Assembly (NCBI RefSeq): GCF_039529835.1 | Contig: NZ_CP154262.1 | Span: 2,356,001-2,420,000, forward strand | DNA length: 64,000 nucleotides | Direction: 5' to 3' | DNA from: Arthrobacter sp. TMP15 | GTDB lineage: Bacteria > Actinomycetota > Actinomycetes > Actinomycetales > Micrococcaceae | Part shown: positions 1 through 64,000 of the stretch, piece after piece | Layout of the letters: each line of letters starts with the position of its first letter | How positions within the stretch are numbered: position 1 is the first letter of the stretch | Made by a program: the position numbers and the translations under genes | The notes under the pieces: generated by a model | What the model was told of the DNA's origin: nothing | The model's database searches: none | What the model saw: the letters and a program-made list of their open reading frames with translations, nothing else

Positions 1-275
1 GGGCAGTGGGGGTCAGCGCAGCGCCATATTCGTTTGGCCCAATCTAGCCGGACCGGGCGGCCATGATCCGGAGTGTCATGCAGACGCACCACGCGCCGGC
101 CGTAGCCAATAGCCACGACCCCACAGACCGGGCAGCCAGTGAGACTCTGGTCGGTTTCAACAGTGATGATTTGCTCGCGGGCGGTGTTTTCCACGGCAAT
201 GACGTGGATACCTGGAACATCTAGGAGAGCGTCGGCACGCGCACGCCAGCCCGGGCAACAAGTAGCATTATTCAT
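1..275 (-). CDS. ISL3-family transposase, N-terminal part (cut by window edge)
   Basis: The reverse strand reads from an ATG at 275 out through base 1, so only about 91 N-terminal residues are visible. The translation begins MNNATCCPGW and carries the paired-cysteine pattern of the ISL3 N-terminal zinc-binding domain (CPVCG, then CADPHCP at the edge) with the usual GRRVVRLHDTP-like segment between. ISL3 transposases are DDE enzymes that move the element by cut and paste. Bases 311-328 just upstream look like its terminal inverted repeat. Whether the copy is intact cannot be judged because the catalytic part lies outside the window. Confidence 0.75.
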   Translation of the reverse strand, partial: MNNATCCPGWRARADALLDVPGIHVIAVENTAREQIITVETDQSLTGCPVCGVVAIGYGRRVVRLHDTPDHGRPVRLDWAKRIWRCADPHC

Positions 276-310
276 GTCAGGGTTTCTTGTGAAAGTTTTT
301 CTTAGTCGAT

Positions 311-328
311 AACCATTCAAAGAGACCC
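311..328. repeat. Probable terminal inverted repeat of the leftmost ISL3 copy
   Basis: Read on the minus strand the segment begins GGGTCTCTTTGAATGGTT, resembling the GGCTCTTYG starts of the other ISL3 ends in this window. It sits 36 bases upstream of the transposase start, as expected for this family. The partner repeat is outside the window. Confidence 0.45.
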
Positions 329-350
329 TGATGTCTCTCTCCTGCAGCCA

Positions 351-485
351 CGCCGCGCCAAGACGATTGAGGCAACGCCACATAACGCACATGGCCCGCG
401 GAACTTCTCGAACTACCGGCTGCGCAATCTGATCAGTGCCGGAGGCCACCGTCCGTACCGAATCAAACCCACCAACCATGCCTAA
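351..485 (+). pseudogene. ISL3 transposase C-terminal remnant
   Basis: A plus-strand frame ending at a TAA at 483-485 reads IEATPHNAHGPRNFSNYRL and then RNLISAGGHRPYR. This matches the conserved C-terminus of ISL3 transposases (IEATNN...ARGFRNxxNYRLR). Everything upstream of about base 351 is missing and part of the IEAT region seems deleted. Bases 478-497 (reverse complement GGCTCTTCGTAATTAGGCAT) look like its terminal inverted repeat. It faces the partial copy at 1-275, so two ISL3 remnants abut head to head at about 330-350. Confidence 0.65.
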
Positions 486-557
486 TTACGAAGAGCCGGT
501 AAGGTAGCCTTAGTTAGCATGAAATCCGATTTAAAATAACGGAAGCGGAGAGACAAA

Positions 558-1478
558 TTGATCGCCCATGACTTACCGGCCCCAGTTTGCCTAACCGTAG
601 ACGCAAAGACTGTTCTTATCGCCGCCCCCTCAGTCAACGACCATATTGGCCGCGTCATACGGACGACAAATCAATTTTACGAGGCGGAACTCTTGGCGGT
701 CGTGGGCGCTCTCCTCAAGCCGGGCGATCTCGTCGTTGACGCAGGTGCGAATATTGGGAATCATTCCCTCTACTTTGCAGGAATTCGTGGCTGCAAAGTG
801 GTCGCATTCGAACCGATTCCCCAGACTGCTAAAGTCCTCAAGCACAATATTGAAATCAATTTCTTAGACGAGCTAATCGAGCTGCGTAATCGTGCTTTGG
901 GAGCCACCCGAGGCAACGCGGTTCTTGATGCCTACGACGAAAATAATGTCGGTGCCGCGAGACTGACTTCGCGACCAGGACTACATTTCGAAGCAAAATT
1001 CGTGGTTAGCACTCTCGATGAAGAATTCTTTAGTCAAACCATCCGACTCTTAAAAGTTGATGTCGAGGGCATGGACTTGGAGGTTCTCGAGGGTGCGCAG
1101 GCCATCATCAACCGCGACCGCCCTATAATTACCTGCGAGGCTGCAACCGAAACCAGTCGAGGTCGTCTCCTAGATTGGGCTGCAGCTACTGGCTACACCT
1201 GGGTTGGAACATACTGTGCTACAGCGACCTTGATCTTAGCACCAAATGAAGTCGACCGCCGAAACGATATTGAGTTGATCCGTAGCGCCCAGGCCCGATC
1301 TTCATCTCTAAGGACCACAGATCTTGAGGCGCGGCTCCTACGCTCAAATCGATATACAGAACGGCTTCATCGCGAAGCTCTCGCACTCAACGATGAACTG
1401 ACTCTAAAACTGGAGAGTCTTCACCAGCAGGTTGAAGGACTCGAAGCCCGAATGAAGGATGGAATTAGGCGTGATTAG
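558..1478 (+). CDS. FkbM-family SAM-dependent methyltransferase
   Basis: The 306-residue protein has the FkbM methyltransferase signature: the SAM-binding loop VVDAGANIGNHSLYF (59-73), VVAFEPIPQTAKVL (81-94) and LLKVDVEGMDLEVLEGA (164-180). FkbM enzymes O-methylate sugars and other small molecules and are common in polysaccharide clusters. The C-terminal 50 residues are charged and heptad-like (LEARLLRSNRYTERLHREA...), a likely coiled coil. The start is TTG at 558, preceded by a GGAAGCGGAGAG ribosome site at 541-552. It overlaps the next gene by 20 bases, so the two are probably co-translated. The substrate is unknown; a surface glycan is inferred from context. Confidence 0.85.
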   Translation: MIAHDLPAPVCLTVDAKTVLIAAPSVNDHIGRVIRTTNQFYEAELLAVVGALLKPGDLVVDAGANIGNHSLYFAGIRGCKVVAFEPIPQTAKVLKHNIEINFLDELIELRNRALGATRGNAVLDAYDENNVGAARLTSRPGLHFEAKFVVSTLDEEFFSQTIRLLKVDVEGMDLEVLEGAQAIINRDRPIITCEAATETSRGRLLDWAAATGYTWVGTYCATATLILAPNEVDRRNDIELIRSAQARSSSLRTTDLEARLLRSNRYTERLHREALALNDELTLKLESLHQQVEGLEARMKDGIRRD

Positions 1479-3465
1479 CGGCCAAGCACCAGAACGAGAC
1501 TACTCGCGATGGACTAACCAAAAACACTTGGTGTGGAGTAGCGCCGAGAACTTCTTCCGAGACTCTAAATTCGCCGACGGAATCCATACGCTCAAATTTG
1601 GTGATGGAGCAGAACTCGACATAATGCTGAGGGGTCTAAATTCCCAGTCTCAACTGGCCGTACCCGTGTTCTTCTCTGGGGCAGTACAAGACAGAGCACG
1701 AAAATCCGGACCATTCTTCTCAGGGGAAACGATTGCGCACGAACTTTCCATCCCTTTCATTTCCATAGCTGATCCCGGCTTGGAAATCGATGGCTCCACC
1801 CATATCGCCTGGTATGCAGGAAGTCTTGAGTTCGATGTGGTAACTGCTATTTCTAGTTTGCTTGAATCGATCGCAACACGTCTTGATCGGGAGCTTCTCC
1901 TAATCGGCGGATGCGCCGGAGGATTCGCTGCAATTCTTTTCGGCACTATCCTCGGTGATCGTGCGTCAGTACTGGCTTGGAATCCCCAAACAGACATCTT
2001 ACGGTATGCTCCCTCGTTCGTGCAGCAGTACCTTGTCTCCGCCTTCGCCGAAAATTTTAGCACCGATAATTTCGATGCTGACTGGCGTGAAAAGGCTAAA
2101 ATCTACCTAGACGGAATCGGCGTTGAAACGAGCTTAATGAACGCTGCACGAAATCAGCTCCCTCGTCGTATGTTTATAATCCAGAATGCATCCGATTGGC
2201 ATGTACGGGAACATACGGCACCACTAATTAATCATTTCGGCATGGATTACTGGTCGCGCGGGCTACACACGAAAAACTCCAGTCACGCTATCTGGATCAC
2301 AGACTTTGGCGAAGGTCACGCACCGCTTCCGTCGGCCGCTGTGGCCTCGGCTATAAAAGAGTTTCTCACACCTGCTGCCACAATCGATTCCGTGCAGACC
2401 AGTCTCATCAGGACCGGATTCAATGCCGGGGTGCAACCAGGGACGGAACCCCGCAGTCTGACTCATATAGCGGACCGCCTCATACAAGAAATGAAGCTTG
2501 TATGGAAGCACGACCGAGAATCCCAAAGTGTCGAAATTGAATTCGGAAGAATTCCACCACATTTTGGCGGCCTACGTTTTGGCTTCTTTACGGAACTCGA
2601 TAGTGGTCAGCTACACCAGCTTCGCTGGTTTTCTTCGGTCAGTTCGTTTAAATTTTCCGGGAAGCAATCCACTCTCGGTAAAACTATCACTGTAAAAGTG
2701 CAGGACGGCTTCGGCCAAGCCATTGGTGCATTAAATATGGAAGTTCCTCCCAAAAAAAATCGAATTTTTATCTATGGCAGTTGCGTTTCTCGGGATCCAT
2801 TCTCTTTTGAACATGACTTTGAATTAGTTGACTACGTGGCACGGTCCTCGCTTGGAAGCGCTTTTGCTTCTCCGCCGGACAGATATAGTTTGAACTCACC
2901 ACCTGATTTGACCAAGATTGATAGTGCTTTCCAAAGAAGGATGGTGAAAATAGACGTGGAAAAGCGCCTCCATTCATTACTCCTCGATTCAAATTTCGAT
3001 GTCCTTTTATTAGATCTTATTGACGAGCGTCTTCAACTTTTTCCTTTTTGCGGAACCTATTTAACTTACTCCGTAGAATTGCAACGTTCGGGCGTGTCTT
3101 CTCTAAGAGCTGGACTGATTCCACCGGGATCCTCTGAGTTTTTTAAACTTTGGGAAACGGGCCTTGAGAAACTCATACACGCTTGCTCACCTACACGAAT
3201 CATCGTTAACAAAACATATTGGGCTACTCATATGGTTGATGGAAGTCCTTTGCCACAGCAGGACAACATCGCGAGAAATAACGATATTCTGGACGCACTG
3301 TACGCCCGGCTTGCTTCTCTCGATGGAATTCGATTTATAGAATATCCAACCAAATCCCTGGTTGCAGATTCGGACCATAAGTGGGGGGTGGCTCCTTACC
3401 ATTATGTTCCAGGAGCTGGCGAGCACCTCCTCGCCTCGCTTGAAATGATATTAAGACAACCATGA
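1459..3465 (+). CDS. Two-domain protein: alpha/beta-hydrolase-like domain plus DUF6270-like domain
   Basis: The protein has 668 residues. Residues about 60-305 look like an alpha/beta hydrolase, with a nucleophile elbow LLLIGGCAGGFAA (147-158) in which Cys152 takes the usual serine position. Possible partners are Asp247 (NASDWHV) and His288 (GEGHAPL). Residues about 434-665 resemble DUF6270, opening with FIYGSCVSRD (437-446), which recalls the GDS/SGNH block I of esterases. No signal peptide is seen, so it is probably cytoplasmic. It overlaps the FkbM gene by 20 bases. A role in modifying a surface glycan, such as acyl transfer or removal, is an inference. The reading frame looks intact up to the ISL3 debris 140 bases downstream. 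Confidence 0.6.
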   Translation: MELGVISGQAPERDYSRWTNQKHLVWSSAENFFRDSKFADGIHTLKFGDGAELDIMLRGLNSQSQLAVPVFFSGAVQDRARKSGPFFSGETIAHELSIPFISIADPGLEIDGSTHIAWYAGSLEFDVVTAISSLLESIATRLDRELLLIGGCAGGFAAILFGTILGDRASVLAWNPQTDILRYAPSFVQQYLVSAFAENFSTDNFDADWREKAKIYLDGIGVETSLMNAARNQLPRRMFIIQNASDWHVREHTAPLINHFGMDYWSRGLHTKNSSHAIWITDFGEGHAPLPSAAVASAIKEFLTPAATIDSVQTSLIRTGFNAGVQPGTEPRSLTHIADRLIQEMKLVWKHDRESQSVEIEFGRIPPHFGGLRFGFFTELDSGQLHQLRWFSSVSSFKFSGKQSTLGKTITVKVQDGFGQAIGALNMEVPPKKNRIFIYGSCVSRDPFSFEHDFELVDYVARSSLGSAFASPPDRYSLNSPPDLTKIDSAFQRRMVKIDVEKRLHSLLLDSNFDVLLLDLIDERLQLFPFCGTYLTYSVELQRSGVSSLRAGLIPPGSSEFFKLWETGLEKLIHACSPTRIIVNKTYWATHMVDGSPLPQQDNIARNNDILDALYARLASLDGIRFIEYPTKSLVADSDHKWGVAPYHYVPGAGEHLLASLEMILRQP

Positions 3466-3602
3466 GACGCTATCCAGTGTTCGCGTAAACACAATAGTGT
3501 ATTGACTGCTGACCAGACATATTCCCACTCCTAAAGGCTAGCCCAGATTTTGCATGATGATCTGGGTGTTGGGCCGGTAGCGGCTTGACTCGCTGTCGGT
3601 CT

Positions 3603-3610
3603 GGTTTCAG
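3603..3610. repeat. 8-bp target-site duplication, left copy (GGTTTCAG)
   Basis: GGTTTCAG immediately precedes the left end of the ISL3 element and is repeated exactly at 5055-5062 right after its other end. Eight-base duplications are the norm for ISL3-family insertion. Confidence 0.85.
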
Positions 3611-3659
3611 GGCTCTCCGTGGTTCGTGGTGAAATCTGGTTTCGTGTCCTTGAACAAAG

Positions 3660-5026
3660 GTGGCTCGTAGCCCTGTTGTGATGGATGTTCTGACGCATTC
3701 ATCGATGACAGGACTACGAGCCTTGAACGCGCTTACTTTGCCGCACCCTGATGCTGCCACCACGATCTTCAACCTCAAGGATTACCGGGTTCTTGAGACT
3801 CAGATCCTTGATTATGGGCAACGCCGCGTTCATGTTGAAAGTACCGTCGAGTCAGGCTGCCCCGGGTGCGGGGTGATCGGTACTCGGTGCCATTCCAGAC
3901 GCTGGCAGCGAGTCCGGGACATCCCCATCGCTGGCCCGGTCGAGGTACTCTGGCGCAAGCGCCGCTACTTTTGCGATGAGTCAGTGTGCGAGCGAAAGAC
4001 CTTTTCTGAGGCCACTGCCCAGGTTCCAGCCAGGGCTCGCTCTACCCGCCGGCTCCATGGCGCACTCGTTGATGCGGTGGTCTCTTCCGGGCGGGCAGCG
4101 ACAGAAACAGCCATCGCCCATGGCGTCTCATGGTGGCTTGTGCAAAAAGCCTTGACCATGGCGGCAACGAAACTACCCAACGTTGATCTCCTCCGACCAC
4201 GAATGCTCGGGATCGATGAACACCGCTTCCGGTCCGTGCGCTTCTTCAAAAACACCGAGACCAATACGTGGCAGCGGATCGAACCGTGGATGACAACGAT
4301 CGTTGACCTAGATACCGGGCAGATCCTGGGTGTTGTTGACGGCAGGGACCACACCGGAGTCGGAGCATGGCTGATCAAGCGCCCCCTGGAGTGGCGGCTC
4401 GGCGTTCAAGTTGTAGCTATCGATCCCTCAGCAGCATTCCGCAAAGCCTTGCGGATGTGGCTGCCCCGCACCGCCGTCTCCGTTGATCACTTCCACCTCA
4501 TCCAACTAACAAATCAGGCACTGACAGAGGTACGCCAACACCTTTCTCACAGGCGCGGGGGCGTCGTGGCCGGGCCGTGGATCCGGCCTGGGCACACCGG
4601 ATGTTGCTCCTGCGGGGCGCTGATTCACTGTCGGAAGCAGCCAAGGCAAGGCTGGAGAAAGTCTTCGCAACGGATGACCCCACCGGGAAACTCAAGGCAG
4701 CCTGGGACGTGAAAGAACAAGTACGAACACTGCTGCGCACCGGCTCGTTGGAAGACGCCGAACTAGCCAAGGAAGACCTCGAGCGGCTGGTGAAGGAATC
4801 CGACCAACCTGAGACGACCAGGCTGTGGCGGACGCTTTGCCGGTGGTGGACAGAGATTGAAGTCCTCATCGTCACCGGCGCCACCACAGGGAAAGTAGAA
4901 GCAAACAACACCAGCATCAAACACATCAAAAGGACAGGCCGCGGCTTCGTCAATAGCACCAACTACACAACACGCATTATGCTCAGAAGCGCCGCCAGAA
5001 CAGCGGTGAACTTTCCATTGCAATAA
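3660..5026 (+). pseudogene. ISL3 transposase, frameshifted (copy 1)
   Basis: The first frame (3660-4712) carries the N-terminal zinc domain (CPGCG...C-H...CDESVC), a helix-turn-helix region and the DDE core (MLGIDEH, VVAIDPSAAF, VDHFH). The second frame continues from DPAWAHRMLLLRGAD at 4577 to the C-terminus (VEANNTSIKHIKR) at 5026. Compared with copy 2, which reads SHQVHGRRGRAVDPAW, one base is missing near 4548-4551 (TCTCACAGG for TCTCACCAGG). Translation could start at GTG 3660 or ATG 3705; the ATG lies in one arm of a hairpin. A single frameshift leaves it inactive unless ribosomes slip. Confidence 0.85.
3662..3722 (+). promoter_or_regulatory. Subterminal hairpin in the ISL3 leader (copy 1)
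   Basis: Arms at 3662-3676 (GGCTCGTAGCCCTGT) and 3708-3722 (ACAGGACTACGAGCC) pair at 14 of 15 positions around a 31-base loop. The ATG candidate start at 3705-3707 is directly beside the right arm. Equivalent hairpins occur in two other ISL3 copies (7107-7168, 13316-13358). A role in damping read-through translation of transposase is inferred by analogy with leader hairpins in other insertion sequences. Confidence 0.5.
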
Positions 5027-5054
5027 GGGAATTCACCACGAAACGCGGAGAGCC

Positions 5055-5062
5055 GGTTTCAG
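5055..5062. repeat. 8-bp target-site duplication, right copy (GGTTTCAG)
   Basis: This is an exact repeat of 3603-3610. The next base, 5063, is the first base of the terminal repeat of the second ISL3 element. Confidence 0.85.
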
Positions 5063-5105
5063 GGCTCTTCGTGGTTCGTGGGGATTTGGATTCCCGGGGT
5101 AAGTA

Positions 5106-5828
5106 TTATGCCGTCGTCCGTGCGGCACTTCTCAAGAGAATAACTGACGTGTAGTTGTTTGGGTTGCGGTAGCCGCGGGCGGTGCGTTTGATGTGTTTGA
5201 TGGCTGTGTTGTTTGCTTCGACTTATCCGGTGGTGGCGCCAGTGACGATGAGGACCTCGGTTTCGTTCCACCACCGGCAAATGGTTCGCCAGAGCCTGGT
5301 CGTCTCCGGTTGCTTCGATGCTTGAACGAGCGTCTCGAGATGCTTCTTTGCTAGCTCGGCGTCCTCCAGTGAACCGGTGCGCAGTAAGACCCTGAGTTGT
5401 TCTTTCACTTCCCACGCGGCTTTGAGTTTCCCGGTCGGATCGTCCTTGGCGAAGAGGTTCTCCAACCTGGCACGGGCATTCTCTGAGAGGGTGTCGCCGG
5501 CGCGTAGGAGCAGCATGCGGTGCGCCCAGGCCGGATCAACTGCCCGTCCTCGCCGGCCATGAACCTGATGGGAGAGCTGCTGTCGGACCTCGGTCATGGC
5601 TTGGTTCGCTAGGGAGACAAGGTGGAAGTGATCCACCGCTAACGCGGTTCGGGGCAGCCACATCCGCAGCGCTTTTCTAAAGGCTACTGACGGGTCAATG
5701 GCTACAACGTGCACTCCCAGACGCCATTCCAAGGGACGTTGAATCAACCACGCACCAACGCCCACATGATCACGGCCATCGACAACGCCAAGGACTTGCC
5801 CGGTATCGAGGTCAACGAGCGGTGTGAT
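5106..5828 (-). pseudogene. ISL3 transposase C-terminal two thirds (copy 2)
   Basis: The frame runs from VDLDTGQVLGVVDGRDHVG through AIDPSVAF, VDHFH and DPAWAHRMLLLR to TGATTG, where a TAA replaces the AAA codon seen in other copies (GGA-TAA-GTC near 5225). After that stop the family C-terminus (VEANNTAIKHIKRT...) continues in the same frame to 5106. It is fused at about 5824-5829 to a reverse-transcriptase fragment. It is dead twice over, by truncation and by a nonsense codon. Confidence 0.8.
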
Positions 5829-6390
5829 CGATGCGATCGAAACACGCCTTGATGTCTGCCTCGAGCACCGTCTCATACCCATGAGATGTGTAATGGTGAA
5901 TGTCTGCGATAGCATCCTGTGCCCGCCGATTCGGTCTGAACCCATACGAAGACGGTTGGAAATCCGCTTCGAATATCGGTTCCAGCACCAGCTTCAACGA
6001 CGCCTGCACCACCCTGTCAGCCAATGTCGGAATGCCCAGTTGCCTGATCTTCCCACTAACCTTAGGGATCTCCACCCGCCGCACTGGTTGCGGCCGAAAC
6101 GAATCCGTCCTCAACAGGCCGCGGATGTGATCAATGAATTCCTCTGCCCCCACCCAGAAACTGATGGTTTCTTTCGTTACCTGATCAATCCCGGGCGTCT
6201 GTGCACCACGATTACTGGCCACGCGTTCCCACGCAACCAGAAGAAAATCGGGGTCACAGACAAGGTTGAACAGATCATTGAACTTCTTACCGGGATCACT
6301 CCCGGCCCACCGATGTAGCTTTACCTGCATCCGTTGTACTTTCACCCGCGCCACATCACTGCGAGCACGAGGGTCCTCACCGACATTCAC
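5812..6390 (-). pseudogene. Group II intron reverse transcriptase/maturase, N-terminal fragment
   Basis: The 192-residue frame starts at GTG 6390 and has the conserved opening of intron-encoded RTs: QVKLHRWAGSDPGKKFNDL, WERVASNRGAQTPGIDQ, PVRRVEIPKVSGKIRQLGI, PTLADRVVQASLKLVLEPI, SSYGFRPNRRAQDAI and DIKACFDRIDH. The YADD catalytic block, the maturase X domain and any DNA-binding or endonuclease domains are absent. The frame breaks into ISL3 sequence at about 5824-5829. It cannot be functional. It shows the intron once carried a full LtrA-type protein. Confidence 0.85.
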
Positions 6391-7005
6391 CAGTGAACCT
6401 CCAACCCTTTACACGATTCCACTCCCTGACACACTGCCGCCCTTGGCCATGTGACCGGCTTTCCCGGCCTCGGACTACTACGGCGGCTCCGCCCCAGAAA
6501 CGCCCTTCAACAGGCAAAGTGTCTATCCGCCCCACCAAAACACAGCGGCACGGAACGAGACGCTTCCGGTTCCCACGTTCACTTGCATTCGATCAGCGAG
6601 TTAGGCACCCGGCTATACCCCTGCGGCATCATCACGGCTACGCCGTAGACCTTCACCATGATTTCCTGGCCCCAACGAGACAAACCGGACCAAAAGTTCC
6701 CCGCCACCCCACTACCTGCGGAAGAGAACGGGTACGCACCGCACCCCTGCCCAAATTTCCTTGATTTAGAGCAGGCACTGATTGAAGAGGTTTAACAACA
6801 CCGGTTCCTTACGTATACCTTCCCGCCTCGCTCACCAGACCCAGCCCGTCATGGAATCCCGGACCGTTCCGACTTTGTCACGGCTGCTCCCACCTCACCC
6901 ATCAATCCATGGGCCCGGCTGCCGTCAGCTTCAACCAGCACCTACGAGTGCCAGCAGACCGAGGTCTCACACCTCCATTCGAACAACAAGCGCCTCGTGG
7001 CGCAC
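5824..7005 (-). mobile_element. Group II intron, 5' portion, nested in ISL3
   Basis: On the minus strand the intron appears to begin at 7005 with GTGCGCCACGAGGCGCTTG, a typical group II 5' end (GTGYG). About 615 bases of structured non-coding sequence (6391-7005) precede the RT frame, the size expected for ribozyme domains I-III. The stretch near 6430-6470 (ACATGGCCAAGGGCGGCAG in reverse) is familiar from the region just before intron ORFs. Domains V and VI and the 3' splice site are missing, so it cannot splice. The 5' exon is the ISL3 transposase at about codon 38. Confidence 0.7.
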
Positions 7006-7106
7006 GTCCCACATCAGTAGTACACCTCAGTTGAGATGACACGGTAGTCAGGCAGATTGAAAAGAGTGGTGGCAGCGTCGGCTGCCAAAAAGGTAGGCTC
7101 GTTCAA
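7006..7106 (-). pseudogene. ISL3 transposase N-terminus (copy 2, 5' exon of the intron)
   Basis: The minus strand reads LNEPTFLAADAATTLFNLP and then DYRVISTEV. This aligns with LNALTLPHPDAATTIFNLK-DYRVLETQ of copy 1. It then runs into a stop and the intron 5' end at 7005. It shows where the intron entered the transposase gene. Confidence 0.7.
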
Positions 7107-7168
7107 GGCTCGTGGTCCTGTTCCAGGTTGAACGCTTAGACACACTCATCCCAACAGGCCCACGGGCC
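7107..7168 (-). promoter_or_regulatory. Subterminal hairpin in the ISL3 leader (copy 2)
   Basis: Arms at 7107-7122 (GGCTCGTGGTCCTGTT) and 7153-7168 (AACAGGCCCACGGGCC) pair at 14 of 16 positions. Position relative to the element end and the transposase start matches the hairpin of copy 1, although the loop sequence differs. Confidence 0.5.
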
Positions 7169-7272
7169 CTTTGCATAGCTAAATCAAGAACTCAAACCCC
7201 CACCAACCACCAAGAGCCGGTTAGGCCGTCGTCACAGTCCGGAGTCATGGGCACCTGGCACCGCGTCGATAC

Positions 7273-10200
7273 CTATTCCAATGTCGGCGCCAAGACCCAC
7301 CACAGAACCTTTCCGGCGTCCCGCACATCGGTGAACAGACGTTCAATTACCGGGAAATCACCTTCACCCCGATCACTGGTAGTGGCCAACGCCACGCCCC
7401 TACCCATCGATTCGTCCCAAGTAATGGCTTTAATGACAGCCCACATCCCGAAGCGATGGGCGTGCAAGACATCCTCGAAATAGGTTGGAGCCTCATCCGG
7501 CACCCCATGTGCAACCCACTCTACAGAAGGATCTAGATCTGCCCGGTGCTGAACAACTTGGATTCGTGCTTTTCGGAGTTTCTCAATTAAGCTTGCGGGC
7601 GAATCCGACCCCACTATGGCAGCGCTAGGAAGCCACGTCTGCGACAACATCCCCCTTACCATCGACTCTGAAAGAACTTGGACTTCAATCGCATAGGACG
7701 GAAGTCCCACATACGAAACAGGTATACCTGCCGTACGAAACATCAACGTTAACGCTTGGTCGGCCAGGTGTGACCGTGCAATACACCGAAGTTGAGACCA
7801 TGCTTCACGGATTCGAGCGCCTTCGTCTGACATCCAAAGGCTTAGTTTCGATCGCCATATCGCAGGATCATCTGTGGCTAGGATCTCGCCGATTTGCTGA
7901 GTGATGCCCTGCCCCTTCCCGCTCAACACAACGCCGCCTGAGGCGGCAACTTCGACAACTCGACGTGAGAACATTGTCGGTGAGTCACGAGCCGAATTTA
8001 CATTGATAGACACCGGATGGGCTTTGTAAACCTTGAGGACTTCATCGTAAGGAACTCCTTCACGCACGAACTTTGCCAACTCTGCTGGAAAACGATACGG
8101 GGAGTCCGGAACATTCACTTGCCTGTCGTATATAGTCAGGCCGTGCACGGCAGCGGCCTCAAGAATCTGGTGCAATTCTACTGACCTCTCCTTAAACCTG
8201 TCACCGTAATATGTCCCAGCGTAAGCTACTGAGTGGTCATAGGGCCGATCGTGGTTCAGAGGGTTGTGAATAATCGGCTGAGCGTAAAAAGGCAGCGAAG
8301 CAGCTGCGCGAATATTGCTCTCTGAGATTCGGAGATAATCTGAAACACGATCACTGTCCGTCGTAAATACGAAGTCCATAAGAGCGGCCGTTCCCTTGAA
8401 ATTATGGAAATGGACAGGATCCTCCTTATTCCAGAAAATCAAAGGAATATTTTTAAGACGGGCTACGTCGACAATCCGCTTAAGATCAGCAATTCGATCC
8501 GGATGATAAGCCACTCCACGGCGCCACTCATCGTTTGGCCCTTCCCACGCCGACTCAATAAATATTGCATCCAAGTTCTCAGCTGCCACCTGCAAGTAAC
8601 CATCATTGCGACGAAGCGGTATCGCCACAAACGATTCTGATACAGTGCGGGTAGTAAACTGATCAGCAATCAAACCAATACGCAGATTCGCCAATTTCCT
8701 TTGGCCAGTTCGCTCCACAAAACCATCATAACTAGCGCAAACCTGCGCTATGTCAATCTCTTGTTGCTCTGTCGTAAGTACAAGGTCAGATTCTTCACGT
8801 AAACCCTCTGCAACGTCCTCGGAAACATTTCCACCCAAACTGGCCAGATCTAGGACAAAAGGCACGCCAACTCGACGCGCCGCTATTAGTCCCGAAACGC
8901 ACGCCCACGCGCTACCACTCCCAACGACAAGCGCCGGTCGGCTGACACGGGCATCTCGAACAATCTGATCGGCTGCGACAAGGACCGAAGCTTCCACCCC
9001 GATTTTCCCAGACACCTGCTGACTTTCAGATTGGGCCCCCAATACTCTTTCATTCATGATCTGAGCCGAGGACAAAAGACATTTTATCCAGTCAGGACGC
9101 GATTCTTTTTCGGTATGTGATGTATCCGAATCCAATACTTCAAGGACTGAATTGTGGATAGTGAGATATACCGACCCGTAGTTCCGTTTCGGAATGGCCG
9201 AAGCTGAACGAATAACACGAATCAGCCCGCGCTCCATAATAAAAGCTCCAAACGTCTCATACGGAAGAGCATCAAACAGGCGCGGATTTTCGTCAATCAG
9301 CTGTTCAACACGTGACTCCCTTCCGTCACGAATTAGTGTGCGAATTAGCCAACCGAAACGAGTGACATCAGGGCGCCTTGAAAATAGTGCCTCCACTCGT
9401 TCGGAAGATATCATCTTTGACGGCTCACGATCGTATTGGACGCTGGTGTCAAAGATCAAATCAGTCCATTTCTTGGAAACAGAATCGATACCGTACACCA
9501 TAACGGCAGTTTTGACATCCACTTGAGCAAGTCGGAAGGATTGAGGGTCACTATTTATTCGACGGATGAAATGCGCTGCTTTAGCGGTGTCTTCGTGTAT
9601 CCATTTAGAATCAAATATTTCAGATGCACCTTCGCGTTCCCAAACAACCGGTATTGCGCCGGAAGCCATACCCTCTATCGGTGCCAAATGGAACGTTTCT
9701 CGTGTACTGGGCGACAGCATCCAACCTATCTTCTGAAACCAGCGCCCCATGTCTGGACCAAAACCATCGAAAGAAACTCTCGACCGCAGGCGCGGGTTCA
9801 TGACCAATCGCTCATAGAAGGCCTCATATGAATCTCGAACAGACTCGTCCTTCCACATCCAGCTATAATCCCAAGGATTACGTCCTCGAATGTGAAGCGT
9901 GTATCTACTATCGTCCTCCAATAGAGCTTCCAATAGATCGAGAGCCCGATCAGGGCGTTTGAGAACTGGAACTATACCAGCTATCCCAATATGGAAACGG
10001 GCATCCGATAACTTTTCACGAGCAAGATCGTAAGAATCGATCATATTCGGAATAACAAAAGAGTTTGCCTCTTGCCAATTCAATTCGGCAATAACTTTGG
10101 ATCGGTAAAACGCAGACACAAACACAAAACCGTCAACATTGCTAATATTAATGTCCCTGATCCAATCAGAAAACAACTCATATCCATGAAAATGAATGAT

Positions 10201-11694
10201 TAATTTCTGTCCAGGTCGCTTCTCCCACGAGTACCATACCGAATTATGAGATGCGAATTCGCAGACCACAATGTCGGCCCAATCCGCATTAGCTTGACTA
10301 ACAGACACGTCCTGTACGTTCTGTTGAACCCATTTTTCAATGCGAACCTCATGCTCACCTCGGACAGATAGTTGATCGATTAGATCACCTGCAAATTTAA
10401 AATCATGTCCAACAAAAAGAATTTTCTTTGTCGGCTCGTCTCCGTTTGGGGTGAAATGACCCACAGAAGCATGATCTGCTAATTCAGCCAACTTTTCCGC
10501 CATGGACTCGCAACCTACTAACACGCCGTCCAAATCCAACCACGGAAGGACAACAGTCTTCCCAGTTATCTCTGGAATTCTAGTCTCAAGGATTGACCGT
10601 ATGCCCTCAGAGGGAACAACGATTCGGCGTATTTTAGCGAAAAGTTCTGCTTCTTTATGAAAGAGTTTCCTCTTCGCATCACTCCAGTCAACAGCAGTCA
10701 AAGTGGGCCAAACACGTTTGCGTAAAAACGAATTCGTTGCCGCACTTTTTACGGTTTCAATATCCGCTGGTAGAACGATGTTACAACCAAGACTTCGAGC
10801 CGCGACTGCAAGATACCAGCCAGCGTAACGTGGAGCCAGTACTCCATCTATCAAATGGCGTTCCACAATTTGTGGACTTATGGTTATGCAATTGTTTCGC
10901 CGAATATCAAGCCCATCATGGACTTCAAGTCCATTTGCTGTCAGCCGGATGATTTGAACATCCCGAGACCCCATTTCGTACGCACTGGAGTAAAAGTCGA
11001 CCGGGCTCGCAGCATGCGTTGGGTTCGCATCTCCCCGGATACCAGGTGCGGTAGACGCCACCAAATCATCGAAAATTAAGACTCTATGTCGGGCTCTAAC
11101 GAAAGACACAATTTGACGAGGAGTCACGGAATTCACTGGAGATGGTGACCCAGCATTGCTTGACGTACATAAAATGAGGATTTTCGTCGCAAATTCGGGA
11201 ACAAGTTGAATCAGCGCGACTCTAGAGAACTCGTCATCGACGATCACCAGACAAGACGCGTCAAGAGTCAAATGAATTGCCTTGCGGGCAGCATCAGAAT
11301 CATCTAAGTCCGACATTAGATCATTTTTGGAGAACCAAGATATCAATTTCCCTTCAGCCTTGGGATCCGCCGCGATGCATTTTGACAGGCTCAGTCCATG
11401 TGCAAAAATATATTCGGCCAGGCCATTATCCAGACGTTTGACTGCCTGCGCGGCGTAGATCTCGGTTTGGATCTGCCCGGACATGTCCAGTTCAATACCC
11501 ACCACCCGGCTTTCGAGTCCATCCTCCTCATATAGGTTTGTAATTTTATGAGGGATGAGAGTCGCAATCCCAGTGTCCTCTGCGAGCATCCCGCGGACAA
11601 GGGCGTCGTTCCTCCCCGACGCGTCATCAAAATTCTCCGATCCTGCAAGGAGAATGAGATCCTTTGACTGTTCGTGAACAATTTTGCTAATCAT
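7273..11694 (-). CDS. Giant multi-domain glycosyltransferase (GT-B, CgeB-like, degenerate GT2)
   Basis: From the ATG at 11694 the protein has 1473 residues. Residues 1-420 are unrecognised. Residues 423-745 form a GT-B glycosyltransferase-like module (ILFVGHDFKFAGDL; RETFHLAPIEGMASGAIPVV). Residues about 890-985 resemble the N-half of a GT4 domain (LIAARRVGVPFVLDL) without its sugar-nucleotide-binding half. Residues 1004-1325 match the CgeB-like family (FWNKEDPVHFHNF; DSPTMFSRRVVEVAASGG). Residues 1330-1425 look like a GT2 domain without an acidic DxD motif. I chose 11694 over 11796 because AAAGGA lies 6 bases upstream and the 4-base ATGATTAG-type junction with the previous gene suggests coupling. 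It presumably adds sugars to the surface polymer. The C-terminus lies 54 bases from an IS end, so some truncation is possible. Confidence 0.7.
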   Translation of the reverse strand: MISKIVHEQSKDLILLAGSENFDDASGRNDALVRGMLAEDTGIATLIPHKITNLYEEDGLESRVVGIELDMSGQIQTEIYAAQAVKRLDNGLAEYIFAHGLSLSKCIAADPKAEGKLISWFSKNDLMSDLDDSDAARKAIHLTLDASCLVIVDDEFSRVALIQLVPEFATKILILCTSSNAGSPSPVNSVTPRQIVSFVRARHRVLIFDDLVASTAPGIRGDANPTHAASPVDFYSSAYEMGSRDVQIIRLTANGLEVHDGLDIRRNNCITISPQIVERHLIDGVLAPRYAGWYLAVAARSLGCNIVLPADIETVKSAATNSFLRKRVWPTLTAVDWSDAKRKLFHKEAELFAKIRRIVVPSEGIRSILETRIPEITGKTVVLPWLDLDGVLVGCESMAEKLAELADHASVGHFTPNGDEPTKKILFVGHDFKFAGDLIDQLSVRGEHEVRIEKWVQQNVQDVSVSQANADWADIVVCEFASHNSVWYSWEKRPGQKLIIHFHGYELFSDWIRDINISNVDGFVFVSAFYRSKVIAELNWQEANSFVIPNMIDSYDLAREKLSDARFHIGIAGIVPVLKRPDRALDLLEALLEDDSRYTLHIRGRNPWDYSWMWKDESVRDSYEAFYERLVMNPRLRSRVSFDGFGPDMGRWFQKIGWMLSPSTRETFHLAPIEGMASGAIPVVWEREGASEIFDSKWIHEDTAKAAHFIRRINSDPQSFRLAQVDVKTAVMVYGIDSVSKKWTDLIFDTSVQYDREPSKMISSERVEALFSRRPDVTRFGWLIRTLIRDGRESRVEQLIDENPRLFDALPYETFGAFIMERGLIRVIRSASAIPKRNYGSVYLTIHNSVLEVLDSDTSHTEKESRPDWIKCLLSSAQIMNERVLGAQSESQQVSGKIGVEASVLVAADQIVRDARVSRPALVVGSGSAWACVSGLIAARRVGVPFVLDLASLGGNVSEDVAEGLREESDLVLTTEQQEIDIAQVCASYDGFVERTGQRKLANLRIGLIADQFTTRTVSESFVAIPLRRNDGYLQVAAENLDAIFIESAWEGPNDEWRRGVAYHPDRIADLKRIVDVARLKNIPLIFWNKEDPVHFHNFKGTAALMDFVFTTDSDRVSDYLRISESNIRAAASLPFYAQPIIHNPLNHDRPYDHSVAYAGTYYGDRFKERSVELHQILEAAAVHGLTIYDRQVNVPDSPYRFPAELAKFVREGVPYDEVLKVYKAHPVSINVNSARDSPTMFSRRVVEVAASGGVVLSGKGQGITQQIGEILATDDPAIWRSKLSLWMSDEGARIREAWSQLRCIARSHLADQALTLMFRTAGIPVSYVGLPSYAIEVQVLSESMVRGMLSQTWLPSAAIVGSDSPASLIEKLRKARIQVVQHRADLDPSVEWVAHGVPDEAPTYFEDVLHAHRFGMWAVIKAITWDESMGRGVALATTSDRGEGDFPVIERLFTDVRDAGKVLWWVLAPTLE

Positions 11695-12217
11695 TGTTTG
11701 TCCTTTCGCTGTAGTCGCTCGCCACGTGAAAGATTTTTCTTCGGCGCGGCTGTTCAGGCATCGCAAGCCAGAACTCCTGTGACGGAAACCGTACATGTGC
11801 TGAATTTCTTATCTCATGCGAGTAGTTCTGATCTGGCCAGTCATTATCGATATAGATAAATGTTCGCCCATGCTTTGTGGACCACTTCTCGATTCGAAGA
11901 ATTTCTTCGATAAGAAGTCCTCCGGATTCGGATTCGACTCCAAACCAGCTGCCATCATAGAGTGCCGCACGTTCGACAACGATGAAAGTCGGGCGAAATT
12001 TATCAATAGTACTAACCAACGTGTCCGGATACAACGGAACTGTAAGGTAGTACCGTGCTATTTCAGCAGATAAAACCTCGCTAGCAATAATGCCAACAAT
12101 ATCATTCGGGTATGCTATCGCCGTTGTCACTGGCCTAACTCCAGTCAATTCTGTGAAATTCATTTTCGTAAGGTTCGGGGGCAATGGGGTAGAGGACCTA
12201 CCAACCTGAGTGTTCAT
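11687..12217 (-). CDS. Small protein resembling the N-domain of CgeB-like glycosyltransferases
   Basis: The 176-residue frame starts at ATG 12217, with GGAAAGG 10 bases upstream. Residues in the middle (FRPTFIVVERAALYDGSWF; EEILRIEKWSTKHGRTFIY; IDNDWPDQNY) follow the spacing of the CgeB N-domain in neighbouring proteins (DALFVESAWDGIDGLW; LKSIIKWANEMQVPTIFWN; KEDPVHF). The catalytic C-half is absent. It overlaps the giant glycosyltransferase by 8 bases, so the two are probably translated together. It may be an accessory subunit or a leftover of a split gene. The family link is my own reading and not proven. Confidence 0.5.
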   Translation of the reverse strand: MNTQVGRSSTPLPPNLTKMNFTELTGVRPVTTAIAYPNDIVGIIASEVLSAEIARYYLTVPLYPDTLVSTIDKFRPTFIVVERAALYDGSWFGVESESGGLLIEEILRIEKWSTKHGRTFIYIDNDWPDQNYSHEIRNSAHVRFPSQEFWLAMPEQPRRRKIFHVASDYSERTNND

Positions 12218-12275
12218 TAATTGGTAACCTTTCCTTCGGATAATGCAAATATGCAATATCTATTATGTTTTATGT

Positions 12276-12303
12276 GTTATGTGAATGCAATTAGCGTCGT
12301 CAA
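12276..12303 (-). promoter_or_regulatory. Possible promoter for the CgeB-N/giant glycosyltransferase pair
   Basis: On the minus strand TTGACG (12303-12298), a 16-base spacer and CATAAC (12281-12276) resemble a vegetative promoter about 60 bases upstream of the ATG at 12217. The region is AT-rich. Confidence 0.3.
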
Positions 12304-12623
12304 GTAATTCTATCCATTTCAGTTGAGACACACAGGATACACATGATGCTCGGCAGTCGAGGACTTCGATAAACCAACACTGGACGGCTAGCTTCTCTTG
12401 TCGAATACTTTCAAAACATTACCCTCTGTAGTTGTCGTAATTCTTCCCCTATATGCAATGTTTGAAAGAAACAAATTTACCTATCGCAGACTTACTATAG
12501 TTATTCTCAAGCGGTTTCTGATAATTCGCAATTTTCCTATGCCAGACTTTCGTCGGTAAGTAAATCCTCATCATGACTGATTGGAACACTTGTAAATAAA
12601 GACAGATTTACAAGACCTGTTTA
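12304..12623. other. AT-rich non-coding gap
   Basis: About 320 bases between the CgeB-N gene and the decayed heparinase gene. I find no convincing frame, RNA gene or terminator. It is likely the former downstream region of the broken gene plus upstream sequence for the next one. Confidence 0.5.
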
Positions 12624-13239
12624 TCATTGCAGTCCGCCTACCCATACCCATCGCGTCGTAAGTGCGCGCCGGCACGCACGGTCATCCATCTTCCGTAAAA
12701 GGACACGGACGCGGTAACGACCTGCCCCCAAAAGTTTCCAATGATATTCTGCATATTTAGAATCAGGGATGCGGTCTATTATTTTAATACCTCTATATAG
12801 TCTCAGTGAGACGTCATATGATCCAGTGATACTTAACTTGATCGATATGGCTGATTCTTCATTTAAATAAGAAATGCTGGCCGAAGGATCCGTTCTAGGT
12901 AGAGTGCGATCTGCGTAGCTGAAAGATCTCGAGAGAAATTTGGTTGCAACATTTGCCCGAACACGGTCGAAGGAGAGAACGATAACAGTCGGCACAACGT
13001 CAGTCCCAAGATTCCAGTCTATGCCGAAATGGCTTGCAATCTCTGCTTCGATGACGTCGGACACATCAATCACTGATTCACCGTCTACGTCGTTGATGTT
13101 GACAGTCCTACGAAGTTTCGTTTTGTGGAGCTTCTCCTTGGTTCCAACAACCGAGAGCAGGTTGTCACTCTCCTTACCGACACGCATTTTAAAGGTGTCA
13201 GCCCGGTCGTCGGTGCGACGTACGCTTCTGCGATTTACG
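12624..13239 (-). pseudogene. Decayed paralogue of the heparinase/hydrolase fusion
   Basis: The minus-strand frame aligns with the C-terminal half of the 901-residue protein at 16818-19523. It begins at VNRRSVRRTDDRADTFK (against VNGKSVRRTDTHADTVH, residue 397 of the relative). After DWNLGTDVVP it jumps to VLSFDRVRANVATKF, losing about 55 residues. After RTLPRTDP it jumps to the C-terminal domain (GRYRVRVLLRKMDDR), losing the whole hydrolase domain. Both gaps keep the frame. The N-terminal 395 residues are cut off by an ISL3 end at 13240. The apparent longer frame to 14186 is antisense to the transposase. Confidence 0.75.
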
Positions 13240-13315
13240 GGCTCTTCCGAATCCAGAGTGTAGTCAGGTCTGGCGCGCGTGATTTCTGGGGCGGGGATCT
13301 CGTTTGGGCGTAGGT

Positions 13316-13358
13316 GAGGGCCTTGGTAGAGAATCAGATTGTCTACAGCAAGGCCCTC
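13316..13358 (+). promoter_or_regulatory. Subterminal hairpin in the ISL3 leader (copy 3)
   Basis: GAGGGCCTTG-GTAGA at 13316-13330 pairs with TCTAC-AG-CAAGGCCCTC at 13342-13358: a 10-bp stem, a two-base bulge and a 5-bp stem around an 11-base loop. It ends one base before the normal transposase start position. Confidence 0.55.
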
Positions 13359-14547
13359 GTATTCAACGCTACCTTCCAATGCCCTGACCTGACTACTTTC
13401 TGCCGCGCTGACGGGCTTGGCTTGGAGGCGACCGGGCAATTCCTTGCTGCCGATCGTGCCGTGATTGCCTGTCGTGTGGTGGCCACGGATCAATGGTGCC
13501 GAAAGTGTGGCTCCGAAGGTATCTTGCGGGACACATTGACGCGGGAACTCGGCCATGAACCTTTCGGCTGGCGGCCTACGACTTTGTTGGTTCGGGTCCG
13601 CCGTTATCGGTGTGCCGGGTGTGGTCATGTCTGGCGGCAAGACACTTCCCAGGCGGCTGAACCCAGATCGAAGCTTTCCCGCCGTCGCCTGGTGTGGGCG
13701 TTGGAAGGCACCGTCTGTCAGCACCTCACCGTTGCCCGCGTCGCAGAGGGGCTGGGAGTGTCTTGGAATACCGCAAACAAAGCTGTTTTGGTCGAAGGGT
13801 GGCGGGTGCTGATCAATGACCCCATACGCTTCGACGGGGTAAAGATCTTCGGTGTTGATGAGCACGTCTGGCGCGACTCCCGACATGGAGACAAATACGT
13901 CACCGTGATCATCGACCTCACCTCGGTAAGGGATAAGATCGGCCCGTCCAGGCTGCTGGACATGGTGGAGGGCCGCTCCAAACAGGTCTTCGCTACCTGG
14001 CTGAAACAACGCTCCCAAGCATGGCGGGACGAGGTGGAAGTCGTGGCCATGGACGGATTCTCCGGGTTCAAAAGTGCCGCAGCCGAGGAACTCCCCCGCC
14101 GCTGTTGCGGTGATGGATCTGTTCCATGTCGTCCGGCTTGCCAGCGATGCGCTCGATGACTGCCGGCGCCGTGTACAGCGAACCACGTGCGGGCACCGGG
14201 GACGGGCCGGAGATCCGCTCTACAAAGCCCGGCTGACGCTGCATACCGGTGACGGGCTACTGACCGAGAAACAACAAAAGCGAATCACTGACCTGTTCGC
14301 TGAGGATAAACACATCATGGTCGAAGCGACGTGGGGCGTCTATCAGCGCATGATCGCCGCTTACCGGGAGAAAGACCGGGCCCACGGTAAGAAGCTGATG
14401 CAAGCCCTCATTGACTCCCTCAGTACCGGGGTTCCTGCCGCACTGAAAGAACTGAAAAAGATGGGCGGAACACTCAAACGTAGGGCAATCGATATCCTCG
14501 CGTACTTCGACCGCCCAGGGACCTCAAACGGTGCTACTGATGCAATC
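13359..14547 (+). pseudogene. ISL3 transposase, frameshifted and truncated (copy 3)
   Basis: Residues read VFNATFQCPDLTTFC from 13359; relatives start MFNATF, so the GTA at 13359 may be a decayed GTG start. The frame carries the zinc domain (CRKCGSEG, CAGCGHVW), the HTH (RVAEGLGVSWNTANKAV) and the DDE core (IFGVDEHVWRD; VVAMDGFSGFKSAAAEELP). One extra C in the run at about 14091-14096 shifts the frame. It resumes as VMDLFHVVRLASDALDDCR and continues to GTSNGATDAIQ, where homology ends. It is inactive. Confidence 0.8.
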
Positions 14548-14567
14548 CAATGCCGACATCGGCATTG
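14548..14567. repeat. Palindrome at the fusion of two inverted ISL3 fragments
   Basis: CAATGCCGA-CA-TCGGCATTG has perfect 9-bp arms and a 2-base centre. It lies where the plus-strand transposase (TDAIQCR) meets the minus-strand transposase (TEAVQCR), in the same codons of both. Confidence 0.8.
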
Positions 14568-14999
14568 CACGGCCTCCGTTGGGCCATTGGAAGCGCCCTG
14601 AGTTTTGAAGTAGGCGAGTATTTCTTGCCGCCAGGACTTCAAAGTCTGTCCGAGCCGAGCAACTTCCGGAATCGAGCACGACGGGAAAGACGCCAGAGCT
14701 TTGGCCACGAGTTCGCGCCCGCGTTCCGGGGCTGCGTGGTAGACGGCCCGGACTTGCTGGTAGCACTGCCAAGCGAGCGTGACCTAGTGGTTCGGGTCCC
14801 CGGCTTCAAGCTTCGCGTTCAGCCGGGCTACCTGCTTCTCACTGAGATGCCCAGCCCCGATCTGCAGGGGACGGCGAATTTCAAACAGCGGATCGACTTT
14901 GCGGCCACGGTGGCCGAGTGTGTCTTGCTGAACCCGGCGGCGAACGTCATCAACCATCGCGGAGGCAAGTTTCACCACATGGAAAGCATCCAGGACCCA
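14560..14999 (-). pseudogene. ISL3 transposase C-terminal fragment (copy 4)
   Basis: The minus strand reads VLDAFHVVKLASAMVDDVRRR from about 14999, then HRGRKVDPLFEIRRPLQ, a TAG after DPNH (14784-14786), and VTLAWQCYQQVRAVYHAAP to ASNGPTEAVQCR near 14560. Both the N-terminal half and the extreme C-terminus are missing. It is a third variant of ISL3, fused tail to tail to copy 3. Confidence 0.7.
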
Positions 15000-15144
15000 G
15001 GACTCCGGACTCCGGACATGGTGAGGATGCGACTTTCGTAGTTTGTTGAATTACCGAGGTTCTTACTTTGGCTCGGGCTGATAATTCCATACTCACTGTG
15101 AGATAATAAGGGCGTGATGATTTCCTGCGTGGGTGGGTGAAACA

Positions 15145-15957
15145 ATGGTTTCAATGACTACCCAAACCGCCCTTCCCGTGCTGCCGGACCTCGGCGCTGT
15201 GCTCATGGGCGAGCGTGCGGCCCTGCTGGAAAACGCCACTGGTGGCAAGGTCTTCATTAACGGGCAGTTGGCTTATGTGTGGGGTGCGGGCCAAGACGGT
15301 CTGCGCCGGCTGGCGGCCTCCCAACTAGTCGATACCGGTGCCGCCTAGGTCAACGAGGTCGCCGCAGCTTTCGGCGTCAACACGGAGTCGTTGCGGCGCT
15401 GGCGCAAGTCCCTTGAAGGTACTGGCCTGAAGGGGCTGGCGCCGGTGAAGAAGGGACCCAAACGCCCCTCCCTGCTCACGGAAGCCAAGGCAGCGCAGAT
15501 TCGTGCTGTTCGTGCCGGCGGTGCGAGCTTGCGGGCGACCGCCGAAGCTACCGGGGTTTCCACCGATACGGTCCGTCGCGACATGGCCACCCTGACGGAA
15601 ACACCGGCAACTGAATTTACCCACGATTCTGTAGTGCCCCTTGAAGCAGCGCAACAGCCTGTGTTGCAGGCCCCGGTGGCCCGCAACGGGGAGCGGGCAC
15701 CAGCACGGGCCGGGCTCTTTGAATGCGCGGCACCGGTGTTCGCCGAATGCGCGGCACCGGTGTTCGCCCCGGCCGCCCATGTTCGCCATGCCGGACTGTT
15801 CCTGGCCTTCCCGGCACTGGAAACTACCGGCCTGCTCAGCAGCGCCAAAGCCACTTACGGTTCATTGCCGGATGGCTTCTATGGCCTCGAAACGATCCTG
15901 GTCGATGCTGTGCTGCGGGCGTTGGCCGGAGAAGCCCGGGCCGAGGGTGCTACCCGC
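15145..15957 (+). pseudogene. Helix-turn-helix transposase-like gene, stop-broken and truncated
   Basis: The frame starts at ATG 15145 (or 15154) and reads AYVWGAGQDGLRRLAASQLV. A TAG at 15346-15348 interrupts it, where a glutamine codon would fit (GAA-stop-VNEVAAAFGV). The same frame continues with two HTH-like segments (NEVAAAFGVNTESLRRWRK; ASLRATAEATGVSTDTVRR) and a region ending YGSLPDGFYGLETILVDAVL. This layout recalls a family of large transposase-like proteins whose catalytic part follows. Here that part is replaced at 15958 by an ISL3 tail. A 24-bp tandem duplication lies inside. Family assignment is tentative. Confidence 0.55.
15721..15768 (+). repeat. 24-bp tandem duplication
   Basis: A 24-base unit (15721-15744) is repeated exactly at 15745-15768, encoding ECAAPVFA twice in frame. 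It looks like a recent slippage event in a decaying gene. Confidence 0.9.
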
Positions 15958-16188
15958 TTTGGCGGACCATTTGCCGGTGGTGGAAAGAGATCGAGGTCCT
16001 CATCGTCACCGGCGCCACTACCGGAAAAGTCGAAGCGAACAACACCTCCATCAAGCACATCAAACGCACCGCCCGCGGCCACCGCAACCGAAACAACTAC
16101 AGATCAGTTATTCTCTTGAGAAGTGCCGCCCGGACGATGGCATGACACTCAGCCCGGGAATCCGAATCCCCACGAACCACCAAGAGCC
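15958..16188 (+). pseudogene. ISL3 3' tail with terminal repeat (fragment 5)
   Basis: From 15958 the sequence reads RTICRWWKEIEVLIVTGATTG, then VEANNTSIKHIKRTARG to a stop near 16145, followed by the ISL3 terminal repeat ending at 16188 (CACGAACCACCAAGAGCC). Only the last 60 or so codons remain. It is nearly identical to 16463-16693 (offset 505 bases). Confidence 0.8.
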
Positions 16189-16225
16189 CCCAAACCCGTC
16201 ACCAGACCGTGTCCGGAGTCCTGGG

Positions 16226-16693
16226 CCTGGGCACACCGAAGGCTGCTTCTACGAGCTGGTGACACCCTTTCAGAGAATGCCCGGGCCCGGTTGGAGACAG
16301 TCTTCACCACGGACGATCCGACCGGGAAACTCAAAGCAGCGTGGGAAGTCAAAGAACAAGTGCGGGTCTTGTTGCGAACTGCTTCCTTAGAAGATGCCGA
16401 GCTGGCCAAAGACCGCCTCGAAGAGTTGGTGCAAGCATCGAAGCAACCGGAGACGACCAGGGTTTGGCGGACCATTTGCCGGTGGTGGAAAGAGATCGAG
16501 GTCCTCATCGTCACCGGCGCCACTACCGGAAAAATCGAAGCGAACAACACCTCTATCAAACACATCAAACGAACGGCACGTGGCTACCGCAACCCCAACA
16601 ACTACACATCAGTTATTCTCTTGAGAAGTGCCGCCCGAACAACGGCATGACACTCAGCCCGGGAATCCGAATCCCCACGAACCACGGAGAGCC
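16226..16693 (+). pseudogene. ISL3 3' third with terminal repeat (fragment 6)
   Basis: The frame reads WAHRRLLLRAGDTLSENARAR, LEELVQASKQPETTRVW, EIEVLIVTGATTGKIEANN and ends at 16650 (RSAARTTA), with the terminal repeat ending at 16693. It is the closest relative of copy 2 (5106-5828). Everything 5' of the WAHR motif is missing; the join at about 16211-16226 carries a sequence shared with two other junctions. Confidence 0.8.
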
Positions 16694-16720
16694 ACCAAAG
16701 CACCCAAGCATGCACCAGAG

Positions 16721-16771
16721 ATTTCGCGAGCACTTCTCAAATGAGGCACGCACCCCATTTCGCGAGCACTT
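16721..16771. repeat. Direct repeat ATTTCGCGAGCACTT, two copies
   Basis: The 15-mer is found at 16721-16735 and 16757-16771, each followed by a short ATGAG-containing stretch. It lies between the ISL3 end and the 3' end of the heparinase-like gene. The origin is unknown; it could be a remnant of another element. Confidence 0.6.
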
Positions 16772-16817
16772 TAGATGAGTCTCGTCGGGCCCTTGACACA
16801 CACTCAAGTAGCCGGCA

Positions 16818-19523
16818 TCATTTCAATAAAACCCAGCGAGTGGTAAATGCATCCCTCGAAGAGCGATCATGGGTTTTTCTCAAAAAAACACGTACTCTAT
16901 ATCTACCCGCCGGTAAATTACTCCAAGAGTATCTGCGAAAGACGCCATAGGGCACCGTATTGACCACTTCACTTTCGAGATACAGCTTAAAGGAAACCTC
17001 TTCCCCCCCGAAACTATTTACTGTAAGGCTAATGGACGAGTTGCTGCCAGACGAACTGATTTGCGCCGAAGATACCTTGCCAGTTTCCTCCGAGTTCTCA
17101 TCGGAAGCTTTCTCTAGCAAATGAGTTGAAAGAAATTTTTGAAGTTCCCGTCCGAACACAGGACCAATTTCAGCATGGGGCAGTCCGGGGCGCACGTCAA
17201 GATCTACACTCTGGCTTTTGGCTGCCATATGCCGCACAAAAGGCAGAACGTGATTCTTGTAGTGGTGATCGCGTTCGCCAACTAGGATATGGATATTTGG
17301 AAACCTCTCGGCCTTGTTGGCCACATCAAATACCAAACAATCCAATAAAGCAATATCTTTGGAGCTAGTTCCACCAGTCATAAATTCTAAAATATTTGGG
17401 TGCGGTTTTTCCAAGAAACTTCCTATAAGTATCTGTGGCGCTCCAACGAAAACATTAGCGGCACCTGCTGTGATTCCGTGAATCAAAGCCGCGGTTCCGC
17501 CCTTAGATGATCCTACAGTGACTAGATTATCAACGGTCAGACCCAACTCATCCAATTTTGTCTCAATAAGATTCTGTGTAGCATCATAAATATATTTGTC
17601 ACCGTGGTCAGAATAGTAGTATGCACCCTGATCTCCAAAGTCATCAAGAATATATAGTATATTTGCAGGACAAGAATTTAGCGAAGAACGGTAGTTATAC
17701 GTAAAGTCACCCAAACCGCTTATAGCTGAGAATACGACAACCAGCAATCGGGACCCTTCTGAAGTCGTCGCAGGCGACATCGAATAGTTCAGACTGCACT
17801 TATCCTGAAACTTCTCCCAAATAGGTTCAACTTCCAGAAGCCCTCGATTAGTATAATTGAACGACTTAAGGCGAAACTTTGTTAGAATCTCAGCGCTTTT
17901 ACCTCCGAAGGACAGAACTATTGCATTATTCGGTTCCGCAACCCCAAAGGTTGGGCATCGCCATCCGATATAAGTAGGTTTTGTTTGCCCACAGTGCAAA
18001 CTAATTTTTAGAGGAATGTCTGAAGCCATCAGCGCATCCATAATTTTCACGCCTTCGTGAAACAGTTCAAATCCTTGACCATGTACTACCGGAACGACGT
18101 CAGGACCCAGATTCCAAATAAGTTCGTATTTTTGGCCAAATTCGGACTCTATAACGTCCAATAGATCAATCTGGGTTTCACCTTCAGCCTCAAAAATATT
18201 CACACTTCTACTATGCCGGGTACCATGTAGACGGCCAGTGACTCCTGTCACTGATAGCCTTTCTTTTCCACTGCCATTGTCAAACAAATGCACCGTATCT
18301 GCATGAGTGTCAGTACGACGCACACTTTTGCCATTAACCACCACATTATTGTGGGCATATTGCCCGTAAGCAAATAGTGTATGAGGATCCTTATAGTTAT
18401 AGCCGTGAGGCCCGGCCTCGGTCAGCAAGTCCACCCCTTGGCTTGTCAAGAGGAACGACAAGTCGTCAGAGTGCTTATGATAATCCGCGTTGTATGCAGC
18501 ATGGAAGTACGCAAAGGTAGCTCCCTTCTCCGTCCACGAAGACCTATATATGGCATAACCTGATGAAGGGAGAACTAACACTCTGTCCGACGGGACACTG
18601 CCGCGACGTCCACGTGTTGCGGCATATTCGAACTCTGGATCATCAAATAAATTCTGGGCGTACCAGGCTAAACTCTTTTGGGTAGTATCGCTGACGGGCG
18701 GAAATTTTCCCGATGGCATAACACTATGCGTCGCAAATATTGAGGCCCTGTTGAGTGTCGACGTTAGTATTTCGACGTCTGGATGGGAAATAAGTTCAAG
18801 AAGATCTCGATGCGATTTTAGTTGATGGCAAATCATAAGGTGATACGTAGGAGTATTTTCACGATGAACACCTTCCGATGTAAAACAATCCAGGAAGTAT
18901 GCCTTTATTCGGCTTTCGCCCAAGTTAAACAGAGAGTTTCTACATCTGTTATCGCGCCATGTTCCGAGTATGGAATAGTTGATGAGAGCGAGATCTTGAA
19001 ACATTCCATGATTATTTCCCGTCGAATGAAAATCTTCGCTCTCAAGTAGAGTTGCAGTATCATCGATAATACCTTGCAGGAGCAGAATCTTTTTATCCGT
19101 CAAGTAGGGAAGTGCGGCTTCTCTCACATTTAGAAGATTTATCAATCTCTGGGCAGTTGTCTCGTCATGGTAAGCCATAGTATTCACCGCAGGTCGCGAT
19201 GGATAGCGTGAATACCATTCAAGAATAATATCCGCAGCTGCGCCTGCCAAGCCGCCGGACGTATCAGTGCGGATTGATTCGGACCAATCACTAAAAAATA
19301 TGAACCCGTGCATGAAACGTGACCGAGCACGGTCAGATTCGTCCGTCCACATTTCCCCATCGTTATAAGGAATTTCCGGATGGCCTGGACGTTCGAAGGA
19401 CGCACTCATCCTGTAAGCGGTTACTCGTCCTCGTGAAAGACTGCTCTCTCCGGATGGAAGTCGACGCAGAACATAGCCTCGAAGCGCATCTAAGGGGATC
19501 TGATTATCTGAATGTTCGTGCAT
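16818..19523 (-). CDS. Heparinase II/III-like domain fused to an alpha/beta hydrolase
   Basis: The 901-residue protein has a polysaccharide-lyase-like N-terminal region: NNHGMFQD (170-177) and the beta-domain motif YHKHSDDLSF (348-357). Residues about 580-800 are an alpha/beta hydrolase with elbow VTVGSSKGGTAA (Ser673) and candidate partners Asp752 and His783. Residues 828-901 form a small C-terminal domain (GRYRVRVFLRKTHDRS). No signal peptide is seen, so it probably acts in the cytoplasm, where lyase-like proteins in polymer loci are thought to act on intermediates. ATG 19523 has no clear ribosome site. It follows the giant glycosyltransferase gene by 58 bases. A second, decayed copy lies at 12624-13239. 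Confidence 0.7.
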   Translation of the reverse strand: MHEHSDNQIPLDALRGYVLRRLPSGESSLSRGRVTAYRMSASFERPGHPEIPYNDGEMWTDESDRARSRFMHGFIFFSDWSESIRTDTSGGLAGAAADIILEWYSRYPSRPAVNTMAYHDETTAQRLINLLNVREAALPYLTDKKILLLQGIIDDTATLLESEDFHSTGNNHGMFQDLALINYSILGTWRDNRCRNSLFNLGESRIKAYFLDCFTSEGVHRENTPTYHLMICHQLKSHRDLLELISHPDVEILTSTLNRASIFATHSVMPSGKFPPVSDTTQKSLAWYAQNLFDDPEFEYAATRGRRGSVPSDRVLVLPSSGYAIYRSSWTEKGATFAYFHAAYNADYHKHSDDLSFLLTSQGVDLLTEAGPHGYNYKDPHTLFAYGQYAHNNVVVNGKSVRRTDTHADTVHLFDNGSGKERLSVTGVTGRLHGTRHSRSVNIFEAEGETQIDLLDVIESEFGQKYELIWNLGPDVVPVVHGQGFELFHEGVKIMDALMASDIPLKISLHCGQTKPTYIGWRCPTFGVAEPNNAIVLSFGGKSAEILTKFRLKSFNYTNRGLLEVEPIWEKFQDKCSLNYSMSPATTSEGSRLLVVVFSAISGLGDFTYNYRSSLNSCPANILYILDDFGDQGAYYYSDHGDKYIYDATQNLIETKLDELGLTVDNLVTVGSSKGGTAALIHGITAGAANVFVGAPQILIGSFLEKPHPNILEFMTGGTSSKDIALLDCLVFDVANKAERFPNIHILVGERDHHYKNHVLPFVRHMAAKSQSVDLDVRPGLPHAEIGPVFGRELQKFLSTHLLEKASDENSEETGKVSSAQISSSGSNSSISLTVNSFGGEEVSFKLYLESEVVNTVPYGVFRRYSWSNLPAGRYRVRVFLRKTHDRSSRDAFTTRWVLLK

Positions 19524-19581
19524 TGTGGGTCAGTTAAGCTTTCGTAGATAGTTTACTAATCAGCCAAGAAAGGATGTAATA

Positions 19582-22500
19582 TTAGCTAGTTCCGACAATC
19601 GTTTCTACGATTTTCTCTAGAACTATGGCTTGATCAAAGCTGGCCATGGCATAAGCCTTTGATAGTTCCGAAACACTCGTCCAGTTGTCGGGACTTGATG
19701 TCACAGCGCGAATGGACTGTGCCAGATCTGTGCTATCTGCAGATAGCCAATTCTCCGGATATATTTGGTCGGCACCTGACCATGCAAGACTCATTGGTAC
19801 AGCCCCTGAGGCGGCACCGTCAGCGAGAGTCAAATGAAATGATTCGAAATTACTAACGGATAGAGCTATACCGATTTTCCGGTACCATTCTGACATATCA
19901 TTGCCATGCCCATCGAAATGGACCGCACCTTTTAGTAAAGGGTCTTTTTGAATACGAGCAAACTGTTCGTCATAGAACTTCATTTCCTCTGGTCGGTCGG
20001 ACATCCAGGGATAATCCTCAGGGAGTTTTCCTTTTATATATAGCTTGAAGCGATCATCTTTAGCACGCAGATCTGTGAGGACGTCAAGGGCAATGTCGAG
20101 CCTTTTCCTCTCGGGTATTATTCCGACGAGACCGAGGTTGAAACGTACATCTCCAATTTTATCCATTGCAAGGGAATTTATATCCACGTAGTTCGGTATA
20201 ACAGTGGCTATTGACCCAGGGATTCCATGATCTCTAATGGCCACATCGGCGATATGTTGGCCAACAAAGATCACGGACTCTACGTTAGTGTAATTAATTT
20301 TATCCAAATATTTCGTTGACAGCTCTTGCAGATGCAAACGCGTTACGAGTCGTTGATTCGGATTTTTATTATCCGCATACCATACCGCATTGCCGAGCGT
20401 CCACTCGCAGAAGACGACGTCTGCATCTTTTAAGAGCTCCAGACTAAGGGTCTCGTTGTGACCACTGTGGCCTGTCCACTGATCGATACTTACCTTGTGT
20501 CCGAGTCCCTGAAGCCGACGTATTATGCCGCCAGCGAACTTGAGGTCATGTCCGGCAATAAGAATATGCATTTTACGAGCTGTTGTACCTCCGATTGCGC
20601 CAGCTTCGGCAAGCGGGATAGCGTTGCTAGGACGCCTAAGAACCAGCGACCCCTCGGCATCAGCGTCGGTGGCCATCAGCGCCGTAGAGCCATCTTCGGC
20701 CTCTGCAAGTTGAGCCATTCCCAAGCCTGGCAAATTCAAGTCTTTCGACGACGCACTGATGACTCGCCATGTGCCGAATCTAACCGCTGAAAGGAGGTCT
20801 TCAAAGTAGGTCCTATCTATCGGTTCGGTGCCCATCGCAGCCACCCACTTCAATCCTTGTATCCGTGCTCTCGTTAATGCTTCGGCATTGGACTCGACCC
20901 TTGTAGCCAGCCATCCTTGTGGGATGGAAGATGCCTCACCGACAAAGAAGATCTCTGTTGGCAGCACTGTCTGCATCTCCAGTGACGCTATTACCTCCGA
21001 ATTCAGTTCCGTGACATACACACCATATTTAGCTGGCTCTGGTGCCAACACTTTCAGACCCGCGGTTCGGAGTGCGCAGGCCAGCCTGTGGGCCGCTGTG
21101 TGCGATCTATGAACAAGCCGGTAAGTTAGCCAGGTATCTCGCAGCCTTGACTCTTCGTCTTGCATCCATTGTTGTATGAGGAGTTCGGCATCTCCCTTGG
21201 TTCGTATTACAGGAACTATACCGGCAAAAACATCTTCTACCCCGCAGCCTTGCCCGCTGATGACGGCACCACCTGATGCAGCGATCTCCATGACTCGTCT
21301 GGAGAACATGGTGGGTGAATCGGCTACCGAGTTGACGTTGATGTGCACAGGGTGGGCCTTGTAAGCCTCCACCATGTCCGCGTAGTCAAGGCCGCCCCGA
21401 ACATAGCCCGATAGGTGGTCGGGGAAATGGTATGGGCTATCAGGGTTTAAATGTTGCCTATCATAAATGGATAGGCCTTGGCTGCTTGCGGCACTCAATA
21501 GCTTTGAGAGTTCTACTGAGCGAGCGGCAAAACGATCCCCATAGTAGGAGCCGGCATAGTTGACAGTGTGGTCGTATGCTCTCTTACTCGGCAGAATATT
21601 GTGGAATTTTGGCTGGGCATAGAACGGCAGTGAAGAAACAGTTTTCTGGCTCTCACCAGCATTATCCATATAGGCGCTAATGCATGAAGCATCTGTGGTG
21701 AAAACGTGATCGAAGTACTTTGATGTTTTACGAAAACGGTTGAAATGTACCGGATCTTCCTTATTCCAAAAAATAGTTGGAACTTGCATTTCATTAGCCC
21801 ATTTAATAATACTCTTGAGTTCATCAAACTTTTCATCGCTGTAGAAGCCGACTTTTTGTTTCCATAGTCCGTCGATTCCATCCCATGCCGATTCGACAAA
21901 CAGAGCATCAATTGGCTGGCCTGATAATTGGGCATGCCAAGTATCTGGCCGTAGAACTATGAGGTCAGCTTCAGGTCTGAGGCCCTCTAGGGTGAATTGG
22001 TCGGAAATGATCGCTATCTTGAGCTGTTCTAGCGCCACTCCTGGCTCTAAGGAACTATATTGCAGCCTCGCCTCACGATGCGCACGAGCGGCAATGGTTC
22101 CAGCTTGACGCCAAGTTCGCTCGCGTAACGTCCAGAGCCGGGCACGTCGTCCGACTGACTGCAACAGTGACGGATCGTCAATCAGGGTAGTTATGGCCGT
22201 TACCAAAGAGTTGACATCTCCAGGAGTGGTTAGCAGCGCCCTTTCGTTGGCCCTTCCCGCCAGTTCTCGCATAGGTGAGAGATCACCGAGGATCATAACC
22301 TTACCGCAGGCCATCGCCTCCAATGGCTTCAAAGGGGAGACCATTTCAGTTACCGGTAGCCTCCTCCGTGGGCAAGGCATAATGTCAAATAAGCTTATAT
22401 AAGCAGGAACTTCAGAACTCGCTACTCGTCCAGTAAAGAAGACACTTTCCGTTATACCTAGCTGCTTTGTCTGCTCTTTCAAGTTCATTAGCTCAGGTCC

Positions 22501-24042
22501 GTCACCAACGATCATGAGAACAGCATTTATTCCATTTCCGCGAAGAACGCCAATCGATGCAACGATATCTGCGACACCTTCATACGCCACCAAGCTACCC
22601 GCGTACCCCAAAATAATTGCTTCACTATCAATGCTATGTTTGTCGCGTAGGTTGGAGTCTGGCGGCATTGGCGCAAAGATATCCGTGTCAACAGCGTTCT
22701 GTAACAGCGAAATCCTGGCTTCAGTTACACCCCGAGTTACAAGTTCTGCACGAACTTCACGTGTGATAGCCAAGACCACATCAGCATTGGACGCCACCAA
22801 GGTCTCCATGGCTGAAGCCAGTTTGTATCGATCCGATTCACCCCACCAAGTCCTATGCGATAGCTCGGTAATTTCCCATAGCCCCCGAACTTCGTATACG
22901 AACGGGACACCCATTCGGCGTGCAGCGATAAGTGCAGGCAGCGACGTAACGTAATTGGACGCGGCATGGACAAGCGAGACACGATTTCTTTGAGCTTCGC
23001 GAACGAAAACGTCTGTGGACTCTGCCAGATACTGGTCGATACGATCTGCGGTCCAGCTGGGACCGGGGTTAAATACATGGGTTACACCGCCAATCTGTTC
23101 TTCGCACCTTCGGGCTAACGGAACAGGGATATCTACTTTAGAATCCCATGGATAGCCAGGGCGCGCCACGACGACAACTTCTTCACCCGAGGATTGTAGT
23201 CCTTGGGTCAGACCGGAAGTTCGGGTGGAATAACCATTACTGTTGTACTTGCCAGTGCTGTGGGCGCAGTACATTATTCTTCCGCGTTCGGCGAGGTATC
23301 CAATGTTGGACTGACGCGGTGGCAGGCTTGGCGGTTTCTCGAGAAGTGAAGCCTGACCCTTGATATTATCAAGTACCTTTTGCTCCTGAGTAGACACTCC
23401 AGTGAGCAGCTCCGCATGAGTATCTATGAATGCCGCTGGACGTTTCAAAGATCCACAAGTGAAATAGTCAAAGTAGATCACCCGTATTGCGTTACCCTTG
23501 GACGGAGCGAGCTGAAATGTCCTTATCAACGCAAGGTAGCTGACTTCGACGGACTGGGCATCGGGCTCTGTAGCCGCGCTTGATGGTGCAGCACGTATAA
23601 GTGCTCCATTGCTATCTGAAGCGTTATCACTTCTCCCACTCAACACTAGTTGAGCATCTCCGGGTTGAGCTTTCCATTGAACATTTTGTTTTAGCGCGCT
23701 AGACACTGATCGGGGCGCCTGTCTCAGGATCCGTATAGGACGGCTGATAGCCCGCCCCATACGGATGCTTTTAGAATTACGAAGTGCTGCTAAAGAAGAC
23801 TTAAGCCTGACAATTTCCGCGGTCGCCGACTCAGAAATAAGGCGGTATTGGTCGTGATTGCGTCTCATGGCCGTCAGATCACGTTTTAGGGCTTTCGCTT
23901 CATTTTCCCTGACTTTAAGCTGCGCCAAAGCCCCCTCATACTTGAGAATCAGTGAATCCAGGTCCTTGCCATGTTTCTTACGCTTAGCCAACTGAAGGGC
24001 TGATATCCGTGCTTCTTCGTCGTCGTGCTTCATTCGTTCCAT
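19582..24042 (-). CDS. Giant multi-domain glycosyltransferase (GT4, CgeB-like, degenerate GT2, GT-B)
   Basis: The protein has 1486 residues. Residues 1-95 are a charged coiled coil. A full GT4 domain spans about 255-650 (LIAARRMGVPFVYEVRG; GYAGSLVAYEGVADIV; SPLKPLEAMACGK). A CgeB-like domain spans 673-998 (FWNKEDPVHFNRF; DSPTMFSRRVMEIAASGG). A GT2 remnant without DxD spans 1005-1100. A second GT-B module spans 1157-1480 (ILIAGHDLKFAGGII; FESFHLTLADGAASGAVP). These are the modules of the 1473-residue protein in a different order. It lies 26 bases after the dehydrogenase gene in the same operon. Translation starts at ATG 24042 or 24033. It should add several sugars to the surface polymer; donors and linkages are unknown. 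Confidence 0.8.
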   Translation of the reverse strand: MERMKHDDEEARISALQLAKRKKHGKDLDSLILKYEGALAQLKVRENEAKALKRDLTAMRRNHDQYRLISESATAEIVRLKSSLAALRNSKSIRMGRAISRPIRILRQAPRSVSSALKQNVQWKAQPGDAQLVLSGRSDNASDSNGALIRAAPSSAATEPDAQSVEVSYLALIRTFQLAPSKGNAIRVIYFDYFTCGSLKRPAAFIDTHAELLTGVSTQEQKVLDNIKGQASLLEKPPSLPPRQSNIGYLAERGRIMYCAHSTGKYNSNGYSTRTSGLTQGLQSSGEEVVVVARPGYPWDSKVDIPVPLARRCEEQIGGVTHVFNPGPSWTADRIDQYLAESTDVFVREAQRNRVSLVHAASNYVTSLPALIAARRMGVPFVYEVRGLWEITELSHRTWWGESDRYKLASAMETLVASNADVVLAITREVRAELVTRGVTEARISLLQNAVDTDIFAPMPPDSNLRDKHSIDSEAIILGYAGSLVAYEGVADIVASIGVLRGNGINAVLMIVGDGPELMNLKEQTKQLGITESVFFTGRVASSEVPAYISLFDIMPCPRRRLPVTEMVSPLKPLEAMACGKVMILGDLSPMRELAGRANERALLTTPGDVNSLVTAITTLIDDPSLLQSVGRRARLWTLRERTWRQAGTIAARAHREARLQYSSLEPGVALEQLKIAIISDQFTLEGLRPEADLIVLRPDTWHAQLSGQPIDALFVESAWDGIDGLWKQKVGFYSDEKFDELKSIIKWANEMQVPTIFWNKEDPVHFNRFRKTSKYFDHVFTTDASCISAYMDNAGESQKTVSSLPFYAQPKFHNILPSKRAYDHTVNYAGSYYGDRFAARSVELSKLLSAASSQGLSIYDRQHLNPDSPYHFPDHLSGYVRGGLDYADMVEAYKAHPVHINVNSVADSPTMFSRRVMEIAASGGAVISGQGCGVEDVFAGIVPVIRTKGDAELLIQQWMQDEESRLRDTWLTYRLVHRSHTAAHRLACALRTAGLKVLAPEPAKYGVYVTELNSEVIASLEMQTVLPTEIFFVGEASSIPQGWLATRVESNAEALTRARIQGLKWVAAMGTEPIDRTYFEDLLSAVRFGTWRVISASSKDLNLPGLGMAQLAEAEDGSTALMATDADAEGSLVLRRPSNAIPLAEAGAIGGTTARKMHILIAGHDLKFAGGIIRRLQGLGHKVSIDQWTGHSGHNETLSLELLKDADVVFCEWTLGNAVWYADNKNPNQRLVTRLHLQELSTKYLDKINYTNVESVIFVGQHIADVAIRDHGIPGSIATVIPNYVDINSLAMDKIGDVRFNLGLVGIIPERKRLDIALDVLTDLRAKDDRFKLYIKGKLPEDYPWMSDRPEEMKFYDEQFARIQKDPLLKGAVHFDGHGNDMSEWYRKIGIALSVSNFESFHLTLADGAASGAVPMSLAWSGADQIYPENWLSADSTDLAQSIRAVTSSPDNWTSVSELSKAYAMASFDQAIVLEKIVETIVGTS

Positions 24043-24068
24043 CCCTAGAGCAGTATTAGACGATTAAA

Positions 24069-25322
24069 CTACGACTTCCAGATACCACGAGTATCAACTA
24101 CCGGAACTTTTGCATGTGCAGACTTATCAACGGCCTTGAATACCTCATGGTCGACCAGCACGACGATAACGTCAGCTTGTGCAAGTGCTGATTCCAAAGG
24201 TGTGAGGAAGACGTTCTCCAACTGCATCAGTGACTTAGGCAGCTGCTTAACATGCGGCTCCACGACCAGCAGAGTCGCGGAATCCAGTTTCCGACTCAGT
24301 TCCTGGGTTATCAATACGGCTGGTGACTCACGCAGATCATCAATATTGGCTTTAAATGCAAGTCCCAGCACAGCTATTTTTGCATCAGAAAGGTCCCCAG
24401 CCAACTGAACAGCCTGTTCAACAACCCAGGCTGGTTTAGAGTCATTAGTGTTCCGGGCCTGCCGAATCAGATTAGCTTCCTCAGGCGCTGCTGACACTAT
24501 AAACCATGGGTCTACTGCGATGCAGTGCCCGCCAACACCAGGCCCCGGCTGAAGGATATTGACCCGAGGATGGTGATTAGCCAAACGTATTAGTTCCCAA
24601 ACGTCTATTCCCAATTTATCGGAAATAACAGACAGCTCATTGGCGAAAGCGATATTCACATCACGAAAAGAATTTTCGACCAATTTAGCCATTTCCGCTG
24701 TAGCTGCATCAGTCGTCAGTAATTCACCCTGACAAAAGGCAGCATAAAGATCCCTGGCCCGCGAAGCAGCCTCAGCAGTGAGTCCACCAATAATCCTGTC
24801 ATTGGTAACCATCTCAACCATGATCCGCCCTGGCAGCACTCTCTCAGGGCAGTGAGCCACATGGACAACTGCCTTGCCGTCGTCTGGGTTCAGACTCAGA
24901 TCGGGCCGTAGCTCGATTAAGTACTCCCCCAGCATCTTTGTGGTGCCCGGGGGGGATGTTGACTCCAAAATAACCAGTTCACCACCGACCAGCTTTGGAG
25001 CTATACCTTCGGCTGCAGCCCGAATGTACTTTCCATCCATAGTCTTGTCCGAAAGGAAGGGCGTGGGCACCGCTACAATGTATACTTCCGCCTGAGGCGT
25101 CAGCAATGACGCCGAGAGTTTTCCATTGCTGACCGCCCCGGCGACGAAGCCACCTAAATCAGGTTCGACGAACGGAACCTCGCCTCGGTTGACAGCGTCC
25201 ACATTTCTCGGGTTGACGTCGACTCCAACAACTTGGACCCCATGGCTGGCCAAAATAGCCGCGGTTGGCAGTCCTATGTAGCCCAAACCAATGACTGCAA
25301 CTTTACTAATTGAACTTAACAT
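24069..25322 (-). CDS. wecC: UDP-N-acetyl-D-mannosaminuronate dehydrogenase-like enzyme
   Basis: The 417-residue protein belongs to the UDP-glucose/GDP-mannose dehydrogenase family. The NAD-binding motif is VIGLGYIGLPT (10-20), followed by ILESTSPPGTT (118-128), CPERVLPG (158-165) and the catalytic-cysteine block PGVGGHCIAVDPWF (Cys267). The HCIAVDPWF form and the overall length fit WecC, which oxidises UDP-ManNAc to UDP-ManNAcA with NAD. I chose ATG 25322 (AGGGGAAG directly upstream) over the longer frame from 25376, which would overlap the previous gene. No UDP-GlcNAc 2-epimerase is in the window, so the substrate is inferred. It points to a uronic acid in the polymer. Confidence 0.85.
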   Translation of the reverse strand: MLSSISKVAVIGLGYIGLPTAAILASHGVQVVGVDVNPRNVDAVNRGEVPFVEPDLGGFVAGAVSNGKLSASLLTPQAEVYIVAVPTPFLSDKTMDGKYIRAAAEGIAPKLVGGELVILESTSPPGTTKMLGEYLIELRPDLSLNPDDGKAVVHVAHCPERVLPGRIMVEMVTNDRIIGGLTAEAASRARDLYAAFCQGELLTTDAATAEMAKLVENSFRDVNIAFANELSVISDKLGIDVWELIRLANHHPRVNILQPGPGVGGHCIAVDPWFIVSAAPEEANLIRQARNTNDSKPAWVVEQAVQLAGDLSDAKIAVLGLAFKANIDDLRESPAVLITQELSRKLDSATLLVVEPHVKQLPKSLMQLENVFLTPLESALAQADVIVVLVDHEVFKAVDKSAHAKVPVVDTRGIWKS

Positions 25323-25329
25323 TCTTCCC

Positions 25330-27237
25330 CTATATAGATACTTCGATTTTATATGGCCCAAAAAAGCGCAGTTCACTACCTGCGATCAAATTCATGTCAG
25401 TGACGGACCACGTGTGGCCCTCACCCGATCGCTGCTGACAGTAGTTGAACCTGTCGGAAGAATATATAGTCCCTCCATCGAAAAGTACCGACTGAAGGAA
25501 CATAGTATCTTCGCCGATGCCTATGTCCGGGAAGTGGTTCTCTTTGAATACTTCGGAACGAGCCATTATTGTTGGGCCCATGACAGACCGTGTCCATCTA
25601 TGTTCGCGTTCCGGAAACCGCAGTAGTGTCGCTTTATGAGCTACCAAATGCATGTAGTGGGCCTGTTTACCCACAACATCTGCACCAGAATAGGCTAATG
25701 CATGAAGTTGATCACTCAGGTACTGGGCAGCGTAATAGTCATCATCATCCATTTTTGTGAGGACTTCGCCACCGGCAGCGTTAACGCAGTCATTGAGACA
25801 CTCACCCAATGATTGGTGGCGTGGAGCAGTCAGTACTGTCACATTGAAGAAACTATGTTTTTCTTTCAACAAGAATATTTCAGCCGGTGAAATGATGAAT
25901 CCATGCGTAAGCAGGACCAGCTCAACATCTACATTAACCTGGCTAGCCAAAGTACCAAAGATGTGATCGATTTGATGTGGCCTGATAGTGGAGACCAGGG
26001 CAGAAACGCTTGGCCTCTTCAATCCGAGGGCCAGTTCAGGAAGGACGGACTGAAGCACCTGTTCGCTACGATGACGGTACGTGTGGTGGTTCCAGATTTT
26101 ACGTTGAGCCTTGTGTAACCGCCTCTCCCCCAAAGCTGGGTTGCGATGCAGGGCCATAATAACATCAGCTGCTTCTGATCTAGAATCAACGGCAAAAATT
26201 TCTTCAGGACCAAAAAACGACGCAATTGCAGGACTCGACGTCGTCACAATGTTAGCACCAGCCGCCACGGTTTCAAATATCCTGCGGGAACACATGGAAG
26301 GCGAATCAGTAACGGTATTTATATTCAGAAATGTATTATAGGCCTTATATGCCGTAAGCATCTGTGCATAGTCCAGCGAACCTACGACGCGCTCCGAGTA
26401 CGGGTCAGGAAATTGATACTTTGCCAGTCCACCCAATTGTCGTGAGAAAATCTCGAGTCCGTTCGGCATATTATCTGAGACATCCGCTGCTGCCCCCAAC
26501 AGCATGTCCAACTGTTCGCGCCTCTCCGGATACTTTTCAGTAAAGTACATCCCAGCGAAGGCCACATCGCGGTTTCGCCAACCATACCGGGGCCGAATGG
26601 GGTTGTGCAGTGCCGGTTGAGCCGCGAATGGCAGAACATCTACTCGTGAATGACCAAGATCCTCACGGTACTCGGGCAATTTATTTGAATCAGTTGTAAA
26701 AACCTGGTCAAACAAACTGGCTGCTTCTATGAATCCCGAATAATGCGCGGGATCTTCCTTGTTCCAGAAGACCGTCGGAATATTTTCATTTCTGCACCAG
26801 GAAATTATTTCTTTCAGAATTCTCAGATCCGCATTTACGCCACCTATTTTTCCTGCCCATAATTTACTAGGCCCCGCCCAGGTAGACTCAACAAAGACAA
26901 AATCAATGTCACCTTGTTCCAGTTGCTGTCTCCAAGTGTGAGGAGATAATGCTAGGCAATCCCATTCATAATCAAAAGCTGCCGCTGAAAAGTCATCCAA
27001 GATCACTCCAACACGTATGTTAGCCCGCCCGGCCCCGTCCGGAACCATGTGACTAGGTTTGAACTGCAGCCTGCGCTTGGAACGTCGACCACTCCAGATT
27101 CCTTCTGCTCCCCTGACATTATCAAGATTACGGATGCCCTTCTCTAAGAGCTCACGTCCACGCCACTCTCGGAGCTGGCCGAAACCACCCGCACGCAGGT
27201 GCCACATCATCTTACGAATCGCCGAAATATTAATCAC
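25330..27237 (-). CDS. CgeB-like plus GT2 bifunctional glycosyltransferase
   Basis: The protein has 635 residues. Residues about 75-400 match the CgeB-like domain of the two giant neighbours (VFWNKEDPAHYSGF; NTVTDSPSMCSRRIFETVAAG). Residues about 408-610 are a GT2-type domain with an acidic cluster KMDDDDYY (495-502) that probably binds metal and the nucleotide sugar. Later GT2-like blocks are RSVMGPTIMAR and GIGEDTMFL. The start is GTG 27237, overlapping the ATPase stop as GTGA, so translation is coupled. Of the three CgeB-GT2 proteins here it is the only one that keeps the acidic GT2 motif. Confidence 0.8.
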   Translation of the reverse strand: MINISAIRKMMWHLRAGGFGQLREWRGRELLEKGIRNLDNVRGAEGIWSGRRSKRRLQFKPSHMVPDGAGRANIRVGVILDDFSAAAFDYEWDCLALSPHTWRQQLEQGDIDFVFVESTWAGPSKLWAGKIGGVNADLRILKEIISWCRNENIPTVFWNKEDPAHYSGFIEAASLFDQVFTTDSNKLPEYREDLGHSRVDVLPFAAQPALHNPIRPRYGWRNRDVAFAGMYFTEKYPERREQLDMLLGAAADVSDNMPNGLEIFSRQLGGLAKYQFPDPYSERVVGSLDYAQMLTAYKAYNTFLNINTVTDSPSMCSRRIFETVAAGANIVTTSSPAIASFFGPEEIFAVDSRSEAADVIMALHRNPALGERRLHKAQRKIWNHHTYRHRSEQVLQSVLPELALGLKRPSVSALVSTIRPHQIDHIFGTLASQVNVDVELVLLTHGFIISPAEIFLLKEKHSFFNVTVLTAPRHQSLGECLNDCVNAAGGEVLTKMDDDDYYAAQYLSDQLHALAYSGADVVGKQAHYMHLVAHKATLLRFPEREHRWTRSVMGPTIMARSEVFKENHFPDIGIGEDTMFLQSVLFDGGTIYSSDRFNYCQQRSGEGHTWSVTDMNLIAGSELRFFGPYKIEVSI

Positions 27238-28130
27238 TCCAAGGCCCCGTTCCGACGTTTGGCATTACGATCCACAACGCCCGCGACTTCTAAATCATGC
27301 AGGAGCCGTCTGCGCAATTTCAGCGCTCCTATTCGGTCACCGGCAGAGAGTTTTTGGGTAAATTGGCGGTAAAATTTCGCCGCGTCAGCCGGATTGCCAT
27401 CAAATAAGAGCTCACCATCATCCAGCCAGACCACACGACTGCACAGTTCCATTACCGTGGAGAGACTATGGCTCACTAAAAAGACAGTGCCCGCTCGGTC
27501 CAAGAGTTCATGCATGCGCTTTAACGTTCGGTCTTTGAACTGTGCATCCCCGGTATTCAATGCCTCATCAATAATCAAAATCTCAGGATCGATGCTCGCC
27601 GCGATCGCAAACCTAAGCCGTGAGGACATTCCAGATGAATAGGACTTCATAGGCATATGGAGGGCTTCTTCCAGCCCGGAGAGTTCCACGATCGACTCAT
27701 ATTTTTCATCTATCTCCGCATGTGACATTCCCATGGCCAAGCAGCCCAAAATAATATTCTGGTCGCCAGAGAGAGCCGGCAGCAGTGCCGCATTGACACC
27801 GAGCATTATTGGGGTAGCCGAAGCATAGACAACTCCTGACGTGGGGGGAATCTGGCCACAAATGATCTTCAAAAGGGTACTCTTACCTGAACCATTTCTG
27901 CCGATTATCCCCAGAGACTCACCGTGCTCGACAACGAGAGAGAGATTCTTCAGTGCGGCCACTTCTACTGTCGCCGTGGGCCGTCGCAAGCGACCAGTCC
28001 TCGAATTCTTGGTCTCTGACGTCTTCACAAGATCTAGCTTCCTAGATGTTGTTTTATAGACCATACTTATTTGATCAATAACCACCGCAGGTGAATATTC
28101 AAGAAATTTAATGTCAGTACTCACGTCCAT
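27234..28130 (-). CDS. ABC exporter ATPase of the Wzt/TagH type
   Basis: The protein has Walker A GRNGSGKST (about residues 77-85), signature YSSGMSSRLRFAIA, Walker B EILIIDEAL and H-loop SHS. These are typical of ATPases that drive export of wall teichoic acids and O-antigens together with an ABC-2 permease. The extended N-terminus before the core and the short C-terminus (about 60 residues after the H-loop) fit the TagH-like group better than Wzt with a carbohydrate-binding domain. ATG 28130 overlaps the permease by 17 bases; the frame remains open to 28166, so the exact start is uncertain. Confidence 0.85.
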   Translation of the reverse strand: MDVSTDIKFLEYSPAVVIDQISMVYKTTSRKLDLVKTSETKNSRTGRLRRPTATVEVAALKNLSLVVEHGESLGIIGRNGSGKSTLLKIICGQIPPTSGVVYASATPIMLGVNAALLPALSGDQNIILGCLAMGMSHAEIDEKYESIVELSGLEEALHMPMKSYSSGMSSRLRFAIAASIDPEILIIDEALNTGDAQFKDRTLKRMHELLDRAGTVFLVSHSLSTVMELCSRVVWLDDGELLFDGNPADAAKFYRQFTQKLSAGDRIGALKLRRRLLHDLEVAGVVDRNAKRRNGALE

Positions 28131-29007
28131 AGCTTTCTTCAGCTTTCCAAAAATACACGGTCCCAAACGCTAGCATTGCAAAAGACCAAAGAGCCAAAAC
28201 AGTCCATGAATTCCAAGAGGGAATAGTGTCGTATATCAACGCTCCTCGAGCCATGAATAGAACTTGATAAAGTGGGTTATGTTCCATAACTTTCATCACT
28301 ATTGGCATATCCGAGAAACGATCGATTGAAAAGAACATGCAAGATAAATACATCCAAGCTCGCATGCCATAAGTCAAAATTTGATTCACATCATTAAATC
28401 TAGATGACATGCGGGCCACAATTAGTCCAAAACCAAGATTAAATATGAACTGCAGTGAGATAATTGGTACTATCAATAACCATTTGAGCGTAACACGCTC
28501 GTCCGGCGGTAACAGTATGATAAGGACCAGAAGAGTCAATATAACCGGTACATTGAGAAATAGTTCTCTCAAATTGGCGGCTATTACAAGCGTTGCTCGA
28601 GGAAATTTGAAGGCATGAATGACATTTTTATTGGAAAATATCGCCCGGCTGCTTGCATTAATGGATCTAATAGAAAATTGAAAGAAAAAAACACCAATAA
28701 TCAAATAAGAAACAAAATTTTCAATTCCTCGTCCTGACTTCAACAATATACCCATAACAAAAAAGAACATAAGACCATTGAGTACCGGGCTTATAATTAA
28801 CCAAGCACTGCCGAGCTTGTCTTTCTCATTATTAGTGCTTACTTTTGCTTTAGCGTCATAATAGATAAAATGGCGATAATCCCAAATTGAAACAATATAG
28901 TCTAAAAAAGAAGGCCTAGCGCCCACGCGTTTCAAACGGCGTAAATTGACTGAAGTTTCTACTACGGTCGGTTGAGGACCGCTAGTTGCATCGTTTGGCG
29001 CAGCCAT
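28114..29007 (-). CDS. ABC-2 type polysaccharide export permease (Wzm/TagG type)
   Basis: The 297-residue protein has about six hydrophobic segments and the ABC-2 exporter pattern (DYIVSIWDYRHFIYYDAKAK; LGSAWLIISPVLNGLMFFF). It would form the membrane channel that moves the lipid-linked polymer across the membrane with the ATPase encoded downstream. ATG 29007 lies one base after the stop of the upstream glycosyltransferase gene. Compared with the housekeeping genes, it is strikingly AT-rich. Confidence 0.85.
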   Translation of the reverse strand: MAAPNDATSGPQPTVVETSVNLRRLKRVGARPSFLDYIVSIWDYRHFIYYDAKAKVSTNNEKDKLGSAWLIISPVLNGLMFFFVMGILLKSGRGIENFVSYLIIGVFFFQFSIRSINASSRAIFSNKNVIHAFKFPRATLVIAANLRELFLNVPVILTLLVLIILLPPDERVTLKWLLIVPIISLQFIFNLGFGLIVARMSSRFNDVNQILTYGMRAWMYLSCMFFSIDRFSDMPIVMKVMEHNPLYQVLFMARGALIYDTIPSWNSWTVLALWSFAMLAFGTVYFWKAEESYGREY

Positions 29008-29008
29008 A

Positions 29009-30736
29009 CTATCTATCCTTCAATTCATCATAGTTTCTCGCGTACACCGATGCATTAGATGCCCAAGTCCGCGTCTCGAGTACCATGTCACGACCCTTGA
29101 GTCCAAGCCTGTCCATCTCATTTTTATCAAGCAAAAGGCAGGAGAGTGTTTCCGCCAAGCTGCCAATATTATCCGGTCCGTAGAGTTTACCGTTGACGCC
29201 GTCTTCCACTATCTCTCGCAGTGCCGGTAGATCACTTGCCACCACGGGCCTGGCACACGACAGAGCCTCGACTGGTTTCAGCGGAGTGACAGCGCGCGTG
29301 ACAGGAAGATCTTTTCGAGGTACAACAAAGATATCCAGCGCCTGATGATAGACCCGTGCCTGTTCCCTTGGTACTCGGCCCGTAAAGATTACTATATTTG
29401 AGAGATTCAGATGCCGCACACGTTCCTTCAGCGCTGGAGCTACAGGCCCGCTACCTACAATCAATAGCCTGAGATTCGGGAATCCAGGAGCTAGTAGTGC
29501 GAACGCCTCTATCAGGTCATCCATTCCTTCATAATCAACCAAGGAACTTACAGTGCCAATGTAGTCGCATCCAGTATCTAGACCGAGCTTGGTTCTGGCT
29601 ACGGTGTGAGTTTCTGGCTTTTGAAGGAAGTCACCACCTACAGCGTTAGGCACCATAATAATCTTGCAATCAGGAACTCCCTGTGCAACTATGCCAGCTT
29701 TCATGACCCTGCCCAAGGTGGCTACCGAATTGGCTTTCCGCATCACCGATGTTTCAGAGCTTTGGAAAGCCTTGTAACGCTGACTAGACTTTGCGGCGCT
29801 GGTTCGCGAAGAAGCCCAAGTATCTATCAACTGTCCGCGCACTTCATAGACCCATGGAATCCCGAGGGCTTCTGCCACTGCACCGACCACTAGCCCGTTC
29901 GTAAAATGTGTTGTGGTATGTAATATTTCGGGGCGAAACTCAAGAGCGATCTGCAGCAGCTCCGCCGCTTCCTGTTGTACTCTCTCGTCTGCTGTCTTCG
30001 CCAACCGTGAAGGTATCATTCTACGGTACGTAATACCATTAACAACGTCTTCGCCAGCGGCAAATATTTTCCCTACCTGAACAGGATATCCAAGGCGCGT
30101 GACAGCCAATATCTCTGCGCCAAGATCTTGTTGAGCCGTGAGAATGGAATGAGACCGTTGTGCGTAGCCACTGGTTGTATGGGGCAACGAGTTCGTCAGG
30201 AAATGCAATACTCTGCCTGGAACTGGCACCATAGCCACCGGCACCAACTCGGGTCCCTGTCCTGAAAGTAACCGCATTTCCCCCACAAGTCGGCTTCGTT
30301 GACGCTTCATGGTTCCACGTTGTCCGGTGAGAGCCTGAACAGCACCTGACATGTCACCGTCGTACCATCTACGACGCGCCAAAGTTGCTGGGTAACGTTT
30401 GCACTCAGAAGCTAGTGACAGGAACTTGTCCGCCCAGTCCGGGCGTCCCGCCGCTAAGCAGATTTCTGCAACCAAGCGAGCTCTATTCCCCTGAGCACCG
30501 TGTGCCAGCGCTGTGACCAATTTACGTTCCAAACCTCGGATATCACCCGCTACATGCGTGGCCAAAAGAGCGGCCGGAGCGGATGACCCAGAAAGTCCCT
30601 TGGCAACCAGCCGAACAGTGGGCGACAGCAGGCTGTCCGGCACAAGCCGTGAAATCTGTAGGACCAAAAGTATGGGGTCATCAGATAAATGCCGGATTGC
30701 GGTGCCAGCCGCTAGGGAAATATTCCTTATCCTCAT
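29009..30736 (-). CDS. GT4 glycosyltransferase with helical N-terminal extension
   Basis: The protein has 575 residues. The first about 170 are alpha-helical and repeat-like, perhaps TPR-type. The rest is a GT4 enzyme: an acceptor-side domain (HTTSGYAQRSHSILTAQQ; GIPWVYEVRGQLIDTW), then GTVSSLVDYEGMDDLI and TPLKPVEALSCARPVVASD with the donor-binding glutamate. It resembles the GT4 domain inside the 1486-residue neighbour, so the two may be duplicates. The start ATG overlaps the previous stop as ATGA. The sugar donor is not known. Confidence 0.85.
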   Translation of the reverse strand: MRIRNISLAAGTAIRHLSDDPILLVLQISRLVPDSLLSPTVRLVAKGLSGSSAPAALLATHVAGDIRGLERKLVTALAHGAQGNRARLVAEICLAAGRPDWADKFLSLASECKRYPATLARRRWYDGDMSGAVQALTGQRGTMKRQRSRLVGEMRLLSGQGPELVPVAMVPVPGRVLHFLTNSLPHTTSGYAQRSHSILTAQQDLGAEILAVTRLGYPVQVGKIFAAGEDVVNGITYRRMIPSRLAKTADERVQQEAAELLQIALEFRPEILHTTTHFTNGLVVGAVAEALGIPWVYEVRGQLIDTWASSRTSAAKSSQRYKAFQSSETSVMRKANSVATLGRVMKAGIVAQGVPDCKIIMVPNAVGGDFLQKPETHTVARTKLGLDTGCDYIGTVSSLVDYEGMDDLIEAFALLAPGFPNLRLLIVGSGPVAPALKERVRHLNLSNIVIFTGRVPREQARVYHQALDIFVVPRKDLPVTRAVTPLKPVEALSCARPVVASDLPALREIVEDGVNGKLYGPDNIGSLAETLSCLLLDKNEMDRLGLKGRDMVLETRTWASNASVYARNYDELKDR

Positions 30737-31971
30737 ACTTTTGACACATCATTGCCCGAAACAAGAGAAATGGCATGCATATATTTTGCTGCCAAAACAG
30801 GGTAGTTGGCATGTGATTGAACCCAAGAACGGCCAGTTGTGCCGGCGTTCAAACGGCTGCGGTCCGCAGCCAGTTCGCGCCACAGTGAAGCTATAGCTTC
30901 TGAATTGCACGCCACAACGTCGCCGGCGCTGGCAGCCGTAATTATGCGTGAAGCTTCTCCCCGGACAATTGCAGTCACGTGGCGGCCTATGGCCATCACT
31001 TCATAGGTCTTGGATGGCACAGTTGCCTCAAAGGACTTCCAATCATCCCTCAACGACACTATGCAGGTGTCTGCGGATTTGTAGCGATCCAGCACAGCCT
31101 GGCCGTGGAGTGAATCGTGAAAGGTCACAGGAGCACCAAGCTCAGCAGCAAGCTTGATCAACTGGGGCCTATGCGTGCCATGGCCTACCATATGCAAGTG
31201 CATTGAACCACCAACCAGCGCGCTGGCCCTGATCACAGCGTCCAGGCGCTGACTTTGCCCATGATTACCTAGATACAGCACCTCCAAAACATCTCGCGTT
31301 AACTCAGGTGCAGCAAACGCAGGCACTAGATCTACGTCTAAGCCGTTGCTGACGGTAAGTACATTCTCAACTCCCCGCGCACGCAGAGTTTCAGCGAAAC
31401 CTTGAGTGACGGCAATCACTAAATCGGCTCGTAGCTGAATAGACTCTACAACTCTTTCAATCATGCTCTTGACGTTTCCCTTGACGATCCGGGCATCTCG
31501 AGCAAGATCGGGCCAAGCATCCCGCATCTCGACAATGAGCGGTACACGCCGGACCTTGGCAACCACGAACCCAGCCACAAGAATGGGCAGGCTCGGAACT
31601 GTGACAATCACGGCGTCAGCTTTTCGCCAAAATATCCCAGCGGGGATTGACATCGCAGCGGAGAAAATCTGGTCTAAAAGCCGCGCGAGGTGGAAGTTAC
31701 CGCTGTGTGGAAGGTATGGAATGCGTAGAATCCGCTCACCATGGATCCCCTGCTGAGTCCGGAAAGGTCTACCGGCAAGATTGCTGTGTAGCGTTCTTTT
31801 CCCTTGCGGAAAATGGGCCACTGGAACAACCACGTCCATTTCCCAGCCTGCAGAAATAAATTCTCGGCCTAATGAAGACCATCGCCGCTGGGGCGGACTG
31901 TTCTCCGGCCAGTATGAATGCGCAAGGAGCATGACGCGCATGCGCGAGGTTGTGTCTGTCTTATTGGTCAT
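30733..31971 (-). CDS. GT4 glycosyltransferase (WcaI/WbuB-like)
   Basis: The 412-residue protein opens MRVMLLAHSYWPENSPPQR, the typical start of WbuB/WcaI-like enzymes. It has the acceptor motif MRDAWPDLARD and the donor-domain patterns YLGNHGQSQRL and PSKTYEVMAIGRHV. It probably adds an early sugar on the inner face of the membrane. I chose ATG 31971, seven bases after the preceding stop; ATG 31938 is an alternative and the longer frame to 32055 would overlap the upstream gene. Confidence 0.8.
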   Translation of the reverse strand: MTNKTDTTSRMRVMLLAHSYWPENSPPQRRWSSLGREFISAGWEMDVVVPVAHFPQGKRTLHSNLAGRPFRTQQGIHGERILRIPYLPHSGNFHLARLLDQIFSAAMSIPAGIFWRKADAVIVTVPSLPILVAGFVVAKVRRVPLIVEMRDAWPDLARDARIVKGNVKSMIERVVESIQLRADLVIAVTQGFAETLRARGVENVLTVSNGLDVDLVPAFAAPELTRDVLEVLYLGNHGQSQRLDAVIRASALVGGSMHLHMVGHGTHRPQLIKLAAELGAPVTFHDSLHGQAVLDRYKSADTCIVSLRDDWKSFEATVPSKTYEVMAIGRHVTAIVRGEASRIITAASAGDVVACNSEAIASLWRELAADRSRLNAGTTGRSWVQSHANYPVLAAKYMHAISLVSGNDVSKV

Positions 31972-31978
31972 GAGCGTA

Positions 31979-32650
31979 CTATTTCTCGGACACCGTGGCA
32001 GGATTTCCGACCCGTTTACGACCGCTTCGCATGAATCGCATATACCACAGACCAATAATAACTAGGAGACCAATCACCATCAGCTTCACTAAGCTGGTGT
32101 TTTCCGAAGCAGGAGTAGCTGAAGCCATGGCCGCACCTGCAGCAGGTGCGGGGATGCTATTCGTTGGCTGCGCGGAGGATGTTGGAGGTGCCGCAGCTGA
32201 TGTAGATGGGGCCGCGCTAGTCGCGGCAGCGGTAGTTTCCGGACTGGTGGGTTCCGGCTCAACCGTTTCTATTTCTGGCACCACCGGTTCAACTACGGGC
32301 TGTACTGGCTGTACCTCCACTGGCGGCTCGAAAAGACCCCCATCCCCGGGTGCGGTCGCGGGAGGAGCCGACCCAGCTGGAGCAGGACCAGCCGAAGGAG
32401 GCGGTTCGTTCTCAGTAGTCGGCGATGGAAGCGTCCCAGGAGGCGTTGTTGGGATAGGTGGAGTAGTTTGGTCCCCTGGCGGAGGTGTGTCGCCCTCAAC
32501 CGGCTCTGTCGTTTGTTTACCACCCGGGTCGGTCAAGACGTCTGCCGGGTTTGCCCTGGCAGCGTATGACTGTTCCAGCAGTGCGGAAATGAGGAGCATG
32601 AACACTAGGCAGATGCGCACTAGACCTGGAGGCGCAACAAGTAGTCTCAA
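31979..32650 (-). CDS. Secreted Pro/Thr-rich protein with C-terminal membrane anchor
   Basis: The 223-residue protein starts at TTG 32650 (GGGGAAG ten bases upstream). It has a signal peptide (VRICLVFMLLISALLEQSYA, about 11-30), a long Pro/Thr/Ser/Glu-rich stretch (about 35-175) without cysteines, and a C-terminal transmembrane helix (LMVIGLLVIIGLWYM) followed by the basic tail MRSGRKR. There is no LPXTG sorting motif. It sits between the LCP enzyme and the first glycosyltransferase, so it may be a wall-spanning spacer or a partner of the export or ligation machinery. No known family is recognised. Confidence 0.65.
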   Translation of the reverse strand: MRLLVAPPGLVRICLVFMLLISALLEQSYAARANPADVLTDPGGKQTTEPVEGDTPPPGDQTTPPIPTTPPGTLPSPTTENEPPPSAGPAPAGSAPPATAPGDGGLFEPPVEVQPVQPVVEPVVPEIETVEPEPTSPETTAAATSAAPSTSAAAPPTSSAQPTNSIPAPAAGAAMASATPASENTSLVKLMVIGLLVIIGLWYMRFMRSGRKRVGNPATVSEK

Positions 32651-32881
32651 ACTAGTCTCACTTCCCCATCAGCAATTTGGCACATTATTTTGCCCTGTTT
32701 AGCTCAACTGATTTCGGAAAGAACCGGCACCATCAGGGCATGGTTGTTGGATTCCCGGACTAGATGATCCAACTAAAATACCATACAGCGATCAAATCAA
32801 GCAGCTATGAGCTGTTTCTTCCCCTGTTGAGCCGACCTAAAAGATCGCACTTTCTACCACCAGATCCTTGCCTTAAGACGG

Positions 32882-33916
32882 TTAGCCGATTCCGGCGCTC
32901 TCCAAATATGCAGCAAGGGAATCATCTGTCAGGGCCTTGGAGACGGCCGCTATGGCGGCATTGTCCGGCAGAACAATTGATTGTCCATCGGCACTAGTCC
33001 CGGTACCCAAGTTTGGCAGCGTGAATGACTTTACGTTAGAGCTGCGAATATCTCGCAGGCTCACCGCAAGTTTTCCAATAGTGGCCGAGTCCAGACCGCT
33101 ATCAACCGTCATATAGGGAGAAACGCGACCCACGAGGTCATTAATTCTTAGCGGGTTGGCTAGGGTCGAAGGCGTAAGGACAGAATTCATCACAGCTTTT
33201 AAAAACGCCTGTTGGTTACGGACGCGCTGGTAGTCGCCATCAGTAAACGCATAGCGCTCCCGCACAAAGACAAGTGCCTGATCGCCACTCATCTGCTGCT
33301 GGCCTTTGACGAAAGTGTTTTTACCGTTGCCTGTAGTAAAGGGGACTTGAACGTCCACGTTGACGCCACCCAGGGCGTCTGTGATTGCCTTGAAACCTTC
33401 AAAGTCCACTATGGCCACATGGTCAAGCCGGTTGTTGAACAGTCCTTCAAGGGTTTCCACTACCAAAGGGACCCCACCAAACGCCATGGCCGCGTTGATT
33501 TTAGCTTCTCCATGGCCAGGAATGTCCACCCACGTGTCGCGCATGATGGACATCATCTGAATTTCCTTGCGATCCCCCGGAATATGCACCCACATCATGG
33601 TGTCTGAGCGCTGGTCCGAGGCCGCACCGCCTTCGGCCATGTCTACGGAGTCACCGCGACTATCGCTTCCAAGCAATAAAATGTTCATGGCGTTCGACGA
33701 CGGCCCATCAACTGCCTTCACCGGCCTGGATGCTTCATCAGGGAATGCGGTCTCAATCGTCTGACTCTTGTTGTCAAAGCTCTGAGCAAGACTCACAACG
33801 AAGATCGTGCTGACCACGGCGGCAACCACGAATAAACCCAAGAACACAAACAAGACGTTGCGTCGTGACTTGCTTCGACCATGCCGTGGGCGTACTTCCT
33901 CGGATTCAAGATTCAT
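32882..33916 (-). CDS. LytR-CpsA-Psr family wall-polymer ligase
   Basis: From ATG 33916 (AGGA eight bases upstream) the protein has 344 residues: a short basic cytoplasmic N-terminus, one membrane helix (about 20-43) and an extracellular LCP domain (ILLLGSDSRGD; DTMMWVHIP; SIMRDTWVDIPGHG; KINAA; VFVRERYAFTDGDYQR). LCP enzymes transfer lipid-linked polymers onto peptidoglycan. The location at the head of the polymer operon says this is the ligase for this product. The frame is open to 33958, but the later start removes an unlikely leader. Confidence 0.9.
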   Translation of the reverse strand: MNLESEEVRPRHGRSKSRRNVLFVFLGLFVVAAVVSTIFVVSLAQSFDNKSQTIETAFPDEASRPVKAVDGPSSNAMNILLLGSDSRGDSVDMAEGGAASDQRSDTMMWVHIPGDRKEIQMMSIMRDTWVDIPGHGEAKINAAMAFGGVPLVVETLEGLFNNRLDHVAIVDFEGFKAITDALGGVNVDVQVPFTTGNGKNTFVKGQQQMSGDQALVFVRERYAFTDGDYQRVRNQQAFLKAVMNSVLTPSTLANPLRINDLVGRVSPYMTVDSGLDSATIGKLAVSLRDIRSSNVKSFTLPNLGTGTSADGQSIVLPDNAAIAAVSKALTDDSLAAYLESAGIG

Positions 33917-34079
33917 GGGTGTTATCCTGCCATGCGGAAATGAACGCTGAGCCCACATAACGCATTGGAGCTAGCGTGGCGAGGTGCACATGAGATGAAA
34001 ATCACAACAAGTCCCAATGTGTAAGACAGCGCATACCCGGTTCGAAACCCTTCACAGCGGAAGCAGATAAGCTTCAATC

Positions 34080-34535
34080 ATGCCTCTGATTTCACGTTCA
34101 TGGCGGACCGCTGTGCCTTTTGCTGCTGTTGCGCTCTTAGCTCTTACCGCCTGCTCACCCTCGGTGACAATTACTGAGGCCGAGGATGCCAATAATCCCG
34201 CCTGCGCATCGATGATGGTGGCTCTACCGGACTCCCTGGCTGGCTCCAAGCGTCGTACCACCACCAGCCAATCCACTGCTGCGTGGGGAGATCCCTCGCT
34301 TGTGGTCCTGCGATGCGGCGTTCAAGTTCCCAGCCCTACCACTGATAAATGTGTCGCCGTCAACGGCGTGGACTGGGTTCTCAAGGAGAAGGAAACTACG
34401 TGGACCATCACCACTTACGGACGCACACCGGCCACAGAGCTAGTGTTTGAAGATAACACTGTTCCATCAGATACGGTTTTGTCAGAAATATCTGCAGCCG
34501 TTTCCAAGATCCCGGCCAACGGTGCATGCCTGTGA
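34080..34535 (+). CDS. DUF3515-family lipoprotein
   Basis: The 151-residue protein has a lipoprotein signal ending LLALTAC (Cys25) and a DUF3515 body: ACASMMVALPDSLAG, TAAWGDPSLVVLRCGV, VNGVDWVLKE and FTVY-like TWTITTYGR. In many actinobacteria this gene lies next to ddl and thiL. Here it is 2.5 kb from ddl, on the opposite strand, next to the polymer locus. The function is unknown; an envelope role is inferred from lipidation. GGAAG lies about 12 bases before ATG 34080. Confidence 0.8.
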   Translation: MPLISRSWRTAVPFAAVALLALTACSPSVTITEAEDANNPACASMMVALPDSLAGSKRRTTTSQSTAAWGDPSLVVLRCGVQVPSPTTDKCVAVNGVDWVLKEKETTWTITTYGRTPATELVFEDNTVPSDTVLSEISAAVSKIPANGACL

Positions 34536-34542
34536 GAGCCCG

Positions 34543-35697
34543 CTAAGCTTTCGCTCCCAGTTTCCAAAGAGATGTGACTTCATTGCTGCGTGCAGCATAG
34601 AACGGGTCACTGGTGTCCATGGAGCGGGGATGCCTGGCAGACGTGTCCATACGGTCAATCACTTCAAGCCCAGCATTTTCAATCCAGGTCATCAAGTCCT
34701 CTCTTGAGCGCAGCCCCAAATGCTCGGCCAGGTCGGAGATGATCAGCCATCCCTCTCCCCCGGGCTCAAGGTGCCGCGTCAATCCGGCCAGGAATGCTCT
34801 AAGCATGCGCGATTTAGGATCATAAACCGCGTTATCCAGCAAAGTGTTAGCCGTCCCCGGCAACCAGGGTGGATTACACACAACCAGCGGTGACCGACCT
34901 TCTGGGAACATGTCTGTCAGTTGCAAGTCAACAGAGCTGCTGAGTCCCAGATTCTCCAGATTCTCCTGCGCGCAGGCGATGGCCCGTGGTTCACTGTCGG
35001 TCCCAACCACACGTTTGACTCCTCGTTGGGCCAAGATAGCCGCCAAGACGCCAGTTCCTGTGCCGATATCAAAGGCCAGCTCGGTGGATGGCAGAACAGC
35101 TTGCGCCACCAGCGCCAAGTATTCACTGCGAATTGGCGCAAATGTCCCGTAGTGGGGGTGGATGAGGGCATCTAGTTCCTGCACAAACAAACCGTTCCGG
35201 CGCCATTCAAAAGCACCCACGGCCCCAAGCACATCTTGCAGCGGCGCCACAGTGTGTGATTCCACCGGCCCAGCCGCAGCAAGCCATGCAGCGGCTACGT
35301 CGGGTGCACGGCGAAGCGCAACGGTAGGTGCTGTTATATGTGTGCCAGCCTCCAACGGGACAAGTAAAAGCCCAAGCATACGTGCGCGCTGTGTCCGCCC
35401 TTGTCGGTAGCGGTAGAAAGCTTTGGCGACATCTTCGCCGTCGTGCCTTGAAAAAACGGGCAGGCGTCTGGCAATGGCCGAGAGTAGCTGGCGGGCATTG
35501 TGATAATCGCCCCGCCACAACATAGCTGTGCCCTGGGCAGCAAGGCGGTAAGCGTCGTCGGCGGTGAGGGAGTCATCCACCACCTGCACAGTTTTGGGAG
35601 GGTTGGCTCCGCTGGCAGAAAACCAGCGCGCCGAATGATCTTCCTCCCCCTGCGTCCAGCTCAAAGTAGGGGCTGGCTGCAATGGCTCAGTGGTCAT
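34543..35697 (-). CDS. N5-glutamine/RNA methyltransferase-like protein
   Basis: The 384-residue protein has an unassigned N-terminal domain (about 1-165) and a class I methyltransferase domain: LAFDIGTGTGVLAAILA, a VVGTDSEPRAI acidic loop and the NPPWLPG catalytic motif. The NPPW form is used by enzymes that methylate glutamine or ring nitrogens, such as PrmC/HemK and rRNA N2-guanine methyltransferases. Actinobacterial relatives have the same two-part layout. The substrate cannot be read from sequence. It converges on the DUF3515 gene with only seven bases between. Confidence 0.75.
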   Translation of the reverse strand: MTTEPLQPAPTLSWTQGEEDHSARWFSASGANPPKTVQVVDDSLTADDAYRLAAQGTAMLWRGDYHNARQLLSAIARRLPVFSRHDGEDVAKAFYRYRQGRTQRARMLGLLLVPLEAGTHITAPTVALRRAPDVAAAWLAAAGPVESHTVAPLQDVLGAVGAFEWRRNGLFVQELDALIHPHYGTFAPIRSEYLALVAQAVLPSTELAFDIGTGTGVLAAILAQRGVKRVVGTDSEPRAIACAQENLENLGLSSSVDLQLTDMFPEGRSPLVVCNPPWLPGTANTLLDNAVYDPKSRMLRAFLAGLTRHLEPGGEGWLIISDLAEHLGLRSREDLMTWIENAGLEVIDRMDTSARHPRSMDTSDPFYAARSNEVTSLWKLGAKA

Positions 35698-35884
35698 GGG
35701 CGAAGGGGCTCCTAGAGGGAATGCCGGCTAATGCAGCCGCAGAAATGTTCAGTCTTCAGTTTAGCCCGTGAGCTGGGTAGATTCTTTGGCCCTGGATTGG
35801 GCTGCGGTGTGGAGAGAGTACTGCGCGGGAGGATTCTTTGAAAGACTAGAGTCTTCGGCACAATTCCCTCGAAAGGTTACACCC

Positions 35885-36358
35885 ATGAACGCTCTGCCTC
35901 AGGTCAATGCGCAGTCCAAAGGGTTCCTTGCCCGGCTGATCGAACCAAAACCTTCCACGTCTAAACCACGCACAGCGGTTCGCATGATTTTGGGGGCGCT
36001 GCTTCTATTCGCCGGAATCAGCCACCTCACGGTGGCCCGGACAGAATTTCAAGCGCAGGTGCCGGAGTTTCTGCCGCTAGACCCCGACTTTGTGGTTGTT
36101 GCCTCGGGAATTGTTGAAATCACCCTTGGTGTCGCTCTCCTACTGTTGGCACGGCGCCGCGTTCCGGTGGGATGGGTAGTGGCCTTGTTCTTTATCGGTG
36201 TTTTTCCGGGCAACATCGCCCAGTGGTTGGACGCAAGGAACGGATTTGGGCTCGACACCGACACCAAACGACTAGTCCGGTTATTCTTCCAGCCCCTCCT
36301 TGTTGCCGCAGCTCTGTTTGGCACAGGAGCTTGGCGAGACCGGCCCAGGAAGCGCTGA
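35885..36358 (+). CDS. DoxX-like membrane protein
   Basis: The 157-residue protein has four predicted membrane helices (VRMILGALLLFAGISHL; VVASGIVEITLGVALLLLA; WVVALFFIGVFPGNI; LFFQPLLVAAALFG), the pattern of the DoxX/DUF4345-like family. I chose ATG 35885 with GAAAGG seven bases upstream; the frame is open back to a GTG at 35768. The role is unknown in detail; relatives are linked to redox and stress membrane complexes. Confidence 0.7.
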   Translation: MNALPQVNAQSKGFLARLIEPKPSTSKPRTAVRMILGALLLFAGISHLTVARTEFQAQVPEFLPLDPDFVVVASGIVEITLGVALLLLARRRVPVGWVVALFFIGVFPGNIAQWLDARNGFGLDTDTKRLVRLFFQPLLVAAALFGTGAWRDRPRKR

Positions 36359-36494
36359 AAGTTGGCGGAGGCTAATCAACGCTGGATGGTTGGCCCAAGG
36401 CCGAAACCAGCTGTAGCTTGCTGCTTTTTCACTGCTAGGTTGAAAGATCAGTTAAGAAATACAACGAGTACCAACGAATCATTCTGGAGCTATT

Positions 36495-36962
36495 ATTAGA
36501 AATAATGTTAGCCGCAAGAAGCTTCTTGCCCTCACGTTAATATCCGGTCTATTGTTAGCCGGTTGCACCGGAACTAGTAGCGGTTCCAGCACAAGTCCCG
36601 ATTCTAGCGAATCAACCAAAAATGCCACGGCAGAACCCGCTGGCATGGCAGAGCTCAAAGAGGCCGTCCAGAAAATTCTCGGCTCACCCAATAATCACAG
36701 CCTGGCAGCGGTTGGCAACACTAGGAAAGAGGGTTTGAACAATACTCCTCTGCTCACCGGAGCCCCTGAAATTGTGCGAGTCATCATCGCTTGCAACGGA
36801 GGTTCCAGCTCAACTCTGCAGGTGGGCCCGGACACACTATCCGTGGCCTGCGATTCGGTAGCTCACGTCATTGACTCGGTACCATCGAAATCCCTGACGA
36901 TCAGCGTTCCCCCAACACCAACAAGTGCTGGAAGCATCTACGTGGCGGTGGACAAGCAGTAA
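36495..36962 (+). CDS. Small lipoprotein with no ordinary start codon
   Basis: The frame reads IRNNVSRKKLLALTLISGLL and then LAGCTG, a clear lipoprotein signal (KK, hydrophobic core, lipobox LAGC). No ATG, GTG or TTG lies upstream of that signal in frame; the frame closes at a TAA at 36453. An ATT at 36495 (or 36492) follows CTGGAG at about 5 bases, so initiation at ATT is possible. The TTG at 36552 would remove almost the whole signal. The mature part (about 135 residues) is Ser/Thr-rich at the start and carries VIIACNGGSSSTLQVGP. The family is unrecognised. It could also be a decayed start. Confidence 0.55.
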   Translation: MRNNVSRKKLLALTLISGLLLAGCTGTSSGSSTSPDSSESTKNATAEPAGMAELKEAVQKILGSPNNHSLAAVGNTRKEGLNNTPLLTGAPEIVRVIIACNGGSSSTLQVGPDTLSVACDSVAHVIDSVPSKSLTISVPPTPTSAGSIYVAVDKQ

Positions 36963-37007
36963 AGTGAGCGAGCGTCGGCAAAAAAGCAACGTTAAGTGAG
37001 CGAGCGT
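36962..37007. repeat. Direct repeat AAGTGAGCGAGCGT, two copies
   Basis: Copies at 36962-36975 and 36994-37007 lie between the convergent lipoprotein and ddl genes. The same core, (A)GTGAGCGAGCG, occurs in both orientations at 50156-50320. Confidence 0.75.
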
Positions 37008-37015
37008 GGGCAGGG

Positions 37016-38152
37016 CTAGCGGAGGCCCACCTTGCGCTGCAGAGCCAACTGGAGCAGCTCGTCGATCAGTTCCGGATAGCTCAGCCCCGAAGCCTCCCAC
37101 ATTTGCGGGTACATGGAGCTCGGGGTGAAGCCGGGCATGGTGTTGATCTCATTGATAATCAATTCACCATCAGCCGTATAAAAGAAGTCCACCCTGGAAA
37201 GGCCTTCTGCACCTACCGCATCGAACGCTTGCGCAGCCTGTTCCCGGACCCGGGCAATATCCGCCTCAGGCATCTCCGCCGGACAGCTCAGGTTGACTGC
37301 GTTGCCCTGGACGTACTTGGCGGCAAAGTCGTAGAACTCGTGGTGGGCACCGTCCACCATGGCGATTTCACCCGGCAAGGATACCCGTGGTGCATTGTTC
37401 CCGCGGCCTTCCAGGACGGCGCATTCAATCTCGCGGCCCACAATCCCGGCCTCAATCACCAACTTAAGATCGTGCTCACGGGCTGCCTCAATCGCCGCAT
37501 CAAGGCTATCCAGAGAATCGACTTTAGAGATACCCATTGACGAACCAGCACGGGCCGGCTTTACAAACACGGGAAAGCCCAGTGCTGCCACGCGTTCGCG
37601 AACTTTCGCCGGGTCCACAGTCCACTGACGGTCTGTGACGGCAACGTATGGCCCAACGCTCAGGCCAGCAGCGGCAAAAACCACCTTCATGAAGTGCTTG
37701 TCCATGCCGATGGCCGAGGCCAGCACCCCCGCCCCAACATAGCGGGTATCGCTCAACTCCAATAGCCCCTGAATAGTGCCGTCTTCTCCCCAGGGTCCGT
37801 GCAACAGCGGGAACACCACATCCACGGAACCAAGTTCCTCTGGCAACTTAGCCGCCTCCGAAACCACCAGCTGGTGACCGCCGCCTAGGTGCGCCAGCGA
37901 GACTGTCTGAACCCCCGATGCAACCTCCGGGGAGTCACCCTCGGCAAGGGACCACCCTTCGATGTCCTCGCCAGCCAAAACCCACTGTCCGCTTTTAGCG
38001 ATACCGATAGGAACGACGTCGTACTTAGTCCTGTCAATGGCGCCCAGCACACCGGCAGCCGTTACACAGCTGACAGCATGCTCACTGGAACGCCCGCCAA
38101 AAAGAATGGCAACACGGATAGGCGCAGTGATGGCGGGGGAATCGGTACTCAC
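37016..38152 (-). CDS. ddl: D-alanine--D-alanine ligase
   Basis: The 378-residue protein is an ATP-grasp enzyme that joins two D-alanines for peptidoglycan. It carries the N-terminal [15 protein letters not shown], the ATP-binding [18 protein letters not shown] and the C-terminal [31 protein letters not shown]. The start is GTG 38152, three bases after gpsA. The operon murA-plsC-gpsA-ddl is typical of this group. Confidence 0.95.
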   Translation of the reverse strand: [378 protein letters not shown]

Positions 38153-38155
38153 GCG

Positions 38156-39193
38156 TTAATCGCCTTCGGATTTGAGTTGGCGGGCTAGCAGCAGCGGGCC
38201 CAGATCATCGACAGTGAGCCTACCCTCAAGCACACCCACAACGGCGTTAGTGATGGGCATGTCCACGCCCATCTTCGCCGCAAGATCCGAAACGGCACGC
38301 CCGGACTTGATACCCTCAGCGGTCTGGGTCATTCGGTTATTGACCTCATCGAGGGTGAGGCCCTCCCCCAGCATGCGACCGGCCGTGTGGTTTCGGCTCA
38401 AGGACGAGGAACAGGTGGCTACCAGATCCCCCAGTCCCGCCAGCCCCGCCATGGTCTCAGCCTTTCCACCCAACGCCAAAGCCAGCCGCGTGGTCTCGGC
38501 CAGTCCGCGAGTGATGACGGAGGCCTTGGTGTTATCGCCCACCTTTTGGCCCTCGCAAATACCCACGCACAGCGCGATCACGTTCTTCACGATTCCACCG
38601 ATCTCAACACCCACCACATCGTTGATGGTGTAGGGGCGGAAATACCGCGGTTTGCACACGGTGGCAACCCATTTTGCTGTGTCCTCATCCACACACGCAA
38701 CAACCGACGCTGTTGGTTCCTGGCGAGCAATTTCCATGGCCAGGTTTGGACCTGAAATCACCACCACGCGGTCAGGGCTCAGCCCAAGTTCGGCTTCGAT
38801 GACTTGGGACATGCGCTGATCGGTACCCAGCTCCAGTCCCTTCATTAAACTCACGACGACGGCGTCCTTGGAAATGTACCCGGCCCACCCCCGCAGCTGC
38901 TCCCGTAAGCTTTGTGCGGGCACTGCCAGGACCACGAGCTCGGCGTCCTTGAGGACATCTTCGACATTGACCGAGGCACTGATGTTGCTGGGCAGCTCGG
39001 TGGTTGAGAGGTAGCGCGGGTTGCGGTGCTGGTTATTTATTTGGTCAACAACTTCTTGACGACGGCCCCAGAGCACGATCTTTCGATCCGTGCCCGCGGC
39101 TGCATCCCCAAGAATTTTTGCGAAAGTAGTTCCCCAGCTGCCGGCACCCAAAACTGCTGTCTTGAGTGGCGCCTTGCCATCCACATAACTCAC
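38156..39193 (-). CDS. gpsA: Glycerol-3-phosphate dehydrogenase [NAD(P)+]
   Basis: The 345-residue protein has the NAD-binding TAVLGAGSWGTTFAKIL (12-28) and the catalytic signatures VVISGPNLAMEIA and NVIALCVGICEGQKVGDN. It makes sn-glycerol 3-phosphate for phospholipids. The start is GTG 39193, overlapping the plsC stop as GTGA, so the two genes are coupled. Confidence 0.95.
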   Translation of the reverse strand: MSYVDGKAPLKTAVLGAGSWGTTFAKILGDAAAGTDRKIVLWGRRQEVVDQINNQHRNPRYLSTTELPSNISASVNVEDVLKDAELVVLAVPAQSLREQLRGWAGYISKDAVVVSLMKGLELGTDQRMSQVIEAELGLSPDRVVVISGPNLAMEIARQEPTASVVACVDEDTAKWVATVCKPRYFRPYTINDVVGVEIGGIVKNVIALCVGICEGQKVGDNTKASVITRGLAETTRLALALGGKAETMAGLAGLGDLVATCSSSLSRNHTAGRMLGEGLTLDEVNNRMTQTAEGIKSGRAVSDLAAKMGVDMPITNAVVGVLEGRLTVDDLGPLLLARQLKSEGD

Positions 39194-40068
39194 TGGAGGT
39201 CCCCGCTTTCTGTTGTTCCGGCGTCGTTGTTAATGTTCTCTCTATTGACGGGCTTGTGGCTCGAGTCGGAACCTCGCTCCACAAAGCGTCCGTGGGCCGA
39301 CTGCTGGTGGGCTGCCGGATCCCAAAGCTCGTCCGGCGCCTGCTCACCACGAAGGTCCTGAACCATCAAGGTGATGTCCTTCATAATGGTCGCAGTCATC
39401 GCCTCGAGTGTGGCCTTGTCCGCGCTCCGCCCGGCGAAGGCGCTTAGATCCACAGGATTGCCAACTACTACCTTCACCTTCTTGCGAGGGAAAATCTTGA
39501 AACTCTTGGCATAACGCGGGAACACTTCCTGGGCACCCCAATGAACTATGGGGATCACCTTGACCCCAGTCGCCAGGGCAAGCCGTGCCGCACCTGTCCG
39601 CCCTTTCATAGGCCAGAGATCAGGATCGCGGGTCAGCGTGCCTTCAGGATAAATAACGACGGCGTTGCCGGAATCGAGCGCTTTCTTAGCGGCCACCAGC
39701 GACTTACCGGCACCGGCACCGGCTCGCTCCACCGGAATCTGCTGCGCACCGCGCAGAGCAGCACCAAGCACCGGATTATTGAACAATCCATCTTTAGCCA
39801 AAAAGTGCGGCATAATATTTTGGTTGTACAGCAAGTGCCCCACCACGATGGGATCAATTTCGGAGTAATGGTTGGGTACCACAATGAAACCCTCATCCAA
39901 CGGCAGGCGGTCCAGGCCATACCATTGTTTCCCGATTGCAACGTTCATCAGGCTACGGGCAATCCCGGCGATGATCGCAAAATTAAAGCGCGTACGGTGC
40001 GTCATGCTCTTGGGTTTGTAGGGACGCTTATGTGTTGCCTTGCCCGGCTCCGGAAGATCATTGCTCAC
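39190..40068 (-). CDS. plsC: 1-acyl-sn-glycerol-3-phosphate acyltransferase
   Basis: The 292-residue protein has the acyltransferase box NHYSEID (His67 to Asp72, H-x4-D) and the glycerol-phosphate-binding YPEGTLTRDPDLWP. It adds the second acyl chain in phosphatidic acid synthesis at the membrane. It starts at GTG 40068, six bases after murA, and has a basic N-terminus. The C-terminal tail (after about 250) is polar and probably disordered. Confidence 0.92.
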   Translation of the reverse strand: MSNDLPEPGKATHKRPYKPKSMTHRTRFNFAIIAGIARSLMNVAIGKQWYGLDRLPLDEGFIVVPNHYSEIDPIVVGHLLYNQNIMPHFLAKDGLFNNPVLGAALRGAQQIPVERAGAGAGKSLVAAKKALDSGNAVVIYPEGTLTRDPDLWPMKGRTGAARLALATGVKVIPIVHWGAQEVFPRYAKSFKIFPRKKVKVVVGNPVDLSAFAGRSADKATLEAMTATIMKDITLMVQDLRGEQAPDELWDPAAHQQSAHGRFVERGSDSSHKPVNRENINNDAGTTESGDLQ

Positions 40069-40074
40069 AGTTAT

Positions 40075-41427
40075 CTACCCTGCATTCCTTGCGTTCTTGG
40101 ATGTTTCATGCACGTCGAAATCGGCGCCCAGACCATCAAGCTTGGCCGTAAAGTGCTCGTAACCCCGGCTGATCACATCAATACCTGTCACGGTTGATGT
40201 CCCTTGCGCAGCCAGTGCCGCGATCATGTGGCTGAATCCGCCACGCAGATCCGGAATATCAATGTCCACGCCCTTTAACGGCGTTGGCCCTGAGATCACG
40301 GCCGAGTGGACAAAGTTGCGCTGACCAAAGCGGCACGGGATGCTACCTAAACACTCGCGGTGGAGCTGGATGCCGGCCCCCATACGTACCAAAGCCTCAG
40401 TGAAACCAAAACGGTTCTCATACACAGTCTCGTGCACAATGGAAACGCCCTCTGCCTGAGTCAATGCCACCACCAGTGGCTGCTGCCAATCGGTCATGAA
40501 GCCCGGGTGAACGTCAGTTTCCAGAACTAGCGGCTTCAGCGAACCACCCTTGTGATAGAAACGGATGCCGTCGTCATGGATGTCCATGCCACCGCCGATC
40601 TTCCGGAAAGTGTTTACGAACGTCATCATGTCTCGCTGGCTGGCACCTTGGACATAGATGTCACCGCCTGTGACTAGGGCCGCCGAGGCCCATGAGGCTG
40701 ATTCGTTGCGATCTGGCAGGGCGGTGTGGTCGTAGCCCGTGAGCTCATCCACGCCCTCAATACGGATGGTTCTATCCGTCTGGACCGAAATGATGGCACC
40801 CATCTTTTGCAAGATGGCAATCAGGTCAATGATTTCAGGTTCGGTGGCGGCACCGCTGAGTTCGGTAATGCCCTCCGCACGTGTTGCGGAGAGTAGCACC
40901 TGCTCCGTTGCCCCCACGCTGGGGTAGGGCAGGTTAATTTTTGTGCCCTTCAGACCATTGGGTGCCGAGATGGAGATGCCACCTGTTGTTTTATCCACGA
41001 CAGCGCCAAACTTGCGCAGCACTTCCAAGTGATAATCGATGGGCCGGTCACCGATCTTGCAGCCGCCCAGATCCGGGATGAAAGCATGCCCAATGGAGTG
41101 AATCAGCGGTCCGCACAGCAGAATGGGGATGCGGGAATCACCGGCGTGCGTGTTGATCTCCGCAGTGTTGGCCTGCTTGGCGTTGGCCGGATCCATTGTC
41201 AGGTCTCCTGTGACGGAGTCTTTGTCAACGGTGACGCCATGGAGCTGCAGCAACGAGGTGACGACCTCGACGTCCTTAATTTCCGGGACATTGCGCAAAA
41301 TTGAGGGTGAATTGCCCAACAGAGCTGCCACCATCGCCTTGGGGACAAGGTTTTTGGCACCCCTCACCTGGACGCGTCCCTTCAGTGGAACACCACCACG
41401 GACCGTTAGAATCCTGCTCATCTTCAT
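40075..41427 (-). CDS. murA: UDP-N-acetylglucosamine 1-carboxyvinyltransferase
   Basis: The 450-residue protein catalyses the first committed step of peptidoglycan synthesis. It has the N-terminal VRGAKNLVPKAMVAALL and the loop DLGGCKIGDRPIDYH with Cys123 in the catalytic position, the residue that fosfomycin targets. It starts at ATG 41427 with AGGA four bases upstream. It is the first gene of a four-gene operon. Confidence 0.95.
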   Translation of the reverse strand: MKMSRILTVRGGVPLKGRVQVRGAKNLVPKAMVAALLGNSPSILRNVPEIKDVEVVTSLLQLHGVTVDKDSVTGDLTMDPANAKQANTAEINTHAGDSRIPILLCGPLIHSIGHAFIPDLGGCKIGDRPIDYHLEVLRKFGAVVDKTTGGISISAPNGLKGTKINLPYPSVGATEQVLLSATRAEGITELSGAATEPEIIDLIAILQKMGAIISVQTDRTIRIEGVDELTGYDHTALPDRNESASWASAALVTGGDIYVQGASQRDMMTFVNTFRKIGGGMDIHDDGIRFYHKGGSLKPLVLETDVHPGFMTDWQQPLVVALTQAEGVSIVHETVYENRFGFTEALVRMGAGIQLHRECLGSIPCRFGQRNFVHSAVISGPTPLKGVDIDIPDLRGGFSHMIAALAAQGTSTVTGIDVISRGYEHFTAKLDGLGADFDVHETSKNARNAG

Positions 41428-41733
41428 CCAATCCTCGGTTCCACCACCGGCAGCCGTACAGCGCGATGGTCACTGACAAGCATAGTTTCTCGGATGCATA
41501 AGCTGAAACGGCGACTTTTGGGCTTGCTGTTGTCAGCGGCGGGTGGTGTGGATTTTCGCGGGTGGTGTGCCGCCCGCGAGAATCCAGAACACCCGCCATT
41601 ATTGCCGGAATGCTGCGTTGGTGCTGGTCTCCGGGTCCGGTTGATTCCTCCACAGCCGCAGCGCAGCAGCCCTTGACGCACATCTTGGAATAATCAGCTG
41701 CTTCAGCTCCTTCTGGGAGGCAAGAATCAAGCC
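41428..41733. other. Intergenic region with a strong hairpin
   Basis: This 306-base gap separates the divergent murA and AbiEi-like genes. It contains a hairpin: GGATTTTCGCGGG (41550-41562) and CCCGCGAGAATCC (41573-41585), 12 of 13 bases pairing around a 10-base loop, with GCGGGTGGTGTG repeated on each side. There is no T-tract, so it is not an ordinary terminator. Promoters for both genes should be here but I cannot place them with confidence. Confidence 0.5.
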
Positions 41734-42723
41734 ATGGAACATTTCCTGCCTCCACCGTGGCTCGCTAAATCTGACCCGTTCGACGACGAACATGGCGCCA
41801 CCCGCCTCTCTCGCCTGAGCACACGAGGTGAAGTCATTCGGGTCCGGCGCGGCTTCTACCTACCAGAGGAAGTGTGGAAGTCCCTCAAACCGTGGCATCG
41901 TTACCGCACCCTGATTCAGGCTGTGAATGATTCTTCCCAATCCGCCCCCGTGTTCAGCCGTGAATCAGCGGCAAGCATTCTGGGTCTGCCAACACTGCAA
42001 AGAACCCACGATGTCCATTGCGTTTTACCCACCGCCTGCGCGGGTGGTCGAAGCGAGAACGGAGTGCGCAGGCATAATCCCGTACCCGGGGACCCCGAAC
42101 CGTGGCGGATAGATGGCCTACTGACAACCTCGCTCGTTGAAACGGCCCGTGATTTGGCCGCCTCTGGAACATTTGCTCAGGGTCTGGCCGCAATGGACAG
42201 GCTTATGAACCCACAGGCGTACCCGGCTGTGCCAGTTGAATACGCTCGCTGCATTCGCAACGTAGAGGTGGAGGAATCATTGGCGCGGCTGATCAGCGGA
42301 AGTCAACAACGAAAGACTCGTCGGGCGCTTAATTTCGCCGATAGCAGGTCCGGTTCGGCAGGAGAATCATGGAGCCGGGCCATCATGATCCAGCACGGCT
42401 TCCACCCACCTGTGCTTCAGAAGAGGTTCAGCGACGCTCGCGGCACCATCGGAGACCCTGACTTCCTCTGGGAAGAATTTAAGACCATGGGCGAGTTTGA
42501 TGGACATGAAAAGTATTCTGCCCAGAGATTCCTGAAGGGAAGAACGCCGGCACAGATTGTCATTGAGGAGAAAAACCGTGAGAACCGCCTCCGGGCATTG
42601 GGCTACAACGTGCTCAGGTGGGAATGGGCAGATTTGGAGAACCCGCAGAAACTGATCACCCTGCTCCGCAGCGCGGGCCTACCGCAATGCCTAACGGGAG
42701 CCATACCAGGGCCGCACCCCTAG
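41734..42723 (+). CDS. AbiEi-like winged-helix protein with a DUF559-type nuclease-like C-domain
   Basis: The 329-residue protein has an N-terminal region like the antitoxin AbiEi (LSRLSTRGEVIRVRRGFYL, with Arg/Tyr-rich winged helix) and a middle region LTTSLVETARDLAA. The C-terminal part resembles very-short-patch/DUF559 nuclease folds: GDPDFLWEE, FDGHEKYS, IEEKNRENRLRALGYN and VLRWEWADL (PD-(D/E)xK-like pattern). Such proteins are common in actinobacteria without a recognisable AbiEii toxin; none is next to it here. The role is not known. Confidence 0.7.
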   Translation: MEHFLPPPWLAKSDPFDDEHGATRLSRLSTRGEVIRVRRGFYLPEEVWKSLKPWHRYRTLIQAVNDSSQSAPVFSRESAASILGLPTLQRTHDVHCVLPTACAGGRSENGVRRHNPVPGDPEPWRIDGLLTTSLVETARDLAASGTFAQGLAAMDRLMNPQAYPAVPVEYARCIRNVEVEESLARLISGSQQRKTRRALNFADSRSGSAGESWSRAIMIQHGFHPPVLQKRFSDARGTIGDPDFLWEEFKTMGEFDGHEKYSAQRFLKGRTPAQIVIEEKNRENRLRALGYNVLRWEWADLENPQKLITLLRSAGLPQCLTGAIPGPHP

Positions 42724-42867
42724 CTGCCGCTGTGCGGTTGCGCGAAGCGCAGCCCGTGGCGTAGTTATGACCTTAACGCGCATTGCCGGCCCGCCCCACG
42801 GGCAAACCGGCAATTCGTGAGTACAAAGCTCATGAGCTTACGCAGAGTGTCAAACTCATGGAACCAA

Positions 42868-43467
42868 TCAGACCTTGGCTGGCAGCGTGGTTGGTTTGAT
42901 CGCAGGGCGAGTAGCCTCAAACGCGGTGATGGCTGGTTCGTCACGCAGGGTCAGACCAATGTCATCAAGCCCTTCAAGCAAACGCCACCGGGTGTAGTCA
43001 TCAATCTGAAACGGCGCTACAACCGAACCAGCTGTGACCATTTTGGATACCAGGTCCACTGTGATCTCGGTGCCCGGATCATGCTCCAGGACCTTCCAGA
43101 TTAATTCAATGTCATCTTGTGCCAGTTCTGCAGCAACAAGTCCCTGTTTGCCGGAGTTGCCGCGGAAAATATCGGCGAAACGGGATGAGAGCACGGCTTT
43201 GAAACCATAATCCTTCAGTGCCCAGACAGCATGTTCACGTGAGGATCCTGTAGCAAAGTCGGCACCAGCTACTAACACGGAGCCACGGTTGAACGGTTCC
43301 TGGTTCAGGATGAATTCCGGATTCTTGCGCCAGCTGGCAAACAGTGCATCCTCAAACCCTGTCCTGGTGATCCGCTTGAGGTACACAGCGGGGATGATCT
43401 GGTCTGTGTCAACATTGCTTTGGCGCAGCGGGACACCAATACCGGTGTGAGTGGAGAACTTTTCCAT
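42868..43467 (-). CDS. leuD: 3-isopropylmalate dehydratase small subunit
   Basis: The 199-residue protein has the signatures [19 protein letters not shown] and [17 protein letters not shown] of the aconitase-family small subunit. With LeuC it isomerises 2-isopropylmalate to 3-isopropylmalate. It follows leuC by 12 bases. Confidence 0.95.
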
Positions 43468-43479
43468 TGTCTTAGCTCC

Positions 43480-44991
43480 TTACGCTACGAAAGCTGGCTG
43501 ATCTATATCAGACGGGGCACTGAGGGTCCCGCGAATAGCGGTGGCAGCTGCCACCACCGGAGAAACAAGGTGGGTACGCCCACCCTTTCCCTGACGTCCT
43601 TCAAAGTTGCGGTTGGAGGTTGAGGCGCAGCGCTCCCCCGGTTCTAGTTGGTCCGGGTTCATACCCAAACACATGGAACAACCCGCAAAGCGCCACTCGG
43701 CACCAAAGTCCAAGAAGACCTTATCCAACCCTTCAGCTTCTGCCTCCAGACGCACGCGGGCGGAGCCCGGTACCACCAGCATGCGGATGTTCGGATCCTT
43801 TTCGCGCCCGCGAATAATATCCGCGGCTGCTCGCAAATCTTCGATCCGGGAGTTGGTACAAGAGCCTAGGAATACCGTGTCAACACGGATCTCTTTCATG
43901 GGTGTACCCGGTTCCAAATCCATATAGGTCAGCGCACGCTCCGCGGCAGCCTTGGCGTTCTCATCACCAAAGTCGGATGGGAACGGCACGCTATCGCTCA
44001 ATGACACTCCTTGGCCCGGGTTGGTTCCCCAAGTGACGAACGGATCCAACGTGTTGGCGTCCAAGAACACCTCGGCGTCGAATTCGGCGTCGTCCTCGGT
44101 GGTCAGTGACCGCCAGTACTCAACAGCCGCATCCCACTCATCCCCGACTGGTGCGTGTGGACGGCCCTTAAGGTACTCGAAAGTGATCTCATCCGGGGCG
44201 ATCATTCCTGCACGGGCGCCAGCTTCGATGGACATATTGCAAATGGTCATGCGCGCATCCATGGATAGCGCCCGGATAGCTGAACCACGGTATTCCAGAA
44301 CGTAACCCTGCCCACCACCGGTTCCAATCTTTGCGATGATGGCCAGAATGATGTCTTTGGAGGTCACACCGGGGCGCAGTGCCCCTTCAACGTTGATGGC
44401 CATGGTCTTGAACGGCTTCAGCGGCAGTGTCTGAGTAGCCATGACGTGCTCGACTTCAGAAGTTCCGATACCAAACGCCAAAGCACCAACCGCGCCATGG
44501 GTTGAGGTGTGGGAGTCGCCACAGACAACCGTCATTCCCGGCTGAGTCAGGCCCAGCTGAGGACCCACAACGTGCACAATCCCTTGCTCTGCATCACCAA
44601 GGGAGTGCAGGCGAACACCAAATTCGGCGCAGTTATTACGCAAAGTCATGATCTGGGTGCGGCTGGTCAGATCCGCAATCGGCTTATCGATCGCCAATGT
44701 TGGAGTGTTGTGATCTTCCGTTGCTATGGTCAGGTCAGGGCGACGAAGCGGACGACCAGCCAAGCGCAGACCCTCGAATGCCTGTGGGGAAGTGACTTCG
44801 TGGATCAAGTGAAGATCGATGTACAAAAGGTCTGGCTGGGCGGCATTGCCCTCACCTTCACCATGAGTAACGACGTGATCACGCCAAACTTTCTCGGCCA
44901 GCGTCTTCGCGATCTTGCGCAGGGCAGAGGTTCCCGCTGCTACTTCCACTGCTGCGTTCTCCACTGTATGGGCTGTGGTTGACTCGCTCAC
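43480..44991 (-). CDS. leuC: 3-isopropylmalate dehydratase large subunit
   Basis: The 503-residue protein has the aconitase-type motifs [19 protein letters not shown] and [20 protein letters not shown], and the later cluster cysteines in CSMCLGMN. It binds a 4Fe-4S cluster and forms the dehydratase with LeuD. It starts at GTG 44991 with GGGAG about 7 bases upstream. The promoter region is shared with a divergent IclR regulator. Confidence 0.95.
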
Positions 44992-45133
44992 AGCAGCTCC
45001 CTTCCATTATTGAATCTGCGCTTGAAAGCCTGGTCCTCACGTAGAATCTGAGGTGACCATACGCAGAATCGTTGACTTGTATGCTTCCACTGTTCCAGTC
45101 TCATCCTGAGGGAAGCCAATTCTTCGATTTGCA

Positions 45134-45154
45134 TCTCACATGCTGAGACGTCAA
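45134..45154 (-). promoter_or_regulatory. Operator palindrome abutting the leuC promoter
   Basis: TCTCA-CATGC-TGAGA (45134-45148) is a perfect 5-bp inverted repeat. Directly upstream on the minus strand is TTGACG (45154-45149), a good -35 element for leuCD, so the palindrome fills the -35/-10 spacer. It is 16 bases from the start of the divergent IclR gene. A near copy lies before leuB (63414-63428). Confidence 0.6.
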
Positions 45155-45163
45155 TATCATTAC

Positions 45164-45883
45164 ATGGACAATTCTAGTGGCGTTGGCGTAATCGACAAAG
45201 CGGCTCTTGTGCTTGATGCACTGGAAGCCGGACCTACAACTTTGGCCCAGCTCGTAGCGGCCACCGGTTTGGCCCGGCCCACCGTGCACAGGCTGGCACT
45301 AGCCTTGGTACATCACAGGCTCGTCAGCCGGGACATGCAAGGGCGGTTTGTGCTGGGCAGCCGCCTAGTTGAACTAGCTTCGGCAGCTGGGGAAGACCGG
45401 CTCATTGCAGCTGCCGGCCCTGTTTTGCTGCAATTGCGCGACTCCACCGGGGAGAGCGCTCAAATTTTCCGCCGCCAGGGCGATTCCCGCGTCTGTGTGG
45501 CATCCGCGGAACGGCCCATCGGTTTGCGCGACACCATCCCCGTGGGCACCCAGCTCACAATGAAGGCTGGTTCAGCCGCACAGGTCTTGTTGGCATGGGA
45601 AGACCACGAGCGTCTGCTCGAGGGCTTGCAAAATGCCCGCTTCACTCCCACGGTTCTGGCCGGAGTCCGCCGTCGCGGGTGGGGCCAGAGCCTTGGTGAA
45701 CGCGAGCCCGGAGTGGCCTCAGTTTCAGCCCCCGTGCGCGGCCCTTCAGGTCGCGTCATCGCGGCTGTCTCCATTTCCGGCCCCATCGAGCGGCTCACAC
45801 GCCAGCCCGGTCGCCTGCACGCAGAAATTGTTTGCAATGCCTCTCGTATCCTGACCGAGGCATTGCGCAAGAGCACCCACTAG
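45164..45883 (+). CDS. IclR-family regulator of leucine synthesis (LtbR/NdgR-like)
   Basis: The 239-residue protein has an N-terminal winged HTH (TTLAQLVAATGLARPTVHRLA) and a C-terminal IclR effector domain (ESAQIFRRQGDSRVCVASAE; SVSAPVRGPSGRVIAAVSISG). It is divergent from leuCD. In actinobacteria that arrangement belongs to LtbR/NdgR, which control leuCD, leuB and related genes. ATG 45164 is preferred over 45140 because the longer frame begins inside the operator palindrome. Confidence 0.85.
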   Translation: MDNSSGVGVIDKAALVLDALEAGPTTLAQLVAATGLARPTVHRLALALVHHRLVSRDMQGRFVLGSRLVELASAAGEDRLIAAAGPVLLQLRDSTGESAQIFRRQGDSRVCVASAERPIGLRDTIPVGTQLTMKAGSAAQVLLAWEDHERLLEGLQNARFTPTVLAGVRRRGWGQSLGEREPGVASVSAPVRGPSGRVIAAVSISGPIERLTRQPGRLHAEIVCNASRILTEALRKSTH

Positions 45884-45916
45884 CAGCATATTTCCCAACT
45901 CAGGTATGGTTTGCGC

Positions 45917-46453
45917 ATGAGCCAATACGCTGTGTTCCTCCGTGGGGTCAACGTCGGTGGAATCAATGTGAAGATGGCCGAGCTCCGCGCAGCCCTCGCT
46001 ACACTGCCTTTGGCTAAGGTTAAAACTCTTCTGGCCTCCGGCAATGTGGTCTGCACGGCAGAGGCCTCCGTCCCGGAAATAAAGTCCTGGATAGAGGCCC
46101 TCTTGCGTGAGAAATTTGGTTATGACGCGTGGGTTGTTGTCCTAAACAAGCCACAACTGGAATCCATCATCGAGGCGTGCCCCTGGCCAGCTGATAGCCC
46201 AGAGCGCCACTGTTACCTGACACTATCCTCCGATTCGGCAGTGTTGGATGAACTCGTCCGGCACGGAATGGAGCTACCCGGGGTGGAACTTGCCAGGCTT
46301 AGCCCCGAAGCTCTGGCTTGGCCGGTAACAACGGGAGGCACCTTGGACAGCCCGTTCAGCAAGCTGTCGGCGAGGCCCCGCTACAAAAGTACAACAACGA
46401 CCCGCAACCTGCGCACGTTGCTGAAGTGCCGAGACGCGATGACTGAGGGTTAA
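45917..46453 (+). CDS. DUF1697-family protein
   Basis: The 178-residue protein opens YAVFLRGVNVGGINVKMAEL and has LASGNVVCTAE, the usual start of DUF1697. ATG 45917 fits the family N-terminus. The family has no firmly known function. It follows the IclR gene by 33 bases. Confidence 0.85.
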   Translation: MSQYAVFLRGVNVGGINVKMAELRAALATLPLAKVKTLLASGNVVCTAEASVPEIKSWIEALLREKFGYDAWVVVLNKPQLESIIEACPWPADSPERHCYLTLSSDSAVLDELVRHGMELPGVELARLSPEALAWPVTTGGTLDSPFSKLSARPRYKSTTTTRNLRTLLKCRDAMTEG

Positions 46454-46460
46454 CACAACA

Positions 46461-46527
46461 CGGTTGAGGTTGGAGATGATCTCACCCCGGAGGAACGAAG
46501 GGGTGAGATCATCTCCAACCTCAACCG
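46461..46527. repeat. Perfect 28-bp-stem hairpin
   Basis: The arms at 46461-46488 and 46500-46527 are exact reverse complements over 28 bases around an 11-base loop (GGAGGAACGAA). The arms begin CGGTTGAGGTTGGAGATGAT. It lies between the convergent DUF1697 and GTPase genes and could end transcripts from both sides, but there is no T-tract. A diverged half copy lies at 53139-53163. Confidence 0.9.
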
Positions 46528-46572
46528 CGGGTAGTGGGGGCGCCGCCGGTCAGATACGTGCGGCTAAGGACC

Positions 46573-48186
46573 TCAGGTACGAGCGAGATTCAAGGCCTCT
46601 TGAAACTCACGGTATTGGTCAATCTCTGCCTCGGTTGGGAGAATAATCAGCTGATTTGAAACTGCAGCGATGCTGGCACGCAACCGCCGTCGAGCCTGAG
46701 CGCCACGACTTTTAGACCCGGCAAGGGCCAGGAACTTGCTTGTCACGGCAAGGAAAATCCCCAACACAACACCGGCGAGCACCATCAGCGTAGGCAGGGG
46801 CCAGCCCTCAACCTGTGGTACATCAGGGACGGGAAGCTGGAAATATCCCAGCACTGCAAGCGTGCCCAGCCATACCAGTCCCCCCACCGCAACCAGGAGC
46901 GCAAACCATTGGATGAGCCCAAATACCGGCCACCACCACGCTCGCGTGTTAGCTTTCAGATCCGTGCCCGCCATTGCTTGATCCAGTGCGTCAGGTAACG
47001 CGGCCCGGTTACTGCGGGCAGCGGCCCTGATCGATGCCCGCCACGGGCCCGGCGCGCCCAAACTGGCTGCATCGCCAAAATCACGGACCGAGGAATCCAC
47101 TTGGGCCAGCTCAGCCGATCCAGGCGGCGGCATCGAGGTCCTATTCACCTCGGAGGCCCCTCCGCGCCGCAGGCTCAGCCTGCGCAGCGGATCCTTCCTC
47201 AATCGCGACAACCAGCGAGTCACCGGCCAGCCTGTTTTCTTGGTAGCTTCCAACCGGTAGGAGGACTGCACGGCAGTGACAACCGTTTCAACGTGCACTG
47301 CGTTGGCCAGCCCAGCAGCCAACGCCTTTCTATCCTGCTGGTGCACCCCAGCAGCGTTCCCTCCTCCGGACGCGTCGGAGAGTTGCTGAGCGGCCACAGC
47401 AACATCGGCCGCCAACCGAGCAGATTTAGCGGCTTTAGCTTTAACCACGGCGGAAATTTTACGTCGAAGTTCAAGCACTCCCTCGCCCGTCACAGCCGAA
47501 ACCCCGGACACCACCACTTTGCCCAACCCGTCATGGTCCAAAATTGCTGCCAAGGACTCAAGCACGGGTTTCACTTCGGCAATGGCTAGCCTGTCCACCT
47601 GATTCAGCACCACAAGTGTCACCGAAGCGTGAGTGGAAAACGGTCTAATAAAGTCGTTGTGGATGGTGGCATCGGCGTATTTTTGCGGGTCAACAACCCA
47701 CACCAAAACATCTACCTGCCCGGCAAGACGCTCAACAATGCTCCGGTTACTCAACTGGACCGAATCGAAATCTGGCAGGTCAAGCAACACCAGCCCGCCG
47801 CCGTCGTCCGACAAACCGGGAACAATGTCACCTTCCCTGCGATCTGCGATCTCAAGCCAGTCCAGCAGCGGCGCGCTGCCCTCCGCCCCCCACACCATTG
47901 CCAGCGGTTCACTGGTGGTGGGGCGGCGCACAGCAACCCTAGCAACATCCGTGGCGGCAACCGCGTTGAACAACGAGGATTTTCCGCTGCCGGTAGCACC
48001 AAAAAAACCAACAACCGTGTGATCGGCGCTGAGCGAACGTCTGGACGTGGCGCGCTCAAGCACAGCATAAACCTGCGCCAAAGCACCGTCGTCAAGGCGC
48101 CCCTCCCCCAATTCTCGGGCCTGATTCAGCCCTACAAGCTGTCGATCCAGCGTTGACTCAGCACGTGTCAGACGATGCCGACTCAT
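46573..48186 (-). CDS. Membrane-associated dynamin-like GTPase (second of a pair)
   Basis: The 537-residue protein has a P-loop VGFFGATGSGKSSLFNAVAA (about 59-78), a switch/Walker B region LLDLPDFDS and the NKxD-like VVLNQVDRL. A hydrophobic pair at about 425-490 (WWWPVFGLIQWFALLVAVG; LMVLAGVVLGIFLAV) should anchor it in the membrane. It overlaps the upstream GTPase gene as ATGA, so they are translated together and may form a heteromer, as bacterial dynamin-like pairs do. Its biological role is not known. Confidence 0.75.
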   Translation of the reverse strand: MSRHRLTRAESTLDRQLVGLNQARELGEGRLDDGALAQVYAVLERATSRRSLSADHTVVGFFGATGSGKSSLFNAVAATDVARVAVRRPTTSEPLAMVWGAEGSAPLLDWLEIADRREGDIVPGLSDDGGGLVLLDLPDFDSVQLSNRSIVERLAGQVDVLVWVVDPQKYADATIHNDFIRPFSTHASVTLVVLNQVDRLAIAEVKPVLESLAAILDHDGLGKVVVSGVSAVTGEGVLELRRKISAVVKAKAAKSARLAADVAVAAQQLSDASGGGNAAGVHQQDRKALAAGLANAVHVETVVTAVQSSYRLEATKKTGWPVTRWLSRLRKDPLRRLSLRRGGASEVNRTSMPPPGSAELAQVDSSVRDFGDAASLGAPGPWRASIRAAARSNRAALPDALDQAMAGTDLKANTRAWWWPVFGLIQWFALLVAVGGLVWLGTLAVLGYFQLPVPDVPQVEGWPLPTLMVLAGVVLGIFLAVTSKFLALAGSKSRGAQARRRLRASIAAVSNQLIILPTEAEIDQYREFQEALNLART

Positions 48187-50120
48187 GCTCGCTTCCCTTC
48201 ATCACTGCGGCTTCTTCTGCCACGCTGACCGTCCCTTGCACCGAGGTCGCTAAGCTGCGCAGCTAGCTCGTCAAGGTGCTTCACCAGTGGATCAGATGCG
48301 CCTTCCGCCGATCCTAGCCTGCTGAGGAACCGCTGCTGCTGTCGCTCAAGCAGACCATCACAACGCATATCCAACGATTCTTTGGCTTCTTTGGCCAAAC
48401 GCCGTACGGCATCTTCACCAAAGATGGCTTCCAAGAGTTTTTGACCTACGACGGCGGTCCCTCCCGCGATTCCCACTTCGGCTCCCGTCAGTCCCCCGGT
48501 AAAGGAGAAAACTACTATCATCAAAATGACGCCCAGCCCGTTGACACCAAAGGACAACCATCTGGCTTGGGAGCGCTTCGCAGCACCCTCGGCCCGAATC
48601 AATGCCATGACTTCGCCTTGCCACGTCCGGATTTCAGCGGCAACTTCTGTGGCAAAATCTGGGCTCACGCCGGAGAGGTCGTCCATGGCCAGAAGCTGGC
48701 GACCTGCCGGATCTGCCCGCCAACGTTGATCAGCGTCCTCGCATGCTCGGGCGCCTTGGTCAACAATGACAGCTTGTAAGCCCGTTTCAATAGCCACCTC
48801 AACTTTGACGGCCGGTGGCGGTTGCCCCTTGAAGAAAGCACCAATTCTGTCACGTACACGACCGATACCGTTTTCAAGAGCCCGGAAGAATTCACCCGTG
48901 CCCACAAAATCCTGCCAGCGGGCGAGTACTTCCCCTCGGAGTAGGCTGCCATCACTGGTTGCCTTGCTGATGCGGGTGGAGGCGTCAGCAAAAGCGGCGT
49001 GAACGTCTGCTTCAAGTTGCCTGCTGGCGTCCTGTTGGGCTTGCACTGCCAAACCCAACGAGTTCAGCCGGTCACTCAGTGAGCGGACCGTGCCGTTAAG
49101 CGTGCGGCGCACAATCTCGGCCCGGCCTGCAGCATCACTGCCAATTTGGTCAAGCCAGCTCGTGATCGGTGCCACGGCATCGGATGGGAGCATGCCCATC
49201 TCATCCAGATTCGATTCCGGCACAATGAACAGTTCCGCTCCGGATAGGCCTTCTCGGATCAACATTTCCTGCAGGTCTGCAGCAATCTCCTGTTCGGCAC
49301 CTGCCGGAACCCTGTCCAGGATGACTGCCACTGTAATGTCTCGCGAGGCCGCGTCAAGAAGAAGCTTCCAAGGCACAGCATCGGCGTACCTGTTGGCGGT
49401 TGTAACGAACAGCCAGAGGTCCGCAGCCGCCAGAAGTTGCCCCGCCAGCTGGCGGTTGTCATCTGAGATGGAGTCCACATCAGGGGCATCAAGGATGGCG
49501 ACACCGGCGGGAACTGCCGGATCTGCGACCAGTACCAGCGAAGTCATAGCGCCAGCATCCGGGGCTACACCTGCACGTGATGCAGGAGTGTTGTCCTTTA
49601 CACGTCCGCCCTGGACGCGATGGAGTGTCGGTAGCACCCGCGAGGAGGTGAACCACGGGGCATCGTCGGGGTGGTGTAGCAGTATAGGTTGGCGTGTGGT
49701 GGGCCGAATCGCGCCGGACCGAGTCACAGGATGGCCCATCAGCGCATTCACGAGCGTTGACTTCCCAGCCCCAGTTGAACCTCCTACAACCGCTAGCAGA
49801 GGAGCATCTAAGCTTCGCCATCTGGGCAGGATGTAGTCATCCAGCTGGCCCAGAGCGGACGACGCCGTGGCGCGGGCTTGCTCTACACCTGGCAATTCCA
49901 GTGGAAGGACCAGCTTGGCCAGCTCGGTCCGCACACGCTCAAGCAGCCCAACAGCTGCTTCCTGCTCAGCGGACTGCTCTGCCGAGGCAGCGGCCGTACT
50001 CGCGCTGCTCGCATTATTCTCGCTTGGGTGACTCAAATCGGAGGGGCTCACAGCTTTATCATGCCAGTTCCGGGCAAGGTACAGGGTATTGGCAGACGCT
50101 ATTTGAAGATCCGTGGGCAA
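48183..50120 (-). CDS. Dynamin-like GTPase (first of a pair)
   Basis: The protein has up to 645 residues. The P-loop VVGGSTGAGKSTLVNALMG (about 111-129) is followed by TRSGAIRPTTRQPILL and the Walker B AILDAPDVDS. A hydrophobic segment near 540-575 (GVNGLGVILMIVVFSFTGG) suggests membrane contact. The start is uncertain: TTG 50120 is the longest, GTG 50051 gives MSPSDLSHPSE and is also plausible. Coupled to the second GTPase. Confidence 0.75.
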   Translation of the reverse strand: MPTDLQIASANTLYLARNWHDKAVSPSDLSHPSENNASSASTAAASAEQSAEQEAAVGLLERVRTELAKLVLPLELPGVEQARATASSALGQLDDYILPRWRSLDAPLLAVVGGSTGAGKSTLVNALMGHPVTRSGAIRPTTRQPILLHHPDDAPWFTSSRVLPTLHRVQGGRVKDNTPASRAGVAPDAGAMTSLVLVADPAVPAGVAILDAPDVDSISDDNRQLAGQLLAAADLWLFVTTANRYADAVPWKLLLDAASRDITVAVILDRVPAGAEQEIAADLQEMLIREGLSGAELFIVPESNLDEMGMLPSDAVAPITSWLDQIGSDAAGRAEIVRRTLNGTVRSLSDRLNSLGLAVQAQQDASRQLEADVHAAFADASTRISKATSDGSLLRGEVLARWQDFVGTGEFFRALENGIGRVRDRIGAFFKGQPPPAVKVEVAIETGLQAVIVDQGARACEDADQRWRADPAGRQLLAMDDLSGVSPDFATEVAAEIRTWQGEVMALIRAEGAAKRSQARWLSFGVNGLGVILMIVVFSFTGGLTGAEVGIAGGTAVVGQKLLEAIFGEDAVRRLAKEAKESLDMRCDGLLERQQQRFLSRLGSAEGASDPLVKHLDELAAQLSDLGARDGQRGRRSRSDEGKRA

Positions 50121-50155
50121 CAGGCACCCCTTGTGGTCCGCCTCTCAATCCGATG

Positions 50156-50301
50156 CTCGCTCACTCCACGTCGTGTTTTCTTAAACGATCGCTCAGTTTA
50201 TGTTGACTTTTTCGGGACGCTCGCTCAGTTGTTGTCAGGTCCTATTTGACTTGGGATGGCGCAAATCGATCACGGTTTAAAAACGACGTGGAGTGAGCGA
50301 G
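50156..50301. repeat. Inverted repeat of the AGTGAGCGAG family
   Basis: CTCGCTCACTCCACGTCGT (50156-50174) and ACGACGTGGAGTGAGCGAG (50283-50301) are perfect 19-bp inverted copies 108 bases apart. Further copies of the core lie at 50219-50228 (GCTCGCTCAG) and 50309-50320 (GAGTGAGCGAGC). The gap is the 5' region of the GTPase pair. Confidence 0.85.
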
Positions 50302-50336
50302 TGCCATGAGTGAGCGAGCGTCATGGGAAAGCAAAA

Positions 50337-50364
50337 GGCCGGGAAGCTTTTCAGCTTCCCGGCC
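50337..50364 (-). terminator. Rho-independent terminator after the tRNA pair
   Basis: GGCCGGGAAGCT and AGCTTCCCGGCC form a perfect 12-bp stem with a 4-base loop. On the minus strand it is followed by TTTTGCTTT and on the plus strand by TTTGTTTT, so it can act both ways. It lies 9 bases after the tRNA-Glu 3' end. Confidence 0.9.
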
Positions 50365-50373
50365 TTTGTTTTG

Positions 50374-50446
50374 TGACCCCAGCGGGATTCGAACCCGCGT
50401 TACCGCCGTGAGAGGGCAGCGTACTAGGCCGCTATACGATGGGGCC
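50374..50446 (-). tRNA. tRNA-Glu (anticodon CTC)
   Basis: The minus strand folds as a 73-base cloverleaf: acceptor GGCCCCA/TGGGGTC, D-loop TAGCGGCCTAG, anticodon loop CTCTCAC (CTC at 34-36) on a CTGCC/GGCGG stem, and T-loop GGTTCGAATCC. CCA is not encoded. It follows tRNA-Gln by 89 bases and ends before a terminator. Confidence 0.95.
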
Positions 50447-50535
50447 CTAATACATTCATTTCTTGCTCAACGAACTTCAAGAATATTACCTGAAGTCTGC
50501 CTCACTCGCCAAATGAAAGGCGGCTTTTACAAGCG

Positions 50536-50607
50536 CTGGGATACCAGGACTCGAACCTAGAATGTCGGTACCAGAAACCGATGTGTTGCCAATTACACCA
50601 TATCCCA
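50536..50607 (-). tRNA. tRNA-Gln (anticodon CTG)
   Basis: The minus strand gives a 72-base cloverleaf: acceptor TGGGATA/TATCCCA, anticodon stem TCGGT/ACCGA with loop TTCTGGT (CTG) and T-loop GGTTCGAGTCC. CCA is not encoded. It probably heads a two-tRNA transcript with tRNA-Glu. Confidence 0.95.
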
Positions 50608-50735
50608 ATGGCTGCACGCAGGCTGAAACCCGCGGGTTTCCCCAAGGTTTCTACGGCCCTCGCGCCGGGATAAAACTATACCCGAGAGTTTGCTGAACTC
50701 CAAAACGGTAATGGTGCTTTAGGCCGAGCGGTACA

Positions 50736-51533
50736 TCACACTCGTGCGGCGTGAGTGTGCAGTCCCAACAAGGAATGCACTTGATCCAGATCGGTAACAA
50801 CACGCAGCCCGGCCGCCACCGATGCGTCACCTTCGGAGACGTCGGGAGCCACCTTGCCGCTCCTGTTTAACCACACACTGTGCATGCCCGCGTTCGCTGC
50901 ACCAACGCCGTCGACCATAAAATTATCGCCTACATACATAGTCTCCCCCGGCACTGTACCGAGCTGTCTACAGCCTTCAAGGAAAATGGCCGGATCTGGC
51001 TTGGAGGCATTGACCGTGTCGATACCAACAAGGACCTCTATGCGACTCAGCCCGGCCACATCCAGCTTGGTTCGCTGGTAATCATGGACATTATTGCTGA
51101 CGGCGCCATACGGAATGCCGGCGGCGTCCAAGGCATCCAACAGCGGTATTACGTCGGCGAAAGCCTGGATTGATTGTGGTTGCGCTGTCTCAAAATCGGA
51201 GATCCACCGCTGCTCAACGGCGTCATTAAATTCCAGGAACCCCAACCTGTCGAACACAACCCTGGCCCGCAAACCTCGCTGCTGAGCAAAGGTGAACTCC
51301 CCGGCAACATAGCGGTCATAGTACTCAAGTGGATCAGCCATGTACAGGGCAGCGAAATCCTCCCAATCAGCAGCCGTGAAATCAGGCAGCAGCCGCTCCG
51401 AGGCGAAGACCATGGCATCCGCCATAGCTCGATACAAATCAACTAATGTCTCATCGATGTCAAATAAAACACCCTTGACCCGCCCCGGGAACGGGGCGGG
51501 ATCAAGGTTGTTTATTGGCGCCACAGGGATCAA
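50736..51533 (-). CDS. HAD-superfamily hydrolase
   Basis: The 265-residue protein has HAD motif [15 protein letters not shown] (Asp25, Asp27), motif II-like YGAVSNN, and motif [20 protein letters not shown] and [17 protein letters not shown]. It is a phosphatase of the subgroup with a helical cap. The substrate is unknown. The TTG start at 51533 overlaps the gltX stop as TTGA; GTG 51524 is also possible. Confidence 0.85.
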
Positions 51534-53038
51534 GACCGAGAGCTCCTGAAAGCCCGCAGACGGGTCAGGGTGGATTCCTTACCCAGGATGACCATGGACT
51601 CAAATAGCGGCGGGGAGACCTTGCGTCCCGATAGGGCGGTGCGCACGGGGCCAAAAGCGAAGCGTGGCTTAATGCCCAGGCCCTCAACAAGTGCGCTCTT
51701 CAAGGACGCCTGAATACCTTCGGCGCTCCAATCCTCAAGGGGTTCCAGTGCCGCCAGCGCAGCATCCAGCACCTCACTTAGGTTCTCCGGCATGCCCTTG
51801 AGTGCATCGTCGGCGACGTCGACGCCGTCGTCGGTTTTGAAAAGGAAGGCAATCATCTCAGGCGCCTCACCGAGTAAGGTGATGCGCTCCTGGACTAACG
51901 GCGCAGCTTCGGTCAGAATCTCGTTTTCGCGAGCTGAGAGCGTCTCGCCTACCAGACCTGCCGCCTGCAAATATGGCACAAGCCGGTTGCGGAAATCGAT
52001 GCCATCCAGCAGGCGCACGTGCGTGCCGTTAATGGCTTCAGCCTTCTTGATATCAAAGCGCGCCGGATTGCCCAAGACGTCATGAATATCGAAGTTTTCT
52101 ACCAGCTGCTCAACGGTGAAAATGTCCTCATCGGCGGAGAGCGACCACCCCAGCAGGGACAGGTAGTTCAGCAGACCTTCTGGAATGAAACCATGATCGC
52201 GGTGCAGGAACAGGCTCGCCTCGGGGTCACGCTTGGAAAGCTTCTTATTCCCGGCACCCATCACGTAGGGCAGGTGACCGAACAGGGGCATGTACTTCGC
52301 CACACCCACCGCATATAGCGCCTCATAAAGGGCTACCTGGCGGGGTGTTGAGGAGAGCAAATCCTCCCCGCGCAGCACGTGAGTGACACCCATGAGGGCA
52401 TCATCAACAGGGTTTACCAGCGTGTACAGGGGCGCACCGTTGGGGCGAACAATTGCGTAGTCCGGGACTGATCCTGCCTTAAAGGTGATCTCGCCCCGGA
52501 CCAAGTCTGTGAACGTGATGTCGGTATCAGGCATGCGCAAGCGCAGCGCCGGTTGCCGGCCCTCCTCCTTAAAAGCAGAAATCTGCTCGGGTGTGAGGTC
52601 GCGGTCAAAGTTGTCGTATCCAAGCTTAACGTCCCGACCAGCTGCCTTGTGACGAGATTCAACTTCTTCAGGTGTGGAGTAAGACTCATATGCATGCCCG
52701 CCGGCCACCAGCTTGGCAATGACGTCCGTGTAGATATCACCGCGCTGCGACTGACGGTACGGTTCGTGGGGCCCACCAACCTCAACTCCCTCATCCCAGG
52801 TGATACCCAACCACGTGAGCCCATCAAGGAGTTGGAGGTAACTCTCTTCGCTGTCACGTTTGGCGTCGGTATCTTCGATGCGGAAAATCATCTTTCCGCC
52901 GGTATGCCGGGCGTAGGCCCAGTTAAAGAGGGCCGTGCGGATCAGGCCAACGTGGGGGGTTCCCGTGGGTGACGGGCAGAACCGGACCCTGACAGGAGTT
53001 TCGGCGGTAACAGTGGGAATTAAGGCAGCAATAGTCAT
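51530..53038 (-). CDS. gltX: Glutamyl-tRNA synthetase
   Basis: The 502-residue protein is a class I synthetase with the HIGH-equivalent [19 protein letters not shown] (23-41) and the KLSKRDPEA loop. It charges tRNA-Glu and, in actinobacteria, also tRNA-Gln, which is later amidated by GatCAB. Its neighbours are tRNA-Glu and tRNA-Gln genes about 1 kb downstream. Confidence 0.97.
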
Positions 53039-53338
53039 GATGGCTCCAGTTTAGCCTCATGGTCAATGCCGCCGTCGAACTCACCGGTGACCTGCGAGGC
53101 CCTCACGAGACGACGGAGGCCTGCGCGAAGGGCGAAGAGGTGTCATTATCTCCAACCTCAACGGCAGGGGAGCGGAACGAGGCCACATATCTGGGACCAT
53201 CACAAGCAATTCCGGATACATTTTTAATCACAATTTCATAACGGTGAACTTAAGTGTCACTCCCTCAGGTAAGTTACTCGGCAGTAGCTTAAGTTGTTAG
53301 CTACATCACATTGCTCAACTTTTCGTGAGGAACAGCCC
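53039..53338. other. Intergenic region with a repeat half-copy
   Basis: This gap lies between the divergent gltX and heptad-repeat genes. Bases 53139-53163 match one arm of the 28-bp hairpin at 46500-46527 (ATCTCCAACCTCAAC is identical), and GCGGAACGAGG nearby resembles its loop. A separate palindrome lies at 53271-53290. Confidence 0.55.
53271..53290 (+). promoter_or_regulatory. Operator-like palindrome before the heptad-repeat gene
   Basis: AAGTTACT-CGGC-AGTAGCTT has 8-base arms that match at 7 positions, 49 bases before the ATG at 53339. The TTACT...AGTA form is typical of TetR-family sites. No TetR gene is in the window. Confidence 0.4.
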
Positions 53339-55324
53339 ATGTCCCGCAGCAGTACCGGCGCGCCGATACCCAAGTCAGCCAGAAACCATTACATTGTCCA
53401 CGCCCTTCTCGGCCTGCTGGTGCTGGCACTGATAATGTTCTTCGCCCTCACCACAACAAAAATAGCCACCGGCGCTTCCCAGCTCAACGATGGCACCAAG
53501 CTCACCTCGGAAGGTGCCAACAAGCTCAAGCAGGGTGCCTCTGATCTCGACGTGGGCGCGGCAGCCCTCTCCAAAGGTGCAGCAGCAGCTTCCGAAGGCG
53601 CCACATCCGCCAACACAGGCGCCGGCAAAATTTCCAGCGGAGCAACGGCATTGCGCCAAGGCATCGAGGAAAAGTTGGCCCCCGGCTTGCTCAGCGCAAA
53701 CGAAGGCGCCCAGGCTTTATCCACTGGAGCTGCAAAGACTGCAGCCGACGTCCGCAATAAGCTAGCACCCGGAGTTTTTTCAGTGCACGACGGCGCCAAC
53801 CAGTTGGCAACTGGCGGAACCGAACTCAATGCCGGAGCATCAACCATCGCCGATGGCGTCAAGAACCAGCTGGCCCCGGGCGTATTTGCAGCCAACGCGG
53901 GCGCTGAAGAATTGTTTGCCGGCTCCCAGCAGTTGGAATCCGGCGCTGCTGCATTAGCTGCAGGGGTCACCACGGCACTTGCTCCTGGTATTGGAGCAGT
54001 GGACAAAGGTGCAGGCGCTGCCGCGACCGGAGCAACGACTCTCAATACTGGCGCTCAGCAAATGCGCGCAGGGGCGGCTGCGGCAGCAACCGGCGCAGAG
54101 GCGTTGGGGGCTGGTGCAGCCCAAGCCAACGCAGGCGCACAGCAGGCCAATGCCGGAGCCCAAGGTTTGGCAGCTGGTGCAGCACAGCTGGCTGGCCAAC
54201 GATCCAATGGCACTACACCCGGAGCCGGTATTGCGGCATTAAGCGAAGGAATGACGGCGCTGCTTGCCTACTCGGAGGCCAACCCGGCAGTCCCTGTTGG
54301 CGCGTTGCTAGATAAACTGCGGGCATTGGAGGCAGGGGCTGGCCAGGCCGCGCAAGGCAGCGCCGCACTTAATACTGGCGCCCAGCAGCTCTCCCTCGGA
54401 ACTCAACAGCTTGCCGGCGGCACCGCTCAGCTCTCTGCTGGTCTCAACGGCGTCCCCGATGATCCTGCACAGCCTGGACTTGTAGCTGGCTCAAAGCAAC
54501 TCTCGAATGGAGCAGCTGAAATTTCAAAGGGTACCCAGCAACTAGCCGAGGGAACCACAGCATTGCATGCAGGAACCCAGCAGTTGATGGTTGGAGTTCA
54601 CGGCGTTCCCAACGATCCAGCCCAAACTGGTCTTCTCAGCGCAGTGAACTCCTTGGCAGGAGGATCCAGTGCCCTCGCCGCCGGCACGGGCAAACTCTCC
54701 GAAGGGACAGGAAAAATTGCTGCCGGTTTGACGGGCACTGCTAACAACCCTGGGCTTATTGACGGCACCGCGAAACTTAGCGCTGGCAGCTTGGCACTCT
54801 CAGCAGGAACACAGAAGCTTTCTGCGGGTACTCAGCAACTGGTCTTTGGCATGAACGGCACGCCCGGAGACCCCGAGCGTCCGGGATTGCTGTATGCGAC
54901 AAGGAATTTGGAGTCGGGTACACAGAAACTCTCCAATGGCACACAGGCGCTCAACGAAGGTGTTGCAGGAGTACCGGAGCTCGCTGGATCGGGTCTGCTG
55001 GCCGGGAGCAAGACGCTTAGCGAAGGAGCACAAAAGCTGGCGGTAGGCACTAAGGCACTGGCGGATGGAAACTCCAAGATTGCTGCCGGTTCTTCAGACC
55101 TCTCTGAGGGGGCAACTCTCATGGCCGACGGCGCGGGAACCTTGGCCGAAGGTAACAGCCAAGTGGCTGACGGTACATCCGAGCTGTACACCGGCGTTTC
55201 TGCCGTCACCCCGGCTGGGGCAATCGGCACACCGGCACCCATCCTGGCAATTCTGGGGGCTCTCCTGGTGGGAATCGCATTGGTTCTTGTGCTCCGGCGC
55301 CGCTCTGCAACTCGCGTGGTCTAG
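53339..55324 (+). CDS. Membrane protein built of L-x-x-G heptad repeats
   Basis: The 661-residue protein has an N-terminal membrane helix (YIVHALLGLLVLALIMFFAL), then about 570 residues of repeats of the form xxxLxxGAxxL (ASQLNDGTKLTSEGANKLKQ is the first), and a C-terminal helix (ILAILGALLVGIALVLVL) with the basic tail RRRSATRVV. The X-X-X-L-X-X-G repeat is known from the YhgE/Pip and MMPL-type membrane proteins, where it forms an extended outside domain. Here it stands alone without a transporter body. ATG 53339 follows GAGGA; the longer frame from 53294 is less likely. The outer domain should form a long rod across the wall. Confidence 0.8.
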   Translation: MSRSSTGAPIPKSARNHYIVHALLGLLVLALIMFFALTTTKIATGASQLNDGTKLTSEGANKLKQGASDLDVGAAALSKGAAAASEGATSANTGAGKISSGATALRQGIEEKLAPGLLSANEGAQALSTGAAKTAADVRNKLAPGVFSVHDGANQLATGGTELNAGASTIADGVKNQLAPGVFAANAGAEELFAGSQQLESGAAALAAGVTTALAPGIGAVDKGAGAAATGATTLNTGAQQMRAGAAAAATGAEALGAGAAQANAGAQQANAGAQGLAAGAAQLAGQRSNGTTPGAGIAALSEGMTALLAYSEANPAVPVGALLDKLRALEAGAGQAAQGSAALNTGAQQLSLGTQQLAGGTAQLSAGLNGVPDDPAQPGLVAGSKQLSNGAAEISKGTQQLAEGTTALHAGTQQLMVGVHGVPNDPAQTGLLSAVNSLAGGSSALAAGTGKLSEGTGKIAAGLTGTANNPGLIDGTAKLSAGSLALSAGTQKLSAGTQQLVFGMNGTPGDPERPGLLYATRNLESGTQKLSNGTQALNEGVAGVPELAGSGLLAGSKTLSEGAQKLAVGTKALADGNSKIAAGSSDLSEGATLMADGAGTLAEGNSQVADGTSELYTGVSAVTPAGAIGTPAPILAILGALLVGIALVLVLRRRSATRVV

Positions 55325-55358
55325 ACAGGATCAGGCGCTTTAGAGACGCTCCGGAGAC

Positions 55359-55417
55359 GGAGGCCACCGCTTTTGCATCCCGTCACGTACTGGCGGCAAA
55401 CAAGAGCGGTGGCCTCC
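55359..55417. terminator. Inverted repeat between convergent genes
   Basis: GGAGGCCACCGCT (55359-55371) and AGCGGTGGCCTCC (55405-55417) are a perfect 13-bp pair around 33 bases, and TTTTG/CAAACAA extend it imperfectly. It lies between the heptad-repeat gene and the response regulator and may terminate both. Confidence 0.55.
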
Positions 55418-55440
55418 ACGCCATTGACACCATCCCCTGC

Positions 55441-56178
55441 TCAGTTCCGTGAATCGCGAAACAGCAGGGCCGCCTGCACCCTGTTATCCAGTTCCAGTTT
55501 GGTCAGAATTCGCGACATATGGGTTTTTACTGTCCCCTCGCTGAGAAAGAGGAATTGCCCAATTCCAACATTGCTCATACCCTGTGCAACGGCGTCCAGC
55601 ACCTCCGCCTCCCGCGCTGTCAGCAGCTTCAACCGCGCCACAGCAGCATTTGATTTCGCCGCCGCAGCCCTCTCCCTGGTCCGCTCAATCAACCGCCTTG
55701 TCACTGTTGGTGCCAACATGCCTTCCCCCGCAGCTACGGCACGAATAGCCTGAAAAAGCCGCTCCGGATCTGTGTCCTTAAGCAAAAAACCCGCCGCGCC
55801 AGCCTCCAACGCAGCAAAGACATGCTGGTCAAGATCAAAAGTTGTCAGTACCAACACCCGAGGCGGGTTTGGCAGAGCACACAGCTCCAGCGTCGCGGCG
55901 ATACCGTCGCCCCCTGGCATCCTCACGTCCATCAGTACGACGTCGGCACGTTGGGTTTGCGCGCACCGCACCGCTTGCGGTCCGCTGGCGGCCTCGCCCA
56001 CCACCTTCATATCTGTTCGGGTTTTAACCATTGTTACCAGCGCTGCCCGCACCAGCTGTTCATCGTCAACGACAATGACACGGATGGGCGAGGCGGTATC
56101 GAACCGATTTAGCTCTGCAGTCTCCGCGTTGGAACCGGTGTGCTCTGCCTGATCGGGAAGGGCTCGTGAACTGGTCAT
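55441..56178 (-). CDS. NarL/LuxR-type response regulator
   Basis: The 245-residue protein has a receiver domain (IRVIVVDDEQLVRAAL; phospho-acceptor Asp84 in VVLMDVRMPGGDG) and a C-terminal LuxR-type HTH (LTAREAEVLDAVAQGMSNVG; LFLSEGTVKTHMSRIL). It overlaps the kinase gene by 4 bases (ATGA), so the pair is coupled. The heptad-repeat gene next door is a possible target by position only. Confidence 0.92.
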   Translation of the reverse strand: MTSSRALPDQAEHTGSNAETAELNRFDTASPIRVIVVDDEQLVRAALVTMVKTRTDMKVVGEAASGPQAVRCAQTQRADVVLMDVRMPGGDGIAATLELCALPNPPRVLVLTTFDLDQHVFAALEAGAAGFLLKDTDPERLFQAIRAVAAGEGMLAPTVTRRLIERTRERAAAAKSNAAVARLKLLTAREAEVLDAVAQGMSNVGIGQFLFLSEGTVKTHMSRILTKLELDNRVQAALLFRDSRN

Positions 56179-57512
56179 GAAGTAGCGCCGTTCCTTCTAA
56201 GGAGTTGTACCGGGATACTGGCCTGCAACTGAAATCCGGAATCACTGGGCCCGTGCTGAAGAATTCCGTTCAAGACTTTGATGCGTTCGCCCAGACCAAT
56301 CAGTCCCGTCCCAGCCCCCACGGCTGGTTCGTTGCTGATCCCGTGCCCATTGGAAACGACTATCCGCAGCTGATGCGCTTCCATCGTCGGCGTCTGTGCG
56401 CTTAGAAGTTCCACGCTTAGAAGTTCCACGCGAACAACAGCCTCTGTCTCTGGGGCATGACGGGCCACATTGGTGATCCCCTCCTGCACAACCCTGTACG
56501 CGGCCCTGCTCACGGCATCGGGGATGTCACCAAAAGTTTCCAGGTTCGTGGAGTAGTCAATGGCCACGCCGGCTTGGCGCCACTGGCTAACCAAACCACC
56601 AATTTCTTCCAGGCCCGGGGGCGCCGTGCGGTCCAAGGCCGTGGGATGAGAAACAACGCTGGGTGATATTCCCACAAGGCCGCAGCTGTCCGCCGCCACG
56701 CTACCGGCAACATGCTGGCGCCATTGCGCAGATATTACAGAACTGCCGGAAATGCCATCCTCATGCAGCACCCCCAACACGTCACGGAGTTCACCCAATG
56801 CAGCATGGGCCGTCTCGCGAATCAGTTTGGCCGCTTGGAGCGTCTGCGTGTCAGGTGCAGCAACCTGCAGGGCAGCTGCCTGGACTGCCACCAGGGACAT
56901 CCGGTGCGCCAAAGTATCGTGCATTTCCCGGGCAATGCGGTGACGCTCACCCAGCTTGCTTTGTTCGGAGTCAGCGCTGCGCTGCGCCTCGGAGCGTTCG
57001 GCCCGCTCCTGCAGTGTGGCTAGCTGCGCCTGAAGCAACCGAGCACGTTGGCCACGGTAGGCTCCCCAGACGGCAATGGCACCGAGCAGGAGAACAAGGA
57101 ATAGAGCGTTGGGCCACGCCAATGGTTCGATCCCAACAACAGCTTCGGCGCCTACGCTCACAGCAATGACCCCGGCAACCGGCCAAGAGAATCGACGCTT
57201 CGCCAACAAAAATAGTGCCACAACGAACGCCAGACCACTAAAGGAAAGAGAGCCCAGCAAAGCCGTCACAACAGCCGTTGTCTTGGGGAAACGGTGCCTG
57301 CCAATCAACACCAGCGCACCAACCGGGGCTAGAAGAAGGGCAACTCCAAACCTGGCCCACTCCATCCCGGAAATCTCCGGCTCAGGAATTAGCCCGGTGT
57401 CCAAGTCCAGCCCAACCGAAACTATTGACAGCAGTATGTCCACAGCGGCCACAGAGATGACCAACAGCACGGTGCGCCACACACTCCCTGACGGGAGCAT
57501 TCTTATTTTCAT
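56175..57512 (-). CDS. HisKA_3-type sensor histidine kinase
   Basis: The 445-residue protein has four or five membrane helices in its first 150 residues with no large outside domain. The dimerisation helix ERHRIAREMHDTLAHRMSL contains the phospho-acceptor His198. The ATPase domain ends GTGLIGLGERIKVLNGIL. A 15-bp tandem duplication (56402-56431) encodes VELLSVELLS in the ATPase domain. It partners the NarL-type regulator encoded just downstream. The signal is unknown; such short-loop kinases often sense envelope stress. Confidence 0.9.
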   Translation of the reverse strand: MKIRMLPSGSVWRTVLLVISVAAVDILLSIVSVGLDLDTGLIPEPEISGMEWARFGVALLLAPVGALVLIGRHRFPKTTAVVTALLGSLSFSGLAFVVALFLLAKRRFSWPVAGVIAVSVGAEAVVGIEPLAWPNALFLVLLLGAIAVWGAYRGQRARLLQAQLATLQERAERSEAQRSADSEQSKLGERHRIAREMHDTLAHRMSLVAVQAAALQVAAPDTQTLQAAKLIRETAHAALGELRDVLGVLHEDGISGSSVISAQWRQHVAGSVAADSCGLVGISPSVVSHPTALDRTAPPGLEEIGGLVSQWRQAGVAIDYSTNLETFGDIPDAVSRAAYRVVQEGITNVARHAPETEAVVRVELLSVELLSAQTPTMEAHQLRIVVSNGHGISNEPAVGAGTGLIGLGERIKVLNGILQHGPSDSGFQLQASIPVQLLRRNGATS

Positions 57513-57579
57513 ACTCTTAGCCTATGAGCCCGTTCCCTATTGGCGCATCCAACTAAAGTACTCGGCTGCCAAGTACCTA

Positions 57580-57804
57580 CTATTTGCCCGCTCGTGACTT
57601 CAACCAATTCCGCAGCTTCAAAACCAAGCTGACAGCGGCCAGAGCCACGGCGATAACAATGAGGATTTCGGCCACCAGTTGTGGACCATTGCTCAGATGG
57701 ATGACCCGGGCTACCACGCCGCACACTGCTGCTACTGCAAAGAACCAGCCAGCAACAGGCTTGGGCGGCCGGTTCTTAAGACGCCGCCGTGCTGCCTCGT
57801 TCAT
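57580..57804 (-). CDS. Small two-helix membrane protein
   Basis: From ATG 57804 the protein has 74 residues: a basic N-terminus (NEAARRRLKNRPPK), two helices (GWFFAVAAVCGVVARVIHL; LVAEILIVIAVALAAVSLVL) and a basic tail. The frame is open to 57981, but the upstream part is low in hydrophobic order and overlaps the next gene. No family is recognised. It lies 67 bases upstream of the kinase gene. Confidence 0.55.
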   Translation of the reverse strand: MNEAARRRLKNRPPKPVAGWFFAVAAVCGVVARVIHLSNGPQLVAEILIVIAVALAAVSLVLKLRNWLKSRAGK

Positions 57805-57895
57805 CGCCTGACCCAAGCCCCGCCCAAAGACACGCTGGCCCCTCAACTCAGGCTCCGGCGCAGTGCATGAAGCAAAGCCGCCGCCAAAAAAACCG

Positions 57896-58672
57896 TCAGC
57901 GGCGCACCACCGGGTTGGAGAGGCGGCCGATGCCTTCGATCTCAACGTCGAAGCGGTCGCCTTCGGTGAGTAGATCCACACCTGCCGGGGTGCCGGTCAT
58001 GATGACGTCGCCGGGCAGAAGTGTGAACGCATGGGAGACGATCGAGACAAGTTCGCGCACGCTGCGAACCATCTGATTGGTGTTGCCGTCCTGGCGAAGG
58101 TCGCCGTTGAGCCAGCCTTTGATGCTGAGCTCGTCAGGATCAAGGTTGGTTTCGATCCACGGGCCCAGCGGCGCGGAGGTGTCAAAGCCCTTGGCCCGGG
58201 CCCACTGGCCGTCGCCTTTTTGGACGTCGCGGGCGGTGAGGTCGTTACCGCAGGTGTAGCCAAAGATGACCTCGTCAACACGTGATTCCGGGACATCCTT
58301 ACATATGCGGCCAATGACGACGCACAGCTCAGCTTCGTAAGAGATTTCCTCGGAAAACTCGGGCAAGACGATGGGTTCGTTGGGGCCTACAACGCTGGTG
58401 TTGGGCTTGAGGAACAGCAGCGGGTTTTCCGGGACTTCATTGCCCAGCTCGCGAGCGTGTTCGGCGAAGTTGCGGCCCACACCTATCACCTTGCTTCGCG
58501 GAATGATGGGCGCCACCAGACGCACATCATCCAGCGGGTATTTGATGGTGGTTCGCTCCACACCGTTGAAGAAGGGATCTCCTTTGATAACAGTGACTAT
58601 TTCACTGCCGGTTTCCCCTTCTACAATGCCGTACATGGGATCATTATCTGCAACAAAACGGGCTATACGCAT
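57896..58672 (-). CDS. Fumarylacetoacetate hydrolase-family protein
   Basis: The 258-residue protein has KVIGVGRNFAEHARELG, the metal-binding ISYEAELCVVIGR and NDLTARDVQ, and LLPGDVIMTGTPAGV at the end. FAH-family enzymes of this length are metal-dependent 2-hydroxyhepta-2,4-diene-1,7-dioate isomerases/hydrolases or oxaloacetate/acylpyruvate decarboxylases. The exact substrate is not clear. Position near gltX is common in Arthrobacter relatives, from memory. Confidence 0.88.
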   Translation of the reverse strand: MRIARFVADNDPMYGIVEGETGSEIVTVIKGDPFFNGVERTTIKYPLDDVRLVAPIIPRSKVIGVGRNFAEHARELGNEVPENPLLFLKPNTSVVGPNEPIVLPEFSEEISYEAELCVVIGRICKDVPESRVDEVIFGYTCGNDLTARDVQKGDGQWARAKGFDTSAPLGPWIETNLDPDELSIKGWLNGDLRQDGNTNQMVRSVRELVSIVSHAFTLLPGDVIMTGTPAGVDLLTEGDRFDVEIEGIGRLSNPVVRR

Positions 58673-58710
58673 GAGATCAACTCTAGCGTCAAAGTTCTCA
58701 CTTCTGGCAG

Positions 58711-59544
58711 TTACCCATTGGTACGGCTATCAGCGTCAGACTCATTTCGCTTCTCTTTGACCAGCTCTTTGCTTCGCACCAGTCGTAGCGCCGTCACCAG
58801 CAACACTCCCCCGGCCATGTTAAACAGCACCGTGTACCAGAACCAGCTCAGCCACTCTAAATAGCCGAAAGGGGCTCCTGCCTGGATGGCTCCAAAAATG
58901 ATGAGCGAGTCAAGTATCGAGTGGAAAAGCGGAAGACCGGCCAGCAGGAAAGCCGCACCCATGGCGGCCACAATTTTTGCTGGCATGGAGTCTGTACCGT
59001 GCTGCATCCGTGTCATCAGCGTGATGGTGCTGCCGCCGAGTATGGCTAGCGCGGCAGTCTGCACAGACAACGGCGCCAAGGCGTATTGAGAAGCCGATTC
59101 CACCACTGTTGCCCGCCATTCCGGGAACGCCTGCATCACCAGCCACATGATGATCCAGCCACCTGCCAGGTTGGCAACCAGCGTGCCGCCCCACAGCTTC
59201 AGCAGCTGTCCCATGCGCGCCTCTTTGGCAGCCACAGCAGCCAGCGGAACCAGAAAACCCTCCGTGAACAATTCGCTCTTAGCCAAAAGCAGTGCAATAA
59301 ACCCGATACCAAACGCCAGCCCAGCCAAGAGCTTATTTCCGGTGGCGTGTTCCACCGCCAGATAGGCCATCACTCCCAGCCCTACTTCAATTCCACCAAA
59401 CAATCCAGTAACTAATACCGAGGACCAGGTTCTGTGGAGGCGTTGAGCGCCTTCCTCAACGATGCGCTCAAAGGAGGTTTCCAGTTCTTCCTCCACGGGG
59501 GCTTCATTATCGCCAAGTTCGCGTCTGCGCTGCTCATCGCCCAT
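58711..59544 (-). CDS. Formate/nitrite transporter (FNT) family protein
   Basis: The 277-residue protein has six hydrophobic segments in the FNT order, with LLAKSELFTEGFLVPLAAV, MQHGTDSMPAKIVAAMGAAF and PFGYLEWLSWFWYTVLFNMAGG. The charged N-terminus (MGDEQRRRELGDNEAP) resembles the YfdC-like branch rather than FocA or NirC. It should form a pentameric channel for small monovalent anions. The substrate is not known. Confidence 0.85.
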   Translation of the reverse strand: MGDEQRRRELGDNEAPVEEELETSFERIVEEGAQRLHRTWSSVLVTGLFGGIEVGLGVMAYLAVEHATGNKLLAGLAFGIGFIALLLAKSELFTEGFLVPLAAVAAKEARMGQLLKLWGGTLVANLAGGWIIMWLVMQAFPEWRATVVESASQYALAPLSVQTAALAILGGSTITLMTRMQHGTDSMPAKIVAAMGAAFLLAGLPLFHSILDSLIIFGAIQAGAPFGYLEWLSWFWYTVLFNMAGGVLLVTALRLVRSKELVKEKRNESDADSRTNG

Positions 59545-59713
59545 CAGTTCCTCCTCCTAGCGCCAACCGTGTGGTGGCGCGTCACTGCTTGTCTCTGAAT
59601 GGTATGCCCGCATTCGCGCCAGTGGCACGCGAGTCAAAAAGAACTCGCCGGAGCAGCCTCTGTCACTGCGGCCAGTTGGACAACCCCCCAGGGTTCTCTG
59701 AGACCATCGAGGA

Positions 59714-60841
59714 ATGGATCAACTCGAAGTGACGATAAAACCCATTCTGGCCGTTCTTGGCGCCATAGTGGCTGCGCTAGTGCTGACTTTCCTCTTGCGA
59801 GTGATTGCCAATCATGCGTTTCGGAAGGTTCCTGACTTTAAACGCCGCTCCGCACCGGCTAAAGCTCCGGTTTTGGTGGTCCTGCTTTGTATAGGGGTGC
59901 GCATAGCTTTGGCGAGCACAGTAGCCAATCAACCGTGGTTTCATCCGGTGGACTTTGCCCTGATGGTTGCCTTCATTGTGGCTCTATGCTGGTTGGCTTT
60001 GGCAGCATTTTCCGTGGCAGAACGGTTGATTCTGCGCCAGTTCACAGGGCGGGTCAAGGACAGTAGACGTCGGCGCAGGCTCACCACCCAGATCAGTTTG
60101 GGCAGACGCATCCTCAGCGCGCTGGTCATCACTTTGGCGGTGGCCGGGTTGTTACTGACCATTCCCGAGGTAAGAGCACTGGGCACAGGGATCCTGGCTT
60201 CCGCCGGGCTGATCTCCATAGTTGCTGGCTTGGCCGTCCAAAGCTCACTCTCCAACGTTTTTGCCGGAGTTCAGCTTGCCTTCACCGACGCCCTCCGTAT
60301 TGATGACGTGGTGGTGGTCGAAGGGCTGTGGGGCCTGGTCGAGGAAATCACCATGACCTATGTAGTGGTTCGTGTATGGGATGAACGCATGCTAATTCTG
60401 CCCTCCACTTACTTCACCAGCACTCCCTTTGAAAATTGGACAAGGAATAGCCCCAAAATTAAGGGCACCGTGGAGTTCGACGTCGATTGGCGGGCTCCGG
60501 TGGGCCAGCTGCGGGCGCACTTGCATGAAACACTTGAGGGCACGCCCTTGTGGGATGGTCGCACCGGCAAACTGGAAGTCACAGATACTGTCAATGGACT
60601 GGTCCGTCTCCGGGTGGTGGTGAGCGCCGAGGATAGCGATGACCTGTGGGATCTACGCTGCTTGGTCCGCGAATCCATGCTCTCTCATATCCAGCGCCTG
60701 CAAACTGTATCGATCCCGCGTCAGCGCTGGGAACAGGCCTCAGAGAATGTAGACACAGCAGCAGCTAAGGCCGGCTCTGGCATCATTGCGGATCTGGTAA
60801 ATGAGGCTACGGTGCCAAACTCAACGACTACGAGGAAGTAG
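59714..60841 (+). CDS. MscS-family mechanosensitive channel
   Basis: The 375-residue protein has four membrane helices and the MscS pore region GLAVQSSLSNVFAGVQLAFT followed by the beta domain IDDVVVVEGLWGLVEEITM and YFTSTPFENWTR. It should open on membrane tension to protect against osmotic downshift. ATG 59714 follows GAGG. Confidence 0.9.
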   Translation: MDQLEVTIKPILAVLGAIVAALVLTFLLRVIANHAFRKVPDFKRRSAPAKAPVLVVLLCIGVRIALASTVANQPWFHPVDFALMVAFIVALCWLALAAFSVAERLILRQFTGRVKDSRRRRRLTTQISLGRRILSALVITLAVAGLLLTIPEVRALGTGILASAGLISIVAGLAVQSSLSNVFAGVQLAFTDALRIDDVVVVEGLWGLVEEITMTYVVVRVWDERMLILPSTYFTSTPFENWTRNSPKIKGTVEFDVDWRAPVGQLRAHLHETLEGTPLWDGRTGKLEVTDTVNGLVRLRVVVSAEDSDDLWDLRCLVRESMLSHIQRLQTVSIPRQRWEQASENVDTAAAKAGSGIIADLVNEATVPNSTTTRK

Positions 60842-60871
60842 TCTCTGTACCAACCAAGCAGAAATAATAAA

Positions 60872-60926
60872 CGCGCTGCTCACGGACTCCACATTGGCAG
60901 TCCACGAGCAGCGCGCTTATTTTTTG
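60872..60926 (+). terminator. Terminator after the mscS-like gene
   Basis: CGCGCTGCTC (60872-60881) pairs with GAGCAGCGCG (60906-60915), with an inner GGACT/AGTCC pair, followed by CTTATTTTTTG. It also lies just past the end of ilvE on the other strand and is preceded by AATAATAAA, so it may act in both directions. Confidence 0.8.
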
Positions 60927-60979
60927 TTCGCTCACTGGCTGGTCCAGAAGCAATCAGGCCCAGCCCTCGGAAGAGAAGA

Positions 60980-62092
60980 TTAGACCAGACGGGTCAGCCA
61001 GCCGTGCAAGTCCTCAACTACGCCTGTTTGAATGCCCACCAGCTGCTCGCGAATGGCTGCAGTAACCTCGCCTATGCCAACTGCGGGGGAAGCGATGGGG
61101 CCCTCCGCCGTCTTCAATTCGCCAATCGGAGTGATAACAGCAGCTGTGCCGCAGGCAAAGACCTCGGTGATATCCCCTGCCGCCACGCCGGACCGCCATT
61201 CATCGATGGTGATCTTGCGCTCTTGGACCTGCATGCCTCGATCGGCGGCAAGCTGCATCACGGATGAACGGGTAATCCCGTGCAGAATGTGGCCGTTGAG
61301 TTCGGGGGTGACAAGTGTGCCGTCCTTGAACACGAAGAAGATGTTCATGCCGCCAAGTTCTTCCACGGCGTTGTCATTGTTCGGATCAAGGAACAGGACC
61401 TGCTTGCAACCGTTGGCCTCGGCCTCCATTTGCGCCGCAAGTGAGGCGGCGTAGTTGCCACCGCACTTTGCCTCGCCTGTGCCACCTTCGCCGGCACGGG
61501 CAAAGGTAGTGGTAAGCCAGATTGAAATCGGTTTCAGTTCTCCACCGAAGTAGTTGCCCGCCGGGGATGCAATAACGCGGTAGGAGACCTCCCGCGCGGG
61601 TCGAACCCCTAAGAACGCCTCGGTGGCAATCATGAACGGGCGCAGGTACAGGGCATCACCATCGTTGGTGGGCACCCATTCCTGATCAATTCTCACCAGC
61701 TGGCGCAGTGACTCCAAGAAGGTCTCCACCGGCAGCTCCGGGAGCGCCACTCGGCGTGCTGAAGCGTTCAACCGGGCGGCATTGGCTTCGGGACGGAAGG
61801 TCCAGATGGAACCGTCTGCGTGCCTGTAGGCCTTCATACCTTCGAAGATTTCCTGGCCGTAGTGCAACACTGCAGAAGCCGGATCCATGGCAATGGGACC
61901 ATAGGGTTCAATTCGGGCATTGCTCCAGCCACCGGCACCCTTGGCATCAACCTTATAATCAACCACTGCCGTGTGATCAGTGAAGTAATCGCCAAAGCCG
62001 GGGTTGGCCAAAATGGCCTCACGCTCCGCGCTGCTCTTAGGGCTTTCATTGCGCTGCTGAGAAAAGGAATGCTCATTGGCGATCTGGGTCAT
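60980..62092 (-). CDS. ilvE: Branched-chain amino-acid aminotransferase
   Basis: The 370-residue protein is a class IV PLP aminotransferase. It has EIFEGMKAYRHADGSIWTF, the PLP-lysine region GEAKCGGNYAASLAAQ and the late AVITPIGEL. It makes leucine, isoleucine and valine from their 2-oxo acids. It is 197 bases downstream of leuB on the same strand. Confidence 0.95.
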   Translation of the reverse strand: MTQIANEHSFSQQRNESPKSSAEREAILANPGFGDYFTDHTAVVDYKVDAKGAGGWSNARIEPYGPIAMDPASAVLHYGQEIFEGMKAYRHADGSIWTFRPEANAARLNASARRVALPELPVETFLESLRQLVRIDQEWVPTNDGDALYLRPFMIATEAFLGVRPAREVSYRVIASPAGNYFGGELKPISIWLTTTFARAGEGGTGEAKCGGNYAASLAAQMEAEANGCKQVLFLDPNNDNAVEELGGMNIFFVFKDGTLVTPELNGHILHGITRSSVMQLAADRGMQVQERKITIDEWRSGVAAGDITEVFACGTAAVITPIGELKTAEGPIASPAVGIGEVTAAIREQLVGIQTGVVEDLHGWLTRLV

Positions 62093-62289
62093 GCTTCCTC
62101 CACATGGTTGTGCCCGCCATCGGTAGTTCCAGCTTGAGGCGGAGTTCGGTACTTTTTTGGCGGATCCGACACTCCCGGACCCGCACTGTGAAACTACCTC
62201 AACTGTAGTACCTACCCGGCGTGCTGTGACCCACTGCGCGTACTAGATTCATGTGCTGGCCAGTGGCAAGGCGCAGAAGTACGACGCCG

Positions 62290-63372
62290 TTAGAGAGCCG
62301 CCGCTATAGCGTCACCAATGGCGCTGGTAGACCTGGGCGAGCCCGCTTCGCGGGTGGCAATATCTGCTGCAACTGCCGCCTCTATCTTTTGCGCTGCATT
62401 GCTGTGACCCGCGTGGTGCAGCAGTAGCGCCGCTGAGAGGATGGCCGCCGTTGGATCCGCTTTTTGCTGGCCGGCAATATCCGGGGCAGAACCATGGACG
62501 GGTTCAAACATGGACGGAGCCGTGCGGTCCATGTTGATATTTCCCGAGGCGGCCAAGCCGATTCCGCCTGTGACCGCCGCTGCCAGATCGGTCACGATGT
62601 CCCCAAATAAGTTGTCGGTGACGATCACATCAAAACGTGCGGGATCGGTCACCAAAAAGATCATGGCAGCATCCACGTGCAGGTAATCTACTTTGACCTC
62701 AGGGAAGTCCGCCGCCACAGCTTCAACTGTGCGCTTCCACAAGTGCCCGGCGTAAACCAGCACGTTGTGCTTGTGCACGTAGGTGAGCTTCTTGCGGGGA
62801 CGCTCATTGGCGCGGCGGAAACCATCGCGGACCAAACGTTCCACACCGAATGCGGTGTTCACAGAGACTTCCGTGGCCACCTCGTGCGGGGTACCTTTAC
62901 GCAACACTCCGCCGTTGCCAACATAAGGGCCCTCGGTTCCTTCGCGAACCACCACAAAGTCAATGGTGCCCGGATTCGCCAAGGGTGAGGCCACGCCGTC
63001 GTACAAGAAAGAAGGGCGCAGATTGACGTAATGATCCAGGCTAAATCGCAGCTTCAGGAGCATCTCGCGTTCAATCAGCCCGGAGGGAATGGAGGTATCC
63101 CCAGGTGCTGCACCCACGGCGCCAAAAAGAATGGCGTCATGGCTGCGCAGGGCCTCAATAGTGGAATCCGGCAGTGTCTCACCCGTGGCCAACCAGTGCT
63201 CAGCTCCGAGCAAGTAGTCAGTGAGCTTCAGGCCAAGGCCGTCACTGGCGCACACTTTTTTCAGGACCTTCACGGCCTCGGCGGTCACTTCGGGGCCAAT
63301 ACCGTCGCCTGCAATAACAGCAACGTCCAACACGGAAGGGTCCAGCACGGCAGTTTCAGTTGATGCGCTCAT
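62290..63372 (-). CDS. leuB: 3-isopropylmalate dehydrogenase
   Basis: The 360-residue protein has [18 protein letters not shown], the substrate loop [49 protein letters not shown] and [15 protein letters not shown]. It catalyses the third step of leucine synthesis with NAD. An operator-like palindrome lies 41 bases upstream of ATG 63372. Confidence 0.95.
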
Positions 63373-63413
63373 AGTTTCAGGGTAACGAAACCATCCACAT
63401 GATGGTCAAAGCA

Positions 63414-63428
63414 TCTCACATAATGAGA
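63414..63428 (-). promoter_or_regulatory. Operator palindrome upstream of leuB
   Basis: TCTCA-CATAA-TGAGA; with its neighbours ATCTCA...TGAGAT gives a perfect 6-bp inverted repeat (63413-63429). The left ten bases, GCATCTCACA, are identical to those at the leuC palindrome (45131-45140). It sits just after the photolyase stop codon, and TTGACC (63409-63404) follows it towards leuB. Confidence 0.6.
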
Positions 63429-64000
63429 TTAGGCCTTAATGGATGCGTAGCTTTCCAGTGCTTCGCGTCGGGTGACCTGCAGATCCACAATAGGCTCCGG
63501 GTAATCACTGGACAAAACCTCCGGCACCCACCGGCTGACATATTTCGCCGCAGGATCGAATTTCTTAGCCTGAGTCAGCGGATTAAAGATCCGAAAATAC
63601 GGAGAGGCATCCGCACCAGAACCTGCTACCCATTGCCAGTTTGCCGGATTGGAGGCAGCATCCGCATCAATTAAAGTATCCCAGAACCACTGCTCCCCCA
63701 CCCGCCAATCAAAGCCAAGGTTCTTCACCAGAAAACTGGCCGCAACCATCCGGACTCTGTTGTGCATCACCCCTGTGTGCCATAATTCCCGCTGACCGGC
63801 ATCCACCATTGGGATTCCTGTCTTACCCTGCTGCCAAGCGGCCAGGTGCTCGGCGGAACGTTCATCGCCACCGGCAGTCCGCCATGGAAAGTGATCAAAC
63901 TGTGGACGCAGATTGGTGGTGGCCAAATCCGGGTGGTGATACAACTGGTGCCAGCAAAATTCACGCCAGCCCAGCTCGGAGGCAAACACGGCGGGACCAG
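63429..64000 (-). CDS. phr: Deoxyribodipyrimidine photolyase, C-terminal part (cut by window edge)
   Basis: The frame continues past base 64000, so only about 190 C-terminal residues are seen. They contain the FAD-binding core of photolyases/cryptochromes: ELGWREFCWHQLYH, GIPMVDAGQRELWHTG, MHNRVRMVAASFLVKNLGFD, WFWDTLIDADAASNPANWQW and PYFRIFNPLTQ. It repairs UV dimers in light. Photolyase rather than cryptochrome is favoured by the conserved MHNRxRM and NPANWQW, but the antenna domain is outside. Confidence 0.9.
   Translation of the reverse strand, partial: GPAVFASELGWREFCWHQLYHHPDLATTNLRPQFDHFPWRTAGGDERSAEHLAAWQQGKTGIPMVDAGQRELWHTGVMHNRVRMVAASFLVKNLGFDWRVGEQWFWDTLIDADAASNPANWQWVAGSGADASPYFRIFNPLTQAKKFDPAAKYVSRWVPEVLSSDYPEPIVDLQVTRREALESYASIKA

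Follow-up and report, generated by a model that had tools for sequence, protein, structure and literature searches.

Giant glycosyltransferases with related modules in permuted order in an Arthrobacter cell-surface polysaccharide gene cluster

Two giant proteins, A and B, are encoded in the same cell-surface polysaccharide gene cluster of Arthrobacter sp. TMP15. An initial annotation regarded them as domain permutations of each other, produced by repeated fusion of a set of glycosyltransferase (GT) modules and acting processively or on a repeat unit as single chains. Are the two proteins rearrangements of one another, and what might such chains do? We addressed these questions in a 64,000-nucleotide stretch of contig NZ_CP154262.1 (positions 2,356,001 to 2,420,000; hereafter the window) and in a survey sample of 97 genomes bearing the GT-B module that we call X.

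Domain order of proteins A and B

Both open reading frames (ORFs) were found, and BLASTP of A against B bore out the permuted order of their related blocks. B (1486 aa) runs from GT4 through CgeB and a GT2 remnant to X; A (1473 aa) begins with Rossmann half-domain material, followed by X, a GT4 half, CgeB, and a GT2 remnant. The features, with their evidence, are as follows.

7273 to 11694, minus strand: protein A, A-type giant glycosyltransferase, 1473 aa (ORF, start context, architecture)
10426 to 11694, minus strand: A N-terminal Rossmann half-domain material, matched twice by the CgeB' N part of stand-alone CgeB'-X proteins (hhalign)
9535 to 10425, minus strand: A X module (GT-B, alpha clade), GHDFKFAG and E-x7-E intact (BLASTP, architecture, X tree, motifs)
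8767 to 9246, minus strand: A GT4, N-terminal half only (LIAARRVGVPFV) (architecture; P 98.2 to B-type GT4)
7720 to 8685, minus strand: A CgeB module, FWNKEDPVHF and DSPTMFSRRV (BLASTP, architecture, CgeB tree, motifs)
7372 to 7665, minus strand: A GT2 remnant, without DxD at the motif columns (architecture, motif columns)
19582 to 24042, minus strand: protein B, B-type giant glycosyltransferase, 1486 aa (ORF, Pfam, architecture)
23248 to 24042, minus strand: B N-terminal region, partly coiled-coil-like by eye (sequence)
22096 to 23247, minus strand: B complete GT4 module (Pfam PF13439/PF00534, HMM)
21052 to 22023, minus strand: B CgeB module, PF13524 (Pfam, HMM, motifs)
20701 to 20997, minus strand: B GT2 remnant, without DxD at the motif columns (HMM, motif columns)
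19681 to 20568, minus strand: B X module (GT-B, beta clade), E-x7-D versus the E-x7-E of A (HMM, X tree, motifs)

The longest ORF for A is 1507 aa and open to 11796; the 1473-aa form starts at the ATG at 11694. Because an AAAGGA stretch immediately precedes this ATG and none was seen by eye before the upstream ATG, the shorter form is the likelier one. Counting A residues from the 1507-aa ORF, BLASTP aligned A 1035-1477 with B 671-1118 (42%, 5e-98) and A 439-754 with B 1144-1454 (36%, 4e-58), both far beyond chance, and more weakly A 941-1059 with B 342-446 (28%, 6e-5).

By their Pfam matches (GT4 group and CgeB/Glyco_trans_1_2), A and B are GT-B-fold glycosyltransferases. PF00534, PF13692, PF13439, PF13579, and PF13524 exceeded the curated cut-offs in B; in A, PF13524 exceeded its cut-off, and PF00534 and PF13692 were just over theirs. 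A PF13524 match alone is uninformative because all 14 control genomes also match it. In a PDB sequence search the GT4 of B matched solved GT4-type enzymes, and the best E value for A was 0.43. A scan of genome contigs with the whole of B gave one weak short match, to an unrelated MAG, and the AlphaFold prediction for the X module (two window rows) was poor, with a pLDDT of 51.

Not all of these modules are whole. The "half GT4" of the initial annotation holds, in that the C-terminal, donor-binding half of GT4 was not found in A; the middle of A matches both the pre-GT4 linker of B (hhalign P 96.4) and its GT4 N half (P 98.2). The "GT2 remnant" is equally well described: at the aligned columns DxD is present in 47 of 47 C-type GT2s but in none of the 6 A rows and none of the 49 B rows with a detected remnant (out of 59 B rows), and by this measure the remnant in A and B is not a GT2. 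D.D does occur at other nearby places in four B rows and two A rows. The remnants of A and B match each other (P 99.4). Descent of the remnant from the GT2 of the neighboring protein C is weakly suggested, mainly by a BLAST alignment of B 653-1040 with C 52-463, because hhalign gave P 52 for the remnant against the GT2 of C and P 7.5 for that of A; against the GT2 of X_gamma proteins the remnant gave no match. Missed in the initial annotation was the nature of the A N terminus before X, which is CgeB-like N-half material (A_nt against Na_nt, P 96.7 and 95.1); in the stand-alone alpha proteins, too, the N part is CgeB-like (E 4e-38). Judged from sequence, B has three intact GT modules (GT4, CgeB, and X), and A appears to have two (X and CgeB).

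Ancestry of the X and CgeB modules

Trees were built from subsamples (68 of 113 X rows and 58 of 129 CgeB rows) and contain some long branches. In the X tree the A rows formed one clade (99/82) within a clade alpha (100/99), separate from the clade beta (95/85) that holds the X of B. The X of A grouped with stand-alone CgeB'-X and M proteins (M being a third giant, discussed below), apart from the X of B. When Bacillota, proteobacterial, and further Micrococcales rows were added, alpha (98/95) and A (99/97) were recovered again; the rows G114b, G212b, and G229b were weakly placed and are counted as "other," not as alpha. Placing the X of A with beta was rejected (dlnL 56, AU P = 8.6e-6) in a test that included short beta rows. 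As a history, then, "permutations of each other" is not supported, the X modules lying in different clades. For CgeB the expectation that matching modules are closest relatives fared better: A and split-A fell inside the B-type clade, together with the B rows of genus g6 (99/96), and a B-type clade without them was rejected (P = 0.004), but the CgeB of A does not lie beside that of this genome's own B. Support is weaker (89/79) for joining the CgeB of A with the g6 B rows only. For both AU tests the comparison groups were chosen once an initial tree was at hand.

Under a true circular permutation, A would descend directly from a B-like gene that was duplicated in tandem, with the copy trimmed at both ends to leave X-GT4-CgeB-gt2. 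The order of X, GT4 half, CgeB, and gt2 in A is indeed a rotation of B, and its CgeB part is B derived. But the AU test opposes a B-type X in A, CgeB'-like material precedes this X as it does in the stand-alone alpha proteins, and X_alpha and the GT4half-CgeB-gt2 block exist as separate genes in G161 and G262. We consider this origin very improbable.

We think it probable, with some reserve, that B is an operon-fusion glycan-assembly enzyme, that A is a chimera of CgeB'-X_alpha and a B-type block, and that both build the repeat unit of a ManNAcA-type wall polymer. B would be a fused operon, with parts that occur elsewhere as separate genes, and would keep three intact modules (GT4, CgeB, and X_beta) plus one GT2 module without a catalytic motif. 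A would be a CgeB'-X_alpha unit, its CgeB' cut to the N half, fused before a B-type linker-GT4-CgeB-gt2 block from which X_beta and the donor-binding half of GT4 had disappeared. Two of its modules, X_alpha and CgeB, would remain intact.

Distribution and selection

Of the 97 X-bearing genomes, 59 carry a B-type giant, 53 of them in the family of the window. A-type giants were found in 6 of the 97, always alongside B, and M in 7, never with B; in one genus M occupies the slot of B. X and CgeB modules stand alone in many genomes. Related modules exist as separate, split, and fused genes, which supports the fusion of a module set that recurs, in line with the initial annotation.

The motifs are conserved. 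The first glutamate of X and the FWNKEDP of CgeB were each present in 59/59 B and 6/6 A, and the GT4 glutamate in 55/55 B. One A-type row lacks part of X, owing to a frameshift. For B-type pairs (four of six had usable dS throughout), dN/dS was 0.05 to 0.09 in GT4, 0.04 to 0.07 in CgeB, and 0.05 to 0.14 in X. For A-type the single pair (G308/G356, two other genomes of one genus; the A of the window is in no pair) gave 0.075 in X, 0.035 in CgeB, and 0.035 to 0.19 across all five regions. The relatives are therefore under purifying selection, and motifs and dN/dS together point to functional A- and B-types.

These values bear on the possibility that A is a by-product in decay that lacks an independent role. 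It does contain half-domains, IS remnants and a degraded copy of the gene H adjoin it in the window, the copy in G313 is frameshifted, and the split form in G327 appears broken. Nevertheless, five A-type ORFs are unbroken, dN/dS is low in every region of the G308/G356 pair, and the X and CgeB motifs persist in all six, so that we regard decay as most unlikely.

Gene context and proposed function

The neighbors of A and B in the window are as follows.

24069 to 25376, minus strand: UDP-N-acetyl-D-mannosamine dehydrogenase (NCBIfam NF008286, 574 bits, cut-off 459)
25330 to 27237, minus strand: C, CgeB plus intact GT2, 635 aa (Pfam, BLASTP, DxD)
27234 to 28166, minus strand: ABC exporter ATPase (Pfam)
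28114 to 29007, minus strand: ABC exporter permease, ABC2_membrane just below cut-off (Pfam)
29009 to 30736, minus strand: F, stand-alone GT4, 29% to the GT4 of B (Pfam, BLASTP)
30733 to 32055, minus strand: GTg, GT4-group glycosyltransferase (Pfam)
32882 to 33958, minus strand: LytR-CpsA-Psr (LCP) ligase (Pfam)
16818 to 19523, minus strand: H, heparinase II/III-like domain with XcbB/CpsF-like C-terminal part, 48 bits against an NCBIfam cut-off of 125 (Pfam, NCBIfam)
12645 to 13238, minus strand: fragments of a second, degraded H-like gene adjoining A (tblastn)

IS remnants also adjoin A. The GT4 of B was considered as a duplicate of F but is not claimed as one, because their identity (29%) is below that of some plasmid GT4s of other phyla (up to 37%).

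The cluster recurs across loci as LCP-GT-GT4-ABC-C-UGDH-B, and the ABC exporter, linked to B in the window (27234 to 29007), adjoins B in many loci. The dehydrogenase supplies the uronic-acid nucleotide-sugar enzyme of a teichuronic acid locus and, by gene context, may be linked to the polymer; together with the exporter, LCP, and heparinase-like neighbors, it suggests that the polymer is teichuronic acid-like. In the cytoplasm, A and B probably assemble the repeat unit of such a ManNAcA-containing wall polymer, at one sugar per intact module, and the polymer would then leave via the ABC transporter and be attached by the LCP ligase. Module content and ancestry, the recurrent gene context, and purifying selection in relatives are computed results; we infer the activity and the polymer, as well as the detailed fusion history, the sugar order, and how A and B share the work.

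Two features mark the giants as candidate multi-module polymerases: a chain that combines at least two GT modules whose motifs are conserved, and a linked ABC exporter, its permease just below the Pfam cut-off. Such polymerases make the ABC-transporter-dependent O-antigens of Klebsiella O4, O7, and O12, where, as in A and B, several GT modules share a chain beside an ABC exporter, the modules are fused or split depending on serotype, and terminator-bearing proteins contain a coiled coil (PMC11231755). However, those systems serve Gram-negative LPS, and in the portion of that report at hand neither the GT4-CgeB-gt2-X order nor an X-first chimera appears. From gene context and this analogy, the single-chain processive or repeat-unit action predicted in the initial annotation is plausible. 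Alternatively, A and B may not be polymerases: their modules would act once each, on a linkage unit, primer, or side branch, and C, F, and GTg would make the chain. The three additional GTs of the cluster and the many stand-alone X and CgeB modules are compatible with this arrangement, but in the Klebsiella systems the polymerase consists of GT modules fused in one chain (PMC11231755), and we hold the alternative to be possible but doubtful.

Our search among open-licence papers found none on A-, B-, or M-type giants. The teichuronic acid synthetase of Micrococcus luteus likewise concerns an actinobacterial ManNAcA wall polymer made by two cooperating transferase activities; however, it is a membrane-bound 440-kDa octamer of two kinds of separate GT rather than a giant chain, its authors' model has no transporter, and the accessible part of the paper names no gene and defers the encoding operon to later work (PMC3005890). 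Streptomyces utr loci also direct teichuronic acid (TUA)-like polymers, with gene content variable among close species, but UtrC and UtrF resemble TarS and TarM, and the available text describes no giant fused GT (PMC13274773).

Nature here offers pairs of multi-module glycosyltransferases whose related modules are differently ordered, along with split-gene relatives; the roles of module order, motif-less modules, and half-domains in sugar-chain assembly can therefore be tested. The cluster is also a candidate for ManNAcA-type wall polymers in the family of the window. Speculatively, these loci may be a GT-module shuffling system in which the repeat unit is determined by whether each module is intact or halved rather than by where the module sits in the chain; exchange of the differently ordered B and M in the operon slot, with A as a second, chimeric assembly chain, might then switch the wall polymer between strains of one species.

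Plasmid operons of two Bacillaceae, Cytobacillus spongiae (NZ_CP089998) and Rossellomorea (CP128836), also place CgeB near X, accompanied by a sugar dehydrogenase and by heparinase-like or ABC/LCP genes, but as separate genes without GT4 fusion. On the Cytobacillus plasmid these are a sugar dehydrogenase, CgeB-GT2, CgeB'-like, X (334 aa), and heparinase, an order that parallels UGDH-B-H in the window.

Two giant glycosyltransferases and their parts

The two giant ORFs placed here by the initial annotation are both present as open frames. They are listed with a heparinase-like gene, H:

7273-11796, minus strand: A, open frame of 1,507 aa
16818-19523: H, heparinase II/III-like domain plus an XcbB/CpsF-like part
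19582-24042, minus strand: B, open frame

The likely start of A is the ATG at 11694, which gives the claimed 1,473 aa; residues of A are numbered here from the 1,507-aa ORF. By BLASTP, A 1035-1477 matched B 671-1118 (42%), A 439-754 matched B 1144-1454 (36%), and A 941-1059 weakly matched B 342-446, a GT4-half match (28%). Thus, the three blocks do occur in different orders. The Pfam families in B are GT4-group, CgeB (PF13524), and GT-B; those in A are weaker.

In profile comparisons, the middle of A matched the N half of GT4 (P 98.2) and the linker preceding GT4 in B (P 96.4), and a profile scan of six A and three split-A rows found no GT4 C half, in agreement with the proposed "half GT4." The N-part of the stand-alone alpha proteins (described below) is CgeB-like (P 100, E 4e-38); the N-part of A matches it twice, over the N-terminal stretch only (P 96.7 and 95.1). 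Because the C half binds the donor in GT-B enzymes, the half-domains of A should be inactive by themselves.

Parts of A exist as separate genes in genus g32. Genome G161 has genes of 501 aa (X, the GT-B module), 895 aa, and 795 aa (GT4 half, CgeB, and GT2 remnant); G262 carries the same three, and G327 a broken set. The 895-aa gene (L139 7551-10238), which lies between two split-A genes, is a fusion of GT2 with a CDP-glycerol glycerophosphotransferase-like part, hinting at a teichoic-type polymer in G161.

Ancestry and constraint of the modules

In a tree of X (68 of 113 rows), the A rows were a single clade (support 99/82) nested in an alpha clade (100/99) that also takes in M proteins, a third giant type, and stand-alone proteins with a CgeB-like domain before X (CgeB'-X). 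The B rows and short X_beta proteins formed a beta clade (95/85). Forcing the X of A to group with beta cost 56 log-likelihood units (AU P = 8.6e-6). In an enlarged tree of 74 rows, with four rows from Bacillota and Pseudomonadota and further Micrococcales rows, alpha (98/95) and A (99/97) were recovered, and the B rows of G023 and G126 were no longer placed in supported beta, branching instead at an unresolved fork. In the CgeB tree (58 of 129 rows), the six A rows grouped at 100/98 and, with the three split-A rows, lay inside the B type beside B rows of genus g6; support was 99/96 for this whole group and 89/79 for A and the g6 rows by themselves. A B-type clade excluding A and split-A was rejected (P = 0.004). 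From these trees and rejected alternatives, A appears to be mixed: its CgeB half is B-derived, if not near this genome's own B, and its X half is not. Matching modules thus group together for CgeB, with A's inside the B type, and do not for X; the reading of A and B as permutations of each other has no support as a history.

The X and CgeB motifs of A were kept in 6 of 6 genomes where the row was present (the frameshifted row of G313 lacks part of X). Those of B were kept in 55/55 (GT4), 59/59 (CgeB), and 59/59 (X) rows. The GT2 segment in both giants is indeed a remnant: DxD stood at the motif columns in 47/47 C proteins (CgeB plus intact GT2) versus 0/6 A and 0/49 B, the other 10 of 59 B rows having no detectable remnant and lying outside the count. 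In four B and two A rows, the window's A among them, a D.D stands at another place nearby, no more than about a dozen residues away.

Values of dN/dS came from pairs in other genomes, the window's own A and B being in none. The single A-type pair (G308/G356) gave 0.035 to 0.19 by region. Of six B-type pairs run, four had usable dS in every region; in the two more divergent pairs, dS was saturated in several regions. The four gave 0.05 to 0.09 for GT4, 0.04 to 0.07 for CgeB, 0.05 to 0.14 for X, and 0.23 to 0.50 for GT2 plus linker. Therefore, the GT2 remnant is relaxed, yet still under constraint.

Distribution of the giants

X matched in 84 of 395 family genomes (E of 1e-15 or better) and CgeB in 164 of 395; across the order, X matched in 36 of 396 (E, 1e-25). 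A whole-B search of 23 genomes in the genus found a giant ORF solely in the window's own genome. At least one X region was taken per genome from the 84 family genomes and 13 from other families, and these 97 were scanned with profiles for which A, B, and C served as seeds; another X match of G065 and a pair of X fragments from G202 fall outside this set. B-type (CgeB before X) occurred in 59 of 97 genomes, A-type in 6, and M-type (X-bearing ORF of >1,010 aa without strong CgeB) in 7, all raw counts that ignore relatedness; a 1,481-aa giant in G246, truncated at the region edge, was left out of the B count. Stand-alone X numbered 30 X_alpha, 16 X_beta, and 12 other. GT4 was visible in 55 of the 59 B ORFs. 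Their size was 1,426 to 1,577 aa in 53; the other six, some broken or cut by contig ends, had 888, 923, 925, 1,192, 1,337, and 1,893 aa. B accompanied A in 6/6 genomes and M in 0/7. M-type giants (L102 8425-13425, L121 6450-11468, and relatives) have 1,663 to 1,672 aa in four genomes, with X first, then GT4 and CgeB parts and an intact-looking GT2.

Gene neighborhood, function, and variation

Many loci, not all, share a cluster of LCP, a glycosyltransferase, a stand-alone GT4 (F), ABC permease, ABC ATPase, C, UDP-ManNAc dehydrogenase, and B, often with a heparinase-like gene nearby. In genus g24, the slot that B fills in G195 and G114 is taken by M in G172, G213, and G260, next to C, a GT4-group glycosyltransferase, F, and UDP-ManNAc dehydrogenase. 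Where A and B share a contig, as in five of the A-type genomes, about 8 to 25 kb separates them. B looks like a fused operon, because the module genes are separate on plasmids of Cytobacillus (sugar dehydrogenase, CgeB-GT2, CgeB'-like glycosyltransferase, X, heparinase) and Rossellomorea (coiled-coil-like protein, CgeB, X, DUF6270, sugar dehydrogenase, ABC genes, LCP).

B is a putative enzyme of several modules that would assemble a teichuronic-acid-like polymer; the multi-module comparison comes from the ABC-dependent polymerases in a portion of PMC11231755. A would be a chimeric relative, with two modules predicted to work. In contrast to the giant chain here, the M. luteus synthetase is described as two kinds of glycosyltransferase in an octamer (from a portion of PMC3005890), which speaks against expecting a giant in every member of the family.

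Window 32882-45503 was compared with L066/L067 of the same-species genome G019. The flank is 98.8% identical over 11,455 bases (34049-45503), and diverged genes replace the wall-polymer cluster, with a stand-alone CgeB'-X protein and no B. A near-identical flank beside an exchanged cluster is as expected of a serotype-like variable locus.

Many loci have heparinase-like genes close to B, and Cytobacillus has one too; by eye, the H protein (16818-19523) has no obvious signal peptide. A degraded second H-like gene (fragments at 12645-13238) lies between A and ISL3 transposase remnants, and several ISL3-family transposase pieces flank A on both sides (3660-5945 and 13314-16650). Near A is a DUF6270 gene (1459-3465), a family also found in the Rossellomorea CgeB-X operon (L194 6527-7243).
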